From assembly GCF_001278075.1 (NCBI RefSeq), contig NZ_CP011340.1:2108001-2172000 (forward strand): 64,000 nt of DNA, given 5' to 3'. Under the pieces are notes generated by a model. The model had not been told where the DNA came from. It saw only the letters and a list, made by a program, of their open reading frames with translations, and ran no database searches. A program made the translations under genes and the position numbers. Numbering within the stretch: position 1 is the first letter of the stretch; each line of letters starts with the position of its first letter. This DNA is from Streptomyces pristinaespiralis (GTDB taxonomy: Bacteria; Actinomycetota; Actinomycetes; Streptomycetales; Streptomycetaceae). Positions 1 through 64,000 of this stretch are shown here, piece by piece.

Positions 1-1
1 G

Positions 2-3000
2 ACCTTCGACATCGGCGCCCCCTCCGAGGTGACGGCCTACGCCCACTACCGGCTGGAGATCACGAAGAACAACGGTGCGTCCGACGCCACCCAGCTGGCG
101 GACGTGCAGTTCTCCAACGGTGACACCAGCACCCCCGTCCCCGACGACATGCGCAGCCAGGTCGACCGCGGCCCCAGCGGCTCCCCCACCGCCAAGGCCG
201 GCGCGGGCTTCACCGGCAAGCGCGCCCTGAAGTACGCCGGCACCCACAAGCCTGACGGCAGGGCCTACTCGTACAACAAGGTCTTCGACGTCGATGTCGC
301 CGTGCGCCGCGACACCGAGCTGTCGTACAAGGTCTTCCCCGCCATGGCGGAGACGGACCTGAACTACCCCGCCACGAACGTGTCGGTCGATCTCGCCTTC
401 ACCGACGGCACCTACCTGAGCGATCTGGGGGCCACGGACTCGCACGGCGGACTCCTCACCCCGGCGGGCCAGGGCGCCGCGAAGCGCCTCTACGTCAACC
501 AGTGGAACGCCGTCGCCTCCGGCATCGGCACGGTCGCGGCCGGCAAGACCGTCGACCGGATCCTGGTGGCCTACGACTCCCCCAAGGGTCCCGCGAAGTT
601 CCAGGGCTGGATCGACGACGTCACCCTCGCGCCCAAGGCGCCGGAGAAGCGGCTCGAGCACCTCTCGGACTACGCCTCCACCACCCGCGGCACCAACTCC
701 AGCGGTTCGTTCTCCCGGGGCAACACCTTCCCCGCCACCGCGGTCCCGCACGGCTTCAACTTCTGGACGCCGGTCACCAACTCCGAGTCCAAGAGCTGGC
801 TGTACGAGTACTCCCGCGGCAACAACGCGGACAACCTGCCCACCGTCCAGGCCTTCAGCACCAGCCACGAGCCCAGCCCCTGGATGGGTGACCGGCAGAC
901 GTTCCAGGTGATGCCGTCGGCGGCAGAGGGCACCCCGGACACCTCGCGCGAGGCCAGGGCCCTGCCCTTCCGGCACGAGAAGGAGACGGCCAGGCCGCAC
1001 TACTACGGCGTCACCTTCGAGAACGGCCTCAAGGCCGAGATGACGCCGACCGACCACGCGGCGATGATGCGCTTCACCTACCCCGGTGACGACGCGAGCG
1101 TCATATTCGACAACGTCACCAAGGAGGGCGGCCTCACCCTCGACGCCGCGACCCGCTCCTTCACCGGTTACTCGGACGTCAAGAGCGGCCTGTCCACGGG
1201 CGCCACACGGCTGTTCGTGTACGGCGTCTTCGACGCGCCGGTGACCGACTCGGCCTCCGAGGGCGTCACCGGGCGGCTCCGCTTCGACGCCGGTGACGAC
1301 CGCACCGTCAATCTGCGGATGGCGACCTCGCTGATCAGCGTGGACCAGGCGAAGAAGAACCTCGCCGACGAGATCCCGGCCGGGACCCGCTTCGAGAAGG
1401 TCCGGGGCAAGGCGCAGGACGCCTGGGACGACATCCTCGGCAAGGTCGAGGTCGAGGGCGCGACCCGCGACCAGCTGGTCACGCTCTACTCCAGCCTCTA
1501 CCGGCTCTACCTCTACCCGAACTCGGGCTTCGAGAACACCGGTACCAAGAAGCGCCCGGAGTACCGGTACGCGAGCCCGTTCTCGCCGATGACCGGCCCC
1601 GACACCCCGACCCGTACCGGCGCGAAGATCGTCGACGGGAAGGTGTACGTCAACAACGGCTTCTGGGACACCTACCGCACGACCTGGCCGGCCTACTCCT
1701 TCCTCACCCCGAAGAAGGCCGGCGAGCTGGTCGACGGCTTCGTCCAGCAGTACAAGGACGGCGGCTGGATCTCCCGCTGGTCCTCCCCCGGTTACGCGGA
1801 CCTGATGACCGGCACCAGCTCCGACGTGGCGTTCGCCGACGCGTACGTCAAGGGTGTCGACTTCGACGCGGAAGCCGCCTACGAGGCGGCGCTGAAGAAC
1901 GCGACCGTCGTCCCGCCGGCCTCCGGCGTGGGCCGCAAGGGCATGGAGACCTCGCCGTTCCTCGGCTACGCCTCCACCTCCACCCACGAGGGCCTGTCCT
2001 GGTCGCTGGAGGGCTACCTCAACGACTACGGCATCGCCGAGATGGGCGAGGCCCTCTACAAGAAGACGAAGAAGGCCCGCTACAAGGAGGAGTCGGAGTA
2101 CTTCCGCAACCGGGCCCAGGGCTACGTCTCCCTCTTCGACTCCGAGGCCGGCTTCTTCCAGGGCCGGAACCTCAAGGGCGACTGGCGGGTGGAGAGCTCC
2201 AAGTACGACCCGCGGATCTGGGGTTACGACTACACCGAGACCAACGGCTGGGGCTACGCCTTCACCGCTCCGCAGGACTCCCGCGGACTGGCGAACCTGT
2301 ACGGCGGCCGCTCGGGCCTCGGCGAGAAGCTCGACACCTACTTCGCCACGCCGGAGACGGCGTCGCCCGAGTTCGTCGGGTCGTACGGCTCCGTCATCCA
2401 TGAGATGACCGAGGCGCGCGACGTGCGGATGGGCATGTACGGCCACTCCAACCAGGTCGCCCACCACGCCACGTACATGTACAACGCGGCCTCCCAGCCG
2501 TGGAAGACCCAGGAGAAGGTCCGTGAGGTCCTCTCCCGCCTCTACACCGGCAGCGAGATCGGGCAGGGTTACCACGGCGACGAGGACAACGGCGAGCAGT
2601 CGGCCTGGTACCTCTTCTCCGCGCTCGGCTTCTACCCGCTGGTGATGGGCTCCGGCGAGTACGCCATCGGCTCGCCCCTGTTCACCAAGGCGACCGTGCA
2701 CCTGGAGAACGGGCGTGAACTGGTCGTGAAGGCCCCGAAGAACAGCGCGAAGAACATCTACGTGCAGGGCCTGAAGGTCAACGGCAAGAAGTGGAACTCC
2801 ACGGCCCTGCCGCACGAGGCGATCGCCGAGGGCGGCGAGATCGAGTTCGCGATGGGCCCGAAGCCGTCCGCGTGGGGCACCGGGAAGGACGCGGCGCCCG
2901 TCTCCATCACCCAGGACGACGAGACGCCCACGCCGCGGCACGACGTGATCCCGGCCGGCGGCCCGCTGTTCGACAACACCTCGGCGACCACGTCCGCGTT

Positions 3001-3271
3001 CACCTCGGTGGACCTTCCGGTGACGGCCGGGACCCGCGCGGTGCAGTACACGCTCACCTCCGCGGCGAAGGACAAGGCGCCGACGGGCTGGGTGCTGCAG
3101 GGTTCGGCCGACGGACAGTCGTGGACGGATCTCGACAAGCGGTCGGGGCAGTCGTTCGACTGGGACCGGCAGACGCGCGTCTTCGGCGTGGCCGATCCTG
3201 GTTCGTACCGGCACTACCGGCTGGTCGCCACGGGTGAGGTGACGCTCGCGGAAGTGGAGCTGCTGAGCTGA
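2..3271 (+). CDS. GH92 alpha-1,2-mannosidase, secreted (5' end outside window)
   Basis: Family GH92 exo-acting, Ca-dependent alpha-mannosidase. The frame is open from the first bases of the window, so the true start and signal peptide lie upstream; a GTG at 29 is internal. The first ~200 codons form beta-rich accessory domains, and a galactose-binding-like NPCBM/F5-8 region also appears at the C-terminus. The catalytic (alpha/alpha)6 part is recognisable from WDTYRTTWPAYSFL, from HEMTEARDVRMGMYGHSNQ, and from GDEDNGEQSAWYLFSALG, whose acidic residues match the GH92 catalytic and Ca-binding region. It would release mannose from N-glycan or mannoprotein debris outside the cell. The gene is followed by a strong hairpin. 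Family assignment is firm; linkage specificity is inferred. Confidence 0.93.
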   Translation, partial: TFDIGAPSEVTAYAHYRLEITKNNGASDATQLADVQFSNGDTSTPVPDDMRSQVDRGPSGSPTAKAGAGFTGKRALKYAGTHKPDGRAYSYNKVFDVDVAVRRDTELSYKVFPAMAETDLNYPATNVSVDLAFTDGTYLSDLGATDSHGGLLTPAGQGAAKRLYVNQWNAVASGIGTVAAGKTVDRILVAYDSPKGPAKFQGWIDDVTLAPKAPEKRLEHLSDYASTTRGTNSSGSFSRGNTFPATAVPHGFNFWTPVTNSESKSWLYEYSRGNNADNLPTVQAFSTSHEPSPWMGDRQTFQVMPSAAEGTPDTSREARALPFRHEKETARPHYYGVTFENGLKAEMTPTDHAAMMRFTYPGDDASVIFDNVTKEGGLTLDAATRSFTGYSDVKSGLSTGATRLFVYGVFDAPVTDSASEGVTGRLRFDAGDDRTVNLRMATSLISVDQAKKNLADEIPAGTRFEKVRGKAQDAWDDILGKVEVEGATRDQLVTLYSSLYRLYLYPNSGFENTGTKKRPEYRYASPFSPMTGPDTPTRTGAKIVDGKVYVNNGFWDTYRTTWPAYSFLTPKKAGELVDGFVQQYKDGGWISRWSSPGYADLMTGTSSDVAFADAYVKGVDFDAEAAYEAALKNATVVPPASGVGRKGMETSPFLGYASTSTHEGLSWSLEGYLNDYGIAEMGEALYKKTKKARYKEESEYFRNRAQGYVSLFDSEAGFFQGRNLKGDWRVESSKYDPRIWGYDYTETNGWGYAFTAPQDSRGLANLYGGRSGLGEKLDTYFATPETASPEFVGSYGSVIHEMTEARDVRMGMYGHSNQVAHHATYMYNAASQPWKTQEKVREVLSRLYTGSEIGQGYHGDEDNGEQSAWYLFSALGFYPLVMGSGEYAIGSPLFTKATVHLENGRELVVKAPKNSAKNIYVQGLKVNGKKWNSTALPHEAIAEGGEIEFAMGPKPSAWGTGKDAAPVSITQDDETPTPRHDVIPAGGPLFDNTSATTSAFTSVDLPVTAGTRAVQYTLTSAAKDKAPTGWVLQGSADGQSWTDLDKRSGQSFDWDRQTRVFGVADPGSYRHYRLVATGEVTLAEVELLS

Positions 3272-3281
3272 ACCCGCACCA

Positions 3282-3330
3282 CCTCGACGGGCCGCACTCC
3301 CCCAGGGAGTGCGGCCCGTTCGCGTCGAGG
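3282..3330 (+). terminator. Intrinsic terminator after the GH92 gene
   Basis: Perfect inner stem GGGCCGCACTCCC / GGGAGTGCGGCCC (about 3289-3317), extended by CCTCGAC / GTCGAGG on the outside. It begins about 10 bases after the TGA stop of the GH92 gene. The core stem recurs almost exactly in the terminator at 4453-4485. Confidence 0.8.
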
Positions 3331-3501
3331 AGCCGGCGACGGCGGGCGGGCGGCCGCGGGAGCGCTATCCGGCTGTAGCAATTCCGGTACACGAAAACGA
3401 ATTAGACCCGTGAAGGTTGTGTGGAAAGATCGGGACGAAAGCCTGGCCTGCCCCGATCGAGCGGCGGGCCACTTCTTCGACACACCCTTATGGAGACCTA
3501 C

Positions 3502-4419
3502 GTGGCCGAACTCTCTGGCCTCAAGCGCGGCCGGACACGTGCCCGCCTCGCTGCCGCGGCGACCGCTGCCGCGCTGCTCATCACCGGAATCGGCGCCGGC
3601 TCCGCGTCCGCCGCCGACCCCGCCCCGTCCGCGACCTCCGTGGGCGGAGCCGGCGCGGCCGGCACCTTCGGGACGCAGGCCGCCCCGACGCCGATCAACG
3701 CTCTCTACGGCGTCAACAGCGCCGGCACCCTGTACGGCTACCCGCCGAACGGGAACGGCGGTCTGGACAGCCGCATATGGAGCGGTGAGAACTGGGGTCC
3801 CGTCAAGCACGCGACCCAGGTCGACCACGACGCCGACGGTCTGTCCGACGGCATCTGGGCGATCGACAGCGCCGGCGGCTTCTCCCACCTCGCGTGGGAC
3901 GGCACGCCGGTCTCCGCCGGCACCGGCTGGCAGATCTACAACAAGATGGTCTCCCCCGGCGACCTGGGCGGCGCCACCGCCGACGACCTGATCACCCGTG
4001 ACTCCGCGGGTGTGCTGTGGATCTACCTGGGCTACGGCAACGGCAAGGTCACCGGCCGCACCAAGGTCGGCGGCGGCTGGCAGGCCTACAACCAGATCAC
4101 CGGCAAGGGCGACCTGACCGGTGACGGCCGGGCCGACATCGTCGCCCGCGACGGCAGCGGCACCCTGTGGCTGTACAAGGGCACCGGAAGCCGCACGGCT
4201 CCCTTCTCCGCCCGCACCAAGATCGGCACGGGGTGGAACATCTTCAACAACCTCACCTCGGTCGGTGACATCGACCTGGACGACAAGACGGACCTGATCG
4301 CCCGTCACACCGACGGTTCCCTGTGGCTGTACAAGGGCACCGGCTCGGCCACGTCCCCCTTCAAGGCCAAGGTCAGGATCGGCAGCAGCGGCTGGAACAC
4401 CTACCGCCTGATGTTCTGA
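3502..4419 (+). CDS. Secreted FG-GAP/VCBS-type repeat protein
   Basis: A secreted protein of about 305 residues. The start is taken as the GTG at 3502 because GGAG lies 7 bases upstream; an in-frame ATG at 3490 overlaps that site. The N-terminus is a Sec signal: basic KRGRTRAR, then a hydrophobic run ending in AGSASA before ADPAPS. The mature part is built of about five repeats of roughly 50 residues with the pattern GDLTGDGRADIVARDGSGTLWLYKG. The Asp-rich loops fit FG-GAP/VCBS beta-propeller blades that bind calcium. There is no catalytic domain, so it is probably a carbohydrate-binding or structural surface protein. It sits between two polysaccharide-active genes. Exact ligand unknown. Confidence 0.85.
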   Translation: MAELSGLKRGRTRARLAAAATAAALLITGIGAGSASAADPAPSATSVGGAGAAGTFGTQAAPTPINALYGVNSAGTLYGYPPNGNGGLDSRIWSGENWGPVKHATQVDHDADGLSDGIWAIDSAGGFSHLAWDGTPVSAGTGWQIYNKMVSPGDLGGATADDLITRDSAGVLWIYLGYGNGKVTGRTKVGGGWQAYNQITGKGDLTGDGRADIVARDGSGTLWLYKGTGSRTAPFSARTKIGTGWNIFNNLTSVGDIDLDDKTDLIARHTDGSLWLYKGTGSATSPFKAKVRIGSSGWNTYRLMF

Positions 4420-4452
4420 TCCGGCAGCCGTCCGCACGGACGGCGGTCAGTA

Positions 4453-4485
4453 CGGAGCCGCACTCCCCCGGGGAGTGCGGCTCCG
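4453..4485. terminator. Bidirectional hairpin terminator
   Basis: GGAGCCGCACTCCC / GGGAGTGCGGCTCC forms a 14-bp perfect stem with a 3-base loop. It lies between the convergent FG-GAP gene and LPMO gene and can serve both. The core matches the terminator at 3282-3330. Confidence 0.8.
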
Positions 4486-4492
4486 TCGCGTA

Positions 4493-5590
4493 TCACCCCA
4501 GCCGGCAGGTCAGGGCGGTGGCGGGATCGGCCGCCGGTCCCGAGGCCACGTAACCGAAGGTCGTGGACTCACCGGGATCGAGACTGCCGTTGTGCCCGGC
4601 GTTGTGGACCATGACCGCCTGTCCCTGTGCGGTCATCGCGCCGTTCCAGAGACTGTCGATCCGGTGCCCGGCGGGCAGGTTCCAGTCGACCATCCAGCCC
4701 AGCATCGGCACGGTGCCCGTGTTCTTGACGGTCACCTCCGACTGGTAGCCGCCGCCCCAACTCCCGGTGGTCTTCCGGGTCGCGGAGCAGTCACCGGGCT
4801 GCGGCGGGTCGGTCGGGTCCGGCGGGTCGGTCGGGTCGGGGCCGCTGCCGTCGCCCGGGTCCTTGACGCCGGTCACTTCGCCGTTGCCGCCGTCGAAGAC
4901 GACGTCCGAGCAGGAGTAGAAGGTCTCCTGGCTGTCGGAGCGCTGCCACACCATGTAGATGATGTGCCGGCCCGACTTGTTCGCGGGCAGGGCGCCGCGC
5001 CAGGAGTAGTTCGCCTCCACGGTGCCCGGGCTGCCGTTCAGCGGCGGGTGGTCGACGGTCAGGAACGGCTGGTCCTCCACGTCGTCCCAGGTGAGCGTGG
5101 ACCTCGGGTCGAAGCCGTCCTTGGTGATGTACACCTTGAACCAACCCGGGTGGGCGGCCCAGGCGTTGTACGAGAAGTCGATGGTGGCGCCCGAGGTCAG
5201 ATGGGTGAGCGGCCAGTCGTCACGGGCGGCGTTGAAACCCGTGAAGTTGGTGTTGCCGCCGCTGCACAGCTGCCCGTCCGGCACGAAGCCGCGGGTGCGG
5301 CCGGCGCCGTCGGAGCGCAGCACGGAGAACCAGTTGTAGAAGGGCGTGGTGCCGCTCTGCTGGGCCGCCGCGCCGCAGGCGGGGTTGACCGGCTTGATCT
5401 CCCCGGTGTCGGTCAGTCCGTCCTGCCAGCACAGGAAGGTGCGGCTGGCCGGTTTCATGGGAGTGCCGTGTGCCTCGGCGTCGCCGCCCGCGGTGACGAC
5501 GAGTCCGAGGGCGGGGATGGCGGTGAGCAGTGCGAGCAGGGTGAGCAGAAGTGCCCGGGGGCGGCTCTGCGCCAGTAATCGGCGGGTCAT
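4493..5590 (-). CDS. Lytic polysaccharide monooxygenase AA10 with CBM2
   Basis: Copper-dependent oxidative cleavage of crystalline polysaccharide, most likely cellulose. The start ATG at 5590 is chosen because GAAGGGA precedes it; an in-frame ATG at 5638 lies inside the operator. The signal peptide ends ...GGDAEA, leaving His41 as the mature N-terminus, the first ligand of the copper histidine brace. The second brace His is in AWAAHPGWFKVYIT. Paired Cys residues, QRSDSQETFYSCSDVVFDGG and the general layout resemble cellulose-active Streptomyces AA10 enzymes such as CelS2. A Pro/Asp/Thr linker (DPTDPPDPTDPP) leads to a C-terminal family 2 carbohydrate-binding module of about 100 residues with conserved Trp. 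Regulation by CebR is indicated by the exact upstream box. Cellulose rather than chitin as substrate is an inference. Confidence 0.95.
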   Translation of the reverse strand: MTRRLLAQSRPRALLLTLLALLTAIPALGLVVTAGGDAEAHGTPMKPASRTFLCWQDGLTDTGEIKPVNPACGAAAQQSGTTPFYNWFSVLRSDGAGRTRGFVPDGQLCSGGNTNFTGFNAARDDWPLTHLTSGATIDFSYNAWAAHPGWFKVYITKDGFDPRSTLTWDDVEDQPFLTVDHPPLNGSPGTVEANYSWRGALPANKSGRHIIYMVWQRSDSQETFYSCSDVVFDGGNGEVTGVKDPGDGSGPDPTDPPDPTDPPQPGDCSATRKTTGSWGGGYQSEVTVKNTGTVPMLGWMVDWNLPAGHRIDSLWNGAMTAQGQAVMVHNAGHNGSLDPGESTTFGYVASGPAADPATALTCRLG

Positions 5591-5637
5591 CCGGACGTCC
5601 CTTCCATGGGGGTGGGTGAGGAGGCGGACGAAGCTCA

Positions 5638-5651
5638 TGGGAGCGCTCCCA
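5638..5651 (-). promoter_or_regulatory. CebR-type operator upstream of the LPMO gene
   Basis: TGGGAGCGCTCCCA, a perfect 14-bp palindrome identical to the published CebR (cellobiose repressor) box of Streptomyces. It lies about 50 bases upstream of the LPMO start and just downstream of the proposed -10, where bound repressor would block transcription. Confidence 0.88.
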
Positions 5652-5654
5652 TGA

Positions 5655-5695
5655 CTTCACCAAGTGAAGCTAGCGCGGCGGGCGTTCGCTGTAAA
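5655..5695 (-). promoter_or_regulatory. Probable LPMO promoter with a second palindrome
   Basis: On the minus strand TTTACA (5690-5695) and TAGCTT (5667-5672) are separated by 17 bases, a good -35/-10 pair. Immediately downstream and touching the -10 is a second inverted repeat, CTTCAC-TTG-GTGAAG (5655-5669), followed by the CebR box. The regulator of the second palindrome is unknown. Confidence 0.55.
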
Positions 5696-5710
5696 CGCTT
5701 CACGCAACGC

Positions 5711-5750
5711 CAAGGGCCCGCCCTCCGCCGGTGCGGAGGGCGGGCCCTTG
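5711..5750. terminator. Terminator downstream of acnA
   Basis: A perfect 18-bp stem (arms 5711-5728 and 5733-5750, CAAGGGCCCGCC... with its complement) and a 4-base loop, 27 bases beyond the acnA stop codon. It also insulates the LPMO promoter. Confidence 0.88.
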
Positions 5751-5776
5751 GGCCGAGCGACTAACCGAGGTCGTGC

Positions 5777-8527
<2,751 letters not shown>

Positions 8528-8561
8528 TCAATGCTGCCGCCACGGCTCCTCGCCGATCCGC

Positions 8562-8580
8562 TAAGGTAAGGCTTAGTTAG
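8562..8580 (-). promoter_or_regulatory. Candidate iron-box (DmdR/DtxR-like) upstream of acnA
   Basis: Read on the minus strand, CTAACTAAGCCTTACCTTA matches about 13 of 19 positions of the DtxR consensus with its central AGCCT. It is about 70 bases upstream of the acnA GTG. A flanking GGTAAGG...CCTTACC inverted repeat (8565-8592) adds symmetry. Aconitase is a plausible iron-regulated target, but this is a hand match only. Confidence 0.35.
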
Positions 8581-8623
8581 GTAACCCTTACCGACTGGCG
8601 GCTTGCGGTACGCCTTCGGCAGA

Positions 8624-8641
8624 TATCTCGATGTCGAGATA
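8624..8641. promoter_or_regulatory. Perfect 8-2-8 inverted repeat between acnA and the DUF418 gene
   Basis: TATCTCGA-TG-TCGAGATA is perfectly symmetrical and lies in the 323-base divergent gap, 130 bases from acnA and 177 from the other gene. It has the form of a MarR- or TetR-type operator. No candidate regulator is encoded beside it. The rest of the gap shows no further gene. Confidence 0.5.
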
Positions 8642-8817
8642 ACTCTAGTACATGACCGCTGCGTGGTCATGCCGGGACACCGTCGACCACTTCCTTCCGC
8701 CTCCAGCGGGCTACTCGGCGGACGCGGCCGTCCGGCGTTCCGTGAGCCGCCCGGCGGGTGGTCGGAGCGGGCGCCTGCCGGATGGTGGAACCGGGCGATT
8801 CCCTCGACCGTGGACAT

Positions 8818-10044
8818 ATGAGGCGCGACGCATCGCCGGACCTCGCCCCCGAAACACCTGCGCCGGCCGGGCCGCCTTACACGTCGCCCACGGGACGGCT
8901 GGTCGGCCTGGATCTCGCCCGGGGGCTGGCGATTCTGGGCATGTACTCCGCACACGTCGGTCCTGATCCGTCGGTGGGCGGCGCCCTGGGCTGGGCGATG
9001 GAAGCAGCCCGCGGACGTTCAGCGACCCTATTCGCGGTGCTGGCCGGCTTCACGCTGGTCATCCTCACCGGCCGGCCGCGGCCCAGGACCGGGCGGGCAG
9101 GGCGGCAAGCGGTGGGCAAAGTCCTCATCCGGTCCTTCTCCCTGATCGCGCTGGGCTACGTCCTCACCTCCCTCGACACCCATGTCCTTGTGATCCTTTC
9201 CTACTACGGTGTCCTCTTCCTGCTCGCGCTTCCGCTGTACCGGCTGAGGGCTGCCGCCCTGGTCGCCATCGCGGCGACATCAGCACTCGTCATGCCGCAC
9301 GTCCTCTACCTCCTACGGGCGGCGGTCGACGACGGAAGCTGGTCGGACACCCTCATCGCCCACGACCCGCTGGCCCGCGCCACCGATTCGGACGGGATCG
9401 TCGAGCTGTTCGTGACGGGCGCCTACCCGGTCCTGACCTACCTGCCTTACATCGTCACGGGGATGGCGGTGGCGAGACTGGACCTTCGGCGGCCGGGCGT
9501 CGTGGGCAGGGTGGGACTGCTCGGCGGCGTACTGGCCGTCAGCGGGTACGGCGGATCATGGCTGGCCCTGCGTCTTGTTCCGGGGGCACTGGAGGGGGTG
9601 CGGGAGGCCTCGGCCACCGGGACCGCCGCATCGGCCTGGTGGTCCGACGCAGTCGGCGCGAACCCCGTCCCCGGCATGCCGGCATGGCTGCTGGTGGCCG
9701 CCCCGCACAGCCAGACGACGCTGTCCGTCGTGGCCAACACCGGCGTGGCCCTGGCGGTGGTGGCCGCCTGTCTCATCGGAACCGGCCGGTCGGCGCGTCT
9801 GCGGTGGGTCGCCACGCCCGTCAGTGCGGTCGGATCGATCGCGCTGACCGTGTATGCCGGCCACATCGTCGCCATCGACGCGCTGGGCACCGGCGACCTG
9901 CCGGACTCCGCCGCGTTGCCGGTCCTCCTCTCATTCGCCGCCGCAGCCATGCTCTTCGCCGTCGTGTGGACACGCTGTTTCCGGCGAGGGCCCCTGGAAT
10001 ACCTGCTGCATGTGCTGACGATGCCCGCGCGCCTGATCCCATGA
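8818..10044 (+). CDS. DUF418/YeiB-like membrane protein (putative acyltransferase-related)
   Basis: Polytopic membrane protein of about 408 residues, probably ten or more helices. The start ATG at 8818 is preferred over the GTG at 8758 because homology to the family begins soon after it, although the ribosome site (GTGGA) is weak. The N-terminal GRLVGLDLARGLAILGMYSAHV and the C-terminal FRRGPLEYLLHVLT are typical of DUF418/YeiB proteins, which are related to the heparan-alpha-glucosaminide N-acetyltransferase membrane fold. Such proteins are thought to transfer acyl groups across the membrane, but substrate and function are unknown. It is convergent with the two-component genes, only 23 bases away. 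Confidence 0.8.
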   Translation: MRRDASPDLAPETPAPAGPPYTSPTGRLVGLDLARGLAILGMYSAHVGPDPSVGGALGWAMEAARGRSATLFAVLAGFTLVILTGRPRPRTGRAGRQAVGKVLIRSFSLIALGYVLTSLDTHVLVILSYYGVLFLLALPLYRLRAAALVAIAATSALVMPHVLYLLRAAVDDGSWSDTLIAHDPLARATDSDGIVELFVTGAYPVLTYLPYIVTGMAVARLDLRRPGVVGRVGLLGGVLAVSGYGGSWLALRLVPGALEGVREASATGTAASAWWSDAVGANPVPGMPAWLLVAAPHSQTTLSVVANTGVALAVVAACLIGTGRSARLRWVATPVSAVGSIALTVYAGHIVAIDALGTGDLPDSAALPVLLSFAAAAMLFAVVWTRCFRRGPLEYLLHVLTMPARLIP

Positions 10045-10067
10045 GACGAGGTCGGGCACCGAAGGTG

Positions 10068-10724
10068 TCACGCGCGCAGGTACGTGAGGACCGCGAGCAC
10101 CCGGCGGTGCGTCTCGTCCGCCGGCGGCAGGTCCAGCTTGGCCAGGATGGAGCCGATGTGCTTGCCGACCGCCGCCTCGGAGACGACCAGTTGGCGTGCG
10201 ATCGCGTTGTTGGACTTCCCTTCGGCGACCAGGCCCAGCACCTCCCGTTCGCGCGGTGTCAGACGCTCCAGCGGGTCGCGGCGGCGGCGGATGAGCTGAC
10301 GTACGACCTCCGGGTCGACGACCGTGCCGCCGGAGGCGACCTCCGTCAGGGCGGCGTGGAACTCCTCGACCTGGCCCACCCGGTCCTTCAGGAGGTAGCC
10401 GACACCGGAGCCGTCCCCCGAGTCGAGCAGCTCGGAGGCGTAGGTGCGCTGGACGTACTGGCTGAGCACGAGCACGGGCAGGGACGGACGCTCGGTACGC
10501 AGCCGCACGGCCGCCCGCATCCCCTCGTCCTGGAAGCCGGGCGGCATCCGGACGTCGGTGACGACGACGTCCGGTGCGTGTTCCCCGACCGCGGTCAGCA
10601 GGGCCTCGGCGTCGCCGACCGCGGCGACGACCTCGTGTCCGAAGCGGGCCAGCAGTGCGATGAGCCCTTCCCGCAGCAGCACGCTGTCCTCGGCCAGCAC
10701 TACGCGAAGTGCTCGGTCCTCCAC
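10068..10724 (-). CDS. Two-component response regulator, NarL/LuxR family
   Basis: A 218-residue regulator. The receiver domain begins LRVVLAEDSVLLREGL; the phospho-acceptor Asp is in DVVVTDVRMPPGF, and Lys of YLLKDRV completes the active site. The C-terminal LuxR-type helix-turn-helix is LTPREREVLGLVAEGKSNNAIARQLVVSEAAVGKHIGSI (shown in the region of residues 150-190). The GTG start at 10724 lies inside the end of the kinase gene (25-base overlap), so the two are translationally coupled. The open frame continues upstream of 10724 only as a shadow of the kinase. Confidence 0.95.
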   Translation of the reverse strand: MEDRALRVVLAEDSVLLREGLIALLARFGHEVVAAVGDAEALLTAVGEHAPDVVVTDVRMPPGFQDEGMRAAVRLRTERPSLPVLVLSQYVQRTYASELLDSGDGSGVGYLLKDRVGQVEEFHAALTEVASGGTVVDPEVVRQLIRRRRDPLERLTPREREVLGLVAEGKSNNAIARQLVVSEAAVGKHIGSILAKLDLPPADETHRRVLAVLTYLRA

Positions 10725-11992
10725 TCGCAAGGGATCTCCACACGCAGCAGGGTCGGTCCACCGGGCGGGCTGGACAGGGAGATTGTGCCATCGAGCACCG
10801 ACACCCGGTCCGCGAGTCCGGTCAGCCCGCTGCCCCGCTCCGCGTCGGCTCCTCCCCTGCCGTCGTCGCGGACCTCGAGCGCGAGCAGGCCGCTCTCGTG
10901 GCGGCCCGTCACCTCGGCACGGCCCGCCCCGCTGTGCTTGCCGATGTTCGCGAGGGCCTCGCAGACCACGAAGTACGCGGCGGCCTCGACCGCCTCCGGC
11001 AGCCGGCCCGGCAGATCGACCGAGACGTCCACCGGGACGGCGGACCGGTCGGCGGCGTCGGCGACGGCGGCACCGAGGCCGTGGTCGGCGAGGACCTGGG
11101 GGTGGATGCCCTGGATGAGGTCGCGCAGTTCGGCCAGCGCCTTGCCCGCCTCGTCGTGCGCCTTGGCGAGCTGGTCGGCGAGCGGACCCGGCGGGGCGTC
11201 GAGGCGTGCGAGTCCGAGGGTCATGGAGAGGGCCACCAGCCGCTGCTGGGCGCCGTCGTGAAGGTCGCGTTCGATCCGGCGCCGCTCCGCCTCGAAGGCG
11301 TCCACCAACCGGACCCTGGAACGTACGAGTTCCGCGACCTGCTCCTGCCGCTCGCCGTCCGCCGGCGCGAGGAGGGCCCGGGTCAGCTCGGCGCGCCCGG
11401 CGGCGACAGCGCCGAGGACGTAACCGCTCACGGCGAGCGTGAGCAGCCCGACCAGCGCGGCGGCGGACGCCTGCGGCCACGAGGTCGCGAGCCACAGCTT
11501 GAGCACCCGCACCTCTTCGCCCCCGCCCACCGTGGCCATCACCAGCGGTGTGCCCAGCAGACCGAGGGGCACGCCGAGCACGACCGCGGCCACCAGCAGG
11601 TCCAGCGGCCAGAGCACGGTCGCGAGGACCAGCGTGAAGCCCAGTTCGCGCCAGGTCGCAGGCTCCCGGAAGCGGGTGCGCGCCCATACCGCCGGCCCGG
11701 GCCCGTCCGGGGCCCGGTGCGGGCTGCGGGCCGGCCTGCCGTCGACGAGCCGTAGCCTGCGCCGCTCGACCGCCGCCACCGGCAGCCCCAGGAGCGCCAG
11801 CAGGGCGAGCAGCGGCAGCCCGACGAGCACGACCGCGAGCACACCGCCGAGGGCGACGCCCACGAGGAGCACCATGAGCACGGCGAGGCCGACGGGCGCG
11901 CTGCTGAGCAGATATCCGGCCGCCCGCCAGGGCCATGCCGTGAGCAGGAAGCGGGGGTGCGCGAGAGCCTGCCGCACGGTGAGGAGACGCAT
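10700..11992 (-). CDS. Two-component sensor histidine kinase, HisKA_3 type
   Basis: Membrane sensor kinase of about 430 residues from the ATG at 11992 (a GTG at 12001 is an alternative). Four or more hydrophobic segments occupy the first ~200 residues (two early helices, then two around VLWPLDLLVAAVVLG). The dimerisation/phosphorylation region is ERRRIERDLHDGAQQRLVAL with the phospho-His in DLHDG. The HATPase domain has its N box at EALANIGKHSG and G boxes DDGRGG and GSGLTGL. It phosphorylates the overlapping response regulator. The signal is unknown; short-loop sensors of this layout often monitor the envelope. An 18-base palindrome upstream suggests autoregulation. Confidence 0.93.
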   Translation of the reverse strand: MRLLTVRQALAHPRFLLTAWPWRAAGYLLSSAPVGLAVLMVLLVGVALGGVLAVVLVGLPLLALLALLGLPVAAVERRRLRLVDGRPARSPHRAPDGPGPAVWARTRFREPATWRELGFTLVLATVLWPLDLLVAAVVLGVPLGLLGTPLVMATVGGGEEVRVLKLWLATSWPQASAAALVGLLTLAVSGYVLGAVAAGRAELTRALLAPADGERQEQVAELVRSRVRLVDAFEAERRRIERDLHDGAQQRLVALSMTLGLARLDAPPGPLADQLAKAHDEAGKALAELRDLIQGIHPQVLADHGLGAAVADAADRSAVPVDVSVDLPGRLPEAVEAAAYFVVCEALANIGKHSGAGRAEVTGRHESGLLALEVRDDGRGGADAERGSGLTGLADRVSVLDGTISLSSPPGGPTLLRVEIPCEWRTEHFA

Positions 11993-12050
11993 GCGGATCA
12001 CCGTAGAAGCCCGGGCCGTGCCGCAGCCATCCGTCCAGGCGGACAACGAG

Positions 12051-12068
12051 GGTAGGGCCTGCCCTACC
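12051..12068 (-). promoter_or_regulatory. Palindrome upstream of the two-component operon
   Basis: GGTAGGGC-CT-GCCCTACC, a perfect 8-bp inverted repeat with a 2-base centre, about 60 bases upstream of the sensor kinase start. Position and symmetry fit a dimeric response-regulator site; binding by the adjacent LuxR-type regulator is inferred. Confidence 0.45.
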
Positions 12069-12221
12069 TTCCATTTGTCCTGATTCATCGTCCATTTCGG
12101 CATTTACGCATTCGCGCCCGGATGCGCTCCGGTTGCCGACGGCCGGCGACGGGCTCACCATGGGGAACAGGCTCTGCTCATGACGGAGCGTCACCCGGAC
12201 GGCCGCCCCCGATGCGACTCC

Positions 12222-12237
12222 ATCTCATATGTGAGAT
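12222..12237 (+). promoter_or_regulatory. Inverted repeat at the promoter of the XRE-MurA gene
   Basis: ATCTCA-TATG-TGAGAT lies 12 bases before the ATG at 12250. No Shine-Dalgarno sequence precedes the ATG, and TAGCCT at 12237-12242 could act as a -10 placing the transcript start at or beside the ATG, so a leaderless mRNA is possible. The gene's own helix-turn-helix domain is a candidate ligand. Confidence 0.4.
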
Positions 12238-12249
12238 AGCCTCGCGGTC

Positions 12250-13779
12250 ATGTCAGACGACTACCTCGTACGTATCGGCAAGCTCATCCGTGACGCCCGG
12301 CAACATCGTGGCTGGACACAGACGCAGCTCGCCGAAGCACTCGGCACCAGCCAGAGCGCGGTGAACCGCATCGAGCGCGGCAACCAGAACATCAGCCTTG
12401 AGATGATCGCGCGCATCGGCGAAGCGCTCGACAGCGAAATCGTCTCTCTCGGTTATGCCGGCCCGATGCATCTGCGCGTGGTCGGCGGGCGCCGGCTCTC
12501 CGGCTCCATCGACGTCAAGACGAGCAAGAACGCCTGCGTGGCACTGCTCTGCGGTTCCCTGCTGAACAAGGGCCGCACGGTGCTGCGCCGCGTCGCCCGG
12601 ATCGAAGAGGTCTACCGGCTGCTGGAGGTCCTGGGCTCCATCGGGGTACGGACCCGTTGGATCAACGACGGACACGACCTGGAGATCGTTCCGCCGGCCG
12701 GCTTCGACATGGACTCGATGGACGTGGAGGCCGCCCGCCGGACCCGGTCCATCATCATGTTCCTCGGTCCCCTGCTGCACCGGATGGACAACTTCCGCCT
12801 GCCGTACGCCGGCGGCTGCGACCTCGGGACGCGGACCATCGAGCCGCACATGATCGCCCTGCGCCGCTTCGGCCTGGACATCACGGCGACGGAGGGCATC
12901 TACCACGCGGTGGTGGACCGCTCCGTCTCCCCGGGGCGTCCCATCGTGCTGACCGAGCGCGGTGACACCGTGACCGAGAACGCGCTGCTGGCGGCCGCCC
13001 GGTACGACGGCGTCACCGTCATCCGCAACGCGTCCTCCAACTACATGGTCCAGGACCTGTGCTTCTTCCTGGAGGCGCTCGGCGTCAAGGTCGAGGGCGT
13101 CGGCACGACGACACTGACCGTGCACGGCGTCCCGAACATCGACGTCGACGTCGACTACTCCCCCTCCGAGGACCCGGTCGAGGCGATGAGCCTGCTGGCC
13201 GCCGCCGTCGTGACCGAGTCCGAGCTGACGATCCGCCGGGTGCCGATCGAGTTCCTCGAGATCGAGCTCTCGGTGCTCGAGGAGATGGGCCTCGACCACG
13301 ACCGCACCCCCGAGTACGCCGCGGACAACGGGCGCACCCGGCTGGTGGACCTGACCGTGCGGCCCTCCAAGCTCGAGGCGCCCATCGACAAGATCCACCC
13401 GATGCCGTTCCCCGGCCTGAACATCGACAACGTGCCGTTCTTCGCGGCGATCGCCGCCGTGGCCCAGGGCCAGACCCTGATCCACGACTGGGTCTACGAC
13501 AACCGGGCCATCTACCTGACGGACCTCAACCGCCTCGGCGGCCGGCTCCAACTCCTCGACCCGCACCGCGTCCTGGTGGAGGGCCCGACCCGCTGGCGCG
13601 CCGCCGAGATGATGTGCCCGCCCGCGCTGCGCCCGGCGGTGGTGGTCCTTCTCGCGATGATGGCCGCCGAGGGCACGTCGGTGCTGCGCAACGTCTACGT
13701 GATCAACCGCGGCTACGAGGACCTGGCCGAGCGGCTGAACTCGGTGGGGGCGCAGATCGAGATCTTCCGCGACATCTGA
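12250..13779 (+). CDS. murA2: MurA-like UDP-GlcNAc 1-carboxyvinyltransferase with N-terminal XRE domain
   Basis: A 509-residue fusion. Residues ~8-65 are an XRE/Cro helix-turn-helix (RIGKLIRDARQHRGWTQTQL, then GTSQSAVNRIERGNQNIS). Residues ~75-505 are an EPSP-synthase/MurA domain. MurA adds enolpyruvate from PEP to UDP-GlcNAc, the first committed step of peptidoglycan synthesis. The catalytic Cys is kept (Cys190 in AGGCDLGTRTIEPH, the place of Cys115 in E. coli MurA), and the substrate-binding Lys-Asn is in TSKNACVALL. It resembles the second MurA-like gene next to aconitase in other streptomycetes (recalled as SCO5998). The DNA-binding domain suggests a regulatory or autoregulatory role; whether it is enzymatically active is not shown here. 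Confidence 0.9.
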   Translation: MSDDYLVRIGKLIRDARQHRGWTQTQLAEALGTSQSAVNRIERGNQNISLEMIARIGEALDSEIVSLGYAGPMHLRVVGGRRLSGSIDVKTSKNACVALLCGSLLNKGRTVLRRVARIEEVYRLLEVLGSIGVRTRWINDGHDLEIVPPAGFDMDSMDVEAARRTRSIIMFLGPLLHRMDNFRLPYAGGCDLGTRTIEPHMIALRRFGLDITATEGIYHAVVDRSVSPGRPIVLTERGDTVTENALLAAARYDGVTVIRNASSNYMVQDLCFFLEALGVKVEGVGTTTLTVHGVPNIDVDVDYSPSEDPVEAMSLLAAAVVTESELTIRRVPIEFLEIELSVLEEMGLDHDRTPEYAADNGRTRLVDLTVRPSKLEAPIDKIHPMPFPGLNIDNVPFFAAIAAVAQGQTLIHDWVYDNRAIYLTDLNRLGGRLQLLDPHRVLVEGPTRWRAAEMMCPPALRPAVVVLLAMMAAEGTSVLRNVYVINRGYEDLAERLNSVGAQIEIFRDI

Positions 13780-13792
13780 GCCACGGACGCGC

Positions 13793-13822
13793 GGTGTGCC
13801 CCGGCGCGGGCCGGGGCACACC
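13793..13822. terminator. Terminator after the XRE-MurA gene
   Basis: GGTGTGCCCCGGC / GCCGGGGCACACC, a perfect 13-bp stem with a 4-base loop, 14 bases after the TGA stop. It is shared with the convergent GH127-like gene ending at 13878. Confidence 0.85.
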
Positions 13823-13877
13823 CCCGTCCGCACCGTCGTACCGGCTCCGGTGCGACGGTGCGACGGTGCGGGCCGCA

Positions 13878-16706
13878 TTACGCGAACCGGGCCCGCCGGG
13901 CCGTTTCCTCGACGCGTCGGCGCTGGGACTCCGTCATCAGGGTGTCGCCGACCCAGCGGGCCGTCACCGAGCCGACGTGCCTGCGGAATGCCGCCTGGGA
14001 GGCGAAGGGGGCGGCGGCCCACACCTCGTCGAGGAAGGACGTGCCGTCGCTCCGCCGGGGGTTCTCGACGCCCGAGTCGAGACCGGCGAAGACGATGCGC
14101 GGCTCCTCCCGCCGGAAGTACGCGTGGTAGGCGTGCGTCGTGCCCTCGAAGAACGGGGCGATCCCGACCCCGTCGAGCAGGAAGTGCAGCGGCCGGCCCG
14201 GCACGGGTGTGAGTGCCTGCACCAGGTCGCCCGACAGCGACGCCGAGGGGAAGAGACCGAACCTCAGGAACTCACGCTGCTCGTGCCGCGCCACCAGGTG
14301 CACGGGCCCGTACATCAGGCACTGCACGTCGTGGTCGTCCAGCGCCGGTTCGGTCCGCAGGGTGAAGGGCATCGAGATCTCGACGGTGTCTCCGTCGCGC
14401 CAGGCGCGGGAGACGGTCAGGTAGCTGCCCGGCGCCGCTCCGCCGTGGTGCGCACGGCCGTTCACGCGTACAAAGAAGCCGGCGTCCGCCCAGTGCGGCA
14501 CCCGCAGGTGCAGGTCGAACGTCCCTGATCCCGCGATCCGGAGCGTCGAGCCCTGCTCGTACGGGAACCGGGTCGTCTGCGTCACCCGCACGCCGCGGTC
14601 GGTCCAGTCCAGCGTGGATGCCATGTACAGGTTCACGTAGAGGCCCGAGCCGTCGCGGGTACGGAAGTAGACCGAGTCCTGGTACTTCGTCGCGCTCTCG
14701 ATGCCGGTGCCCTCGCAGCAGGTCGTTCCCTGCTTCGGCGTGAAGTCCCGGACCGCGCCGGGCGCGAGGCCGATGAAGTACGTCATGAGCGGCAGTTCGG
14801 CGTCGGCCAGGTCCTGCTTGGAGCCGAGGATCTGGTTGAACAGCGTCCGCTCGTAGTGGTCCGCGTACTTGGGGTCCTGCTCGTGGAGGAACAGCAGCCG
14901 GCTCAGCTTCAGCATGTTGTGCGCGCAGCACGTCTCCGCGGTGGTGTCGCCGAGCGTTCCCGCGATGACCCCGGCGTCACGCCAGAACTCGCCGGTGCTG
15001 GTGCCGCCGATGCCGTACATCCGGGTCGGGACGACCATGTCCCAGAAGTTGCGGGCGGCTGTCAGGTAACGCTCCTCGCCGGTGGCGTCGTGGAGCCGGA
15101 TCAGGCCGGTGAAGATCGGGATGTGCTGGTTGGCGTGCAGCCCGCTGAGCACGTCGCGGTTCTCCGCACAGGCGTCGATGAGCGGGTCCAGGTCGAACAT
15201 CCGGGCCAGCTCGAGGTGTTCGGCCCTGCCGGTGAGGGAGTGGACGTCGACGACCGCCTCGACCATTCCGCCGTACTCCCCGCTGGAGAAGAGGCCCCAC
15301 ATCCGCCGGCGTGTGGCGGAGGGGAGCAGGGCCAGCCGGGAGTGCATCCAGTCGCACATGCCCGAGGCGAGGTCGAGCGCGCGAACGTCGCCGGTGCTCA
15401 GGTGGGCGTCCAGCAGTCCCTTGAGGATCTTGTGCGCGGTGTAGTACGGCGCCCATACGACCGTGTAGTCCGGGGAGGTCATGCTCTCCAGCGTGATGAA
15501 CTGGGTCTCGGGATAGGCCGCGAGAAAGCCCGGGTGCGTCGGGCGGCCCCAGGTGCGGCGCAGCACGGCGGGGCCGTTGCGGTCACCCGCGTCGGCGAAG
15601 CTGCCGCCCGCGGTCTCCTCCAGCGGGTACGACGCCACGTCCCCCGCGCCCGCCGCGCACTCGTGCGCCGGCCGGCCCTGAAGTTCCGAGAGCTCCGTCG
15701 GCGTCAGGGCGCGGGACCAGATGTCGAGCCCGCAGAAGGCTCCGGCGTACACGGGGTCAAAGGCGTAGTTCGAGCGCCCGAGCCAGTTGTTGGCGAGCTG
15801 CCCGAGGACGGCGGGGTTCAGCGTCATACCGCTGCGCGTACCGACGGCGACGCCGTCGACGTGGAGCGTGCCGACCGATCCCCTGAGGGTGACGGCGACG
15901 TGGCTCCACCGGTTCAGGGGCAGCGGGGCGGTGCCGTCGATGCCCTGCTCCTGGGCGGCGCCTGCGGTGGTGATCGCGAAACGCGGGACACCGGCGGCAT
16001 CGCTCTGCGCCAGGTAGAGGTAGCGGTCGGTGCCGTCTCCGAAGTCCCAGACGCGGGCCCAGTTCGCGGAGTGGGCCGGCCTGACCCATACGGCGATCGT
16101 GAGGTCGGACGCTCCGCCCAGCACGGTCGCGGGGAGGTCCACGAACTGGTAGGACCCCCGGGGGTTCTCGGCCGCGGTGGTGAACCGCCCCGGAACGCTG
16201 AGCACCGCGGGGTCGCGGCGCAGCGCCTCGCGGCACTCGGCGAGTCCGTCCACCATCGTGCCGATCTTGTCGGCGAACACCTGCTCCCTGGTGCTGACAT
16301 ACGCCTGGGACAGCATCGAGAGGAAGTGCCCGGTGAAGTGGCCGCGCAGATTGCCGCGTGCCTCACCGTCGAGTCCCTCCCAGCCGCCGGGCGCGACGGC
16401 GCCGCGTGTCGACAGTCCCGCGTTCGCCCGGAACACCTGGAGCAGCCGGTGGACGTCGTAGCTCCGCCCGAAGTCGAGCACGAGCGACCGTTTGTCCGCG
16501 AACAGGCCGGCGCCGAGCGCCGCGTCACCGAGAGGGAAGGGTTGTGCCGTCCACATCGATGGGGTGGCCGGCGCAGCGGGACCGGGACCGGCCGCCGTCA
16601 CCAGCGAGGCCGCGGACGCCGTCCCGGCCGAGGACCCCAGCAGGGGCAGTGCGCCGACCAGGGACGCGCCGGCGAGGAATTGGCGGCGGCCGAACGGTGA
16701 GGACAT
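13878..16706 (-). CDS. GH127-like (DUF1680) glycosidase with inserted LamG domain, Tat-exported
   Basis: A 942-residue secreted enzyme. The N-terminus is a twin-arginine signal (FGRRQFLAGASLVGALPLLG), with AAGGAG upstream. The (alpha/alpha)6 GH127-type fold, typified by beta-L-arabinofuranosidases, starts at about residue 45 but is interrupted at ~172-347 by a LamG/concanavalin-like domain (DLTIAVWVRPAHSANWARVW to DIWSRALTPTELSEL). It resumes with MTSPDYTVVWAPYYTAHKIL. The metal/nucleophile residues of GH127 are present: Glu591 and Cys593 in AETCCAHNMLK, and the Cys663-Cys664 pair in GTTCCEGTG. It probably trims arabinose from plant or actinobacterial polysaccharide. It diverges from a GH2 gene with the same unusual insertion, and both share upstream sites. 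Substrate is inferred only from the family. Confidence 0.88.
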   Translation of the reverse strand: MSSPFGRRQFLAGASLVGALPLLGSSAGTASAASLVTAAGPGPAAPATPSMWTAQPFPLGDAALGAGLFADKRSLVLDFGRSYDVHRLLQVFRANAGLSTRGAVAPGGWEGLDGEARGNLRGHFTGHFLSMLSQAYVSTREQVFADKIGTMVDGLAECREALRRDPAVLSVPGRFTTAAENPRGSYQFVDLPATVLGGASDLTIAVWVRPAHSANWARVWDFGDGTDRYLYLAQSDAAGVPRFAITTAGAAQEQGIDGTAPLPLNRWSHVAVTLRGSVGTLHVDGVAVGTRSGMTLNPAVLGQLANNWLGRSNYAFDPVYAGAFCGLDIWSRALTPTELSELQGRPAHECAAGAGDVASYPLEETAGGSFADAGDRNGPAVLRRTWGRPTHPGFLAAYPETQFITLESMTSPDYTVVWAPYYTAHKILKGLLDAHLSTGDVRALDLASGMCDWMHSRLALLPSATRRRMWGLFSSGEYGGMVEAVVDVHSLTGRAEHLELARMFDLDPLIDACAENRDVLSGLHANQHIPIFTGLIRLHDATGEERYLTAARNFWDMVVPTRMYGIGGTSTGEFWRDAGVIAGTLGDTTAETCCAHNMLKLSRLLFLHEQDPKYADHYERTLFNQILGSKQDLADAELPLMTYFIGLAPGAVRDFTPKQGTTCCEGTGIESATKYQDSVYFRTRDGSGLYVNLYMASTLDWTDRGVRVTQTTRFPYEQGSTLRIAGSGTFDLHLRVPHWADAGFFVRVNGRAHHGGAAPGSYLTVSRAWRDGDTVEISMPFTLRTEPALDDHDVQCLMYGPVHLVARHEQREFLRFGLFPSASLSGDLVQALTPVPGRPLHFLLDGVGIAPFFEGTTHAYHAYFRREEPRIVFAGLDSGVENPRRSDGTSFLDEVWAAAPFASQAAFRRHVGSVTARWVGDTLMTESQRRRVEETARRARFA

Positions 16707-16756
16707 GGGGGGTGTGCTCCTTGGTTGTCCGGCCGTCGAGCACGACGCGCCTCAAC

Positions 16757-16788
16757 GTTCGAAATACCGAACATTGTGCGGTATTTCG
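16757..16788. promoter_or_regulatory. Operator-like repeats near the GH127 start
   Basis: GTTCG-AAATAC-CGAAC (16757-16772) is a palindrome of IclR-like form. CGAAATACCG (16760-16769) recurs in inverted orientation as CGGTATTTCG (16779-16788). The pair is 51 bases upstream of the GH127-like start. Confidence 0.5.
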
Positions 16789-16901
16789 CTGACCCGCCGA
16801 AGAATGTCGCTCCCGTGAGCCCTCGTCAACACCCCCGCCGGGAACAGGACATGCTGCCCTCGGGACCGTTGACACACCCCCCTCGCGTCACTACCGTCCC
16901 C

Positions 16902-20937
<4,036 letters not shown>

Positions 20938-20974
20938 GCCGGCCGGTTGTTCACGTCCGGACGGCGAAAACCGA

Positions 20975-21020
20975 CGCGCCCCTTTCCGGCCCGCGCGCCT
21001 GCGGCTCGGAAAGGGGCGCG
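20975..21020. terminator. Bidirectional terminator between GH2 and rsrR
   Basis: CGCGCCCCTTTCCG / CGGAAAGGGGCGCG, a perfect 14-bp stem with an 18-base loop, between the convergent genes. Confidence 0.8.
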
Positions 21021-21037
21021 CTCTTAGGTCCGGGTCC

Positions 21038-21520
21038 TCATGCGTCCGACGCGGTCAGCCATTGCTTGATGCCGGCCAGCGCGCCGGGGCCGTAGTCCGA
21101 TCCGACACCCTGGACCAGATCAGCGATCGAGACGGCGCGCAGTGCCGCTCGCCATGCCGCGTCCGCCCCGGCCATCGCGCGGGCGATCGCGCAGGGCGCC
21201 GTGCACGACTCGGCCGGGGTGGCCAGCGGGCCCCTCTGGCGGATCTCCGTGCAGGTGAAGGCCTGGCCGGGACCGTCGACCGCCTCGACCACGTCGAGCA
21301 CGGTGATCGAGGCGGGTTCCCTGGTGAGCACGTACCCGCCCGCCTTGCCCTGCACCGAACGCACGAGCCCCGCGCGCGACAGGGCCTGCAGCTGCTTGGC
21401 CAGATAGCTCGCCGAGACGTCGTGCAGCTCCGCCAGCCGGGTCGCCGGGACGGGCTCCTCGACCGATGTGAGCACGACGCAGCAATGCAGGGCCCACTCG
21501 ACTCCGCCGGACATCTTCAC
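21038..21520 (-). CDS. rsrR: Rrf2-family [2Fe-2S] redox regulator, RsrR-like
   Basis: A 160-residue winged-helix Rrf2 regulator. From the GTG at 21520 it begins MKMSGGVEWALH, placing Glu8, Trp9 and His12 exactly as in Streptomyces venezuelae RsrR, whose [2Fe-2S] cluster is held by two Cys of one subunit and Glu and His of the other. Cys90, Cys106 and Cys110 (FTCTEIRQRG, ESCTAPCAIARAM) supply the Cys ligands. The recognition helix lies in HDVSASYLAKQLQALSRAGLV. As in S. venezuelae, the gene diverges from an NmrA-like NAD(P)-binding protein across paired operators, so orthology is likely. It should switch DNA binding by one-electron redox change of the cluster. Confidence 0.9.
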   Translation of the reverse strand: MKMSGGVEWALHCCVVLTSVEEPVPATRLAELHDVSASYLAKQLQALSRAGLVRSVQGKAGGYVLTREPASITVLDVVEAVDGPGQAFTCTEIRQRGPLATPAESCTAPCAIARAMAGADAAWRAALRAVSIADLVQGVGSDYGPGALAGIKQWLTASDA

Positions 21521-21544
21521 TCGGTCACTCTAACGACGCGCTTG

Positions 21545-21594
21545 ACTCGGACAAGACATGTCCAAGTATAGTCTCGGACAGAACGTGTCCGAGT
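21545..21594. promoter_or_regulatory. Tandem RsrR-type operators in the rsrR/nmrA gap
   Basis: Two inverted repeats of the same sequence: ACTCGGACA-N5-TGTCCAAGT (21545-21567) and CTCGGACA-N5-TGTCCGAG (21573-21593), with centres 27 bases apart. A possible promoter for the plus-strand gene, TTGACT (21542-21547) with TATAGT (21567-21572), is wrapped by the sites, and TATACT is readable on the minus strand. Redox-controlled, autoregulated divergent expression is inferred. Confidence 0.7.
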
Positions 21595-21664
21595 TAGCTG
21601 GATGCGGCCCGCACGCGGGGACGTATGCCATATTGCGGACATATCCCACGACGAAGGGCATGTC

Positions 21665-22393
21665 ATGAAGTTCGCGGTCATCGGCGGTACCGGGCTCATC
21701 GGGTCCCAGGTCGTCGACCATCTGAACGCCGCCGGCCACGAAGCGGTGCCGCACGCACTGTCCACCGGGGTCGATGTCATCAGCGGCCAGGGACTGGACG
21801 AGGCGGTGGCGGGGGCGGACGTCGTCGTCAACCTCACCAACTCACCGACCTTCGACGAAGCCTCCCCGGCCTTCTTCAGGACCTCGATGGAGAACCTTCT
21901 GGCCGCGGCGGAGAAGGGCGGCGTCCGTCACTTCGTCATCCTGTCGATCGTCGGGGTGGACCAGGTGCCCGAGCTCGACTACTACCGGGCCAAGGTGCTC
22001 CAGGAGGACATCCTCAAGGCCGGACCGATCCCCTACTCGATCGTCCGCGCGACCCAGTTCATGGAGTTCATCGACGCGGTCATGTCCTGGACCGCCGACG
22101 GCGACACCGTCCGGCTGCCCGCCACGCCGATCCAGCCGATCGCCTCCAAGGACGTGGCCCGCGCGGTGGCGGAGGTCGCCGCGGGCGCCCCGCTGCAGGG
22201 CGTGCACAACATCGCCGGCCCCGAGATCTTCGCCCTGGACGAGCTGGGCCGGATCACCCTGGCCCACCACGCCGACGGCCGCACCGTCGTCACCGACCCC
22301 GCCGCCGGCATGTTCGGCACCGTCAAGGGTGACGTCCTCACCGACAAGGACGCCCACCTCGCGCCCACCCGCTACGCCGACTGGCTCTCCTGA
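21665..22393 (+). CDS. NmrA-like NAD(P)-binding protein (SDR superfamily)
   Basis: A 242-residue Rossmann-fold protein of the atypical SDR/NmrA group. The dinucleotide motif is MKFAVIGGTGLIGSQVVDHL (GGTGLIG at residues 8-14). The catalytic Tyr-x3-Lys of classical SDRs is only hinted at (DYYRAKVLQ). The ATG is preceded by GAAGGG at 6 bases. It is divergent from the RsrR-like regulator with shared operators, matching the arrangement known in S. venezuelae, where this partner is the main target. It may sense the NAD(P) redox state or reduce a quinone-like substrate; the function is not established. Confidence 0.88.
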   Translation: MKFAVIGGTGLIGSQVVDHLNAAGHEAVPHALSTGVDVISGQGLDEAVAGADVVVNLTNSPTFDEASPAFFRTSMENLLAAAEKGGVRHFVILSIVGVDQVPELDYYRAKVLQEDILKAGPIPYSIVRATQFMEFIDAVMSWTADGDTVRLPATPIQPIASKDVARAVAEVAAGAPLQGVHNIAGPEIFALDELGRITLAHHADGRTVVTDPAAGMFGTVKGDVLTDKDAHLAPTRYADWLS

Positions 22394-22405
22394 GCAGCAC
22401 GAAGG

Positions 22406-22430
22406 CCGGGGGCGGGCAGCCCGCCCCCGG
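22406..22430. terminator. Hairpin terminator after the NmrA-like gene
   Basis: CCGGGGGCGGG / CCCGCCCCCGG with a 3-base loop, 12 bases after the stop and convergent with the lipoprotein gene. Confidence 0.75.
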
Positions 22431-22431
22431 G

Positions 22432-23274
22432 TCAGCGGGTGCGGACCGCCGTGACCGTGAAGCGTTCGACCTCCGCGATGTGTCCGCCGGTGGACGCGAC
22501 GACCGTCAGCACCGGGTCGGCGGCGCCGGTGAAGGAGACGGTCGACCTCCACGGTTGGCTGTTGCCGCCCGCCGACATGCAGCACGAGGTGCCGAGCAGG
22601 TCCCGCGACGACGGCTGGCGCACGTCCACGCGGACGCTCTCGTCCACGCCGGTGATCCGGCCACCGACCGTCATCGGGGACCGCGCCACGGAGCCGTAGG
22701 CGGGCGTGGTCATCGAGAACGTCGTGTCGTCGGTGCCGACCACCTCCCACGGGGCGTCCGGACCGGTACCGAAGCGCACCAGGTGGATGACGGCCGCGGT
22801 TCCCGTGCTCTCCGCACCGCTCAGGCCGACGCCGATCCGGGCCTCCCTGCCCTCGACGGCCCGTGAGGTGACCCGGTCGACGGCCTCGAAGCCCAGGTAG
22901 TGCCGGGTGAAGGAGAGGGCGGTCTGCTCCGGGTCCAGGTGCCAGGGCTGGTGGCCGCCGGAGCGGAAGGCACGCTCCCACTCGCGGGCCTGGGTGAGTG
23001 TCGTGAAGGGCCACAGCGGCTGGAGGTCCGAGAAACCGGGCAACGGCGAGCTGCTTGCCGGCGAGGACGCGGTCGCCGAGGGCGTGCCCGGCGCGGTGGT
23101 GGCCGGCGGGTCGGGCGCGGGCGCGGACTGAGGGGGCGAGGACGTCGCGGTCCGGGAGGACGGCGGTTCCGACGCTCCGGCCGGCCCGCCGGAGCCCGTG
23201 CAGCCGACGAGTGCCCATACGGTCATGACCGTCACGGCGACGAGCCGGAACGGAAGCGGGAGCCTGGTGTTCAT
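22432..23274 (-). CDS. Putative lipoprotein with C-terminal Gmad2-like beta domain
   Basis: A 280-residue predicted lipoprotein. The start ATG at 23274 has GGGGGA just upstream. The signal MNTRLPLPFRLVAVTVMTVW ends with lipobox ALVGC (Cys25), so it would be anchored to the outer face of the membrane. A Ser/Pro/Thr-rich spacer covers ~26-85. The folded part has no recognised enzyme motif. Its last ~90 residues (SPMTVGGRITGVDESVRVDV onward) look like the immunoglobulin-like Gmad2 domain found in spore-germination and envelope proteins. A CC pair occurs at LGTSCCMSAGG. Function unknown. Confidence 0.75.
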   Translation of the reverse strand: MNTRLPLPFRLVAVTVMTVWALVGCTGSGGPAGASEPPSSRTATSSPPQSAPAPDPPATTAPGTPSATASSPASSSPLPGFSDLQPLWPFTTLTQAREWERAFRSGGHQPWHLDPEQTALSFTRHYLGFEAVDRVTSRAVEGREARIGVGLSGAESTGTAAVIHLVRFGTGPDAPWEVVGTDDTTFSMTTPAYGSVARSPMTVGGRITGVDESVRVDVRQPSSRDLLGTSCCMSAGGNSQPWRSTVSFTGAADPVLTVVASTGGHIAEVERFTVTAVRTR

Positions 23275-23626
23275 CGATCCCCCAGGAAACGAGTGACGGC
23301 CGCGCCTTGTGCGTGCGGCCATGGTGCCACCCCTGCGAAGCGCGTCACAGAGCGCGCGTACCGGCGCCCGCGGAATCCGCCCGATTGCTTGCCGAATCCG
23401 CGCCCGGGGGCGGCCGGAAACTGTTGGAAATCTTTCGGAATCCGGCCCGCGGACCACGCCGGGCAGAGATCTTCACCCATTCGGACAAGCTCGCCGGACA
23501 CCGGTTCGACATGCCGGAATGATGTCGTGGAATGCGTTCGCACTCCTCGCCGTCGTGCGGCGGATCTTATGCCGCGGGAACGGCGGCCAGGACGATCCGC
23601 CTGTTCAGCGAAGGGATGCCGCACTG

Positions 23627-24463
23627 ATGCCGAGGATCGAACTGAACACCGGTAAAGACGCCACCGTCGAACTCCACTACGAGGACTTCGGCAGCGGAAG
23701 ACCGGTCGTACTCGTCCACGGCTGGCCGCTGAGCAGCCGCTCGTGGGAGAAGCAGCTGGCGCCGCTGGTGGAGTCCGGTTATCGCGTCATCACCTATGAC
23801 CGCCGTGGATTCGGGCAGTCGTCGCAGCCGTGGGACGGCTATGAATACGACACCCTCGCGGACGACCTCGGCGCCCTTCTCGTCCATCTCGACCTCACCG
23901 ATGTGACGCTGGTCGGCTTCTCCATGGGCGGTGGGGAGGTGGTCCGCTACATCAGCATCTACGGGACCGGGCGGGTCAGGCAGGCCGTGCTGGCGGCCGC
24001 CGTACCGCCGTATCTCTACCGGTCCGCGCACAACCCCGAAGGAGGCCTGGACGACGCCACGATCAGCCGCTTCGAGGTGGCTGTCCTCGAGGACCGGCCG
24101 GCCTTCATCGACGGGTTCGTCACCGACTTCTTCCGGGTCGGCGAGCGCACCGACCTGGTCAGTGCGGCGCAGCACGCCTACAACGTCGGCCTCGCCGCCG
24201 TGGCCTCCCCCAAGGGCACGCTCGACTGCATCGCGGCGTTCGCGCGCACCGACTTCCGCGACGACCTCGCCGCGGTGGACGTGCCGACCCTGGTCGTCCA
24301 CGGGGACTCCGACGCCATCGTCCCCTTCGAGGTCAGCGGCAGGCGCACGCACGAGAGCCTCGTCGACAGCCGCCTGGTGCTGATCGAGGGCGCTCCCCAC
24401 GGGCTGAACGTGACGCACGCGGACCGGTTCAACCAGGCGCTCCTGGAATTCCTCGCCTCCTGA
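23627..24463 (+). CDS. Alpha/beta hydrolase, non-haem chloroperoxidase type
   Basis: A 278-residue alpha/beta hydrolase close to cofactor-free haloperoxidases/perhydrolases of Streptomyces. The oxyanion region is VLVHGWPLSSRSWEKQL, and the nucleophilic Ser is in GFSMGGGEVVRY. The acid Asp is in HGDSDAIVPFE, and the His in EGAPHGLNVTHAD completes the triad. An earlier ATG at 23615 runs into a stop after three codons, so 23627 is the start, with AAGGGA about 11 bases before it. Such enzymes form peracids from acetate and peroxide or act as esterases; the natural substrate is unknown. Confidence 0.9.
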   Translation: MPRIELNTGKDATVELHYEDFGSGRPVVLVHGWPLSSRSWEKQLAPLVESGYRVITYDRRGFGQSSQPWDGYEYDTLADDLGALLVHLDLTDVTLVGFSMGGGEVVRYISIYGTGRVRQAVLAAAVPPYLYRSAHNPEGGLDDATISRFEVAVLEDRPAFIDGFVTDFFRVGERTDLVSAAQHAYNVGLAAVASPKGTLDCIAAFARTDFRDDLAAVDVPTLVVHGDSDAIVPFEVSGRRTHESLVDSRLVLIEGAPHGLNVTHADRFNQALLEFLAS

Positions 24464-24515
24464 GGGGCCGAGCGGGGGCGTCGTACGCCCCGCGCCTGGC
24501 GGCCCCCGGCAGGGC

Positions 24516-24550
24516 GAAGGGCCCCGGTTCCTTGTCCGCCGGGACCCTTC
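24516..24550. terminator. Hairpin terminator between the hydrolase and SPW genes
   Basis: GAAGGGCCCCGG / CCGGGACCCTTC, a 12-bp stem with one mismatch and an 11-base loop, between convergent genes. Confidence 0.6.
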
Positions 24551-24570
24551 ACCGTGACAAGCGGTGGCTG

Positions 24571-25026
24571 TCAGCCGGGGCCGCGCCTGCGGCCGCCGCC
24601 GCCGCTGCCACCGCGTCCGCCTGCCGCAGCGGCCATGGCCAGGCCGCAGATCAGTGCGACCGCACCGACGATGACGTTGCTGACGACGCTGCGGGTCGTG
24701 TCCATCTCTCCGGCGACGACCCATGGGGAAATGATCGTCCATGCGCCGATGGCGCATGCCGCCCACGCCATGGCGTGGGTGCGCTCGTACGCGGAGCTGA
24801 AACCGCCCATGCACAGGGCGAAGGCGATACCGGTGATCAGGTTGCTCACGGCCAGGTTGGTCAGTCCGCTGAAGCCGACGATCCATGGGGATGCCGCCAG
24901 GAAGAGACCGGTGACAAGGCCCAGGGTCTCCACGGCCTGGGCGCGCGGAGTGGTCGTCGCCCGCTCGAAGCGGGAACGCATCTCGGCCAGGTCCGGGTGT
25001 TGCTCGATGTCTGCGTGGGTGGTCAT
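24571..25026 (-). CDS. SPW-repeat membrane protein
   Basis: A 151-residue membrane protein with four helices and two SPW repeats (ASPWIVGFSG near residue 45 and ISPWVVAGE near 100), the hallmark of the SPW family. The N-terminus (EQHPDLAEMRSRFERA) is cytoplasmic-looking, and the C-terminus ends in a Gly/Arg-rich tail. AGGAGG lies about 12 bases before the ATG. Function unknown; the family is often found among stress-induced genes. Confidence 0.88.
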   Translation of the reverse strand: MTTHADIEQHPDLAEMRSRFERATTTPRAQAVETLGLVTGLFLAASPWIVGFSGLTNLAVSNLITGIAFALCMGGFSSAYERTHAMAWAACAIGAWTIISPWVVAGEMDTTRSVVSNVIVGAVALICGLAMAAAAGGRGGSGGGGRRRGPG

Positions 25027-25156
25027 GGTGGACGCCGCCTCCTACCAGCAGCCTTATGTGTCCTTTATGTCCATGGAACGCCTATAAGGTCCACGGGTCA
25101 ATGGGCAATATCTCCTGATACGGGCCGACTTCCCTGCGTCGAGGCGGCGCCGGGCA

Positions 25157-26707
25157 TCAGGTACCCGGACCGGGCGTGACTCCGCCCTTGAGCCGTTCCA
25201 GGTCGGACGGGCGGACCTGGATGGCCAGCAGCGCGATCAGCGCCGCCAGCACCGCGAAGACCGCCGCCATGATGAACGCCGCGGAGACGCCCGCGGTCAG
25301 CACCTGGTCTCCCCACGGCGGCGGGAGTTCGCCGGTGCGCTGGAAGGCGAGCCGCTCGGCCGGGGGCGCCTCCGCCATGAACCGCGGGATCAGGTCCTTC
25401 GCCTCGTTGGTGCTCGCCGTGCCGAAGACCGTGACCAGGATCGACAGGCCGAGCGAACCGCCCACCTGCTGAGTGGCGTTCAGCAGCCCGGACGCCGCGC
25501 CGGACTCGTGCACCGGCACGTTGGAGAGCGCCATCAGCGTCAGCGAGACGAACTGCATACCCATGCCCAGGCTGAACACCAGCATCGGCCCGAGGATGCT
25601 GCCCGCGTAGGTGGAGTGGATGTCGGTCAGCGTCAGCCATGCCAGTCCGGCGGCGGCCAGTACGGCGCCCGTCACCATGAAGGGTTTGGGGCCGTACTTC
25701 GGCAGCAGTTGCGAGGCCAGGCCGGCGCCGATGGTGATGACCGCGCTGACCGGGAGGAAGGCCAGGCCGGCGCGCAGGGGCCCGAAGCCCAGCACGTTCT
25801 GGACGAACAGGGTCAGGAAGAAGAACATGCCGAACATGGCGGCGGCGAGCGCCAGCATCATGCCGTACGTGCCCGCCCTGTTGCGGTCGGCGAACATGTG
25901 CAGCGGCGTGATCGGCTGTTTCGAGCGCCTTTCGATGGCGAGGAACGCGCCGAGCAGCACGACGGCCGCGGCGAACGACGCGAGCGTCCACGCGTCGCCC
26001 CAGCCCTCCTGCGCGGCGCGGATGAACCCGTAGACCAGTGCCACCATGCCGAGCGTGGAGGTCAGCGCACCGGCGAAGTCGAAGTGGCCGGGGTGGCGCT
26101 CCGACTCCTTGATCCAGCGGGGCGTGGCGAGCGCGATGAGCAGTCCGATCGGCACGTTGACGAACAGCACCCAGCGCCAGTCGAGCCATTCGACGAGCAT
26201 GCCGCCGGCGAGCAGACCGATGGCGCCGCCGCCCGCGGACACGGCCGCGAACACGCCGAACGCCCGGTTGCGTGCCGGGCCCTCGGTGAACGTGGTGGTG
26301 ATCAGCGCGAGCGAGGTCGGCGAGGCGATCGCGCCGCCGACGCCCTGGAGGGCCCGGGCGGCGAGCAGCTGGCCGGAGTTCTGCGCGAGTCCGCCGAGCA
26401 GGGACGCCAGCACGAAGAGCAGCACACCGAAGATGAAGACGCGCCGCCTGCCGAGGATGTCACCGACCCGGCCGCCGAGCAGCAGCAGACCGCCGAAGGT
26501 GAGCGTGTAGGCGTTGACCACCCAGGACAGGCTGGTGGTGGAGAAGTCCAGGGAGCTCTGGATGTGCGGCAGCGCGATGTTCACGATGGTGATGTCGAGG
26601 ACCACCATCAGCTGGCAGGACGCGATGACGAACAGTGCCATTCCGTTTCCGCCACCGCGATCGGGGGCGGCGGTCGTGACGGAGGAGGTCGGCTGCGGAG
26701 TCGTCAT
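25157..26707 (-). CDS. MFS drug-efflux transporter, DHA2 (EmrB/QacA) family
   Basis: A 516-residue, 14-helix major facilitator. Motif A is GGRVGDILGRRRVF after helix 2, and the opening ASCQLMVVLDITIVNIALPH with Asp in helix 1 is typical of DHA2 pumps. The antiporter motif C region is present around helix 5 (AVSAGGGAIGLLAGG). It should export hydrophobic or cationic drugs in exchange for protons. No TetR or MarR regulator gene is adjacent, which is unusual for this class. Ribosome site weak. Confidence 0.93.
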   Translation of the reverse strand: MTTPQPTSSVTTAAPDRGGGNGMALFVIASCQLMVVLDITIVNIALPHIQSSLDFSTTSLSWVVNAYTLTFGGLLLLGGRVGDILGRRRVFIFGVLLFVLASLLGGLAQNSGQLLAARALQGVGGAIASPTSLALITTTFTEGPARNRAFGVFAAVSAGGGAIGLLAGGMLVEWLDWRWVLFVNVPIGLLIALATPRWIKESERHPGHFDFAGALTSTLGMVALVYGFIRAAQEGWGDAWTLASFAAAVVLLGAFLAIERRSKQPITPLHMFADRNRAGTYGMMLALAAAMFGMFFFLTLFVQNVLGFGPLRAGLAFLPVSAVITIGAGLASQLLPKYGPKPFMVTGAVLAAAGLAWLTLTDIHSTYAGSILGPMLVFSLGMGMQFVSLTLMALSNVPVHESGAASGLLNATQQVGGSLGLSILVTVFGTASTNEAKDLIPRFMAEAPPAERLAFQRTGELPPPWGDQVLTAGVSAAFIMAAVFAVLAALIALLAIQVRPSDLERLKGGVTPGPGT

Positions 26708-26829
26708 GGCGCATCGTGCCTCGTGAGGGGTCCCCCGGGCGCGGGGTGTGAACGGGGCCGTCCACTGTTCGACGTTAAGCCTGTCGGGTGAAGCCTCACC
26801 AGTCGATCAAGAGGCCCGGACCGCCCGGC

Positions 26830-27228
26830 TCAGGGCAGCACCGCCACCCCGTCCACCTCGACCAGGCACTGCTCGTCCCACAGCCGTACGACCCCGACGA
26901 CGGCCATGGCCGGGTAGTCACGTCCCGCCAGGCGCCGCCAGACGCGGCCCAGTTCGCGGGCATGGACCCGGTAGTCGGCGACGTCGGTCGCGTAGACGGT
27001 GACCCGGGCGAGGTCGTGCGGGGTGCCGCCGGCCGCGGCGAGCGCGGTGAGGAGGTTCGACAGGGCCGTCTCGAACTGCTCGGGGAGCGTGTCGCCGACG
27101 ACCTTGCCGTCCGTGTCCAGCGCGGTCTGGCCGGCCAGGAAGACCAGACGGCTCCCGGTGGCGGTGACGGCGTGGGAGAAGCCGGTGGGCGGGGAGAGCT
27201 CGGCCGGGTTGTGGCGGGACAGGGTCAT
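26830..27228 (-). CDS. RidA-family enamine/imine deaminase
   Basis: A 132-residue RidA/YjgF-family protein. It shows the typical VFLAGQTALDTDGKVVGD, the ALAAAGGTPHDLARVTVYATD segment, and the C-terminal CLVEVDGVAVLP. The Arg that binds the substrate carboxylate in canonical RidA (in the R-V-V motif) is not clear here (YPAMAVVGVVRLW), so it belongs to a side subgroup. Its ATG overlaps the TGA of the acyl-CoA dehydrogenase gene (ATGA), so the two are translationally coupled. In the anthranilate pathway proposed here, the ring-reduction product is an enamine, so a deaminase of this type is chemically sensible; this link is inference. Confidence 0.88.
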   Translation of the reverse strand: MTLSRHNPAELSPPTGFSHAVTATGSRLVFLAGQTALDTDGKVVGDTLPEQFETALSNLLTALAAAGGTPHDLARVTVYATDVADYRVHARELGRVWRRLAGRDYPAMAVVGVVRLWDEQCLVEVDGVAVLP

Positions 27229-28349
27229 GCGCGGGCCTCCTCGGCGTAGAGCTCCTTGGCGATGATCGTGCGCTGCACCTCGGTGGCGCCCTCGTAGATC
27301 CGGGGGGCGCGGACCTCGCGGTAGAGGTGCTCGAGGAGATGGCCCCGCTGGAGGGCGCGGGCGCCGTGCAGCTGGACCGCGGAGTCCACGACGTACTGGG
27401 CTGTCTCCGTCGCGAGCAGCTTGGCCATCGCCGCCCGCTTGGGCACGTCGGCGGCCCCCGCGTCGTACGCGGACGCGGCGGCGTGGACGAGCAGCCGGGC
27501 GGCCTCGGTCCGGGTGGCCATCTCGGCGACGGTGTGGGCGACGGACTGGAGGTCGCTCAGCGGGCCGCCGAACGCCCGTCGGGCGGCGGTGTGGGCGAGG
27601 GTCGCGTCGAGGGCCGCCTGCGCCATGCCGACGGCGAACGCGCCGACGCTGGGACGGAAGAGGTTGAGGGTGCTCATGGCGACACGGAAGCCGCGGTCCG
27701 GCTCGCCGAGCAGGTCGTCGGCCGTGACGGGTACGTCGTCGAAGGTGAGCGCGCCGATCGGGTGCGGGGAGAGCATCTCCAGCGCACTGCCTGCGAGGCC
27801 GGGGCGGTCGGCGGGGACGAGGAACGCGGTGACGCCGCGGGCGCCCGCCCCTTCGGTGGTACGGGCGAAGACGGTGTAGAAGTCGGCCTCCGGGGCGTTG
27901 GAGATCCACCGCTTCTCGCCGCTGAGCCGCCAGCCGCGGCCGTCGGGCACCGCTTTCAGGGCGAGGGCGGCGGCGTCGGAGCCGGCCTCCGGCTCGCTGA
28001 GCGCGAAGGCGGCGACGGCCCGGCCCGCGACGACCTCGGGGAGCCAGCGGTCGCGCTGCGCGTCGGTACCCGCCCGGACGAGCGGTGAGGTGCCGAGCCC
28101 TTGGAGTGCGAGGGCGGTCTCCGCCTCCGTGCAGCCGTACGCCAGGGACTCGCGCAGCAGGCACAGTTCGAGCGCTCCGGCCGTGAACAGGCGTTCCAGC
28201 AGACCCAGTTCTCCGAGTTCACGGACCAAGGGGCGGTTGACGCGGCCCGGTTCGCCCTTCTCCGCGAGCGGACGGAGTCGTTCCTCCGCCAGGGAGCGCA
28301 GCCGCGCGCACCAGGCGGTCTGTACCGGATCGAGCGAGAATACGGACAT
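27225..28349 (-). CDS. Acyl-CoA dehydrogenase
   Basis: A 374-residue flavoprotein of the acyl-CoA dehydrogenase family. FAD/substrate motifs are FALSEPEAGSDAAAL (residues ~115-130) and GEKRWISNAPEADFYTVFA. Later come the C-terminal helical domain with RRAFGGPLSDLQSVAHTVAEM and RIYEGATEVQRTIIAKEL. The catalytic base region reads RAPRIYEGATE, where many members have Glu before G-T. The ATG at 28349 has GGGAG 5 bases upstream. First gene of a two-gene unit with RidA, divergent from the CoA ligase. Likely oxidises a cyclic or opened-ring acyl-CoA in aromatic breakdown. Confidence 0.93.
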   Translation of the reverse strand: MSVFSLDPVQTAWCARLRSLAEERLRPLAEKGEPGRVNRPLVRELGELGLLERLFTAGALELCLLRESLAYGCTEAETALALQGLGTSPLVRAGTDAQRDRWLPEVVAGRAVAAFALSEPEAGSDAAALALKAVPDGRGWRLSGEKRWISNAPEADFYTVFARTTEGAGARGVTAFLVPADRPGLAGSALEMLSPHPIGALTFDDVPVTADDLLGEPDRGFRVAMSTLNLFRPSVGAFAVGMAQAALDATLAHTAARRAFGGPLSDLQSVAHTVAEMATRTEAARLLVHAAASAYDAGAADVPKRAAMAKLLATETAQYVVDSAVQLHGARALQRGHLLEHLYREVRAPRIYEGATEVQRTIIAKELYAEEARA

Positions 28350-28427
28350 TCGTGCTCCCACTGAGAACGGCCTGGACGGTCCGCGGACAGCCGGGGACGG
28401 CCCTGCCGGGCGCCCTCGAAAAGCACG

Positions 28428-28468
28428 GTATCGCGAACTGTTGACTGTCGTCACTATCACGATACGCT
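28428..28468. promoter_or_regulatory. Operator and promoter in the ligase/acyl-CoA dehydrogenase gap
   Basis: A 27-base element (28428-28454) reads GTATCGCG, ACT, then TGAC-N4-GTCAC. The same element occurs in the same orientation before the enoyl-CoA hydratase gene (34721-34747, minus strand). TTGACT (28441-28446) and TACGCT (28463-28468), 16 bases apart, form a possible promoter for the ligase gene overlapping the element. Control by the PaaX-like regulator is inferred. Confidence 0.55.
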
Positions 28469-28502
28469 CGTTTGGCGACGCCGACCCGACAGGGGGCGAA
28501 CC

Positions 28503-30119
28503 ATGGAGCTGACACCCTCGGCCCACCTCGACACCTTCACGCGCGACCGCCTGCCGCCCGCCGGCCAGTGGCCGAAGCTCCTCTTCGAGCTGCCGGAGCT
28601 GCGGTACCCGGACCGGCTCAACTGCGGCGAGGAGCTGCTCGACCGCACGATCGAGCGCTTCGGCGCGGACCGCCCCGTCTTCCGTTCCGGCGCGGGAGAG
28701 GTCTGGTCGTACGGGCACCTGCGTGAGCGGGTGGACCGGATCGCCCACGTCCTCACCACGGAGCTCGGGGTCGTCCCCGGCAACCGGGTGCTGCTGCGCG
28801 GGCCGACGACACCGCACCTCGCCGCGTGCTGGCTCGCCGTGATGAAGGCGGGCGCCGTGGCGGTGACCGTGCTGGCCCAGCACCGGGCCGGGGAACTGGC
28901 CACGGTGTGCGAGATCGCCTCGGTCGGCCACGCCCTGTGCGACGTGCGGACGGTCGACGAGCTGGTCAAGGCGGAGGTGCCGGGGCTGCGGATCACCACC
29001 TACGGCGGTGACGCGCCCGACGACCTGCTGGGTCTGGCCGCCGCGGCCGGGCCGGAACCCTACGAACCGGTGCGGACGGCGGCCGACGACGTCGCGCTCA
29101 TCGCCTTCACGTCGGGCACCACCGGCCGCCCCAAGGGCTGCATGCACTTCCACCGGGACGTGCTGGCGATCGCCGACACGTTCTCCGCCCACGTGCTGCG
29201 GCCCGAACCCGACGACGTGTTCGCCGGCAGTCCGCCGCTCGGCTTCACCTTCGGGCTCGGCGGGCTCGTCGTCTTCCCCATGCGGGCCGGGGCCTGCGCA
29301 CTGCTGCTGGAACAGGCCGGGCCTGGTCAGCTGCTGCCCGCGATCGCGGAGCACCGGGTGTCGGTGCTGTTCACCGCGCCGACCGCCTACCGCGTGATGC
29401 TCGACCAGTTCGACTCCCACGACACCCGGTCGCTGCGGCGCTGCGTGTCGGCCGGGGAGAACCTGCCCGCCGCGACCTGGCAGGCCTGGCTGGAGCGGAC
29501 CGGGCTGCGGATCATCAACGGCATCGGGGCGACCGAGCTGCTGCACATCTTCATCTCCGCCGCGGACGGGGCGATCAGGCCGGGCACCACCGGGGTCCCG
29601 GTGCCCGGGTGGCAGGCGCGGGTGGTGGACGGCGAGGGCAGGCCGGTGCCGGACGGCGAGCCGGGGCTGCTGGCCGTACGCGGCCCGGTGGGCTGCCGCT
29701 ATCTGGCCGACCCGCGGCAGACCCAGTACGTGCGGGACGGCTGGAATCTCACCGGCGACACCTACGTCCGCGAACCCGACGGCTGGTTCCGCTACGTCGC
29801 CCGCGCCGACGACATGATCATCTCGGCCGGGTACAACATCGCCGGCCCCGAGGTGGAGGACGCGCTGCTGCACCATCCGGACGTCGCGGAGGCGGCGGTC
29901 GTCGGCCGGCCCGACGAACTGCGGGGCCAGATCGCCGTGGCGTACGTCGTGCTGCGGGAGGGCGCCGCGACCGGTGAGGCGACGGCCGACGCCCTGCGGG
30001 ACTTCGTGAAGGAGCGGCTGACGCCGTTCAAGTGCCCGCGGGAGATCGTCTTCCTGGACGCTCTGCCCCGCACACCGACCGGCAAGCTGCAGCGCTACCG
30101 GCTGCGAGCTCTAGAGTGA
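28503..30119 (+). CDS. Aryl-CoA ligase, 2-aminobenzoate/benzoate-CoA ligase type
   Basis: A 538-residue adenylate-forming ligase making an aryl-CoA from ATP, CoA and an aromatic acid. The AMP-binding P-loop is AFTSGTTGRPKGCMHFH, the A5 motif is NGIGATELLHIF, and A8 is GWFRYVARADDMIISAGYNI. The catalytic Lys is in PRTPTGKLQRYRLR. The overall pattern (ELRYPDRLNCGEELLDRT near the N-terminus, ATELLHIFIS) is that of benzoate/2-aminobenzoate-CoA ligases. AGGGGGCG precedes the ATG. Anthranilate is favoured over benzoate or salicylate because the cluster encodes the monooxygenase-OYE fusion and RidA. First gene of a unit with paaX-like and a small unknown gene. Confidence 0.9.
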   Translation: MELTPSAHLDTFTRDRLPPAGQWPKLLFELPELRYPDRLNCGEELLDRTIERFGADRPVFRSGAGEVWSYGHLRERVDRIAHVLTTELGVVPGNRVLLRGPTTPHLAACWLAVMKAGAVAVTVLAQHRAGELATVCEIASVGHALCDVRTVDELVKAEVPGLRITTYGGDAPDDLLGLAAAAGPEPYEPVRTAADDVALIAFTSGTTGRPKGCMHFHRDVLAIADTFSAHVLRPEPDDVFAGSPPLGFTFGLGGLVVFPMRAGACALLLEQAGPGQLLPAIAEHRVSVLFTAPTAYRVMLDQFDSHDTRSLRRCVSAGENLPAATWQAWLERTGLRIINGIGATELLHIFISAADGAIRPGTTGVPVPGWQARVVDGEGRPVPDGEPGLLAVRGPVGCRYLADPRQTQYVRDGWNLTGDTYVREPDGWFRYVARADDMIISAGYNIAGPEVEDALLHHPDVAEAAVVGRPDELRGQIAVAYVVLREGAATGEATADALRDFVKERLTPFKCPREIVFLDALPRTPTGKLQRYRLRALE

Positions 30120-30123
30120 TCAC

Positions 30124-30942
30124 GTGGCCGAGCAGCACACCCCCAGATCCCTGATCGTCACCCTGTACGGCGCGTACGGACGCGAACGGCCGGGTCCGCT
30201 CCCCGTGGCGGAGTTGATCCGCCTGCTGGGCGCGCTGGGCGTCGACGCGCCGTCCGTGCGCTCCTCCGTCTCCCGGCTCAAACGGCGCGGGCTGCTCGTG
30301 CCGGAGCGCACGCCGGAGGGCGCGGCGGGTTACGCGCTGTCCGCGGACGCCCGGCAGCTGCTCGACGACGGGGACCGGCGGATCTACGCCCCCTCCTCCG
30401 CCGATCTGTCCGACGGCTGGGTCATCGCCGTCTTCTCCGTGCCGGAGGCCGAGCGGCACAAGCGCCACCTGCTGCGCTCGCGGCTGGTCAGACTCGGCTT
30501 CGGGGCCGCCGCACCCGGGGTGTGGATCGCCCCCGCCCGGCTCTGCGAGGAGACCCGGCACACCCTGCGGCGGCTCCGACTCGACACGTACGTCGACCTG
30601 TTCCGCGGTGAGCACCTCGGTTTCGCGGCGACGGCGGAGGCGGTCTCCCGCTGGTGGGACCTGGCGGCGATCGCCAAGCAGCACGAGGACTTCCTCGACC
30701 GGCACGAACCCGTGCTGCGTTCCTGGGACGCCCGCGAGGACACCCCCGCGGAGGCCGCCTACCGGGACTACCTGCCGGCGCTGGACTCGTGGCGGCGGCT
30801 GCCCTACGCCGACCCCGGTCTGCCGGAGGAACTGCTGCCCCAGGGCTGGCCGGGCGGGCGCTCCGCGGAGGTCTTCGGACGGCTGCACGCACGGCTGCGG
30901 GACGCGGGGGCGGCGTTCGTGACCGGTGAAACGCGGCCGTGA
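30124..30942 (+). CDS. PaaX-family transcriptional repressor
   Basis: A 272-residue PaaX-like regulator. It has an N-terminal winged helix (LIVTLYGAYGR, VRSSVSRLKRRGLLV), a central domain beginning WVIAVFSVPEAERHKRHLLR with GFGAAAPGVWIAP, and a C-terminal PaaX domain. PaaX proteins sense an aryl-CoA such as phenylacetyl-CoA and then release DNA. The gene starts with GTG 4 bases after the ligase stop, so it is co-transcribed with the enzyme that makes the likely inducer. It probably controls both divergent promoters of the cluster through the shared 27-base element. Confidence 0.93.
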   Translation: MAEQHTPRSLIVTLYGAYGRERPGPLPVAELIRLLGALGVDAPSVRSSVSRLKRRGLLVPERTPEGAAGYALSADARQLLDDGDRRIYAPSSADLSDGWVIAVFSVPEAERHKRHLLRSRLVRLGFGAAAPGVWIAPARLCEETRHTLRRLRLDTYVDLFRGEHLGFAATAEAVSRWWDLAAIAKQHEDFLDRHEPVLRSWDAREDTPAEAAYRDYLPALDSWRRLPYADPGLPEELLPQGWPGGRSAEVFGRLHARLRDAGAAFVTGETRP

Positions 30943-31373
30943 GCGAGGAGCTCGAACCCGTCTGGGCGGTGGCCGCGAACGTCGTGCTGTGGCGGCGTTA
31001 CGGGGACCTCGGGCAGGAGCTGCGGCCCGGCACGAAGGCGTACCGGGGCGGGGCGAAGGTGTTCGTCGCGTCCGCCTACGTCGGCATGGGGCACGAGCAG
31101 CTGACCACCATCGGGCGCGGCCGGCACACCGGCCGCTGGATCACCATCGACACGGCCACCCGCCATCTGCACGGCTTCCGCGCCAAGTTGCTGTACACGC
31201 CGGCCGTGCTGCGACGGTACGCCCAGGTCACGTGGTGGCCGGTGCGGACCGAGGAGGAGGCCGTCGAGTACGCGGCGCTGCTCGAGCGGATCGCCGTCGA
31301 GCAGCGCGCCTCGTACCACGGTGGCCCGCATCCCGATCCGTGCCTGTGCCACGAGTGCCTCAGCCGAGGGTGA
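30939..31373 (+). CDS. Conserved hypothetical protein with Cys motif
   Basis: A 144-residue protein that I cannot assign to a functional family. The GTG start overlaps the paaX-like stop (GTGA), so it is coupled to that gene. It is soluble, rich in Arg and Tyr, with ITTIGRGRHTGRW-like charged strands in its middle part (HEQLTTIGRGRHTGRWITID) and a C-terminal PDPCLCHECLSRG that could bind zinc. It ends inside the last codons of the convergent monooxygenase gene (14-base overlap). A role linked to the aromatic pathway or its regulator is suggested by position only. Confidence 0.75.
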   Translation: MSEELEPVWAVAANVVLWRRYGDLGQELRPGTKAYRGGAKVFVASAYVGMGHEQLTTIGRGRHTGRWITIDTATRHLHGFRAKLLYTPAVLRRYAQVTWWPVRTEEEAVEYAALLERIAVEQRASYHGGPHPDPCLCHECLSRG

Positions 31374-33822
31374 GCCTCGGTTTCGGCGCGTCCGTGCGGC
31401 CCGTGGGCGGCTTGCGGCTGCCCGCGCGGTACGGGAGCGGCCAGGGCGCCCCGTCACCGGTGTAGTTCTGGTCGGCCGCCGCGTGGAGCGTCCAGTTCGG
31501 GTCGTACAGGTGCGGTCGGGCCAGGGCGCAGAGGTCGGCACGGCCGGCCAGCAGGATCGAGTTGACGTCGTCCCAGGAGGAGATCGCGCCGACGGCGATC
31601 ACCGGGACGTGCGCCTCGTTGCGGATCCGGTCGGCGTACGGGGTCTGGTACGAGCGGCCGTATTCGGGGCGTTCGTCGGCGACGACCTGGCCGGTGGAGA
31701 CGTCGATGGCGTCGGCGCCGTGGGCGGCGAAGGCACGGGCGACGGCGACGGCGTCCTGTGCCGTCGTCCCGCCGTCGGCCCAGTCGGTGGCCGAGATCCG
31801 GACCGTCATGGGCCGGTCCTCCGGCCAGACCCCGCGCACGGCGTCGAACACCTCGAGCGGGAAGCGGAGCCGGTTCTCGAGGGAGCCCCCGTACGCGTCC
31901 TGACGCATGTTGGTCAGCGGCGAGAGGAACCCCGACAGCAGATAGCCGTGGGCGCAGTGGAGTTCGAGGAGGTCGAAACCGCTGCGGGCGGCGCGCCGGG
32001 CGGCGGCGGTGAACTGCTGCCTGATCTCGTCGAGACCCGTGCGGTCGAGGGCGTGCGGGACCTGGTTGACCCCCGGCCGGTACGGGAGCGGGGAGGCGGC
32101 GGACACCGGCCAGTTGCCGGTCGCCAGCGGCTGGTCTATGCCTTCCCACATGACCCGGGTGGAGCCCTTGCGGCCGGAGTGGCCGAGCTGGACGCCGATC
32201 GCGGTGCCGGGCGCCCGGTGGTGGACGAAGTCGGTGACGCGCCGCCAGGCGGCCGCCTGCTCGCTCGTGTAGAGACCGGTGCATCCGGGGGTGATCCGGC
32301 CCTCCGGGCTGACGCACACCATCTCGGTCATGACCAGGCCGGCCCCGCCGAGGGCGCGGGCGCCGAGGTGGACGAGGTGGAAGTCGCCGGGCATGCCGTC
32401 CTCGGCGACGTACATGTCCATCGGCGAGACGACGACACGGTTGCGCAGGGTCAGCCCGCGCAGGCGGAAGGGGGTGAACATGGGCGGCGTGTCCGGCGGG
32501 CAGCCGAAGTCCCGCTCGACCGCGTCGGTGAAGGCGGCGTCACGCAGCCGCAGGTTGTCGTGGGTGACGCGGCGGCTGCGGGTGAGGAGGTTGAACGCGA
32601 ACTGGCGCGGCGGCTGGTCGGTGTGGACGGCCAGCTCCTCGAACCAGCGCAGACTGGCGGCGGCGGCGCGCTGGGTGGACTCGACGACCGGGCGGCGTTC
32701 GGTCTCGTAGGCGGCGAGCGCGGCGGGCAGGTCGGGCTGCTCCTCGACGCAGGCGGCGAGGGCGAGGGCGTCCTCGACGGCGAGTTTGGTTCCGGAGCCG
32801 ATGGAGAAGTGGGCGGTGTGCGCGGCGTCGCCGAGGAGCACGATGTTGCCGTGGGACCAGCGCTCGTTGACGACGGTGCGGAAGGCGGTCCAGGTGGAGG
32901 AGTTGCCGCGCAGCGGCCTGCCGCCGAGGACCTCGGCGAAGACCTTGGCGCAGCGTTCGGTCGACTGCTGCTCGTCGCAGGTGTCGAAGCCGGCGGCACG
33001 CCAGACCTCCTCGCGCATCTCGACGATGACGGTGGAGGCACCGAACGGGTATCGCGGCCCGAAGGGCCTCGTTGAGGGGTGGTCGGGTGACGGGCGGGAG
33101 AAGGGATAGCCGTGCAGTTGCATCACGCCGTGCTCGGTCTCGGCGATCTCGAACCGGAAGGAGTCGAAGGCGAAGTCGGCTGCGAGCCAGATGTAGCGGC
33201 AGCGGTGGGTGGTGACGTGCGGCTCGAAGACGTCGGCGTGCGCCTCGCGGGTGGCGCTGTGGACGCCGTCCGCGGCGATGACGAGATCGTGGTCAGCGGC
33301 GAGTTCGGCGGCGGGCGGTGCCGGGGTACGGAACCGCAGGCGTACACCGAGGGATTCACAGCGTTCGTGGAGGATCTCGAGGAGCCTGCGGCGGCCGAGG
33401 GCGGCGAAACCGTGCCCGCCGGAGGTCAGGGTCTGCCCGCGGTGGCCGATGTCGATGTCGTCCCAGCGTACGAACTCGCGCTGGAGGGAGCGGTGGACGG
33501 TGGGGTCGGCGTGCTCGATCCCACCGAGGGTCTCGTCGGACAGCACGACGCCGAAGCCGAACGTGTCGTCGGGGGCGTTGCGTTCCCAGACGGTGATCTC
33601 GCGCGCGGGATCGAGCCGCTTGAGCAGCACGGCCGCGTACAGCCCGCCGGGCCCGCCGCCGATGACGGCGATCCGCAGAGGCCGTGCGTCCCGTGCCGGC
33701 CGGGCCTCGGTGGCCGGGGCCGTGGACCGGTCGGGGCCGGCGGCAGACGGTGCGGGCGCGGCAGGGGGTGCGGGCGCGGCAGGCGGGGTGGGCGCGGCAG
33801 GGGGCGGCGTCAGGGAGGCCAT
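31360..33822 (-). CDS. Bifunctional aryl-CoA monooxygenase/reductase (FAD hydroxylase + old yellow enzyme)
   Basis: An 820-residue fusion. After a Pro/Ala-rich leader of ~45 residues comes an FAD aromatic hydroxylase (RIAVIGGGPGGLYAAVLLKR at ~50, and LLGDAAHTAHFSIGSGTKLA for the second FAD motif). From ~448 an old-yellow-enzyme FMN barrel follows (MFTPFRLRGLTLRNRVVVSP, LLELHCAHGYLLSGFLSP, YGGSLENR). This layout is that of 2-aminobenzoyl-CoA monooxygenase/reductase from Azoarcus, which hydroxylates then reduces the ring. Databases also label such proteins salicylyl-CoA 5-hydroxylase/oxidoreductase. The ATG lies one base after the enoyl-CoA hydratase stop. Anthraniloyl-CoA is the favoured substrate given the RidA and ligase genes. 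Confidence 0.9.
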   Translation of the reverse strand: MASLTPPPAAPTPPAAPAPPAAPAPSAAGPDRSTAPATEARPARDARPLRIAVIGGGPGGLYAAVLLKRLDPAREITVWERNAPDDTFGFGVVLSDETLGGIEHADPTVHRSLQREFVRWDDIDIGHRGQTLTSGGHGFAALGRRRLLEILHERCESLGVRLRFRTPAPPAAELAADHDLVIAADGVHSATREAHADVFEPHVTTHRCRYIWLAADFAFDSFRFEIAETEHGVMQLHGYPFSRPSPDHPSTRPFGPRYPFGASTVIVEMREEVWRAAGFDTCDEQQSTERCAKVFAEVLGGRPLRGNSSTWTAFRTVVNERWSHGNIVLLGDAAHTAHFSIGSGTKLAVEDALALAACVEEQPDLPAALAAYETERRPVVESTQRAAAASLRWFEELAVHTDQPPRQFAFNLLTRSRRVTHDNLRLRDAAFTDAVERDFGCPPDTPPMFTPFRLRGLTLRNRVVVSPMDMYVAEDGMPGDFHLVHLGARALGGAGLVMTEMVCVSPEGRITPGCTGLYTSEQAAAWRRVTDFVHHRAPGTAIGVQLGHSGRKGSTRVMWEGIDQPLATGNWPVSAASPLPYRPGVNQVPHALDRTGLDEIRQQFTAAARRAARSGFDLLELHCAHGYLLSGFLSPLTNMRQDAYGGSLENRLRFPLEVFDAVRGVWPEDRPMTVRISATDWADGGTTAQDAVAVARAFAAHGADAIDVSTGQVVADERPEYGRSYQTPYADRIRNEAHVPVIAVGAISSWDDVNSILLAGRADLCALARPHLYDPNWTLHAAADQNYTGDGAPWPLPYRAGSRKPPTGRTDAPKPRLTLG

Positions 33823-33823
33823 G

Positions 33824-34651
33824 TCAGCGGCCCTGCCACTTGGGCGGCCGCTTCTCGGTGAAGGCCGCGTGGAACTCGGCGTAGTCGTCGCCGTTCATCA
33901 GCAGCGCCTGCGTCGCCGCGTCCAGCTCGACCGACGCCGCGAGCGGCATGTCGAGCTCTGCCGTCAGCAGCGCCTTCGTCTGGGCGTACGCCAGTGCCGG
34001 GCCGTCCGCGAGGTGACGGGCGAGCTCGGCGGCCCTGGCGTCCGCCTGGCCTTCGTCGGTCAGTTCACTGATCAGGCCGATGCGCTCGGCCTCCGGTGCG
34101 CGGACCGGCTCGCCCAGCATGAGCAGACGGGTCGCGTGGCCGAGGCCGACGACGCGGGGCAGCAGATAGGCCGCGCCCATGTCACCGCCGGAGAGCCCCA
34201 CCTTGGTGAAGAGGAACGCGAACCGCGCGGTCGGGTCCGCGACCCGGAAGTCCGCGGCCAGCGCCAGCACCGCGCCCGCTCCCGCCGCCACGCCGTGCAC
34301 CGCGGCGATCACGGGGAAGGGGCACTCCCGCACCGCCCGTACGACCTGGCCCGTCATCCGGTTGAAGTCGAGGAGCTGGGCGGTGTCCATGGACAGGGTG
34401 GCGCCGATGATCTCGTCGACGTCCCCGCCGGAGCAGAACCCGCGTCCTTCGCCGGCGAGCACGAGGGCACGCACCGAGCGCTCCCGTGACAGCTCGGCGA
34501 GCAGGTCGCGCAGGTCGGCGTAGGCGCCGAAGGTGAGGGCGTTGAGCTTCTCCGGGCGGGCGAGGGTGACGGTCGCGACGCCGTCCTTCCTCGTCAGCCG
34601 CAGATGACGCCACTCCTGCGTACGTGGCACGGAACCGGTAAAGGGGCTCAT
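33824..34651 (-). CDS. Enoyl-CoA hydratase/isomerase family protein
   Basis: A 275-residue crotonase-fold protein. Oxyanion-hole residues lie in EGRGFCSGGDVDEI and AAVHGVAAGAGAVLALAADF; one of the two catalytic acids of true hydratases falls in KVGLSGGDMGAAYLLPRVVG, where Gly-Asp replaces the usual Pro-Glu context, so isomerase or ring-hydrolase activity is possible. The ATG at 34651 is favoured by GAGGGAGG upstream. First gene of a two-gene unit with the monooxygenase. Likely acts on a cyclic or opened-ring enoyl-CoA of the aromatic pathway. Confidence 0.92.
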   Translation of the reverse strand: MSPFTGSVPRTQEWRHLRLTRKDGVATVTLARPEKLNALTFGAYADLRDLLAELSRERSVRALVLAGEGRGFCSGGDVDEIIGATLSMDTAQLLDFNRMTGQVVRAVRECPFPVIAAVHGVAAGAGAVLALAADFRVADPTARFAFLFTKVGLSGGDMGAAYLLPRVVGLGHATRLLMLGEPVRAPEAERIGLISELTDEGQADARAAELARHLADGPALAYAQTKALLTAELDMPLAASVELDAATQALLMNGDDYAEFHAAFTEKRPPKWQGR

Positions 34652-34720
34652 GGAGTGGGGCCTCCCTCGGCACGGGCGGTCTGCTGCGCTGCCTCTGACT
34701 TTCGAAGCTATCACTCATTC

Positions 34721-34747
34721 GTGACTTCCGTCATGAGTACGCGATAC
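34721..34747 (-). promoter_or_regulatory. Second copy of the aromatic-cluster operator
   Basis: On the minus strand the sequence reads GTATCGCG, ACT, then TGAC-N4-GTCAC, with the same spacing as at 28428-28454. It lies 69 bases upstream of the enoyl-CoA hydratase start. The rest of the 231-base gap up to 34882 shows no gene. Confidence 0.6.
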
Positions 34748-34882
34748 GAGTGTTGCGACTCCGCGAAAGTCCCGTACCGGTTGTGGCACAGGTGCCGGCC
34801 CGACCGCGTACGCGCCCCCGGTCCGGCGTCCTCGACTTCGTAGGGTCGTGATCAGCAACTGCCACCGAACGGAAAGCCCGCC

Positions 34883-35308
34883 TTGTCCCCAGCAACCGAT
34901 TCCGCCTCATGGCGTGTCGCGCTGCCGCACACCACGGCAGCCGTGCCCATCGCCCGCGCGCTCGTGCGTGCGGCGCTGGCGGGCGGCGACCACCCCGCAC
35001 CGCCCGACCGCGACACCGCGGAGCTGCTCACGGCCGAGCTGGTCGCGAACGCCGTGGAGCACACCACCGGCGGTTCCCCCATAGAGCTCGTGGTGGAGCT
35101 GCTGCCCAAGGGCTGCCAGGTCGAGGTCCACGACCACGACCCGACGCCGCCCCACGGGCTGTCGCCGTCGGCGCCGCTGCCGCAGCCGGATCCCTGGCAG
35201 GAGCACGGCCGCGGCCTGCTCCTGATCCGGGCACTGAGCGCCGCGTGCGGTCATCGGCCCACGGCACGCGGCAAGGCGGTCTGGTTCACCCTCCCGGCGT
35301 CGGCCTGA
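34883..35308 (+). CDS. RsbW-like ATP-binding protein (HATPase_c_2)
   Basis: A 141-residue GHKL-fold ATPase of the type very common in Streptomyces as free-standing anti-sigma-factor-like or regulatory proteins. The N box is TAELVANAVEHTTG, and the G region is QEHGRGLLLIRALSAACG. The start is taken as TTG 34883 with GGAAAG 6 bases upstream, since no better ATG or GTG is in frame. It may bind a sigma factor or an anti-anti-sigma protein; none is encoded nearby. It is convergent with the permease gene, only 20 bases away. Confidence 0.85.
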   Translation: MSPATDSASWRVALPHTTAAVPIARALVRAALAGGDHPAPPDRDTAELLTAELVANAVEHTTGGSPIELVVELLPKGCQVEVHDHDPTPPHGLSPSAPLPQPDPWQEHGRGLLLIRALSAACGHRPTARGKAVWFTLPASA

Positions 35309-35328
35309 TCCGGTCCGGGGGCGCGGCG

Positions 35329-36759
35329 CTACGCGTCGACGAGCGGCTTCGGCTCGGTCCCGGCCTGCCGCGGGCCGGCCGCGAGACGGGAGTTCCGGCG
35401 GCCGTAGAGCGCGTAGACGACCGCTCCGGCCAGCAGGAACACGGAGAACTGGAGCCAGGTCGCCCGGCCGGTGCCCCACATCAGATACAGACAGCAGGCG
35501 ACGCCGAGCGCCGGGGTGACCGGGTGGAACGGCACACGGAACCGGGTCTCGGTGTCCGGGTAGCGGCGGCGCAGCGCGATGACGGCCACGTTGACGACGG
35601 CCATGACGGCGAGCGTGCCGATGGTCGTCAGGTTCATCACCACGTCGAGCGGCACGACGGCCGCGGGGACGGCGAAGGTGGCGGCGACGATCCAGGTGCC
35701 GGCGACCGGGGTGGACGTCTTCGGGGAGACGCGCTCGAAGACCCGCGGGACGAGGCCGTCGCGGGACATGGACAGCAGGATCCGGGTCTGGCCGTACATC
35801 ACGGCCAGGACGACGGAGGCGATGGCGACCAGCGCGCCGAAGGCGATCACGCCGCCGCCCACCGTGGAGCCGGTGACGTCGTTCACGATCAGCGACAGGG
35901 CCGCGGGCCGGTCGGCGACGTCGTCCGCGGACATCGCACCGATGGCGGCGAGGGCGACCAGGCAGTAGAGAAGCGTGACGACACCGATGCAGATCATGAT
36001 CGCGAGCGGGATGTTGCGCCGGGGGTTCTTGACCTCCTCACCCGCCGTGGTGATCGCGTCGAAGCCGATGTACGAGAAGAAGGCGAGGGACGCGCCCGAC
36101 GTGATGCCCGCCAGGTGGTGCGGCGAGAACGGCGAGAGGTTGTCCGAGGTGTACGCGGTGAACGCGATCGCGCAGAAGAGCACCAGGATCGCGATCTTGA
36201 CCACGGCCATGACGGCGGTGGCACGGGCACTCTCCCGCACGCCGCGGGCCAGGAGCAGCGCCGCGAGGACCATCACGACGACAGCGGGAATGTTGACGAC
36301 GCCGCCGTCACCGGGCGGGGCGGAGAGCGCCGCCGGCAGCGAGAGGCCGGTGAGGCTGTGGAGCAGTTCGTTCAGGTACTGGCCCCAGCCGACGGCGACC
36401 GCGGAGGCGGAGACGCCGTACTCGAGGAGCAGGCACCACCCGACGAGGAAGGCGGTGCGCTCGCCGAGGGTGGCGTAGGCGAAGGAGTACGAGCTGCCGG
36501 ACACCGGGATCGCGCTGCCCAGCTCCGCGAAGGAGAAGGCGGTGAAGACGCAGGTGATCGCGGCGAGCGCGAAGGAGACGACGACCGCGGGCCCGGCCTC
36601 GGAGACGGAGTCGGACAGGCCGACGAAGATACCGGTGCCGACGATGGCCCCGACGCCGAAGCACACGAGCTGGAAGAGCCCCATGGTCCGGCGGAGGCCG
36701 TGTCCCTCGAGGTCGGCGCCGGAATCGGCTACAAGCTGGGCCGGGCTCTTGATACGCAT
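35329..36759 (-). CDS. APC-family amino acid permease
   Basis: A 476-residue, 12-helix transporter of the amino acid-polyamine-organocation superfamily, cationic amino acid type. The N-terminal LVCFGVGAIVGTGIFVGLSD holds the helix 1 substrate-binding GAIVGTGI motif; FFSYIGFDAITTAGEEVKNP is the conserved helix 6-7 region. Lying directly downstream of the arginine deiminase and ornithine carbamoyltransferase genes on the same strand, it probably moves arginine or ornithine. It may be transcribed separately because a strong hairpin at 36892-36925 lies between. The ribosome site is weak, and a run of GGTTCGGT repeats occupies its leader. Confidence 0.92.
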   Translation of the reverse strand: MRIKSPAQLVADSGADLEGHGLRRTMGLFQLVCFGVGAIVGTGIFVGLSDSVSEAGPAVVVSFALAAITCVFTAFSFAELGSAIPVSGSSYSFAYATLGERTAFLVGWCLLLEYGVSASAVAVGWGQYLNELLHSLTGLSLPAALSAPPGDGGVVNIPAVVVMVLAALLLARGVRESARATAVMAVVKIAILVLFCAIAFTAYTSDNLSPFSPHHLAGITSGASLAFFSYIGFDAITTAGEEVKNPRRNIPLAIMICIGVVTLLYCLVALAAIGAMSADDVADRPAALSLIVNDVTGSTVGGGVIAFGALVAIASVVLAVMYGQTRILLSMSRDGLVPRVFERVSPKTSTPVAGTWIVAATFAVPAAVVPLDVVMNLTTIGTLAVMAVVNVAVIALRRRYPDTETRFRVPFHPVTPALGVACCLYLMWGTGRATWLQFSVFLLAGAVVYALYGRRNSRLAAGPRQAGTEPKPLVDA

Positions 36760-36778
36760 GGGGGGCCGTTCTCTTCTT

Positions 36779-36816
36779 CGGTGGTTCGGTGGTTCGGTGG
36801 TTCGGTGGTTCGGTGA
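36779..36816 (+). repeat. Tandem 8-base repeats in the permease leader
   Basis: Nearly five uninterrupted copies of GGTTCGGT, 20-57 bases upstream of the permease start. Further on, GGGACGCACGAGTGGGG occurs twice (about 36853-36870 and 36882-36898). Such tracts can vary in copy number by slippage. Confidence 0.8.
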
Positions 36817-36891
36817 GTCGGTCGCGCGCGGGCACACGGGCGGGGGCCGGGCGGGACGCACGAGTGGGGGGCCGCGCGTACGGGACGCACG

Positions 36892-36925
36892 AGTGGGGTC
36901 CGGGCGTGCGAGCCCGGACCCCACT
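36892..36925 (-). terminator. Terminator downstream of the ornithine carbamoyltransferase gene
   Basis: AGTGGGGTCCGGGC / GCCCGGACCCCACT, a perfect 14-bp stem with a 6-base loop, 54 bases beyond the arcB-like stop codon. It could also act as an attenuator if the permease is read through from the operon. Confidence 0.8.
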
Positions 36926-36960
36926 GATGACGGACATACTAGCCCGCTGTACGCATGATC

Positions 36961-36972
36961 ACCCAATTGGGT
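36961..36972. promoter_or_regulatory. Palindrome just after the ornithine carbamoyltransferase gene
   Basis: ACCCAATTGGGT, perfect and AT-rich for this genome, inside a longer imperfect CAT...ATG symmetry. It lies 6 bases after the stop and before the terminator. It may belong to a permease promoter; no regulator is assigned. Confidence 0.25.
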
Positions 36973-36978
36973 GTATGA

Positions 36979-38010
36979 CTATACGGATGCCTTGCTCCCG
37001 GCGGCCGTGACACCCGTCAGCGTGGCCACCATGACGGCCTTGATCGTGTGCATCCGGTTCTCGGCCTCGTCGAAGACCACCGAGTGCTCCGACTCGAAGA
37101 CCTCGTCGCTGACCTCCAGCTCCGTCAGCCCGTGCCGCTCGTGGATCTCCCGGGCCACCGTGGTGCCCAGGTCGTGGAAGGCGGGCAGGCAGTGCAGGAA
37201 CTTCACCCGCGGGTTGCCGGTGGCGCGCAGCACGTCCATGGTCACCGCATAGGGGGCCAGCGCCTTGATCCGCTCGTCCCAGACCTCCTTGGGCTCACCC
37301 ATCGACACCCAGACGTCGGTGGCGACGAAGTCGGCGCCCCGCACACCCTCCGCGACGTCCTCGGTGAGCGTGATCGTGGCGCCGCTCGCGGCGGCGGCCT
37401 CGCGCGCCTGCGCGACGACCTCCTCGGCCGGCCAGTACGCCTTCGGCGCGACGATCCGGACGTCCATGCCGAGCAGGGCGCCGGTGACCAGGTAGGAGTT
37501 GCCCATGTTGAAGCGGGCGTCCCCGAGGTAGGCGAAGGAGAGCTCTTCCAGCGGCTTGTCGCTGTGCTCCTTCATGGTGAGGACGTCGGCGAGCATCTGG
37601 GTGGGGTGCCAGTCGTCGGTGAGGCCGTTGTAGACCGGCACGCCCGCGTGGGCGGCGAGCTCCTCCACGACATGCTGGCCGTCGCCGCGGAACTCGATGG
37701 CGTCGAACATCCGGCCGAGCACCCGGGCGGTGTCCCTGGCGGACTCCTTGCTGCCGATGTGGGAGCCCGACGGGTCCAGGTAGGTCGTCGACGCACCCTG
37801 GTCCGCGGCCGCCACCTCGAAGGAGCAGCGGGTGCGGGTCGACGACTTCTCGAAGATCAGCACGATGTTGCGGCCGCGCAGCCGCTGCACCTCGGCGCCC
37901 GAGCGCTTGGCCGCCTTGAGCTCGGCGGCCAGGTCGATCAGACCGCGGAACTCCTCGGCGGTGAAATCGAGCTCCTTGAGGAAGTGGCGGCCTTCGAGAT
38001 GTATCGCCAT
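36979..38010 (-). CDS. arcB: Ornithine carbamoyltransferase (catabolic, arginine deiminase pathway)
   Basis: A 343-residue enzyme that interconverts citrulline plus phosphate with ornithine plus carbamoyl phosphate. The carbamoyl-phosphate site is [13 protein letters not shown], ornithine-binding motifs are [15 protein letters not shown] and VWVSMGE, and the catalytic Cys is in [10 protein letters not shown]. It lies 61 bases downstream of the arginine deiminase gene on the same strand, so its role is probably citrulline breakdown rather than arginine synthesis. The length suits a catabolic OTC. Carbamate kinase (arcC) is not in the window. Confidence 0.95.
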
Positions 38011-38071
38011 GATGGCTGCTCCTGCGTGGCGGATGCGGTGACAGTGGAACTCTATACGATCCCCTGCATCG

Positions 38072-39301
38072 CTATACAGCGTCCCGTTCGACGGGACAGC
38101 TCATGCAACGCGGACCGCCACGGCCCCTGCCCAGTTCGCTGCCGGGGATCTCGATGACCTCGATGCCCTGCTTGCGCAGGTGGGTGTTGGTGGTCACATT
38201 GCGCTCGTAGGCCACGACCACGCCCGGTTCCACGGCCAGGACGTTGCAGCCGTCGTCCCACTGCTCGCGCTCGGCCGCGTGCACGTCCTGCGTGGCGGTC
38301 AGCACCCGGACTTCCTTGAGGCCGATCGCGGCCGCTATCGCGTCGTGCATCCGCTCCGGCGGATGATCGCTGACCTTCAGCCCCCCGCCCTCGGCCGGTT
38401 CGATGGTGTACGAGCGGAGCATGCCGAGGCCCGCGTACTTGGTGAAGGTGTCGCCGTCGACCATCGTCATGACCGTGTCCAGGTGCATGAAGGCCCGCCG
38501 CTTCGGCATGTCGAGGGCGACGATCGTGCGGGCGGACCCGGCCGCGAACAGGCCGCGGGCCAGCATCTCCACTGCCTGGGGAGTCGTGCGCTCGCTCATC
38601 CCGATGAGCACCGCGCCGTTGCCGAGCACCAGCACGTCGCCGCCCTCGATCGTGGACGGGTAGTCGTCCTGTCCCTCCGACCAGTGGTGGAACGGGCCCG
38701 CCTCCGGGCCGACGAAGAGCGGATGGTGCTTGTAGATCGCCTCGAAGTGCACCGTCTCGCGCTGACGGGCCGGCCAGCGCATCGCGTTGATGGCGACGCC
38801 GTCGTAGATCCAGGCGGAGGTGTCACGGGTGAAGAGGTGGTTCGGCAGCGGCTGGAGCAGGAAGTCGTCCAGATCCATCACATGGAACCGCACCGACGTC
38901 GGCTCCGAATGGCCCGCCAGGAACTCGCGTTTGGTCATCCCGCCGACCAGTGCCTCCACCAGGGCGGCGGTGGGCAGTTCGTCGAAGGCGGTCCGCAGAT
39001 GGTCGGTGGCGAGCGGGCCGTACTCCTTCTCGTCGAAGACCCGGTCGAGCACGAGCTTCCTGGCTTCCGGGATCTCCAACGACTCGCGCAGCAGATCGCC
39101 GAAGAGATGGACCTCCACCCCCCGGTCGCGCAGCACGTCCGCGAACCCGTCGTGCTCCTGCCGGGCGCGGCGCACCCAGAGCACGTCGTCGAAGAGCAGT
39201 GCGTCCTTGTTGCTCGGAGTGAGCCGCTTCAGCTCCAGATCGGGCCGGTGCAGTACGACCCGGCGGAGCCGCCCGGCCTCGGAGTCGACGTGGAATCCCA
39301 T
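38072..39301 (-). CDS. arcA: Arginine deiminase
   Basis: A 409-residue enzyme converting arginine to citrulline and ammonia. The start [20 protein letters not shown] at 39301 fits the family; an ATG further upstream would add an unlikely glycine-rich leader. Guanidine-binding and catalytic motifs are present: [36 protein letters not shown], and the nucleophilic Cys near the C-terminus in [11 protein letters not shown]. First gene of a unit with the catabolic ornithine carbamoyltransferase, and with a permease beyond. The pathway yields ATP (through carbamoyl phosphate) and ammonia under low oxygen or acid stress. Confidence 0.97.
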
Positions 39302-39356
39302 GCCCCCATCCTGGCCGTGCGGGCCGCCGGACACACGCCGTACGCGGATCTTCGGC

Positions 39357-39389
39357 CGCTCTTCCCTCGCTCTTCCGTCGCTCTTCGGC
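39357..39389 (+). repeat. Three 11-base direct repeats upstream of arcA
   Basis: CGCTCTTCCCT, CGCTCTTCCGT and CGCTCTTCGGC stand end to end, 56-88 bases upstream of the arcA start. A period of 11 bases is one helical turn, as in several actinobacterial activator sites. The remainder of the 133-base gap shows no gene and no clear ArgR box. Confidence 0.5.
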
Positions 39390-39434
39390 CGCGCGTCGGC
39401 TGCTCTGCCGGCGTTCGCCCGCCGCGGCGGGCCG

Positions 39435-41960
39435 TCAGGACGCCACGGCGAGGACCACGATGAGGACCACCAGCACCGCGCCGAACCCGCCGAGGGCGAG
39501 GACGAAGCCCCGCCCGTTCCCCGACGTCACGCCGGACGAGCGGTGCCCGCCGTGGTCGCTCCCGGACCGCCCCGGTTCGCCGGACGGGTAGGTGGTGCGG
39601 GTCTGCGGCTGGGCGGCGCCGCCCGGAGACCCGGGGTCGCGGCGCAGGCGCCGGCCGGGCTCGCGCACGTGGCGCTCCGGCTCGGGGCGGCGGACCGGTT
39701 CGGGCGTGCGGCGGGGCTGGTCGCCGGGGCGGTCGGCGTGGTCCGGCGTGCGGCGGGGCCGGTCGGTCGGCCACTCGGGGCGGTCGGTCGGCCACTCGGG
39801 GCGGTCGGTCGGCCACTCGGAGCGGTCGGCGTGGTCCGGTGGGCGGCCGGCCCGGTCGCCGGGCCACTCGGGGCGGTCGGCCCGATCCGGTGTGCGGCCG
39901 GCCCGGTCGCCGGGCCGCTCGGAGCGGTCGGCCCGGTCGCCCGGCCGCTCCCGGTACTCCGGAGGACCGGGCGGTTGCTCCGGGAGGCGGGGCAGCGGCT
40001 CTGGGCGCTCGGCCGGCCGGGCGGGGGGCTCCGGGGACTTTGGCGTTTCGCGGGCGGGCGGCAGCGGCAGCGGGTACGTCATCCAGCGGCGTACCAGCGC
40101 CTGCCACACGGGCAGTGTGATCCCCGGGTCCGCAGGGCCGGTGAGGATCTGCTCGGCCGCCCCGCGCGCGATGGGGTCGGTCCCGCCGCACAGTTCGGGC
40201 AGCAGTCTCTCCAGACGGCTCCCCACGTCCGGTTCGGCGGCGAAGGGCCGCACGGCCCATCGGTACAGCGCTGCCGCGTTCGCCGCGCGGACCGGCTTGT
40301 CCGGGCCGCCCCGGGCGGCCGAGCCACCGGGAGCGAGGTAGAGGCGTCGGCCGAGGACCGCGTCGCACAGGCGCTTGCGCTCACCTGCGGTCCAGTCGGG
40401 CCAGCCCTCCGCGATCCGGCGCACGACCAGGGTCAGCACCGTGTACGAGGGGTCGCCCTCCAGCACCGTCAGCAGGTCGCCGTTGCCCGACTGCCGGATC
40501 GTGTCGGCGAGTTCTCGCTCGTCACGGCAGTCGGCCAGTCGCGCGGGCAGTGAGCCGGTCTCCCTCGCGGAGCGGCGGCCGAGGACCGGCCGCCGACGCC
40601 GCTCACCCTCCGGCTCCGGCCAGGTGGGGCGTACGAAGGGAAGCCGCCCGGGCGGCCCGGGGGCCGGTGTCACCGGCGGCCGCGTCTCCTGAACGGGAGG
40701 CGTGACGAACGGCGACCGGTCCGGCTCGTCGAACGGCAGGGCACCGCCGGGGCCGCCCGCACGGCGGGACCCGTCGGGAACGGACCGCTCCGAGACGGGC
40801 TCCGGCACGCCCCGCTCGTCCGTGCGGTACGCGGCGGGCGTGGACGGCTCCGCGCCGTACTCGGCAGATCCGGGCGGCCCGGCGCGGTACGGCGTGGTCG
40901 GCCCGTCCGCGCCGTACGCAGCAGAGGCGGGTGGCCCGCCCGCGCGGAACGACGCGGGCGTGGACGGCTCGTCCGCGTAGTACGCATCGGCCGCGGACGG
41001 CTCCTGACGGTACGGGCGGGGCTCGGACCGGCCGCGTCCGGCGCGGCGCTCGAGCGCGGCCAGCGCGTCCTCCGAGGCCGCGAGCAGCGCGCGGCTGTCC
41101 CTCACGGCCGCGCCGGGGGGCACAGCCATCGACAGCGCGTCGGCGAGCTCGAACTCGTGCGAGTCGCCGCGCTCGACCGCGAGCAGATAGGCGCGTACCA
41201 GGCGCTCCGCCACCTCCTGCGGCCGGCCCGCAGGCGCCTGGAGCGGGTCCGTGCGCACCCGCGGCCCGTCCTGGTCGGGCGAACTGGACCAGCGGCTCAC
41301 GAACATGAACGTGATCCGGCGGCTCTCCGCGGTGTCGTGGGTCGCGAACGTCCACGGGTGCGGAAGGACCCTGCCGAAGATCCCGTACAGGGCCCACAGC
41401 AGCAGGCACGGTCCGTCGTCGCCCGCGCGGTTGAGCACGGTGTGCAGCGCGGCCGGGTCGCGCAGCATCTCCGCCGCGACCACGGTCAGTTCCGCCTCCG
41501 TCCGGCGGAGCCCGCCGGCCAGTCGCCTGCCGCCCTCGAGGGCCGACCGTTCGAGGGCGCCGAGCGGCACCGGGTCCAGCGCGCCGCGGACCTCGCCGAG
41601 CGCGATCCCGCTGCCCTCCCAGTCCCAGCCGTGCAGACCGAGGCAGGTCTCGGGGCCGAGGCTCCGCTCGGGTCCGTACAGGGCGTGGCACAGGGTGTCC
41701 TGGCGTCCCCCGAGACCGCGCCCGGACGTCCTGTGCACCAGCAGCGCCGTTGCCGAGTCCTCGCTCACCAGACGTACGAGGGCGGGCGCCGTGTCGGGCC
41801 CCGCCGACCTCAGCAGGTGGGTGACGGGCCGGAACAGCCGTACGACGTCGCCGCGTTCGCCGGACCAGGCGACCGGGCCGAAGCCGGTGTTGCCCATCGG
41901 GTTGGCGGCGTCCCAGCGGAAGACGATCTGGTCCACGGTCCCGGTGTGACGTGACGTCAT
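39435..41960 (-). CDS. GAP1-N2-like (GTPase-associated) protein with C-terminal membrane anchor
   Basis: An 841-residue protein. The N-terminal ~320 residues ([41 protein letters not shown]) match what I know as the GTPase-associated protein 1 type 2 N-domain plus its middle domain. A Pro/Gly/Ala-rich linker (~370-540) follows, and then a helical region of ~200 residues ([20 protein letters not shown] onward). Next is a long charged Pro/Arg/Asp repeat tract encoded partly by 21-base repeats. One transmembrane helix ends the protein ([20 protein letters not shown]). Its ATG overlaps the stop of the pseudokinase-GTPase gene (ATGA). It is the last gene of the ten-gene locus. No catalytic motif seen; adaptor or effector at the membrane is inferred. 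Confidence 0.8.
39760..39822 (-). repeat. 21-base tandem repeats inside the GAP1-like gene
   Basis: Three end-to-end copies of CGGTCGGTCGGCCACTCGGG plus one base, in frame and encoding repeated PEWPTDR heptads. Neighbouring degenerate copies extend the Pro/Arg/Asp tract on both sides. Confidence 0.85.
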
Positions 41961-44089
41961 ACCCCTGTCTCCCTCAACTCGGCTCCGGGCAGGAGCCCGC
42001 ACATCGCGAACACGGACAGCAGCGGGGCGAGGACCCGGCGCGGCCGCACGCCGTGCGGGAAGGTCTCGCCCCTCTCCTGGCCTCCGGTAGCCGCCACGAA
42101 GTGCAGGGTGCAGCGGGCGCAGTCGTCGAACGGCTTCAGCCATGCCTGGCTGCCGTGGTGCCGGACGAAGGCGTGGACGTCGCGGCTCTCCGCGCGCAGG
42201 GTGCGCTCGTCCAGGGCCGCCGGCAGGCCGCGGGACAGCCAGCGGTCCACCGACGGGTCGAAGCGGACCAGGTCGCTCTTGTTCAGTGCCACGGCCGCGG
42301 GGGCGCTGATGTACGGGCCGGTGCGCGGGATCCGGCCGAGCACGGTGGCGAACGCCTCGTCGCCGAGGTCACGCTGGACCAGCCCGGTGCGCTCACGCAC
42401 CGGGTCCAGCTGGGGCAGCCGCAGCGCCCGCAGCGGGTCGAGCACGAAGATGAACGCGCCCACGCCCATGAGGAACCGGGTCACGTCGCTGTTCTGCGCC
42501 AGGTCCTCGCCGGCCAGGTCGAAGAAGACCACGGGCCGGGTCACCCCGTGCCCGGTGACCAGCAGACCGTCGGCGAACTCGGCGAAGCGCACCTGCCCCG
42601 TGCGCCGCAGCACCTCCCCGCGGTGCAGCGGGTGGACCGTCTCCGCGAGGTACTCGCGGTGCTCCTCCGGATTGAGCGGCAGGCACTTGAGCCCGTACGG
42701 CTCGAGACCGCCCTGTTCGATCTCGCCCATCATGGCGGCCAGCAGATGGGTCTTGCCGGCGGCCGAACTGCCGACCATGGCGACGGTGAGCGGCTCACCG
42801 CTGGTGAGGTAGGGGACGGGCAGCCGGTGCGGCTGGCTCTCGTCCGCGTGCGGGCACATCTGGAAGGCCTGACGCAGGGCGTCCTGACGGTGCATCGGAC
42901 GGTACTCCGCGCTGAGGTCCAGTTTCCTGGGCTCCTTCTTGCTGTCGAGCGTGAACAGCTGCGTCTCGTCGTAGTGCACCGGCAGCAGGCAGTGCGGGCA
43001 CAACGGGGGTCTGCTCGGCAGGGGCGCGTCCACGGGGCCGGCCTGCCGGGGCTCGGCCGCCGGCCGGGGGGCGGGCGGCCGGCCCGCCCCCAGCAGCCGC
43101 CGCAGCGAGCGGCGGGGCGGGGGGCCGACCACTTCCACGTACACCTCCTCCGGCTCGGCCTGGGCCGCGAGTCCGAGCCGGTCGCGCTTCTCGGCGAGCC
43201 GGGCGTCGAACTCGGCGCGGGCGCGACCGAGCGGGTCCGGGGCGAAGGAGACCGCGGCCAGCGGATCGCCGACGTTCAGCAGGCGCATCAGCTCGGCCGG
43301 CGCCGCCCGCGTCTCCGCCCTGGGGGCGAACGCACCGGCCTCGCTGAGCGCGGCGAGCCTGCGGAAGTCGTCCAGGTCCTCGGGAGGCGCGGTCGCGTCG
43401 CCGGGCCGCCCGGACAGCAGGAAGTACATGAGCCGGGCCACCGACCACAGGTCGTCGCGCGGGTCGGCGGTGCCGGAGCCGTCGCGCTGCTCCGGCGCCG
43501 CCCACGGCGCCGCACCGAACGCCTCGCGGGGCTCGTCGACCCGCTGGGTGCGGTACAGCTCGCCCAGCCGCACATGGGTGCCGTCCCAGCGGACGGTGTA
43601 GGGGTTGATGTCCCGGTGCACCAGCTGGACGTCCTCCAGCAGGCGCACGGCCAGGGCCAGTTGGCTGAGCACCTTGTGCTGCTCCGCCATCGTCAGCGCC
43701 CCCTGCCGCTCGGCGACGGGACGCCCCGCATGCGCCTTGTAGAGGACGAAGGGCTCGGGAGCGTCGAGGTGGAAGCCGACGAGACGGGTGAACAGCTCGC
43801 TGTAGGGCTCTGCCCCGTACTGCCGCTCCACCGCGACCGCCGCGCTGACCTCGCGTTCGAGCGCGCCGTAGGCGTCGGCACCGCCGTGGGCGGAGCGCGG
43901 CAGCCGGTACTGGATCACCCGCCAGCCCTTGCTGAGGGTCACCTGCCGGGCGAGCAGGGGCGCCCGCTCCGGCATGCGGACGTCGTCGGAGAAGCGGGCG
44001 GAGAAACGGACGGGGTCCTGGCGGTGGGTGTAGAACTCCAGCTCCTCCACGTCCTCCGCCGGTGTCCCCGTGCTGTGCGGCACGGTCAT
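41957..44089 (-). CDS. Pseudokinase-zinc ribbon-GTPase fusion (double-GTPase-like)
   Basis: A 710-residue fusion. Residues ~30-280 have a protein-kinase fold: HRDINPYTVRW at 158-168, WAAPEQR at 196-202 and RDDLWSVARLMYFLLSG at 211-227. The HRDxKPxN Lys and Asn are replaced by Asn and Thr, the DFG site reads LGE, and no VAxK Lys is seen, so it is probably a pseudokinase. Cys364, Cys367 and Cys412 suggest a zinc site. Residues ~430-700 are a TRAFAC-like GTPase: Walker A GSSAAGKT (440-447), G3 DLAGED (524-529) and NKSD (603-606). It overlaps both neighbours by four bases. A signalling GTPase with a regulatory pseudokinase is inferred. Confidence 0.85.
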   Translation of the reverse strand: MTVPHSTGTPAEDVEELEFYTHRQDPVRFSARFSDDVRMPERAPLLARQVTLSKGWRVIQYRLPRSAHGGADAYGALEREVSAAVAVERQYGAEPYSELFTRLVGFHLDAPEPFVLYKAHAGRPVAERQGALTMAEQHKVLSQLALAVRLLEDVQLVHRDINPYTVRWDGTHVRLGELYRTQRVDEPREAFGAAPWAAPEQRDGSGTADPRDDLWSVARLMYFLLSGRPGDATAPPEDLDDFRRLAALSEAGAFAPRAETRAAPAELMRLLNVGDPLAAVSFAPDPLGRARAEFDARLAEKRDRLGLAAQAEPEEVYVEVVGPPPRRSLRRLLGAGRPPAPRPAAEPRQAGPVDAPLPSRPPLCPHCLLPVHYDETQLFTLDSKKEPRKLDLSAEYRPMHRQDALRQAFQMCPHADESQPHRLPVPYLTSGEPLTVAMVGSSAAGKTHLLAAMMGEIEQGGLEPYGLKCLPLNPEEHREYLAETVHPLHRGEVLRRTGQVRFAEFADGLLVTGHGVTRPVVFFDLAGEDLAQNSDVTRFLMGVGAFIFVLDPLRALRLPQLDPVRERTGLVQRDLGDEAFATVLGRIPRTGPYISAPAAVALNKSDLVRFDPSVDRWLSRGLPAALDERTLRAESRDVHAFVRHHGSQAWLKPFDDCARCTLHFVAATGGQERGETFPHGVRPRRVLAPLLSVFAMCGLLPGAELRETGV

Positions 44090-46851
44090 CGCGTTCCGCC
44101 CTCCTCTCCCCTGACCGACCTGACCGTGTCCGGGCGCATCGGCACCAGCGTGAGCACCCCGGCGTGCCTGCCGCCCGCCGTCCACACGACGTCCTCCGCC
44201 GCGGCCGGCCAGGCGTCCTGGCCGGTCTCCGGCTCCGCGCCGCGCCGCAGGGCCTCCGGCGCGAAGCGGAACCGCCGCGCCGCGTGCGGGTCCTTGGAGA
44301 GCAGTCGCCGGTGCTCGGCCCCGCACAGCGGGACGACGTGCTCCGTGCCGCCGTCGGCCAGGAGCCGGCGCACCCGGTCGGACGAGACACCGAGCAGACC
44401 GGCGATGCCGGGCCGGTTCCCGGGATCCGGGGCGTACGGGGGCGGCGCGGCGGCCGCGTCCTTGATCAGCCGCCGGTGCTCCTCGTCGAGGAGCTCGTTC
44501 ATCAGGGGACGCAGCGGCACCCTGGTGGCGGTCGCCGGTTCACGTTCGACGGCAGCCCAGCGGGAGGCGAGGATCAGCGCGGCGCCGTGGGACAGGTCGC
44601 CGACCAGGGTGTCGACCAGTTCCGGGCCACCGTCACCGGTCTCCCGCTCGAGCCAGGGCGGGCCGTCGCCGTCGGCCCCGGACGGCCACAGGCTGCGCAG
44701 CGCGTGCGGGTGCTCCTCGGCGGCGGGTGATCGCTCTCCGGCGGCGTGCGGTACGGAGCGGCCGCCGGCGGCCGGGTCCGGGGCGGATGCCGCAGCGGCG
44801 TCCGGGGCGTGGCCGTCGGCGAAGCCCGAGCGGAAGTCGGCGCCGACGCCGGGCGCGGCGGGGCCGCCGAAACCTGACGTGAAATCCGACCCGAAGCCCG
44901 AGCCGAACCCGGGCACGGCGGCGTCCCCGGACCCCGGGTCGAAGTCCGTGCCGAGGTCCCGCCCCGTCCTCGTCCCCGTGCCGAAGCCCCCCGCCCCGAA
45001 GGGGTCATGGGCCCCACCGTCCGCGAAGGCCGTACCGTACGAGGCGGCGTCCGTGACCGTTGGTTCCGGCCGGTCGTCGTCGGCGCCGTCACCCCAGCTG
45101 TCCCAGTCGAAGCCGCCCGCCGGCCCGGCGTGCGGGCCGCCCGGTTCGTCCAAGGGCAGCGCCCGGTCCGCGGACGGGCCGGCGCCGAGCCTCTCCTCCA
45201 CGGTGTCTGCCATCGAACCGACCAGCACGGCGACGGCGCGTGCCGCGTCGGAGCAGTGGTAGCGGGCATCGGCGAGCAGCCAGTCGTGCACGACGGTGTC
45301 GGCGAGCAGTTCGTCGATCCCTTCCACCGCTCGCGCGGCGAAGGCCCAGTCCGTCTGCCCCCACCAGTCGTCGACCGCCGCCGTCCAGGCGTGTATCGCC
45401 GGCAGCACCAGTGCGGTCAGCGCGACGGCCAGGGCGACCGCGCCCGCCCAGACCGGCAGGGACAGCGCCGTGCCGGCGACCGCGCCGGTCACCCCGCCGA
45501 CGGCGCCCGCGGCGAGGCGGGTCAGGACGCGGGTGTCGCCGCCCCCGTCGAGACGGCCGTCACGCGAACGACCGGGCCTGCGGCGCAGCATCAGCGCGGC
45601 GAGACCCGCGGCCGCCGCCGCGCAGAGCGGGCCGGTGAACCACCCGGCGCCCGGCCACAGTCCGGCGACGCAGCAGATCAGCAGGGTCAGGCCCGCGTCG
45701 GCCGCCCACGGGAGGCGCATCAGGAACGGTGGCGGCAGCGGAAGTTCCGCGACCCGCTCCGGCGGACAGGTCTCGTCGAGCCGGCGCAGTCTCGCCGTGC
45801 TTCCCGCCGGCGCCGACCGGCCGGAGAGGGCGTTGAGCGTCGCCGCGACGGACCGCAGGGGCAGCCGCTGCCCGAGGAGACGCTCCGTGTGGTCGCGCAG
45901 CGCCGGTCCCACGCTCGCGCGGGTCACCTCCGGCACCTCCGTCAGTTCGATGCCCCGCTCGAGCAGGCGGCTGCGCTGCTCCGGCCGGATCCGGTCGCCG
46001 CCGCCGTCGGCGAGCGCACCCGCGACCTCCGCCCGGTACGCGGCCAGCGCGTCCGCGAGACTTTCGAACCGTGCGGGGAGGTCGGCCTCCTTGCCGGCCC
46101 TGCCGAACAGGCCCGCCACGCCCCGGACCGCCTCGTAGGCCTCCCTGGTGTCGTGCAGGGCGTCCAGGCACTGCTCGTGCCGGGTGTCGGTCCTGCCGCC
46201 GGGTGTCAGCCACGGCCGGTCGGCGAGGCTGCGCGGTACCGACCGGCCGAGCAGGAGCGAGAGTTCCGGGGTGAGACCGTCCTGCCGGGCGCCGCCGGAC
46301 GTGGTGCCCTGCTCGGGCGGGGTGACGGATACGGGCAGGTCCTGGCCGGTCAGATGCTCCAGCGCCTGCCGCCAGGCCCGTGACCGCGCCTCGTCCGTCA
46401 GGTCGTGCTCCAGTACGTGCACGGCGGGCACGGCGACCCCGTGAGGCACATCCGCCAGTTGGCCGAGCACGCAGTCGAACACGGCCGGTTCCACGAGGAG
46501 TTCCAGCAGCGGCCGCAGCGAGGCGTCGAACCTGTCGGTCCCCGGCGCGGCGCCGACGAGCGTGTCGGGCAGCCACAGGACGCCGGCCTCCGGCGGGCCG
46601 AGAGGCAGCGGCCGGTGGAGCTGCCGCTGCCCGGGAGCGCCGGTCGCGAGGCAGAGCAGCCGGGCCGGTCCGTAGGAGTAGAGCTGTTCGTAGAGGAGCT
46701 GGTGGTCCACGAGGTCGGCAGCGCCGTCGATGACGAGGAACCGCCGCGTGCGGTCGTGTTCCGTCTCCTTCAGCGCTCCCGTCACCGGCGCCCCGTGCCG
46801 CAGGTCCACGACGACGGCATGGGCCGGGCGGTTCTGTTCCATGTTCACCAT
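44086..46851 (-). CDS. Membrane protein of unknown family in the tubulin/GTPase locus
   Basis: A 921-residue protein. The N-terminal ~250 residues (HAVVVDLRHGAPVTG, RRFLVIDGAADLVDHQLLYE) look like a nucleotide-independent Rossmann-like or scaffold domain, with no P-loop. About four membrane helices lie at ~375-490 (LTLLICCVAGLWPGAG, AGAVALAVALTALVLPAIHA). A Gly/Asp/Phe-rich disordered region (GFGSGFGSDFTSGFGG type) covers ~560-690, and a helical C-terminus of ~200 residues ends the chain. ATG 46851, with AGGACGG upstream, overlaps the tubulin stop by 7 bases; its own stop overlaps the next start. I do not recognise the family. Position suggests the membrane platform of the system. Confidence 0.75.
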   Translation of the reverse strand: MVNMEQNRPAHAVVVDLRHGAPVTGALKETEHDRTRRFLVIDGAADLVDHQLLYEQLYSYGPARLLCLATGAPGQRQLHRPLPLGPPEAGVLWLPDTLVGAAPGTDRFDASLRPLLELLVEPAVFDCVLGQLADVPHGVAVPAVHVLEHDLTDEARSRAWRQALEHLTGQDLPVSVTPPEQGTTSGGARQDGLTPELSLLLGRSVPRSLADRPWLTPGGRTDTRHEQCLDALHDTREAYEAVRGVAGLFGRAGKEADLPARFESLADALAAYRAEVAGALADGGGDRIRPEQRSRLLERGIELTEVPEVTRASVGPALRDHTERLLGQRLPLRSVAATLNALSGRSAPAGSTARLRRLDETCPPERVAELPLPPPFLMRLPWAADAGLTLLICCVAGLWPGAGWFTGPLCAAAAAGLAALMLRRRPGRSRDGRLDGGGDTRVLTRLAAGAVGGVTGAVAGTALSLPVWAGAVALAVALTALVLPAIHAWTAAVDDWWGQTDWAFAARAVEGIDELLADTVVHDWLLADARYHCSDAARAVAVLVGSMADTVEERLGAGPSADRALPLDEPGGPHAGPAGGFDWDSWGDGADDDRPEPTVTDAASYGTAFADGGAHDPFGAGGFGTGTRTGRDLGTDFDPGSGDAAVPGFGSGFGSDFTSGFGGPAAPGVGADFRSGFADGHAPDAAAASAPDPAAGGRSVPHAAGERSPAAEEHPHALRSLWPSGADGDGPPWLERETGDGGPELVDTLVGDLSHGAALILASRWAAVEREPATATRVPLRPLMNELLDEEHRRLIKDAAAAPPPYAPDPGNRPGIAGLLGVSSDRVRRLLADGGTEHVVPLCGAEHRRLLSKDPHAARRFRFAPEALRRGAEPETGQDAWPAAAEDVVWTAGGRHAGVLTLVPMRPDTVRSVRGEEGGTR

Positions 46852-49800
46852 CGGTCGCCGTCCTGGTCGTGGCCGTGCCGGCCCCAGTCGCCCTCGTCCC
46901 AGGGATCGGTGGCGCCCGGCGGCTGTGCGCGGGCCGCGTCCTCGTCCCGGCGGGGGCCGGCGGCCGGTTCGTGGTCGTACGGGTACGTGTCGCGGTCGTG
47001 GCCCGCGTCCCGTCGGCCGTGGCCCATGTCGTCCCTGCCGTGGCCGTCGTCCCGCCCGTCCGCGTACGTCCTCTCGCGGCGGGGGTCCACGCGCGGCTCG
47101 GATCGCGGCTCGGATCGCGGCTCGGGTCGCGGATCAGGTTGCGGATCGGGTCGCGGCTCGGAGCGCTGCCCCGGGACCGCACCGCCCTCCTGGCGGCGCG
47201 CGGCCTCGCTCTGCGCGGAGCGCTGGTCCAGCGCGCGCAGGTTGGGCCGGGTGGGCCGGGTCGCGCCGGGGAAACGCATGTCCAGTGCGCCGGGGAAGGT
47301 CTGCTCCCAGAAGTCGCGCAGCGGGACGAGCCATTCCTCGTCCTCCGCGCCGAACTGTCCGGTCAGCTCCTTGATCAGGGCGAGCTGGCGGGGAGCCACC
47401 TCGTGCACCAGCCTGCGGAACAGCGGCGAGGGGGCTTCCGGGGTGGTGGCGAGGCCGACCGGCTGCGCGCTCATCAGCCGCTCGCACACCTCCTCGACGA
47501 TCCGGCCCTCGTCGAGCAGCGCCCACTGTTCGTAGGCCCGCAGCAGCCCCGCCCAGCTGGAGACGCTGTTGTCGAAGGCCTCGAGGCGCAGTGTCATGGT
47601 GGCCGCGCCGCCCTCCTGGAGGCGGATGCGGATCTGCTCGGGCGAGTCGGGTGACCCCTTCACCTCGACCAGGCCGTTCCAGACCGCGCACAGGATGCGG
47701 TGCAGGATCCGGCGCCGGTCCTCCTCCGTACTGGCCAGCCAGTCGTCGCGGTAGCCGAGGCGCTGGCGCCAGTGCAGGAAGTCGTCGACGCCTGCGGCGT
47801 CCCTGGCCTCCGCCCAGAGCCGCAGCACGTGCCGCACCTCCGAGACGTCGGTGAGGCTCATGCCGCTGCGGAACAGCACGACCGTGATCGACTCCGTGTC
47901 CACGGCCCGGAATTCGGGCACCGTCCCGTACGGCAGGCGCAGTTCACGCTTGAGGAAGGCCGCGGCGCCCGAACCCGCCTCGCTCTGGGGGTGCACGATG
48001 AGCACCTTGAGCGGGCCGCTGCCGTCCGGTTCGAAGCCGACCGGCAGCAGTCCGACAAGCTGGGAGCGGAACTGTTCCAGCCATCGGGTGTCCACCTTCG
48101 CGGCGGCGTCCTCGTCACCGGCCGCGGCCTGCAGCAGCACCCCCAGGGACGGCAGCAGCGGGCGGTCGCCGAGCACGCTCGCCTCCACGAACAGCCCCTT
48201 GACCCGCCGTTCGATGACCTGCTTGATCTCCTTCACGCCGGCCTGCGGCGACCGGCGCACGGACTCCAGTGCCCGCATCCAGTCGTCCGGCCGAATCAGC
48301 TTGGCCACCAGGCGGGCGGCGCCCGGGTTCTCCGGCAGGTCCTCGTGCTGGTAGAGCCGGCGGATCACGTCGTCGTAGAAGGCGGCGAGGGTGTTCTGCG
48401 GGGGAAGCAGGTACAGCACGCCCTTGCGGTCCTTGCGGTACAGCTCCTTGCGACGCTCCGCGAAGAACTTGCGCTCGTCCTCCTCGTGACCGCGCAGCGC
48501 CTTGACCAGCTCGCCGATCTCCTTCGTGGTGCGCAGCAGCGGGGGCCGCCAGCGCGACTCCTGGTCCTTCCAGCCCCGGTGCCACTTCTGCCGGGCCCGC
48601 CACTGGTACCAGGCGTCCTGTTCGTCGAGGGCGTTCTGTACGTCGGGGTCGCCCCAGCGGGCCGGTACGAGCCCGCCGACCGCGCGCTTGATCAGCGGGA
48701 TCTGCGGCGGGTGGACGTCCACGCCCTCTCCGCGTTCCGGGTCGTTCCTGCGGTTGTCGAGCATGCCGACGAACCCGGCCTCCGCGACCCGCTGCGGATG
48801 GCCGGGCAGTCCGGCGAGCAGCCGCTCCAGCTTGAACGGGTCGATCACACCGAGCAGTTCGCGGCAGCCCGACCCGGGCCGGAACTCCTCGACCAGCCGT
48901 GGGATCTCGGCGTCCAGTTCCCGCTGGAGCCTGCCGAGCGCGTCGTCCATGTCGCCGAGCCGGTCGCGCAGGGCCTGCATGATGGCCCTGGTGCCCTTGG
49001 GCAGCGGGTCGGGCGGCACCACCACCGGCGCCTCCCGGTTCCACAGCCGCCCGATGGCGGAGCGGTCGAACAGGTCGCGGACCCGCTCGGTGCCGTCGTC
49101 GGCCGGCTTGCGCGCCTCCTCGTCCATCGCCCGTACGGCCTGCGCCAGCAGCCGGCCCGCCACTATCTCGGCGAGATCGTCGACCGGAACGGTCAGTGAG
49201 GCGGCCAGGCTGGTCGACATGGACCGGTGGCCGATGCCCGACCTGGACGGCTTGGAGCGCTCCACGCTCTTGTTGACGAAGCTCGCCGCGAAGGACTGGT
49301 AGTCGCCCTCGGTGCGGCCCTGGCTGGTGTCGTCGCCGAGTTCCGTGCCGATGAGGGACATCACCATGGCGGTGATGGAGCGGCGCAGATCCTCCGGCTC
49401 GATGCCGGCGGTGCGGCTGAACAGGAACGCGGTCTGGACCGTCGAGGGCCGCAGGGTGACGAGGCCTTCGCCGGGGTAGCGGACGCCGAGCGAGCCCTGC
49501 TCCTCCACGTCGCCGAAGTCGGACCGGGCACTGGGCACGTTCTGGTCGTCGACGAGGCGCGAGAGGTCCACCAGGGCGCGGGAGGAGTTGAGTTCGGCCT
49601 CACGGCCGCCGCCGGCCTCCGGCGGGAAGGCGGAAGGCATGACGACCAGCGGGTAGATCTTGACGCCCTTGACCTTGGACCTGCGGAACTCGTGCCCGAT
49701 GAGATGGATGAAGTCGTAGAAGATGCCGGCGCCGGTGCCGCCTGCGACGGAGAACGCCACGAACACGTCGCAGCCGCGGATCTGTCCGCCGCCCATCTCC

Positions 49801-50327
49801 CGCAGGTCGCCCTGCGAGTTGCTGATCGCGCCTATCGCCTCGCGCAACTGCCGCAGCACCGGCTCGAGTCCGCTGCGCAGGGTCGCGAACAGCGCCGACC
49901 TGCCCACGGTCGGCAGCTGCCCGGCCCCGGTGTGCAGGGGTGCGACCCGGGGCTGCCGCTCCTGCGGCGGCAGCCACTGGTGGGTCTCCTCGTGCAGCGC
50001 GACCCGCAGCATCCGGGCCACCTCCGGCGAGCTGTCGTAGTCGCTGGGCAGCAGGTCGTGGATGATCCGTGAGGTACGGGCGTGGGCGGCGCTCTCCCCG
50101 GCCTTGAGGCCGGCCGGCTGGAGCCGGTCCAGCTCGGACTCGCTGAAGTCCGCGTAGACGAACTGCAGACAGTCCGGCAGCTGGAACGGCAGCCGGCGGC
50201 CGTCGGTGACCAGCTTGTTGCCGTCGGGCCCGCACAGCTCCCGGCGCAGTCCGCGCTCCAGGTCCGCGCCGATCCTGGCGCCCGTGCCGCCCAGACCGAC
50301 GTAGAGCATGGGCTGGTAGATCTTCAT
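46845..50327 (-). CDS. Tubulin-like GTPase (Tubulin_2 family), 1160 residues
   Basis: An FtsZ/tubulin-superfamily protein far larger than FtsZ. The N-terminal T1 loop is YVGLGGTGARIGADLE (residues 10-25), and the tubulin signature loop is AGGTGAG at 195-201 in FVAFSVAGGTGAGIFYDFIH. It is followed by a long helical C-terminal part and a charged tail of Pro-Glu/Asp-Pro-Arg repeats encoded by short direct repeats (about 47090-47160). GGGGAG precedes the ATG. Proteins of this family occur with vWA proteins and GTPases in actinobacterial gene sets predicted to act in conflict or cell-surface processes. Polymerisation on or near the membrane is possible but not shown by sequence. Confidence 0.9.
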   Translation of the reverse strand: MKIYQPMLYVGLGGTGARIGADLERGLRRELCGPDGNKLVTDGRRLPFQLPDCLQFVYADFSESELDRLQPAGLKAGESAAHARTSRIIHDLLPSDYDSSPEVARMLRVALHEETHQWLPPQERQPRVAPLHTGAGQLPTVGRSALFATLRSGLEPVLRQLREAIGAISNSQGDLREMGGGQIRGCDVFVAFSVAGGTGAGIFYDFIHLIGHEFRRSKVKGVKIYPLVVMPSAFPPEAGGGREAELNSSRALVDLSRLVDDQNVPSARSDFGDVEEQGSLGVRYPGEGLVTLRPSTVQTAFLFSRTAGIEPEDLRRSITAMVMSLIGTELGDDTSQGRTEGDYQSFAASFVNKSVERSKPSRSGIGHRSMSTSLAASLTVPVDDLAEIVAGRLLAQAVRAMDEEARKPADDGTERVRDLFDRSAIGRLWNREAPVVVPPDPLPKGTRAIMQALRDRLGDMDDALGRLQRELDAEIPRLVEEFRPGSGCRELLGVIDPFKLERLLAGLPGHPQRVAEAGFVGMLDNRRNDPERGEGVDVHPPQIPLIKRAVGGLVPARWGDPDVQNALDEQDAWYQWRARQKWHRGWKDQESRWRPPLLRTTKEIGELVKALRGHEEDERKFFAERRKELYRKDRKGVLYLLPPQNTLAAFYDDVIRRLYQHEDLPENPGAARLVAKLIRPDDWMRALESVRRSPQAGVKEIKQVIERRVKGLFVEASVLGDRPLLPSLGVLLQAAAGDEDAAAKVDTRWLEQFRSQLVGLLPVGFEPDGSGPLKVLIVHPQSEAGSGAAAFLKRELRLPYGTVPEFRAVDTESITVVLFRSGMSLTDVSEVRHVLRLWAEARDAAGVDDFLHWRQRLGYRDDWLASTEEDRRRILHRILCAVWNGLVEVKGSPDSPEQIRIRLQEGGAATMTLRLEAFDNSVSSWAGLLRAYEQWALLDEGRIVEEVCERLMSAQPVGLATTPEAPSPLFRRLVHEVAPRQLALIKELTGQFGAEDEEWLVPLRDFWEQTFPGALDMRFPGATRPTRPNLRALDQRSAQSEAARRQEGGAVPGQRSEPRPDPQPDPRPEPRSEPRSEPRVDPRRERTYADGRDDGHGRDDMGHGRRDAGHDRDTYPYDHEPAAGPRRDEDAARAQPPGATDPWDEGDWGRHGHDQDGDRW

Positions 50328-50381
50328 GTCGTCTCCCCTTGCGCCGCCGTCGTGGACGGGCGCTCGTGGCCGAGAGGTGGG

Positions 50382-52784
50382 TCAGAAGTTGGGGTCGGGA
50401 GGGGTGGTTCCGCGTCGCGGCGGGGCGGCGGAGGCGTCGCCCCTGCTCCGTCCGCCGCGCGGGCCGGTGCGGTCGGTGGAGTTCTCGGGCCGCGGGCCGC
50501 GCGGACCCGGCACACGCCGGCGGCCGAAGGGGCCGCCGCCCTCCCTCCGGCCCTGGCCGCCCCTCCGGCCCTCACCGTCACGCCCGGCCCTGCCCGTTCC
50601 GGAGGCGGTACGGGCGTCACCGACGACGAGTTCGAAGCCGTCGGCCAGGCCGGCCGGCTGGCCCTGCCCGATCGCCCGCTCCGGTCCGCCGGGCGGCTTC
50701 AGCAGCAGTTGTCCGGCGGTCGTGCGCCGCAGGCGGTACGCCTGGGAGCCTCCGCCGCGCCGCAGCGCGGGAGCACTGCCGCCGGAGCGGCCGACGCCGA
50801 AGAGGAACTCCCCGCCCGTGCTCTGGCCGGCCCTGATGGTCAGCGTGTCGGGCCGCTGCCCCTCCGCCCGCAGTTCGAGCCGAACACCCGAGAGGTCCCG
50901 CCGTCTCGCGCCTGCCCGCTGCCGCACGGCGACCACGGCGGCCAGCGCGCACAGCAGGAGCGCCGCGCCGGTGAAGGCCCACCACCACCTGTCCCACAGG
51001 GTGGGTTCGGCGGTGACGCGTACCCCGAGGAAGACGTTGTCCACGACCCGTCCCCCGTCGCCGAGGTCGGTGACCGTGATCCGTCCGGACAGTTCGCCGA
51101 GCGGGACGTCCGGGCCGAGCGTGACGGTGAACGGGGTGGAGCTGCCGCCGGGCGCGGCGTTCACCGTGGCCGGGCTGATGCGCAGCGCCGATCCGGGCGG
51201 CTGGTCGGCGAGGGAGAGCCGCAGGGTGTGCGGTCCCGAGTCGTCGTTGGTGACGTCCAGGGTGCCGCTGACCGTCTGCCCGGGGTGGACGTCGCCGCCG
51301 CGGTCGACGCTCAGTCCGGCGGTGAGCACCTCGGTGCCCTGCGAGATACGGGCGTGCAATGGCCGCCGGTCGCTGGTGATGCCCGGTGCGGTCATCTCGG
51401 TGGTGAGCCGCAGCTCCCCGGAGGCGGTGGCGGGGACGGTGAACCGTCCGGCGTAGCGGGCGTCCTTGGCCCGCTCGTCGGGCTTCCTGCCGCCGTCGGA
51501 CAGCGGTACGACGACGGGGTCGAAGCCTTCACCGGTCATCCGGGCCGAGACCCTGACGCCCTCGAGCTGCTCGGGATCGGTGATCACCACGCCGCGCCGG
51601 GTCTGCATTCGGACCTCGACGACGGCCTCCTCCCCCGGGCGGGGCGAGGCGGGGCTGAGCGTGACCGCGGATCGGAGCCTGCCCTGCCAGATGGCGCGCA
51701 CGGCGACCTCGCGGTCGCGGTGGCCCTCCGGCGCCTCGATATGGACCCGCCACTTGCCCGGCAGCGGGTTCTTCACCCGCAGCGCCTCCACCGGCCCGTC
51801 CTGTCCGCTGGTCTCGAAGGCGGAACCGTCGAACTCGCCCTGTGTCGGCACCCGTCGGCCCTTGGGGTCGTAGTAGGTGACGGTGACCTTGGGGTCGTGC
51901 TTGCCGACGGTGAGGGAACCGTCGGTGGCGATGGGCGGGATGGTGACGGAGAGGTCGGCGGGAGGTTTGCCGACCGTGCCGTGTGCCACACGTGCGCAGC
52001 GGGCCGCGGCGAAGGTCTCCTGGAGCGCCTTGTCGATCTGCGCCGAGCTGTCGACCACGCGCATCTTCGGTGCGGCGCCGGGCAGATCGGCGCAGCCGTT
52101 GCTGAATCCGCCCTCGGCCATCCTCGTCAGCGCGGCCCGGTCGATCCTGGCGCCGAAGCCGAGCGGCCAGATCTGCACGAACTCCCGCCGCGCCCTGGCC
52201 AGTTCCTCCGTCAGGCGCTTCGCGCCGTTGGCCTGGCGGCTCGCCTCGTCGGTGCCGTACTCGGGGCTGTCGGAGACGTCGAGGCGGCCGTCGGTGAGCA
52301 GGAAGACGACCTTGGGGACGTCCTTGTCGCCGTTCTCGGTCAGCCGGTCGACGGCCTGCCGCACGGCCGCGGGGAAGTCGGTGCCCGGTCCGGTCTTCCT
52401 GTCGTCGCGGTGGGCCAGTTGCTGCACGCAGTCGCTCAGCCGTTGCCGTCCCGCGGTGTCGGCCGTGGTCAGCGCGCACACCTCGCTGACCGGCGACTGG
52501 CCCGGTTTCTCCGAGCTGCCGAAGCCGATGACGGCGGCGCGGGAGCGGGCGGAGATCTCGCCCTGGGTGATCAGCGAGGCGGCTTCCACCTCACGTGCCA
52601 GGTCCTTCTCGGACAGGCTCTCCGACTGGTCCACGACGACCGCGAAGTCGATCGGTTCCGGCCCGTCGGACGCCGGCGCGGCCGCCCTGCCCAGGGGGCC
52701 GGCGGCCTGTCCCGGCGCCGCGGCCGGAAGTATCAGGAGTGCGCAGATCAGCACCGGCACACCCGTTTTGCGGAACATGTCCAT
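50382..52784 (-). CDS. Secreted/membrane-anchored von Willebrand A protein
   Basis: An 800-residue protein with a Sec signal (KTGVPVLICALLILPAAAPG). The vWA domain (~45-280) carries MIDAS residues DQSES (52-56) and a later FLLTDGRLDVSD. Several Ig-like beta domains follow (~290-600). One membrane helix (WWWAFTGAALLLCALAAVVA, ~630) comes next, then a cytoplasmic FHA-like or beta domain of ~90 residues and an Arg/Gly-rich tail. The ATG is 6 bases after the stop of the PycTM-like gene, and the tubulin gene follows 54 bases on. It would present a metal-dependent adhesion domain outside while contacting the tubulin/GTPase components inside; that coupling is inferred. Confidence 0.88.
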   Translation of the reverse strand: MDMFRKTGVPVLICALLILPAAAPGQAAGPLGRAAAPASDGPEPIDFAVVVDQSESLSEKDLAREVEAASLITQGEISARSRAAVIGFGSSEKPGQSPVSEVCALTTADTAGRQRLSDCVQQLAHRDDRKTGPGTDFPAAVRQAVDRLTENGDKDVPKVVFLLTDGRLDVSDSPEYGTDEASRQANGAKRLTEELARARREFVQIWPLGFGARIDRAALTRMAEGGFSNGCADLPGAAPKMRVVDSSAQIDKALQETFAAARCARVAHGTVGKPPADLSVTIPPIATDGSLTVGKHDPKVTVTYYDPKGRRVPTQGEFDGSAFETSGQDGPVEALRVKNPLPGKWRVHIEAPEGHRDREVAVRAIWQGRLRSAVTLSPASPRPGEEAVVEVRMQTRRGVVITDPEQLEGVRVSARMTGEGFDPVVVPLSDGGRKPDERAKDARYAGRFTVPATASGELRLTTEMTAPGITSDRRPLHARISQGTEVLTAGLSVDRGGDVHPGQTVSGTLDVTNDDSGPHTLRLSLADQPPGSALRISPATVNAAPGGSSTPFTVTLGPDVPLGELSGRITVTDLGDGGRVVDNVFLGVRVTAEPTLWDRWWWAFTGAALLLCALAAVVAVRQRAGARRRDLSGVRLELRAEGQRPDTLTIRAGQSTGGEFLFGVGRSGGSAPALRRGGGSQAYRLRRTTAGQLLLKPPGGPERAIGQGQPAGLADGFELVVGDARTASGTGRAGRDGEGRRGGQGRREGGGPFGRRRVPGPRGPRPENSTDRTGPRGGRSRGDASAAPPRRGTTPPDPNF

Positions 52785-52790
52785 CGTCTC

Positions 52791-53339
52791 TCACCACAGC
52801 TCGCCGAAGAGGACCAGCAGCGCGCCGAGGGTCAGCGTGCAGACCCCCATGCGCAACCACCGGTATTTGGCGGCCAGGACCGCCCCGTGCACCCGTGCCT
52901 GGCCGACCAGCCAGCGCACGACGTCCTCGCCCGACTCCGAGAGCCGGACGAGCAGTTCATCGGTCGGCGTGCCGACCGCGAGATCGCGAAGGAAGGTGGT
53001 GTGCGCGCCGGTCCGCGTGCGCGGCAGTATCACGCCGACGAGCATCAGCACCCCCGCCGCGTAGAGCAGCAGCCCGGCGGTCACGGTGGCTGCCGCCGCC
53101 CGGGACGCCGGCAGCGGGAGCTCGTTGCGCGAGAAGGCGACGGCCAGTGCGGCGACCGCTCCGGAGAGCAGGATCGCCGCCTTGGCGTCGGCCCGGCCGA
53201 TGTCCTCGCGTACGGAGCCCAGCAGCCGCTCTGCGACGAACCGCACATCGGCACCGGGGTCGGCGCCGCCGGAACCGGCGCCGGGGCCGGGGCCCGGAGG
53301 CACACCGGCGCCCGGGCCCGGCGGTGCGCCGCCGTTCAC
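52791..53339 (-). CDS. Small PycTM-like membrane protein
   Basis: A 182-residue protein that begins with a Pro/Gly-rich stretch and then RFVAERLLGSVREDIGRADA. The RADAKAAILLSGAVAALAVA segment (49-68) is close to the start of the Pycsar TM effector (DUF5706) family. Two helices occur at ~54-70 and ~82-105, and a third hydrophobic stretch lies at the C-terminus (~164-180). In Pycsar anti-phage systems, such proteins respond to cyclic pyrimidine nucleotides and damage the membrane. GTG 53339 overlaps the SPFH-like stop (GTGA). A cyclase homologue is encoded three genes upstream. Effector function is inferred. Confidence 0.75.
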   Translation of the reverse strand: MNGGAPPGPGAGVPPGPGPGAGSGGADPGADVRFVAERLLGSVREDIGRADAKAAILLSGAVAALAVAFSRNELPLPASRAAAATVTAGLLLYAAGVLMLVGVILPRTRTGAHTTFLRDLAVGTPTDELLVRLSESGEDVVRWLVGQARVHGAVLAAKYRWLRMGVCTLTLGALLVLFGELW

Positions 53340-54544
53340 TCGTCCCCCCAGTCGTCGAAGTCGGCGCTCGGGCGGGCGCCGCCCGATCCGGCCGCCGGCT
53401 GCCCGTCGCGGTCCCGTTCCGCGGAGGACTGCACCCGGGTGGGCTCGTAGACGTGCCCGTCCTCGGGGGCCGGTCCGGCATCCTCCGGCTCCTCGTCCCA
53501 GAACGGCCGCCTCGGCTCCGGGGTCTCCTCCCTGCGCGAGGACAGCGCGGGCCGGCCCCCGTCGGGGGACGTGAGCACCCGGTCGGTGACCCTGCCGGTC
53601 ACCCTGCTGCTGTTGTCCCTCAGGTACCGGAGCACCTCGTACATCTGCTCGCCCACGTCGTGCCGTTCCAGCATTCCCGCGTCGAGCAGCCGGTTGAAGA
53701 GATGCAGGTAGTCGGCCTGGCCCTCCCGTTTCTCCTGCCGGATCGCCTGGCGGATCTCCCACACCTTGTCGGGGTTGCTCGCCATCAGGTGGGTGATCTC
53801 GGCCTCCTCGCCGCGCCGCAATACCTCTTCCAGCTGGGCGGCGCGCTCGGCGACGCGCTCGCGCTCGTACCGGTCCTTCCGACGGTCCGCCTCTGCCTGC
53901 GCCCGGTCCTTCTCCATCGCGAAGGCGACGTCGTCCCGCTCCTGGACCCGGTCCCTGACCTGGTCGCTGAGGTCGATGAAGACGTGCACCCGGGTCCGCA
54001 GGCCGAGATCGGCGCCGAGGTCCATCCGGCCGGCCCGCAGTTCGGCCTGGACGGCCTCCTCCGCGCGCTGCGCCTCCGTCAGCCGGAACCGGCGGGACAC
54101 CTGGCGCAGCCCGTACAGCAGGTCACCGTGGAGCATCTCGCGTACGTCCCAGACGGCCTTCTCGACCACCAGGCGGGGGTCGTCCACCTCCCACTGCACC
54201 TCGGCGCGCGTCTTGAACGACTGGGCGTCGCCGGCGGCGGGCAGGGCTAGGTCGAAGGCGGTGACATGGCGTCCGAGGATCACCTCGAAGACGGCGCGGG
54301 GTCCTCCGAACCAGGGCTTGTCGTGGTCCTCCCTGCGGCTCGGCCACAGCACGCTGTGACCGCCGTTGGGGTAGAGGTACACGGCGGCCACCTGGCCGCT
54401 GCGCCGGGTGTACGGCAGGACGCACTCCCGCAGCAGCGGCCCCTTGCGCGCCTCGGCGGCACCGGCCTGCTCGTCGGCGCCTGCTTGCTCGTCGGGCCGG
54501 AACGGCTGCTGCGCGGGCGGTTCTCCGGCGCCTGACGGGGTCAT
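53336..54544 (-). CDS. SPFH/band 7-like protein with coiled coil
   Basis: A 402-residue soluble protein. Residues ~85-215 resemble an SPFH/prohibitin-type domain (VTAFDLALPAAGDAQSFKTR, AEVQWEVDDPRLVVEKAVWD, LRTRVHVFIDLSDQVRDRV). They are followed by a highly charged helix likely to be a coiled coil (AFAMEKDRAQAEADRRKDRY onward, ~220-270) and an acidic disordered tail. No signal or membrane helix is seen, unlike most band 7 proteins. It overlaps the genes on both sides by four bases. It may scaffold the NTPase or the membrane components; the family call is by eye. Confidence 0.7.
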   Translation of the reverse strand: MTPSGAGEPPAQQPFRPDEQAGADEQAGAAEARKGPLLRECVLPYTRRSGQVAAVYLYPNGGHSVLWPSRREDHDKPWFGGPRAVFEVILGRHVTAFDLALPAAGDAQSFKTRAEVQWEVDDPRLVVEKAVWDVREMLHGDLLYGLRQVSRRFRLTEAQRAEEAVQAELRAGRMDLGADLGLRTRVHVFIDLSDQVRDRVQERDDVAFAMEKDRAQAEADRRKDRYERERVAERAAQLEEVLRRGEEAEITHLMASNPDKVWEIRQAIRQEKREGQADYLHLFNRLLDAGMLERHDVGEQMYEVLRYLRDNSSRVTGRVTDRVLTSPDGGRPALSSRREETPEPRRPFWDEEPEDAGPAPEDGHVYEPTRVQSSAERDRDGQPAAGSGGARPSADFDDWGDE

Positions 54545-56859
54545 CGCATCGCTCCTTCCGCCGCCGCTTCCCACATCAGGCGGGCGGCGTCCTTGTCCAA
54601 GGGGTCGTCCTCGTCCCGGACCAGCCGGGCCAGCAGGTGCCGCACCCGGTCGCGGTCCCTGCGTTCCACGGTGATCAGCGGGAGGAAGCCGCAGACCACG
54701 TCGAGCTGGGCGGGGTCGTCCGCGCACTGCCGCAGGACCCGCCCGAGGGCTTCGAGCGCCACCTCGCCGGAGCGGGCGGTGCCGAGGGTGAGGGTCACCA
54801 GGTCGGCGAGCTTGCCGGCCAGGGGTTCCCGGGTGGCGAGCAGGGCGACGAGCAGCGGCCGGCGGGCGTGCTCCTCCAGCTCCTCGCTCTCGTCGAGCCC
54901 CCAGAGGTAGGTGGTGCGTGTGGTCAGCGCGCCCAGCACGCTCAGCAGCACCAGGTCGGTGAGTTCCCGCTGTCCGCCGCGCAGCCAGGCGCCGAGGCGG
55001 GCGACGACCGTCCCCGGTTCCGCGCCGGCCAGCAGCCGGGTGACGCTGAACGCCGCGTTGGACAGCGTCGTCACGTCGCCGGTGCGGACGGCCTTCGCCA
55101 GCGCGTCGAGGGAGGCGCGGACGGAACCAGCCGCCATGCCGTATCCGTGGGTCAGCAGCGCCGTCGTCACCAGAGCCTCGTCCCCGGACGCGGCCCATTC
55201 CTTCAGCAGCGCGCCGACCGCGGGCCGCACCGACGCGTCCCTGGACGCCTCCGCGAGCGCGGTCGCGGCCGACATCTGCTGGACGGGGCTGTCCACAGCG
55301 GCCATCGGGCCGATCAGCTCGCCGGCCCCGTGGACCCAGTCCCAGGAGCACAGCACACCGGCGGCGACGGAGGCCCGCACCCAGACCTGGGGCCGCGGGT
55401 CGTCGCACAGGGTGCGCAGCCAGCGCACCACCGGGCCGCGTGCGTTGTGGTAGCCGTTCCACACCTCGCGCAGCACGGCGGTGGCGAGGGCCTCGCCCTG
55501 GAAGCGGATGGCGCGCACCGGGATCTGCGCGTCGCCGAGGTCGAACTCCGCGTCCTCGACGACCGCCCGGGCCAGCGCCGGGCGGTCGTCGGCGTGGGTG
55601 CCGAACAGCCGCCGCCCGACGGGCTGTTCGGGGTCCAGGGTGACGGACATCTCCCAGGCGAGCTGCTCGGCGGCCTCGGCCGCCAGTCCGTAGGGCGAGC
55701 CGTTGAACACGGCCACGGCGATACGGAAGGCCGCGGCGCCCAGGGCGGGCCGCGCCTCGGGGAGGGTCCCTGGGCGGTCCGCGCCGGCGAACCACGCGCG
55801 GGCCTGCGCCCGCACGAAGGTGGTGCAGCCGTCGAGGAGTTCGTCGTCGCCCAGTTCACCGCGCCAGTGGCGGGCGAGCAGTTCCGCGAGACCGGCGGCC
55901 TCCTTGGGACGCAGTTCGTCGAGTCCGAGCGCGGCCTTCAGGTCCTCGCGGCTTGCCAGTTCGCGGCAGCTGTCGAGGGCCTCCGGCGGTTCGCCGCGCA
56001 GCAGGATGCGCAGATGTCGGTGGAGGACGTCCTCGGTCCCCGGCGGGCGCAGGTGCATCCCGTAACGGCCGCGCAGCAGCCGGTCGGCCAGGTCCCCGCT
56101 CTCCACGAGGACGACGCCGAACGCCTTGGCGGTCAGCAGCTGCCTGCTGAAGCGGTCCAGGTGCAGTTCCGTGAGCCGGCCGGGGTGACGGCCCTCGTCC
56201 CGGCCGTCGCCGCGGGTGCTCCGGCCGCCCTCCCCGTGCGGCTCGTCGGACGGCAGTTCCAGGAGATGCCCGTACTCCTCCTTGAGCATGTCGCCGGCGA
56301 TCCGGTGCACGGCCTCGCTGGGGTCCAGCCGGGTGACCTGGTTGTCGGTGAGCTCGGAGAGCAGGGCGAGGGCCGTGGCGGTGCGGCCGCTCCCCCGTTC
56401 CCCGCACAGCACCACCAGCCCGCACTCGCGCAGCCGGGTCCGCATCCGGCCGTATCCGGGCGTCTCGCAGTAGACCCCGGCGAGCCGGCGCAGCTCCTCG
56501 GCGGGGACGGGCCCGTCGAGCATGGCCCGGCCGGGGCCGGCGCCGAACTGGTTGATGAAGTAGTTGCCGTGGAAGTACTGGCCGTCGTCGCCGAAGGTGA
56601 CGACCCGCTCCGCCTGCCGCGGTGCGAAGGTCCGGCGTGCCGCGTGGGCGGTGCCGGATCCGCCGGTGCCGCCGGCGGATCCCATCGGGCCGCGGCCCGC
56701 CGTCGCGAAGGGGTTGGGCGGTTCCGGAGCCGCGTCAGCGGCGTCCTGCGCGGCCGCCTCCGGGTCCGGCTCCGCGGGTTTCTGGACGGGCGCGGGGGCC
56801 GGCTTCTGCTCGTCCGCCGGGGCGGCGGGCGGCGGGGCCTCTTCGTGGTCGCTGCTCAT
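54541..56859 (-). CDS. P-loop NTPase (STAND/AAA-like) with disordered N-terminus
   Basis: A 772-residue protein. Residues 1-80 are Pro/Ala-rich and disordered, followed by a short motif GDDGQYFHGNYFINQFGAG (90-108). The NTPase core starts near 145: Walker A is GERGSGRT (153-160) with Arg where Lys is usual, and a hydrophobic strand FGVVLVESGD could be Walker B or the sensor. Residues ~400-770 are alpha-helical repeats of HEAT or TPR-like character. The ATGA overlap with the cyclase gene gives tight coupling. It looks like a regulatory switch ATPase; the Arg in place of Lys raises doubt about hydrolysis. Confidence 0.78.
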   Translation of the reverse strand: MSSDHEEAPPPAAPADEQKPAPAPVQKPAEPDPEAAAQDAADAAPEPPNPFATAGRGPMGSAGGTGGSGTAHAARRTFAPRQAERVVTFGDDGQYFHGNYFINQFGAGPGRAMLDGPVPAEELRRLAGVYCETPGYGRMRTRLRECGLVVLCGERGSGRTATALALLSELTDNQVTRLDPSEAVHRIAGDMLKEEYGHLLELPSDEPHGEGGRSTRGDGRDEGRHPGRLTELHLDRFSRQLLTAKAFGVVLVESGDLADRLLRGRYGMHLRPPGTEDVLHRHLRILLRGEPPEALDSCRELASREDLKAALGLDELRPKEAAGLAELLARHWRGELGDDELLDGCTTFVRAQARAWFAGADRPGTLPEARPALGAAAFRIAVAVFNGSPYGLAAEAAEQLAWEMSVTLDPEQPVGRRLFGTHADDRPALARAVVEDAEFDLGDAQIPVRAIRFQGEALATAVLREVWNGYHNARGPVVRWLRTLCDDPRPQVWVRASVAAGVLCSWDWVHGAGELIGPMAAVDSPVQQMSAATALAEASRDASVRPAVGALLKEWAASGDEALVTTALLTHGYGMAAGSVRASLDALAKAVRTGDVTTLSNAAFSVTRLLAGAEPGTVVARLGAWLRGGQRELTDLVLLSVLGALTTRTTYLWGLDESEELEEHARRPLLVALLATREPLAGKLADLVTLTLGTARSGEVALEALGRVLRQCADDPAQLDVVCGFLPLITVERRDRDRVRHLLARLVRDEDDPLDKDAARLMWEAAAEGAMR

Positions 56860-57749
56860 GCGGCACCGTCCCCGTCGGCGGCGGCCGGCCTTCGGCTCTT
56901 GCGGATGCCGGTCACCTCACCGTGGAACACGTTGTTCTCGAACGACGCCACGTCGCCCTGGGCGTTGATGTGTGTGACGGTCGTGGCGGGGCTTCCCGCG
57001 GTGCCCTTCGGCGCTGTGGCGCTTTCCGTGCTCGTGGTTCCGGGCTCCCCAGGCGGTGGGCCGTCCCCCCGTACCGGCCCACCGCCCGTCCCGGCCCCCG
57101 CTTCCCCCGCGCGCCCCGTACTCCCGTGCGCGCCGCCCGGCCCTGACACGGGGCGGTCCTCGGGCAGCGGGGGCGCGGGTAACCGGGGAATGTGGAACCA
57201 GGCGGTCTCGTCGGTCTCCTTGAGCCTGACCCGCGCGCTGCGGTACGTCTCCGGCTCGACGTAACGGCCGCCTTCCGCCACCACGTTGGCGTAGAGCCAG
57301 TCGGAGACGACCAGCAGCAGATCGCTGCCGGGGGCGAGCTCCATCGTCCGCCTGGCGACCGCGCTGTCGCAGAGCCGTGCCGCGACGTCCACGGCACGCC
57401 CCACCAGTCCCCTGCCGTCGTCGAGCACCGGGCCGGCGTTCATCCCGATCCTCAGCCGCAGGCGGTCGGCGCTGCCCGCGTTGTGCTCGCGCAGGCTCTG
57501 GAACAGCGAGTCGAGCCAGGTGCCGACCATCAGCGTCGGGGGTACGCCGGGGTCGAGCGCGGCGAGGATCCCGTCACCGCGGTCCTCCTGGTGGACACGG
57601 TCCACCTCGACGCCCACGGCGGCGTACGCCTCGGCGAAGGCCCCGTACATGGCGGCCCGCATACGCCTCTTCGCATCGAGGCCCATGCGCCCCGAGCCGC
57701 AGGCGTCCCCGAAGACCACCAGTCTGTTCACCGCTGCTGCACTGCTCAC
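56856..57749 (-). CDS. Class III nucleotide cyclase homologue
   Basis: A 297-residue protein whose first ~210 residues form a cyclase homology domain. The first metal-binding Asp is in VVFGDACGSGRM, the second in EDRGDGILAALDP, and the dimer-interface pattern is LRIGMNAGPVLDDGRGLVGR then AVDVAARL. Both metal Asp residues appear kept. The loop lengths differ from adenylate cyclases, so the product base cannot be told. A Pro/Gly-rich linker leads to a C-terminal motif GDVASFENNVFHGEVTG (265-281), similar to a motif in the adjacent NTPase. GTG start with AGGGGG upstream. It could make a cyclic nucleotide read by the PycTM-like or Crp-like proteins, or be a degenerate regulator. Confidence 0.8.
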   Translation of the reverse strand: MSSAAAVNRLVVFGDACGSGRMGLDAKRRMRAAMYGAFAEAYAAVGVEVDRVHQEDRGDGILAALDPGVPPTLMVGTWLDSLFQSLREHNAGSADRLRLRIGMNAGPVLDDGRGLVGRAVDVAARLCDSAVARRTMELAPGSDLLLVVSDWLYANVVAEGGRYVEPETYRSARVRLKETDETAWFHIPRLPAPPLPEDRPVSGPGGAHGSTGRAGEAGAGTGGGPVRGDGPPPGEPGTTSTESATAPKGTAGSPATTVTHINAQGDVASFENNVFHGEVTGIRKSRRPAAADGDGAA

Positions 57750-57818
57750 TCGGACCCCCTGGGTGCTGTCGTCTCGGGAACAAGACTCGGTGCGTCGTGC
57801 GACGGGCGATGTAGCCGT

Positions 57819-58547
57819 TTACACAAGTGGCGGGCTTTTCTTCGCCGGTCCGCGCTGCGGCGGTTGCTCGCGGCCCTCGGCGAGGAGCCGCAGCAGGTCC
57901 ATGTCGGTGACGATCAGCCGCCGGTGGGCGGTGCGGACCACCCCTTGGTCACGCAGCAGCCGCAGCACCTTGGCGACCGCTTCCCTGGTGGCCCCTATCG
58001 CGGCCGCCAGATCGTGCTGCGGCAGGGGCAGGTCGATGACGGTGCCGTCGCCGTCGGTGCGGCCGACCCGTCCGCCGAGTTCGACCAGGCGGGCGGCGAG
58101 CCGCTGGAGCACGGAGCCGGAGGCCAGCGAGCGGCGCTCCACGTCGGAGCTGCGCAGCCGGGCGCTGAGCTGACGCATGATCAGTGCCGTGGCCTGTGGT
58201 CTGGCGGCGAGGAAGCTGCGGAAACGCTCGCCGGAGACGGCCACGGTACGCACCTGGCCCAGCGCGGTCACCGTGGCGCTGCGTGGGCCGCGGTCCACGG
58301 CCGCGAGGTCGCCCACGACCTCGCCCGCCCCGCGCAGGGCGAGGATGAGACGGCCGCCGCGGTCGGTGCCCACGGAGACCACGGCCCAGCCGGAGAGCAC
58401 CAGGAGCACGAAGGTGCTGGTGTCGCGCTCCTCGATCATGACGTCACCGGAGGCGTAGACACGTGGCGCTCCGAGAGCGGTGAGCGTGGCACGGTCCTGT
58501 GGAGTGAGGGCGTCGAGAAACGAACGGCCCCCTCCGAACAGACTCAT
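57819..58547 (-). CDS. Crp/Fnr-family regulator
   Basis: A 242-residue regulator. The cyclic-nucleotide-binding domain spans ~10-125, with a phosphate-binding cassette region GEVVGDLAAVDRGPRSATV that keeps Glu and Arg. The Crp-type helix-turn-helix is LPLPQHDLAAAIGATREAVAKVLRLL (split across ~178-203). ATG 58547 is chosen because the upstream frame is low-complexity. It stops 69 bases before the cyclase start on the same strand, so it heads the locus or is a separate upstream transcript. Regulation of the locus by a cyclic nucleotide is inferred. Confidence 0.92.
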   Translation of the reverse strand: MSLFGGGRSFLDALTPQDRATLTALGAPRVYASGDVMIEERDTSTFVLLVLSGWAVVSVGTDRGGRLILALRGAGEVVGDLAAVDRGPRSATVTALGQVRTVAVSGERFRSFLAARPQATALIMRQLSARLRSSDVERRSLASGSVLQRLAARLVELGGRVGRTDGDGTVIDLPLPQHDLAAAIGATREAVAKVLRLLRDQGVVRTAHRRLIVTDMDLLRLLAEGREQPPQRGPAKKSPPLV

Positions 58548-58948
58548 CGACTCGCCCCCCGCAGCGGATGTGCTGGCCCTTCGGGGGACCACGTCCTTCG
58601 CCGGCGTTTCATCCCGCGCAGTGGACCCAAGGGGCACTCGGTGCCACAGAGTTGCCCTACCGTCACACTGCGTCGGGGCATTGACGCTAGGGGCCGGTCA
58701 ATGGTCGGTCAATATGACCTCGATGGAGCTCGGGGGCACGAGGGGGCGCACTCGTCAACGCACAGGCGCATGATCCGCGGCCGTACCTCGCGAACGAGCC
58801 CCCCTGAAGACCAACGGCCTCGGGCGCGCGCCGGGCGCCCGAGGCCGTCGTGCAGTCGTCGGCCGTCGGCCGTCGCACGGTCGTCACCGTGGATCGACCG
58901 TGCCCGACTGCCTGCTGCGTGTACCTGCCTGTCTGTCCGGTCAGCGGC
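58548..58948. other. 401-base intergenic region between the Crp-like and pnkp genes
   Basis: Contains the crp-like promoter region (minus strand) and the pnkp terminator at 58814-58848. GGTCAATGGTCGGTCAATATGACC (58693-58716 in part) holds two GGTCAAT copies that could be operator half-sites. Short GC-rich inverted repeats follow at 58853-58910. No supported gene. Confidence 0.5.
58814..58848 (-). terminator. Terminator downstream of pnkp
   Basis: ACGGCCTCGGGCGC / GCGCCCGAGGCCGT, a perfect stem with a 7-base loop, about 100 bases beyond the pnkp stop. Confidence 0.75.
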
Positions 58949-61510
58949 TCACAGCCGCGGGTCCACCGGTTCCGACTCCAGTGCCAGCACGGCGAACACG
59001 GCTTCGTGGACCCGCCACAGCGGCTCCCCGTCACCCAGCCGGTCCAGCGCCTCGAGGCCCAGCGCGTACTCACGCAGGGCGAGGGAGCGCTTGTGGTTCA
59101 GGAACCGCTCCCTCAGCCGCTCCAGGTTGTGCGGCCTGGTGTACTCGGGGCCGTAGATGATCCGCAGGTACTCACGGCCGCGGACCTTGATGCCCGGCTG
59201 CACGAGGCGGCCCTTGCCGTCCCGTGCGAGCGCCTGGAGCGGCTTGACGACCATGCCCTCGCCGCCCCGCCCGGTCATCTCGAGCCACCAGTCGACGCCG
59301 GACCGCACCGAGGCCTCGTCGCCCGTGTCGACGATCAGCCGCCTGGTGACCTGGAGCAGGCCGGTGGTGTCGTGCTCCACCAGCCTGTCCAGCCACGCCA
59401 GCTGCTCGTCGTGCGGGACCGCGGCGAGCGAGCGGCCCTCGGCCGCGAGGATCTGGAAGGGTGCGAGGCGCACCCCCTCCAGCCCGTCGGTGCTCCAGCA
59501 GTAGCGCCGGTACGCGTCGGTGAACGCGGCCGCGTCGGCGGTGCGCTCGCGCTGCCGGTCCAGCAGTCCCTCCACGGCGGCACCGCGTGCTGCGGCCGCC
59601 TCCAGGGCGGCGGTCGCTGTGGGCAGCACCGCTCCGGAGGCCGCACCGACCGCGGCGTACTGCGAGCGCAGCAGCCCGGACGCCTTGAGCGACCAGGGCA
59701 TCAGCTCGGCGTCCAGCAGCAGCCATCCCGTGCCGAGCTCGTCCCACAGCCCGGCGTCGGTGACGGCCGTGCGCAGGCGTCCCAGGATCTCCTCCGTGAT
59801 CGCCGGGTCGTCGAAGAACGGCCGTCCGGTGCGGGTGTGCAGAGCTCCGGTGGGGCCTTCGACGCCGAACCGTTCCCGCGCCGCGTCCGCGTCACGGCAG
59901 ACCAGCGCGACCGCCCGCGAGCCCATGTGCTTCTCCTCGCACACGACCCTGCTGATGCCGTCGGACCGGTACTGGGCGAACGCCTCCGCCGGGTGCTCGA
60001 GGTAGCCGTCCTCCTTGGAGGTGGCCGTCGGCGCCATCGTGGGCGGCAGGTACGTGAGCAGCCGCGGGTCGACGGCGAAGCGGCTCATCACCTCGAGCGC
60101 CGCCGCCGCGTTCTCCTCGCGCACGCCGATGCGGGCCATGTGCCGGGTCTCGACCACCCGCCGGCCCTGCACATCGGCGAGGTCCAGCGGCCGGCCCTCA
60201 CGACTGCCCGGCGCCTCGGTGACCAGCGGCCTGACCGGCTCGTACCAGACCTTCTCGGCCGGTACGTCGACGAGTTCGCGTTCGGGCCAGCGCAGCGCCG
60301 TCATCTTCCCGCCGAAGACGGCGCCGGTGTCGAGGCAGATGGTGTTGTTGATCCAGGAGGTGTTGGGGACCGGTGTGTGGCCGTAGACCACCGCGGCCCG
60401 GCCGCGGTAGTCCTCCGCCCACGGGTAGCGGACGGGCAGCCCGAACTCGTCGGTCTCCCCCGTCGTGTCCCCGTACAGCGCGTGCGAGCGCACCCGGCCC
60501 GACGTGCGGCCGTGGTACTTCTCGGGCAGGCCGGCGTGGCAGACGACGAGCTTGCCCTCGTCGAGCACGTAGTGGCTGACGAGGCCGGCGATGAACTCCC
60601 TCACCTGCGTACGGAAGGCGTCGTCCTCCTTCTCCAGCTGCTCGATGGTCTCCGCGAGGCCGTGGGTGTGCTGGACGTTGCGGCCCCCCAGCCAGCGGCC
60701 GAGCTTGTTCTCGTGGTTGCCGGGCACGCACAGGGCGTTGCCGGCGGCGACCATCGCCATCACCCGACGCAGCACACCGGGGCTGTCGGGGCCGCGGTCG
60801 ACGAGGTCTCCCACGAAGACGGCGGTACGGCCCTCGGGGTGGGCCCCGTCCACATAGCCGAGCTTGCCGAGCAGGGTCTCCAGCTCGGAACTGCAGCCGT
60901 GGATGTCGCCGATGATGTCGAACGGACCGGTGAGGTGGCGGAGGTCGTTGTAACGGCGCTCGAGGACGATCTCGGCGCTCTCCACCTCCTCCACGGTGCG
61001 CAGGACGTGCACCTTGCGGAAGCCCTCGCGCTCCAGGCCGCGCAGCGAACGGCGCAGCTCGCGGCGGTGGCGGGAGATGACATGGCGGGGCATGCCGGCC
61101 CGGTCGGGCCGGCCGGCGTTGCGCTCGGCGCACACGTCCTCCGGCATGTCGAGCACGATCGCGATCGGCAGGACGTCGTGCTGCCTGGCCAGCTGCACCA
61201 GTTGCCGGCGGCTCTCCGCCTGGACGCTCGTCGCGTCGACGACGGTGAGCCGGCCGGCGGCGAGCCGCTTGCCCACGATGTAGTGCAGGACGTCGAAGGC
61301 GTCGCCGCTGGCGCTCTGGTCGTTCTCGTCGTCGGCGACGAGTCCCCGGCAGAAGTCGGAGGAGATGACCTCGGTCGGCTTGAAGTGCCTGCGCGCGAAG
61401 GTCGACTTGCCGGAGCCGGTGGCCCCGACGAGGACCACGAGGGACAGGTCGGTCACCGGGAGCCGGCGGCCGGGCGTGGTCGTGCTCGCGGAAAGTGTCG
61501 TGCTGGTCAT
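58949..61510 (-). CDS. pnkp: Polynucleotide kinase-phosphatase-ligase, bacterial RNA repair
   Basis: An 853-residue three-domain RNA-repair enzyme. The N-terminal 5'-OH kinase carries P-loop GATGSGKST (29-37). The central metallophosphoesterase has FDIIGDIHGC, FVGDLVDRGPDS and VPGNHENK, and removes 2',3'-cyclic phosphate. The C-terminal ligase/adenylyltransferase has nucleotidyl Lys in CEEKHMGSRAVAL and later motifs EGMVVKPL and QPGIKVRGREYLRIIYGPEY. With Hen1 it repairs RNAs cut by ribotoxins and protects the joint by 2'-O-methylation. Its ATG overlaps the hen1 stop (ATGA), the usual operon layout. All key motifs intact. Confidence 0.97.
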   Translation of the reverse strand: MTSTTLSASTTTPGRRLPVTDLSLVVLVGATGSGKSTFARRHFKPTEVISSDFCRGLVADDENDQSASGDAFDVLHYIVGKRLAAGRLTVVDATSVQAESRRQLVQLARQHDVLPIAIVLDMPEDVCAERNAGRPDRAGMPRHVISRHRRELRRSLRGLEREGFRKVHVLRTVEEVESAEIVLERRYNDLRHLTGPFDIIGDIHGCSSELETLLGKLGYVDGAHPEGRTAVFVGDLVDRGPDSPGVLRRVMAMVAAGNALCVPGNHENKLGRWLGGRNVQHTHGLAETIEQLEKEDDAFRTQVREFIAGLVSHYVLDEGKLVVCHAGLPEKYHGRTSGRVRSHALYGDTTGETDEFGLPVRYPWAEDYRGRAAVVYGHTPVPNTSWINNTICLDTGAVFGGKMTALRWPERELVDVPAEKVWYEPVRPLVTEAPGSREGRPLDLADVQGRRVVETRHMARIGVREENAAAALEVMSRFAVDPRLLTYLPPTMAPTATSKEDGYLEHPAEAFAQYRSDGISRVVCEEKHMGSRAVALVCRDADAARERFGVEGPTGALHTRTGRPFFDDPAITEEILGRLRTAVTDAGLWDELGTGWLLLDAELMPWSLKASGLLRSQYAAVGAASGAVLPTATAALEAAAARGAAVEGLLDRQRERTADAAAFTDAYRRYCWSTDGLEGVRLAPFQILAAEGRSLAAVPHDEQLAWLDRLVEHDTTGLLQVTRRLIVDTGDEASVRSGVDWWLEMTGRGGEGMVVKPLQALARDGKGRLVQPGIKVRGREYLRIIYGPEYTRPHNLERLRERFLNHKRSLALREYALGLEALDRLGDGEPLWRVHEAVFAVLALESEPVDPRL

Positions 61511-62793
61511 GCGGCCTTCGCCTCCTTCTCGGTCATCTCGAACACCGCCATCTGCGTGGGCGGCCCCACTTCGGGGTCGTCGGGCCCCACGGGCACGAGC
61601 CGTACGCCGTAGCCGTGGCGCTCCGCCACGCCCTCCGCCCAGGTGCGGAACTCCTGCCTCGTCCACTCGAAGCGGTGGTCGCCGTGGCGCACATGCCCGG
61701 CGGGCAGGCTCTCCCAGCGGACGTTGTACTCGACGTTCGGGGTCGTCACGAGCACCGTCCGAGGCCGGGCGGAGCCGAACACCGCGTACTCCAGGGCCGG
61801 TAGCCGCGGCAGGTCGAGGTGCTCGATGACCTCGCTGAGCACGGCGGCGTCGTATCCCGTCAGCCGCTTGTCCGTGTACGTGAGGGAGCCCTGCATCAGC
61901 TTGACGCGGGACGCCTGCCGCTCACCCATGCGGTCCAGCTTGAGGCGCCGGCCCGCGACGGTCAGCGCCCGCACCGACACGTCGACGCCGACGATCTCGG
62001 TGAAACGCGTGTCCTTCAGCAGCGCCTGCACCAACTGGCCCTGGCCGCAGCCGAGGTCGAGCACCCTGCTCGCGCCGGCCGTGTGCAGCGCCTCCAGGAC
62101 GGCGGCCCTGCGCTGCTCGGCGAGCGGTACGGGGCGCTCCTCCGTGTCGGTGGTCTCGTCGACCGCGTTGTCGACGTCCTCGACGTCGAGGTCGTCGGCC
62201 TCGGCCAGCCGCACCAGTTCGAGGCGCTCCATGGCCCGGCGGGTCAGTCCCCAGCGGCGGGACAGGTAGCGGCTGGTGATCAGCTTCTGCTCGGGGTGGT
62301 CGGCGAGCCATCCGTCGCCGGCGCGCAGCAGCTTGTCGACCTCGTCGGGCGCGACCCAGTAGTGCTTCGCGTCGTCGAGGACGGGCAGCAGGACGTAGAG
62401 CTGGCGCAGCGCGTCGGCGAGCCTCAGTTCTCCTTCGAGCACCAGCTGTACGTAGCGGGAGTCGCCCCACTCGGGGAACTGCTCGTCGAGCGCGACCGGT
62501 TCGGCCGTGACCGAGCTCCAGCCGAGCGGCTCGAAGAGCTTGCGCACCAGCTCGGCGCCGCCGCGGGCCGGCACCGCGGGCACCTCGACGCGCAGTGGCA
62601 TCGGGGCCTCGGCCCGACCGGGCAGGGCGGCGCAGACACCGCGCAGGGCGCTCTTGAAGACGGTGGTCAGGGCGACGGCCAGCAGCGACGACGCCGCGTA
62701 GGGGCGGTCGTTGACGTACTGGGCGAGCGCCGAGTCGGGAGCTCCGCCGCGGCCCTTGCCCTTGCCGCGCCGCACCAGCGCCACCGGATCCAC
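61507..62793 (-). CDS. hen1: 3' terminal RNA ribose 2'-O-methyltransferase Hen1, main part
   Basis: The frame from GTG 62793 encodes 428 residues: part of the bacterial Hen1 N-domain and the whole methyltransferase, with SAM-binding RVLDLGCGQGQLVQALL and the metal-binding region LSEVIEHLD (Glu-x-x-Glu-His), then RHGDHRFEWTRQEF with catalytic His. Hen1 methylates the 3' end of damaged RNA before Pnkp ligates it. The natural N-terminus is encoded upstream (62797-62967) but is separated by an in-frame TAG directly before this GTG. Re-initiation or TAG read-through would be required for production; there is no ribosome site before GTG 62793. Confidence 0.85.
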   Translation of the reverse strand: MDPVALVRRGKGKGRGGAPDSALAQYVNDRPYAASSLLAVALTTVFKSALRGVCAALPGRAEAPMPLRVEVPAVPARGGAELVRKLFEPLGWSSVTAEPVALDEQFPEWGDSRYVQLVLEGELRLADALRQLYVLLPVLDDAKHYWVAPDEVDKLLRAGDGWLADHPEQKLITSRYLSRRWGLTRRAMERLELVRLAEADDLDVEDVDNAVDETTDTEERPVPLAEQRRAAVLEALHTAGASRVLDLGCGQGQLVQALLKDTRFTEIVGVDVSVRALTVAGRRLKLDRMGERQASRVKLMQGSLTYTDKRLTGYDAAVLSEVIEHLDLPRLPALEYAVFGSARPRTVLVTTPNVEYNVRWESLPAGHVRHGDHRFEWTRQEFRTWAEGVAERHGYGVRLVPVGPDDPEVGPPTQMAVFEMTEKEAKAA

Positions 62794-62967
62794 CTACAGG
62801 AGCAGTGCGGCCGTGCACCGCTCGGCGGACGCCTCGGGGTAGAAGACGTGCGCCGTGCCGTGCGAGGTGGAGAACGCCTGCGCCTTGTCGGGATGCTTGT
62901 GCAGCAGATACCCGAGGTCGGTCGCGGGGCGTTCAACGGTGCCGGTGGTACTGATCGTCAGGAACAC
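62794..62967 (-). pseudogene. hen1: Detached 5' portion of hen1, ended by TAG
   Basis: Encodes VFLTISTTGTVERPATDLGY and then LLHKHPDKAQAFSTSHG up to ERCTAALLL. This is the normal Hen1 N-terminus, which in other actinobacteria continues without a break into ALLLEVDPVALVRRG. Here the expected GAG (Glu) codon is TAG (62794-62796), after which VDPVALVRRG continues in the same frame. A single G-to-T change explains it. The start is taken as GTG 62967; ATG 62988 is in frame upstream. Confidence 0.85.
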
Positions 62968-62974
62968 GCGTTTG

Positions 62975-62980
62975 AGTATC
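62975..62980 (-). promoter_or_regulatory. Possible -10 for a leaderless hen1 transcript
   Basis: GATACT lies 7 bases before GTG 62967, and no Shine-Dalgarno sequence is present, so transcription may start at the GTG itself. No convincing -35 is visible. Confidence 0.3.
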
Positions 62981-63060
62981 GTCCGCATCGGCGGCCCCGA
63001 CCAGGGGTTTTCGGCAGCGGACGGCCCGTGCTCGGCGCGCCACGGGGCGTGTCCGGCCGC

Positions 63061-63963
63061 TCAGGAGTGCAGCAGCCGCGCGAGCTCGGCGATCTCGCGC
63101 GGGCCGACGCGGCAGCAGCCGCCGGCCAGCCGTGCCCCGGCCGCGCGCCATTCGCGCACCCTGACCGGGTCGTACCCCGACCCGCCCTGCCAGGACGAGG
63201 AGGCGGCGTCCCACCGTTCGCCGCTGTTCGGGTACACGACGGCCGGCTTTCCGGTGATCTCCGTGGCGAGCGCGACAGCGGCCGTGGCCTCGCGCGGGTC
63301 GCAGCAGTTCACGCCCACGGCGATGACCTCGTCACGCCCGGCGGCGAGCGCGAACGCCTCGGCGAGCGGCTGGCCGGCGCGGGTGCGGCCCTCCGCGACC
63401 GTGTACGACAGCCACAGCGGCACGCCGCACCCTTCCGCGGCTTCGAGCAGCGCCTGTGCCTCGTCCGTGTCGGGCACGGTCTCCAGGGCGAGCACGTCGG
63501 GTCCGGCGGCGGCGAGCGCCTCGATACGCGGCCGGTGGAAACGCTCCAGCTCGCGCACGCCGAGCCCGTACCGGCCGCGGTACTCGCTGCCGTCCGCGAG
63601 CATGGCGCCGTACGGTCCGACGGAAGCGGCGACCCATACCTCGTGGCCGGCGGCGTCCGCCGCGGACCTGGCCAGGCCGACGCTGCGGCCCAGTAGTCCT
63701 GCTGCCTGCGCCCGGCCGGTTCCCCGCCGGGCGAACCCCTCGAACGTGGCCTGGTAGCTCGAGGTGATGAGCACCTGGGCACCCGCCCGTACGTACGCCG
63801 TGTGCGCGGCCCGGATCTGCTCCGGGTCGTCGGCGAGCAGCCGGGCCGACCAGAGACCGCCGGACAGGTCGCAGCCCTGCGCCTGGAGCTGGTTGGACAG
63901 ACCGCCGTCCAGGACGACGATGCCTTCCTCGAGGGCGGCGGCGAGCGTACGGGCGGGTTTCAC
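63061..63963 (-). CDS. mmuM: Homocysteine S-methyltransferase
   Basis: A 300-residue zinc enzyme transferring a methyl group to homocysteine, making methionine from S-methylmethionine or SAM. The opening IVVLDGGLSNQLQAQGCDLS and SYQATFEGFARRG fit the family. The zinc ligands are Cys in VGVNCCDPRE and the Cys pair in ARLAGGCCRVGP. GTG 63963 has GAGGGGGAG upstream. The length is typical of MmuM. It may serve methyl recycling; its position next to the Hen1 methyltransferase gene could be chance. Confidence 0.94.
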   Translation of the reverse strand: MKPARTLAAALEEGIVVLDGGLSNQLQAQGCDLSGGLWSARLLADDPEQIRAAHTAYVRAGAQVLITSSYQATFEGFARRGTGRAQAAGLLGRSVGLARSAADAAGHEVWVAASVGPYGAMLADGSEYRGRYGLGVRELERFHRPRIEALAAAGPDVLALETVPDTDEAQALLEAAEGCGVPLWLSYTVAEGRTRAGQPLAEAFALAAGRDEVIAVGVNCCDPREATAAVALATEITGKPAVVYPNSGERWDAASSSWQGGSGYDPVRVREWRAAGARLAGGCCRVGPREIAELARLLHS

Positions 63964-63976
63964 GGTGCTCCCCCTC

Positions 63977-64000
63977 GGTCAGCTCAGCTGCGAGCTGACC
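63977..64000. promoter_or_regulatory. Inverted repeat upstream of mmuM at the window edge
   Basis: GGTCAGCTC-N6-GAGCTGACC, a perfect 9-bp inverted repeat starting 13 bases before the mmuM start codon. It could be an operator or a leader hairpin; the window ends here. Confidence 0.35.

Follow-up and report, generated by a model that had tools for sequence, protein, structure and literature searches.

The window, a stretch of 64,000 nucleotides from Streptomyces pristinaespiralis (NZ_CP011340.1), carries between positions 39435 and 58547 an operon of ten packed ORFs, all on the minus strand (Table 1). Tight single-strand packing was part of the original prediction, and every overlap and gap was matched in coordinates and codons: four-base overlaps at 41957, 44086, 53336, 54541 and 56856, a seven-base overlap at 46845-46851, and intergenic gaps of 6, 54 and 69 bases. 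The overlap at 53336 reads GTGA, which places the start of the PycTM gene at 53339. The Crp gene most likely starts with the ATG at 58547, judging from the MSLF start common to its homologues; this codon sits within a longer ORF that begins with GTG at 58637. No Rfam family matched within 38500-60000.

Table 1. Genes and sequence features of the operon (positions in the window).
Feature	Position	Strand	Evidence
GAP1-like protein, C-terminal TM	39435..41960	-	
Pseudokinase fused to zinc-ribbon DO-GTPase	41957..44089	-	DO-GTPase2 Pfam, aligned homologues
Membrane protein, TM-like segment 462-494	44086..46851	-	conserved in loci
Tubulin_2 GTPase, long C-terminal region	46845..50327	-	PF13809 9.2e-80
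vWA protein, signal-like N-terminus, TM near residue 600	50382..52784	-	PF13519 5.4e-8
PycTM-family 2-TM protein	52791..53339	-	PF18967 5e-12 (over cut-off); PADLOC PycTM 1.7e-11
SPFH-fold protein without TM-like segment	53336..54544	-	predicted fold
STAND-like P-loop protein, nSTAND3-like	54541..56859	-	nSTAND3 5.2e-5, under cut-off
Walker A of STAND-like protein, Lys replaced by Arg (GERGSGRT)	56380..56403	-	alignment
STAND N-terminal partner motif, residues 84-105	56545..56610	-	motif comparison
Class III nucleotide cyclase homologue, disordered tail	56856..57749	-	profile vs PDB
Cyclase C-terminal motif, residues 256-283, amyloid-signalling-like	56901..56984	-	motif comparison
Crp/Fnr-type regulator, cyclic-nucleotide-binding domain and HTH	57819..58547	-	PF00027 5.9e-15, PF13545 1e-16
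Candidate operator, imperfect palindrome TGACRC-N-GYGTCA	58662..58674	-	imperfect in window
Promoter-like TTGAC-N18-TAGCGT, upstream of operon	58684..58712	-	sequence pattern

Most of the ten protein labels proposed at the outset stand. The Crp, vWA, Tubulin_2 and PycTM proteins exceed their Pfam cut-offs, the cyclase label agrees with profile comparison against the PDB (5d0g 'Cyclase' at 4e-7; Ma1120 at 3.1e-6), and the SPFH label agrees with the predicted fold. DO-GTPase2 was found at E<=0.1 in 18 of 20 aligned sequences of the GTPase (best 2.8e-8; window protein 0.0027). The GAP1 label found no such backing, with the GAP1-N2, GAP1-M and GAP1-C domains of Pfam recognized in 0/20 aligned sequences; hhalign comparison with GAP1 returned probabilities of 17-38% with co-linear motifs, and 0.3% against a two-sequence profile. 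PADLOC matched PycTM, the CNBD and the kinase-like protein, each as a single protein.

Five of the genes (Crp, cyclase, STAND-like, SPFH and PycTM) constitute what we call module A. The catalytic residues of the cyclase are intact: by alignment columns, the metal-binding Asp15 and Asp59 and the residue Arg125 are each present in 41/42 homologues. The metal aspartates are lost at two loci (L059 and L121), where the remaining parts are retained. The phosphate-pocket arginine of Crp is kept in 38/38. The PADLOC PycC model reached only E 0.039 (11.5 bits) with the window cyclase, which was thus not recognized as PycC, and it gave nothing for the cyclases of L142, L117 and L136 or for the fusion at L056. 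Adenylate cyclases have a lysine at the position of Glu55 in the operon cyclase, and the Ma1120 rows show both K and E there. Glutamate in this column marks guanylate cyclases. The base-reading site of Crp carries Asp165 in the operon, and the two positions appeared to covary in the first few loci. This was not upheld over 31 pairs (acid-acid covariation, p=0.146; a Q-versus-other split is post hoc), and cGMP as the messenger is unsupported. In the P-loop protein the Walker A lysine is replaced by arginine in 41/41 aligned operon homologues (alignment columns), hence the designation "STAND-like"; a classical NTP switch is therefore doubtful. GK persists in L116 and L117, both of them distant relatives. 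Judging from such relatives, one of which (L117) matches HEAT_2 at 3e-6 and nSTAND3 at 9e-6 (under cut-off), the C-terminal part of the window protein is probably of the HEAT type.

The remaining five genes constitute module B. The vWA protein has TM-like segments at residues 7-30 and 600-623 and no FNIII match in Pfam at E<=0.05. In the tubulin, the glycine-rich T4-type motif was found in 57/58 sequences and the N-terminal GGTG motif in 56/58. The GTPase has its catalytic residues intact, with Lys446 and NKxD in 48/48 and the Walker B Glu528 in 47/48, and its zinc ribbon displays an invariant CxxC at 364-367; the HRD aspartate of the fused pseudokinase is present in only 2/48 rows, with four rows gapped. 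No Pfam family matched the membrane protein encoded between the GTPase and tubulin genes.

The recurring ten-gene order is more than chance. Among 57 tubulin loci, 42 have deep flanks, and all ten genes occur in the same order in 32 of these, by profiles built from the very loci counted; identical four-base overlaps are often kept. The original prediction had staked itself on the genes being conserved together; they are, and on this count it survives. PycTM is present in 32/38 deep-flank Streptomyces loci and absent in six (L007, L036, L046, L048, L053 and L059). The alignments exclude L058, whose matches are in fragments (probably frameshifts), and sequences beyond the length limits, and the module-survey profiles were built without L042, L058 and L059. 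None of the ten profiles matched at locus L086.

The operon is composed of two separable modules, each of which also exists alone. Module A is found at other Streptomyces loci without tubulin: of 36 non-tubulin cyclase loci that were fetched, 20 have the STAND gene and nine have all five genes inside the fetched stretch, with Crp and PycTM located about 8 kb away on the opposite strand in one of the nine (L116). The genus-wide count of genomes with the cyclase, at least 36/61, is a lower bound, as 39 of 53-143 candidates were scored per genome. The module B core (vWA, Tubulin_2, membrane protein, pseudokinase and DO-GTPase) is seen without module A, within contig reach, at 14 actinobacterial loci outside Streptomyces and at two within it (L089 and L120). 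In Actinomadura, a cyclase-TIR fusion (TIR_2, 7.5e-15) and Crp are located downstream of this core.

At free-standing module A loci, the disordered tail of the cyclase and the N-terminus of the STAND-like protein share a short motif. There, the STAND protein was the best of all six-frame ORFs for the tail motif in 15/20 loci, and the pair scored at shuffle p<0.05 in 17/20 (L121 and L056 omitted from the ranking). An HMM of 27 cyclase tails matched the STAND N-terminus in 13/42 sequences (i-E<1) and gave nothing with eight other families or with shuffles. A permutation test yielded z 10.9 over 30 loci, with the cognate STAND ranked first in 11/30; it had been first in 7/41 in an earlier permutation run, which missed the P-loop at nine loci and misplaced it at one or more others. 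In the window itself, the pair has drifted and is weakly matched (ranks of 10 among 16 and 18 among 30; shuffle p 0.199). Two broader partner searches covered mostly tubulin operons, where the motif has drifted. STAND came top in 9/56 loci in the unmasked search, which was swamped by low-complexity tails, and in 11/50 in the search with the motif window, in which the exclusion of overlapping frames left STAND unable to rank at several loci. Paired motifs of this kind, at the N-terminus of an NLR receptor and the C-terminus of its effector, are known from bacterial amyloid signalling (BASS; PMC8086366, PMC12261475). As far as the available parts of these papers go, the resemblance lies in short matched motifs of adjoining genes, at the level of sequence motifs only, and the difference in the effector, which in the operon is a nucleotide cyclase.

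Module A has a second point of contact, with Pycsar, in which a PycC cyclase is combined with PycTM or PycTIR (PMC11224242). According to the portion of that source at hand, the operon is alike in having a class III cyclase, with its metal Asp pair, alongside a PycTM-family effector (TIR being the alternative in Actinomadura), and in a Crp CNBD whose pocket shows the G-E/D...R-S residues given in that paper; it is unlike in a cyclase missed by the PycC models of PADLOC and in the added STAND hub, SPFH and Crp. The inclusion of cyclase, PycTM and Crp had been singled out as the unusual part of the locus. It is unusual, but these genes form part of a cassette of five (Crp-cyclase-STAND-SPFH-PycTM) that stands alone elsewhere, and we found no published description of module A in the literature searched.

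Module B is a different matter. The tubulin theme of GAP1-N2 systems has been described in actinobacteria, with a role in conflict proposed (Kaur et al. 2020, PMC7159879), and from what could be consulted of that paper, the tubulin, DO-GTPase and vWA half of the locus is close to it; this half, therefore, is not "undescribed", as had been suggested. The locus might then be merely another such system, its extra genes incidental. We consider this unlikely, while granting it a real share of the probability: the operon has a single tubulin gene of the Tubulin_2 family, a zinc-ribbon DO-GTPase2-like GTPase with the Walker B glutamate, a membrane vWA protein and, downstream of the GTPase, a multi-domain GAP1-like protein with a C-terminal TM. 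However, its GAP1 domains are not recognized by Pfam, its GTPase is fused to a pseudokinase, and the five extra genes are both conserved and separable. Furthermore, no FNIII or HRDC match in Pfam was found among the ten proteins, and in the absence of an FNIII-HRDC protein we did not assign the operon to the GAP1-N2 tubulin systems. The words pycsar and pyctm are absent from the main text of PMC7159879. On this partial comparison, module B resembles a published system.

In some relatives the operon occupies the interval between arcA and pnkp. In five tubulin-positive genomes its tubulin lies in an arcA-pnkp interval of 19.8-24.1 kb, and in 39 of 45 tubulin-negative genomes the same interval is <=3.5 kb; the tubulin is located away from the site in four tubulin-positive genomes, and seven of the 61 genomes are outside this table (one gene missing or on a different contig). 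Across the tubulin loci, arcA was seen in 31/57. Of the six larger tubulin-negative intervals, five were fetched (the sixth, G183, has a 9.8 kb gap), and two of them (L150 and L151) hold a VMAP-type system. VMAP (MoxR-vWA) ternary systems (Kaur et al. 2020) are alternative cargo at this site. A second tubulin of the S. pristinaespiralis genome, encoded inside a VMAP system, groups as the sister of the operon tubulin (SH-aLRT 100); besides this copy, none of the operon's genes was seen in the VMAP systems. The fixed position in many species indicates largely vertical inheritance, unlike that of a fast-moving defence island. A simple mobile defence island is not supported, as the chromosomal site is fixed.

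We lean towards the view that the locus is an inducible compound conflict (immune-type) operon, composed of two independently existing modules. A triggered STAND-like hub would pass its state through the short N-terminal motif to the tail of the class III cyclase. The cyclase would then produce a cyclic mononucleotide, which Crp might read to raise expression of the operon and which might open or assemble the PycTM membrane effector, possibly as a pore. The SPFH protein could provide a scaffold or ring in module A. In module B, tubulin, DO-GTPase/pseudokinase and GAP1-like protein would form an assembly that is anchored in the membrane and driven by GTP, together with an extracytoplasmic vWA protein; this assembly may sense or contain an intruder at the membrane.

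The original prediction had left open anti-phage defence or a surface or developmental machine. In the latter case, a tubulin/GTPase cytoskeleton would organize the membrane, in a surface, envelope-stress or developmental role, with the cyclase and Crp in ordinary stress signalling. The presence of SPFH, tubulin, an anchored vWA and membrane proteins is compatible with this, as are the fixed site next to arcA or pnkp in many species and the spread across three clades of Streptomyces in the tubulin phylogeny. We judge it the less probable of the two explanations set against the conflict operon so far, considering that the tubulin is patchy (12/61 Streptomyces genomes), that the site is sometimes empty or occupied by a VMAP system, that a PycTM effector is present and has a TIR alternative, and that one locus (L154) holds a decayed copy that includes crp and STAND along with a gap fragment. 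Conflict is better supported because the arcA-pnkp site is shared with VMAP and the tubulin was captured by VMAP, although we still only infer it. That two unrelated operons adjoin by chance, with no joint function, is improbable: each module does exist alone, but the union is kept over three Streptomyces clades, down to a tubulin identity of about 50%, the genes are closely packed on the same strand, and Actinomadura again has cyclase and Crp beside the core, at a different position.

For the conflict operon, we tentatively raise a broader possibility: a Streptomyces immune route in which an NLR-like hub acts on a cyclase by prion-like templating, the cyclase acts on PycTM or TIR with Crp amplification, and the whole is wired into a tubulin/GTPase machine that competes with VMAP for one site. 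No description of a route from NLR-like hub through cyclase to PycTM/TIR was found in the papers searched. If true, it would join three bacterial immune logics so far handled apart, namely amyloid-motif receptors of the NLR type, Pycsar-like cyclic-nucleotide effectors, and conflict systems of the tubulin/GTPase kind. Receptor-to-cyclase templating is directly testable, given the exact cognate motif pairs, the five-gene minimal cassette and the empty-site control in relatives. The arcA-pnkp interval looks like a source of further such systems.

Upstream of the operon, simple GTG-N-CAC patterns were uninformative as a Crp operator. The promoter-like pattern, as TTGAC-N16-19-TA[GC][CGT][GA]T, is present in 22/38 upstream regions (the window counted), compared to 0.04 per set in shuffles. 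The candidate operator palindrome is perfect in only 12/38 upstream regions, the window not among them, and in nine relatives it is located 16 nt past the -10 box.

The ten genes are conserved together. A single tubulin scan gave 57 loci, in Streptomyces for all except four, and the full ten-gene set was present in order at 32 of the 42 loci with deep flanks on both sides, to which the count was restricted. PycTM alone is missing from four of the 42 (L036, L046, L048 and L059), and both PycTM and Crp are missing from L007 and L053. L050 and L061 carry the vWA, tubulin, membrane protein and GTPase genes, L055 has these with the GAP1-like gene, and the Actinomadura locus L056 has the core genes with Crp and a cyclase at a different position.

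The ten minus-strand ORFs, with all the overlaps and gaps first described, were confirmed in the window by coordinates and codons. In Pfam, Crp, vWA, Tubulin_2 and PycTM exceed the cut-off, the window's nSTAND3, kinase and DO-GTPase matches fall below it, and no family matches the cyclase, SPFH, membrane or GAP1-like protein at E ≤ 0.05. Additional analyses resolved the majority of these cases. The cyclase profile retrieves class III cyclases from the PDB (5d0g at 4e-7; Ma1120 at 3.1e-6), the predicted fold of the SPFH protein resembles prohibitin, HflK/C, stomatin and flotillin, and 18 of 20 aligned GTPase sequences are DO-GTPase2-like. The kinase part is a pseudokinase, with the HRD Asp retained in two of 48 aligned rows (four are gapped there). 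In the alignment columns each cyclase metal Asp is kept in 41/42, as is Arg125; the DO-GTPase P-loop Lys, Walker B Asp and NKxD are kept in 48/48 and the Crp phosphate-pocket Arg in 38/38, on which grounds the cyclase, GTPase and Crp look competent. The STAND Walker A motif has Arg in place of Lys in 41/41, which makes a normal NTPase unlikely. Both cyclase metal Asps are lost at L059 and L121, where the remaining operon genes seen are retained; PycTM was not found at these two loci. The GAP1-like protein has an N-domain akin to TagF and longin domains of GTPase-regulating complexes, and its gene has tandem repeats where it encodes a Pro/Arg/Asp-rich linker.

On the chromosome the operon is bordered by the arginine deiminase gene arcA and the RNA repair gene pnkp, so named from inspection of the sequence and from the Pfam families ADI and PNKP_ligase. 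Immediately upstream, in the same orientation, lies what we take to be an RNA repair pair, Pnkp and a Hen1-like methyltransferase. The interval was measured in 54 of 61 genomes, those with both genes on one contig within 25 kb. For tubulin-positive genomes, of which the figures cover 9 of 12, the arcA-pnkp distance is 19.8-24.1 kb with the tubulin within in five, and 0.3-1.0 kb in four others, whose tubulin is therefore located elsewhere. In tubulin-negative genomes it is at most 3.5 kb in 39 of 45 (median 781 bp) and above 5 kb in six, five of which were inspected for cargo. Two (G009, G011) hold a VMAP-type (MoxR-vWA ternary conflict) system, with VMAP-M0/VMAP-C/EAD2, AAA_5 and NB-ARC/TPR proteins by Pfam in G009 (L151) and NB-ARC/TPR in the single protein scanned in G011 (L150). 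Their genes match the AAA gene of the window genome's own VMAP system (46-47% identity) as well as the N-terminal portion of the tubulin fusion in that genome (31-33%). The interval of G179 holds Crp (3e-114), STAND (1e-228) and a GAP1-like gene fragment (1e-31), a decayed operon copy, and those of G140 and G144 are occupied by other genes. In other Streptomyces the interval is a presence/absence site whose alternative cargo is of conflict type. According to Kaur et al. 2020 (PMC7159879), actinobacterial tubulin and VMAP systems are mutually exclusive. At arcA-pnkp the two replace each other; the present genome nonetheless has both, because its VMAP system sits away from this site.

Coordinates of the features discussed
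Feature	Location	Remarks
arcA-pnkp interval entries	window 38072-39334, 58949-61666; L150-L155	
Presumed RNA repair pair	window 58949-62793	
GAP1-like protein	window 39435-41960	
Tandem repeats	window 39683-39961	21-nt spacing
Decayed operon copy	L154 4119-8151	Crp, STAND, GAP1-like fragment left
Second tubulin of same genome	G000:C1:1492064-1493230 (L003/L004)	adjoins AAA_5 and trypsin-VMAP genes
Cyclase-TIR fusion and Crp	L056 17413-19315	
Well-matched motif ORFs near cyclases with no recognisable STAND	L124 3879-4193; L128 7720-8214; L122 4250-4504; L132 7865-11314	
Palindrome TGACRC-N-GYGTCA	L010, L011, L012, L017, L018, L019, L025, L028, L037	16 nt past -10 box, upstream of crp

That VMAP system consists of a trypsin-VMAP-M7-VMAP-C protein and an AAA_5 protein, followed by a 1629-residue fusion with a copy of the operon tubulin as its C-terminal part (70% identity over 1050 columns). 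The N-terminal part is presumably the VMAP vWA component, a reading drawn from the order of the genes and from a DxSxS-like stretch in the sequence; Pfam gave no vWA match there. GTP-binding motifs are present in both tubulin copies. With SH-aLRT 100, the captured copy comes out in the tubulin tree as the sister of those from the operon and from S. xantholiticus; its branch is long (0.43), a situation on which the tree tool cautions.

The two halves of the operon also occur apart. The vWA, tubulin, membrane protein and GTPase genes were seen in 14 further non-Streptomyces tubulin loci, read as far as the contigs extend (at least four are contig ends); within these stretches Crp, cyclase, SPFH and PycTM were all absent, the GAP1-like profile was unmatched, and a STAND-like gene follows downstream at one locus (L085). 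In three outgroup loci, L050, L055 and L056, the pseudokinase is encoded by an ORF of its own, with a terminal membrane-like segment in the latter two. The cyclase profile matched at least 36 of 61 Streptomyces genomes, strongly (E 2e-77 or better) in 11 of the 12 bearing the tubulin, G142 being the exception. At 36 cyclase loci without tubulin, Crp lies in the stretch in 32, STAND in 20, SPFH also in 15, PycTM in 14 and all five in 9; L113 and L115 have full five-gene sets between flanking genes that look unrelated. L056 has a cyclase-TIR fusion (TIR 7.5e-15) and Crp downstream of the GTPase/tubulin core, which is a second association of cyclase with this core, elsewhere in the gene order.

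A short motif is common to the disordered cyclase tail and the region preceding the STAND P-loop. A profile built from 27 cyclase tails alone matched 13 of 42 STAND N-termini at i-E<1 (six at <0.01), with zero matches at i-E<1 in eight other families or shuffles. In permutation tests the motif varied in step across divergent loci: the matched-pair score for 16 loci was 516 versus 371.7 +/- 25.2 when pairs were permuted (p=5e-5), and for 30 loci z was 10.9, with the own STAND first-ranked in 11; these p-values overstate independence, because related loci share ancestry. At free-standing loci, away from the tubulin, the match may approach identity (VNGGVFGGMNHGIGGGTFHGDIHLG versus VGGGVFGGVNHGIGGGTFHGDVHVG at L142; 17/17 residues at L138), and, with all 29-172 six-frame ORFs of a locus compared, STAND scores best in 15/20 and passes the shuffle test in 17/20. 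The window's own pair is weak (shuffle p 0.199; rank 10 of 16 and 18 of 30), so that pairing in this operon rests on its relatives. Since the cyclase and STAND are of different families, common gene ancestry does not explain the likeness. Matched receptor/effector motifs in adjacent genes mark bacterial amyloid signalling (PMC8086366, PMC12261475), and the cyclase/STAND match in neighbouring genes would, by analogy, share this mark. At L124, L128, L122 and L132, where the cyclase has no recognisable STAND, a nearby ORF still bears a well-matched motif; such ORFs are possibly other partner types.

The reading of cGMP as the cyclase product did not pass a covariation test. In the proposed mechanism the STAND would act as a sensor, the cyclase may be activated or simply recruited, and PycTM may kill the cell; together with the nucleotide made, these are its least secure steps. 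From its context, we infer an immune function for the operon. Among the matches listed, Kaur et al. 2020 was the sole text found on tubulin/DO-GTPase systems, and the STAND-cyclase-SPFH-PycTM-Crp cassette was undescribed in the open-licence titles and abstract starts listed. The palindrome upstream of crp is a candidate Crp operator.
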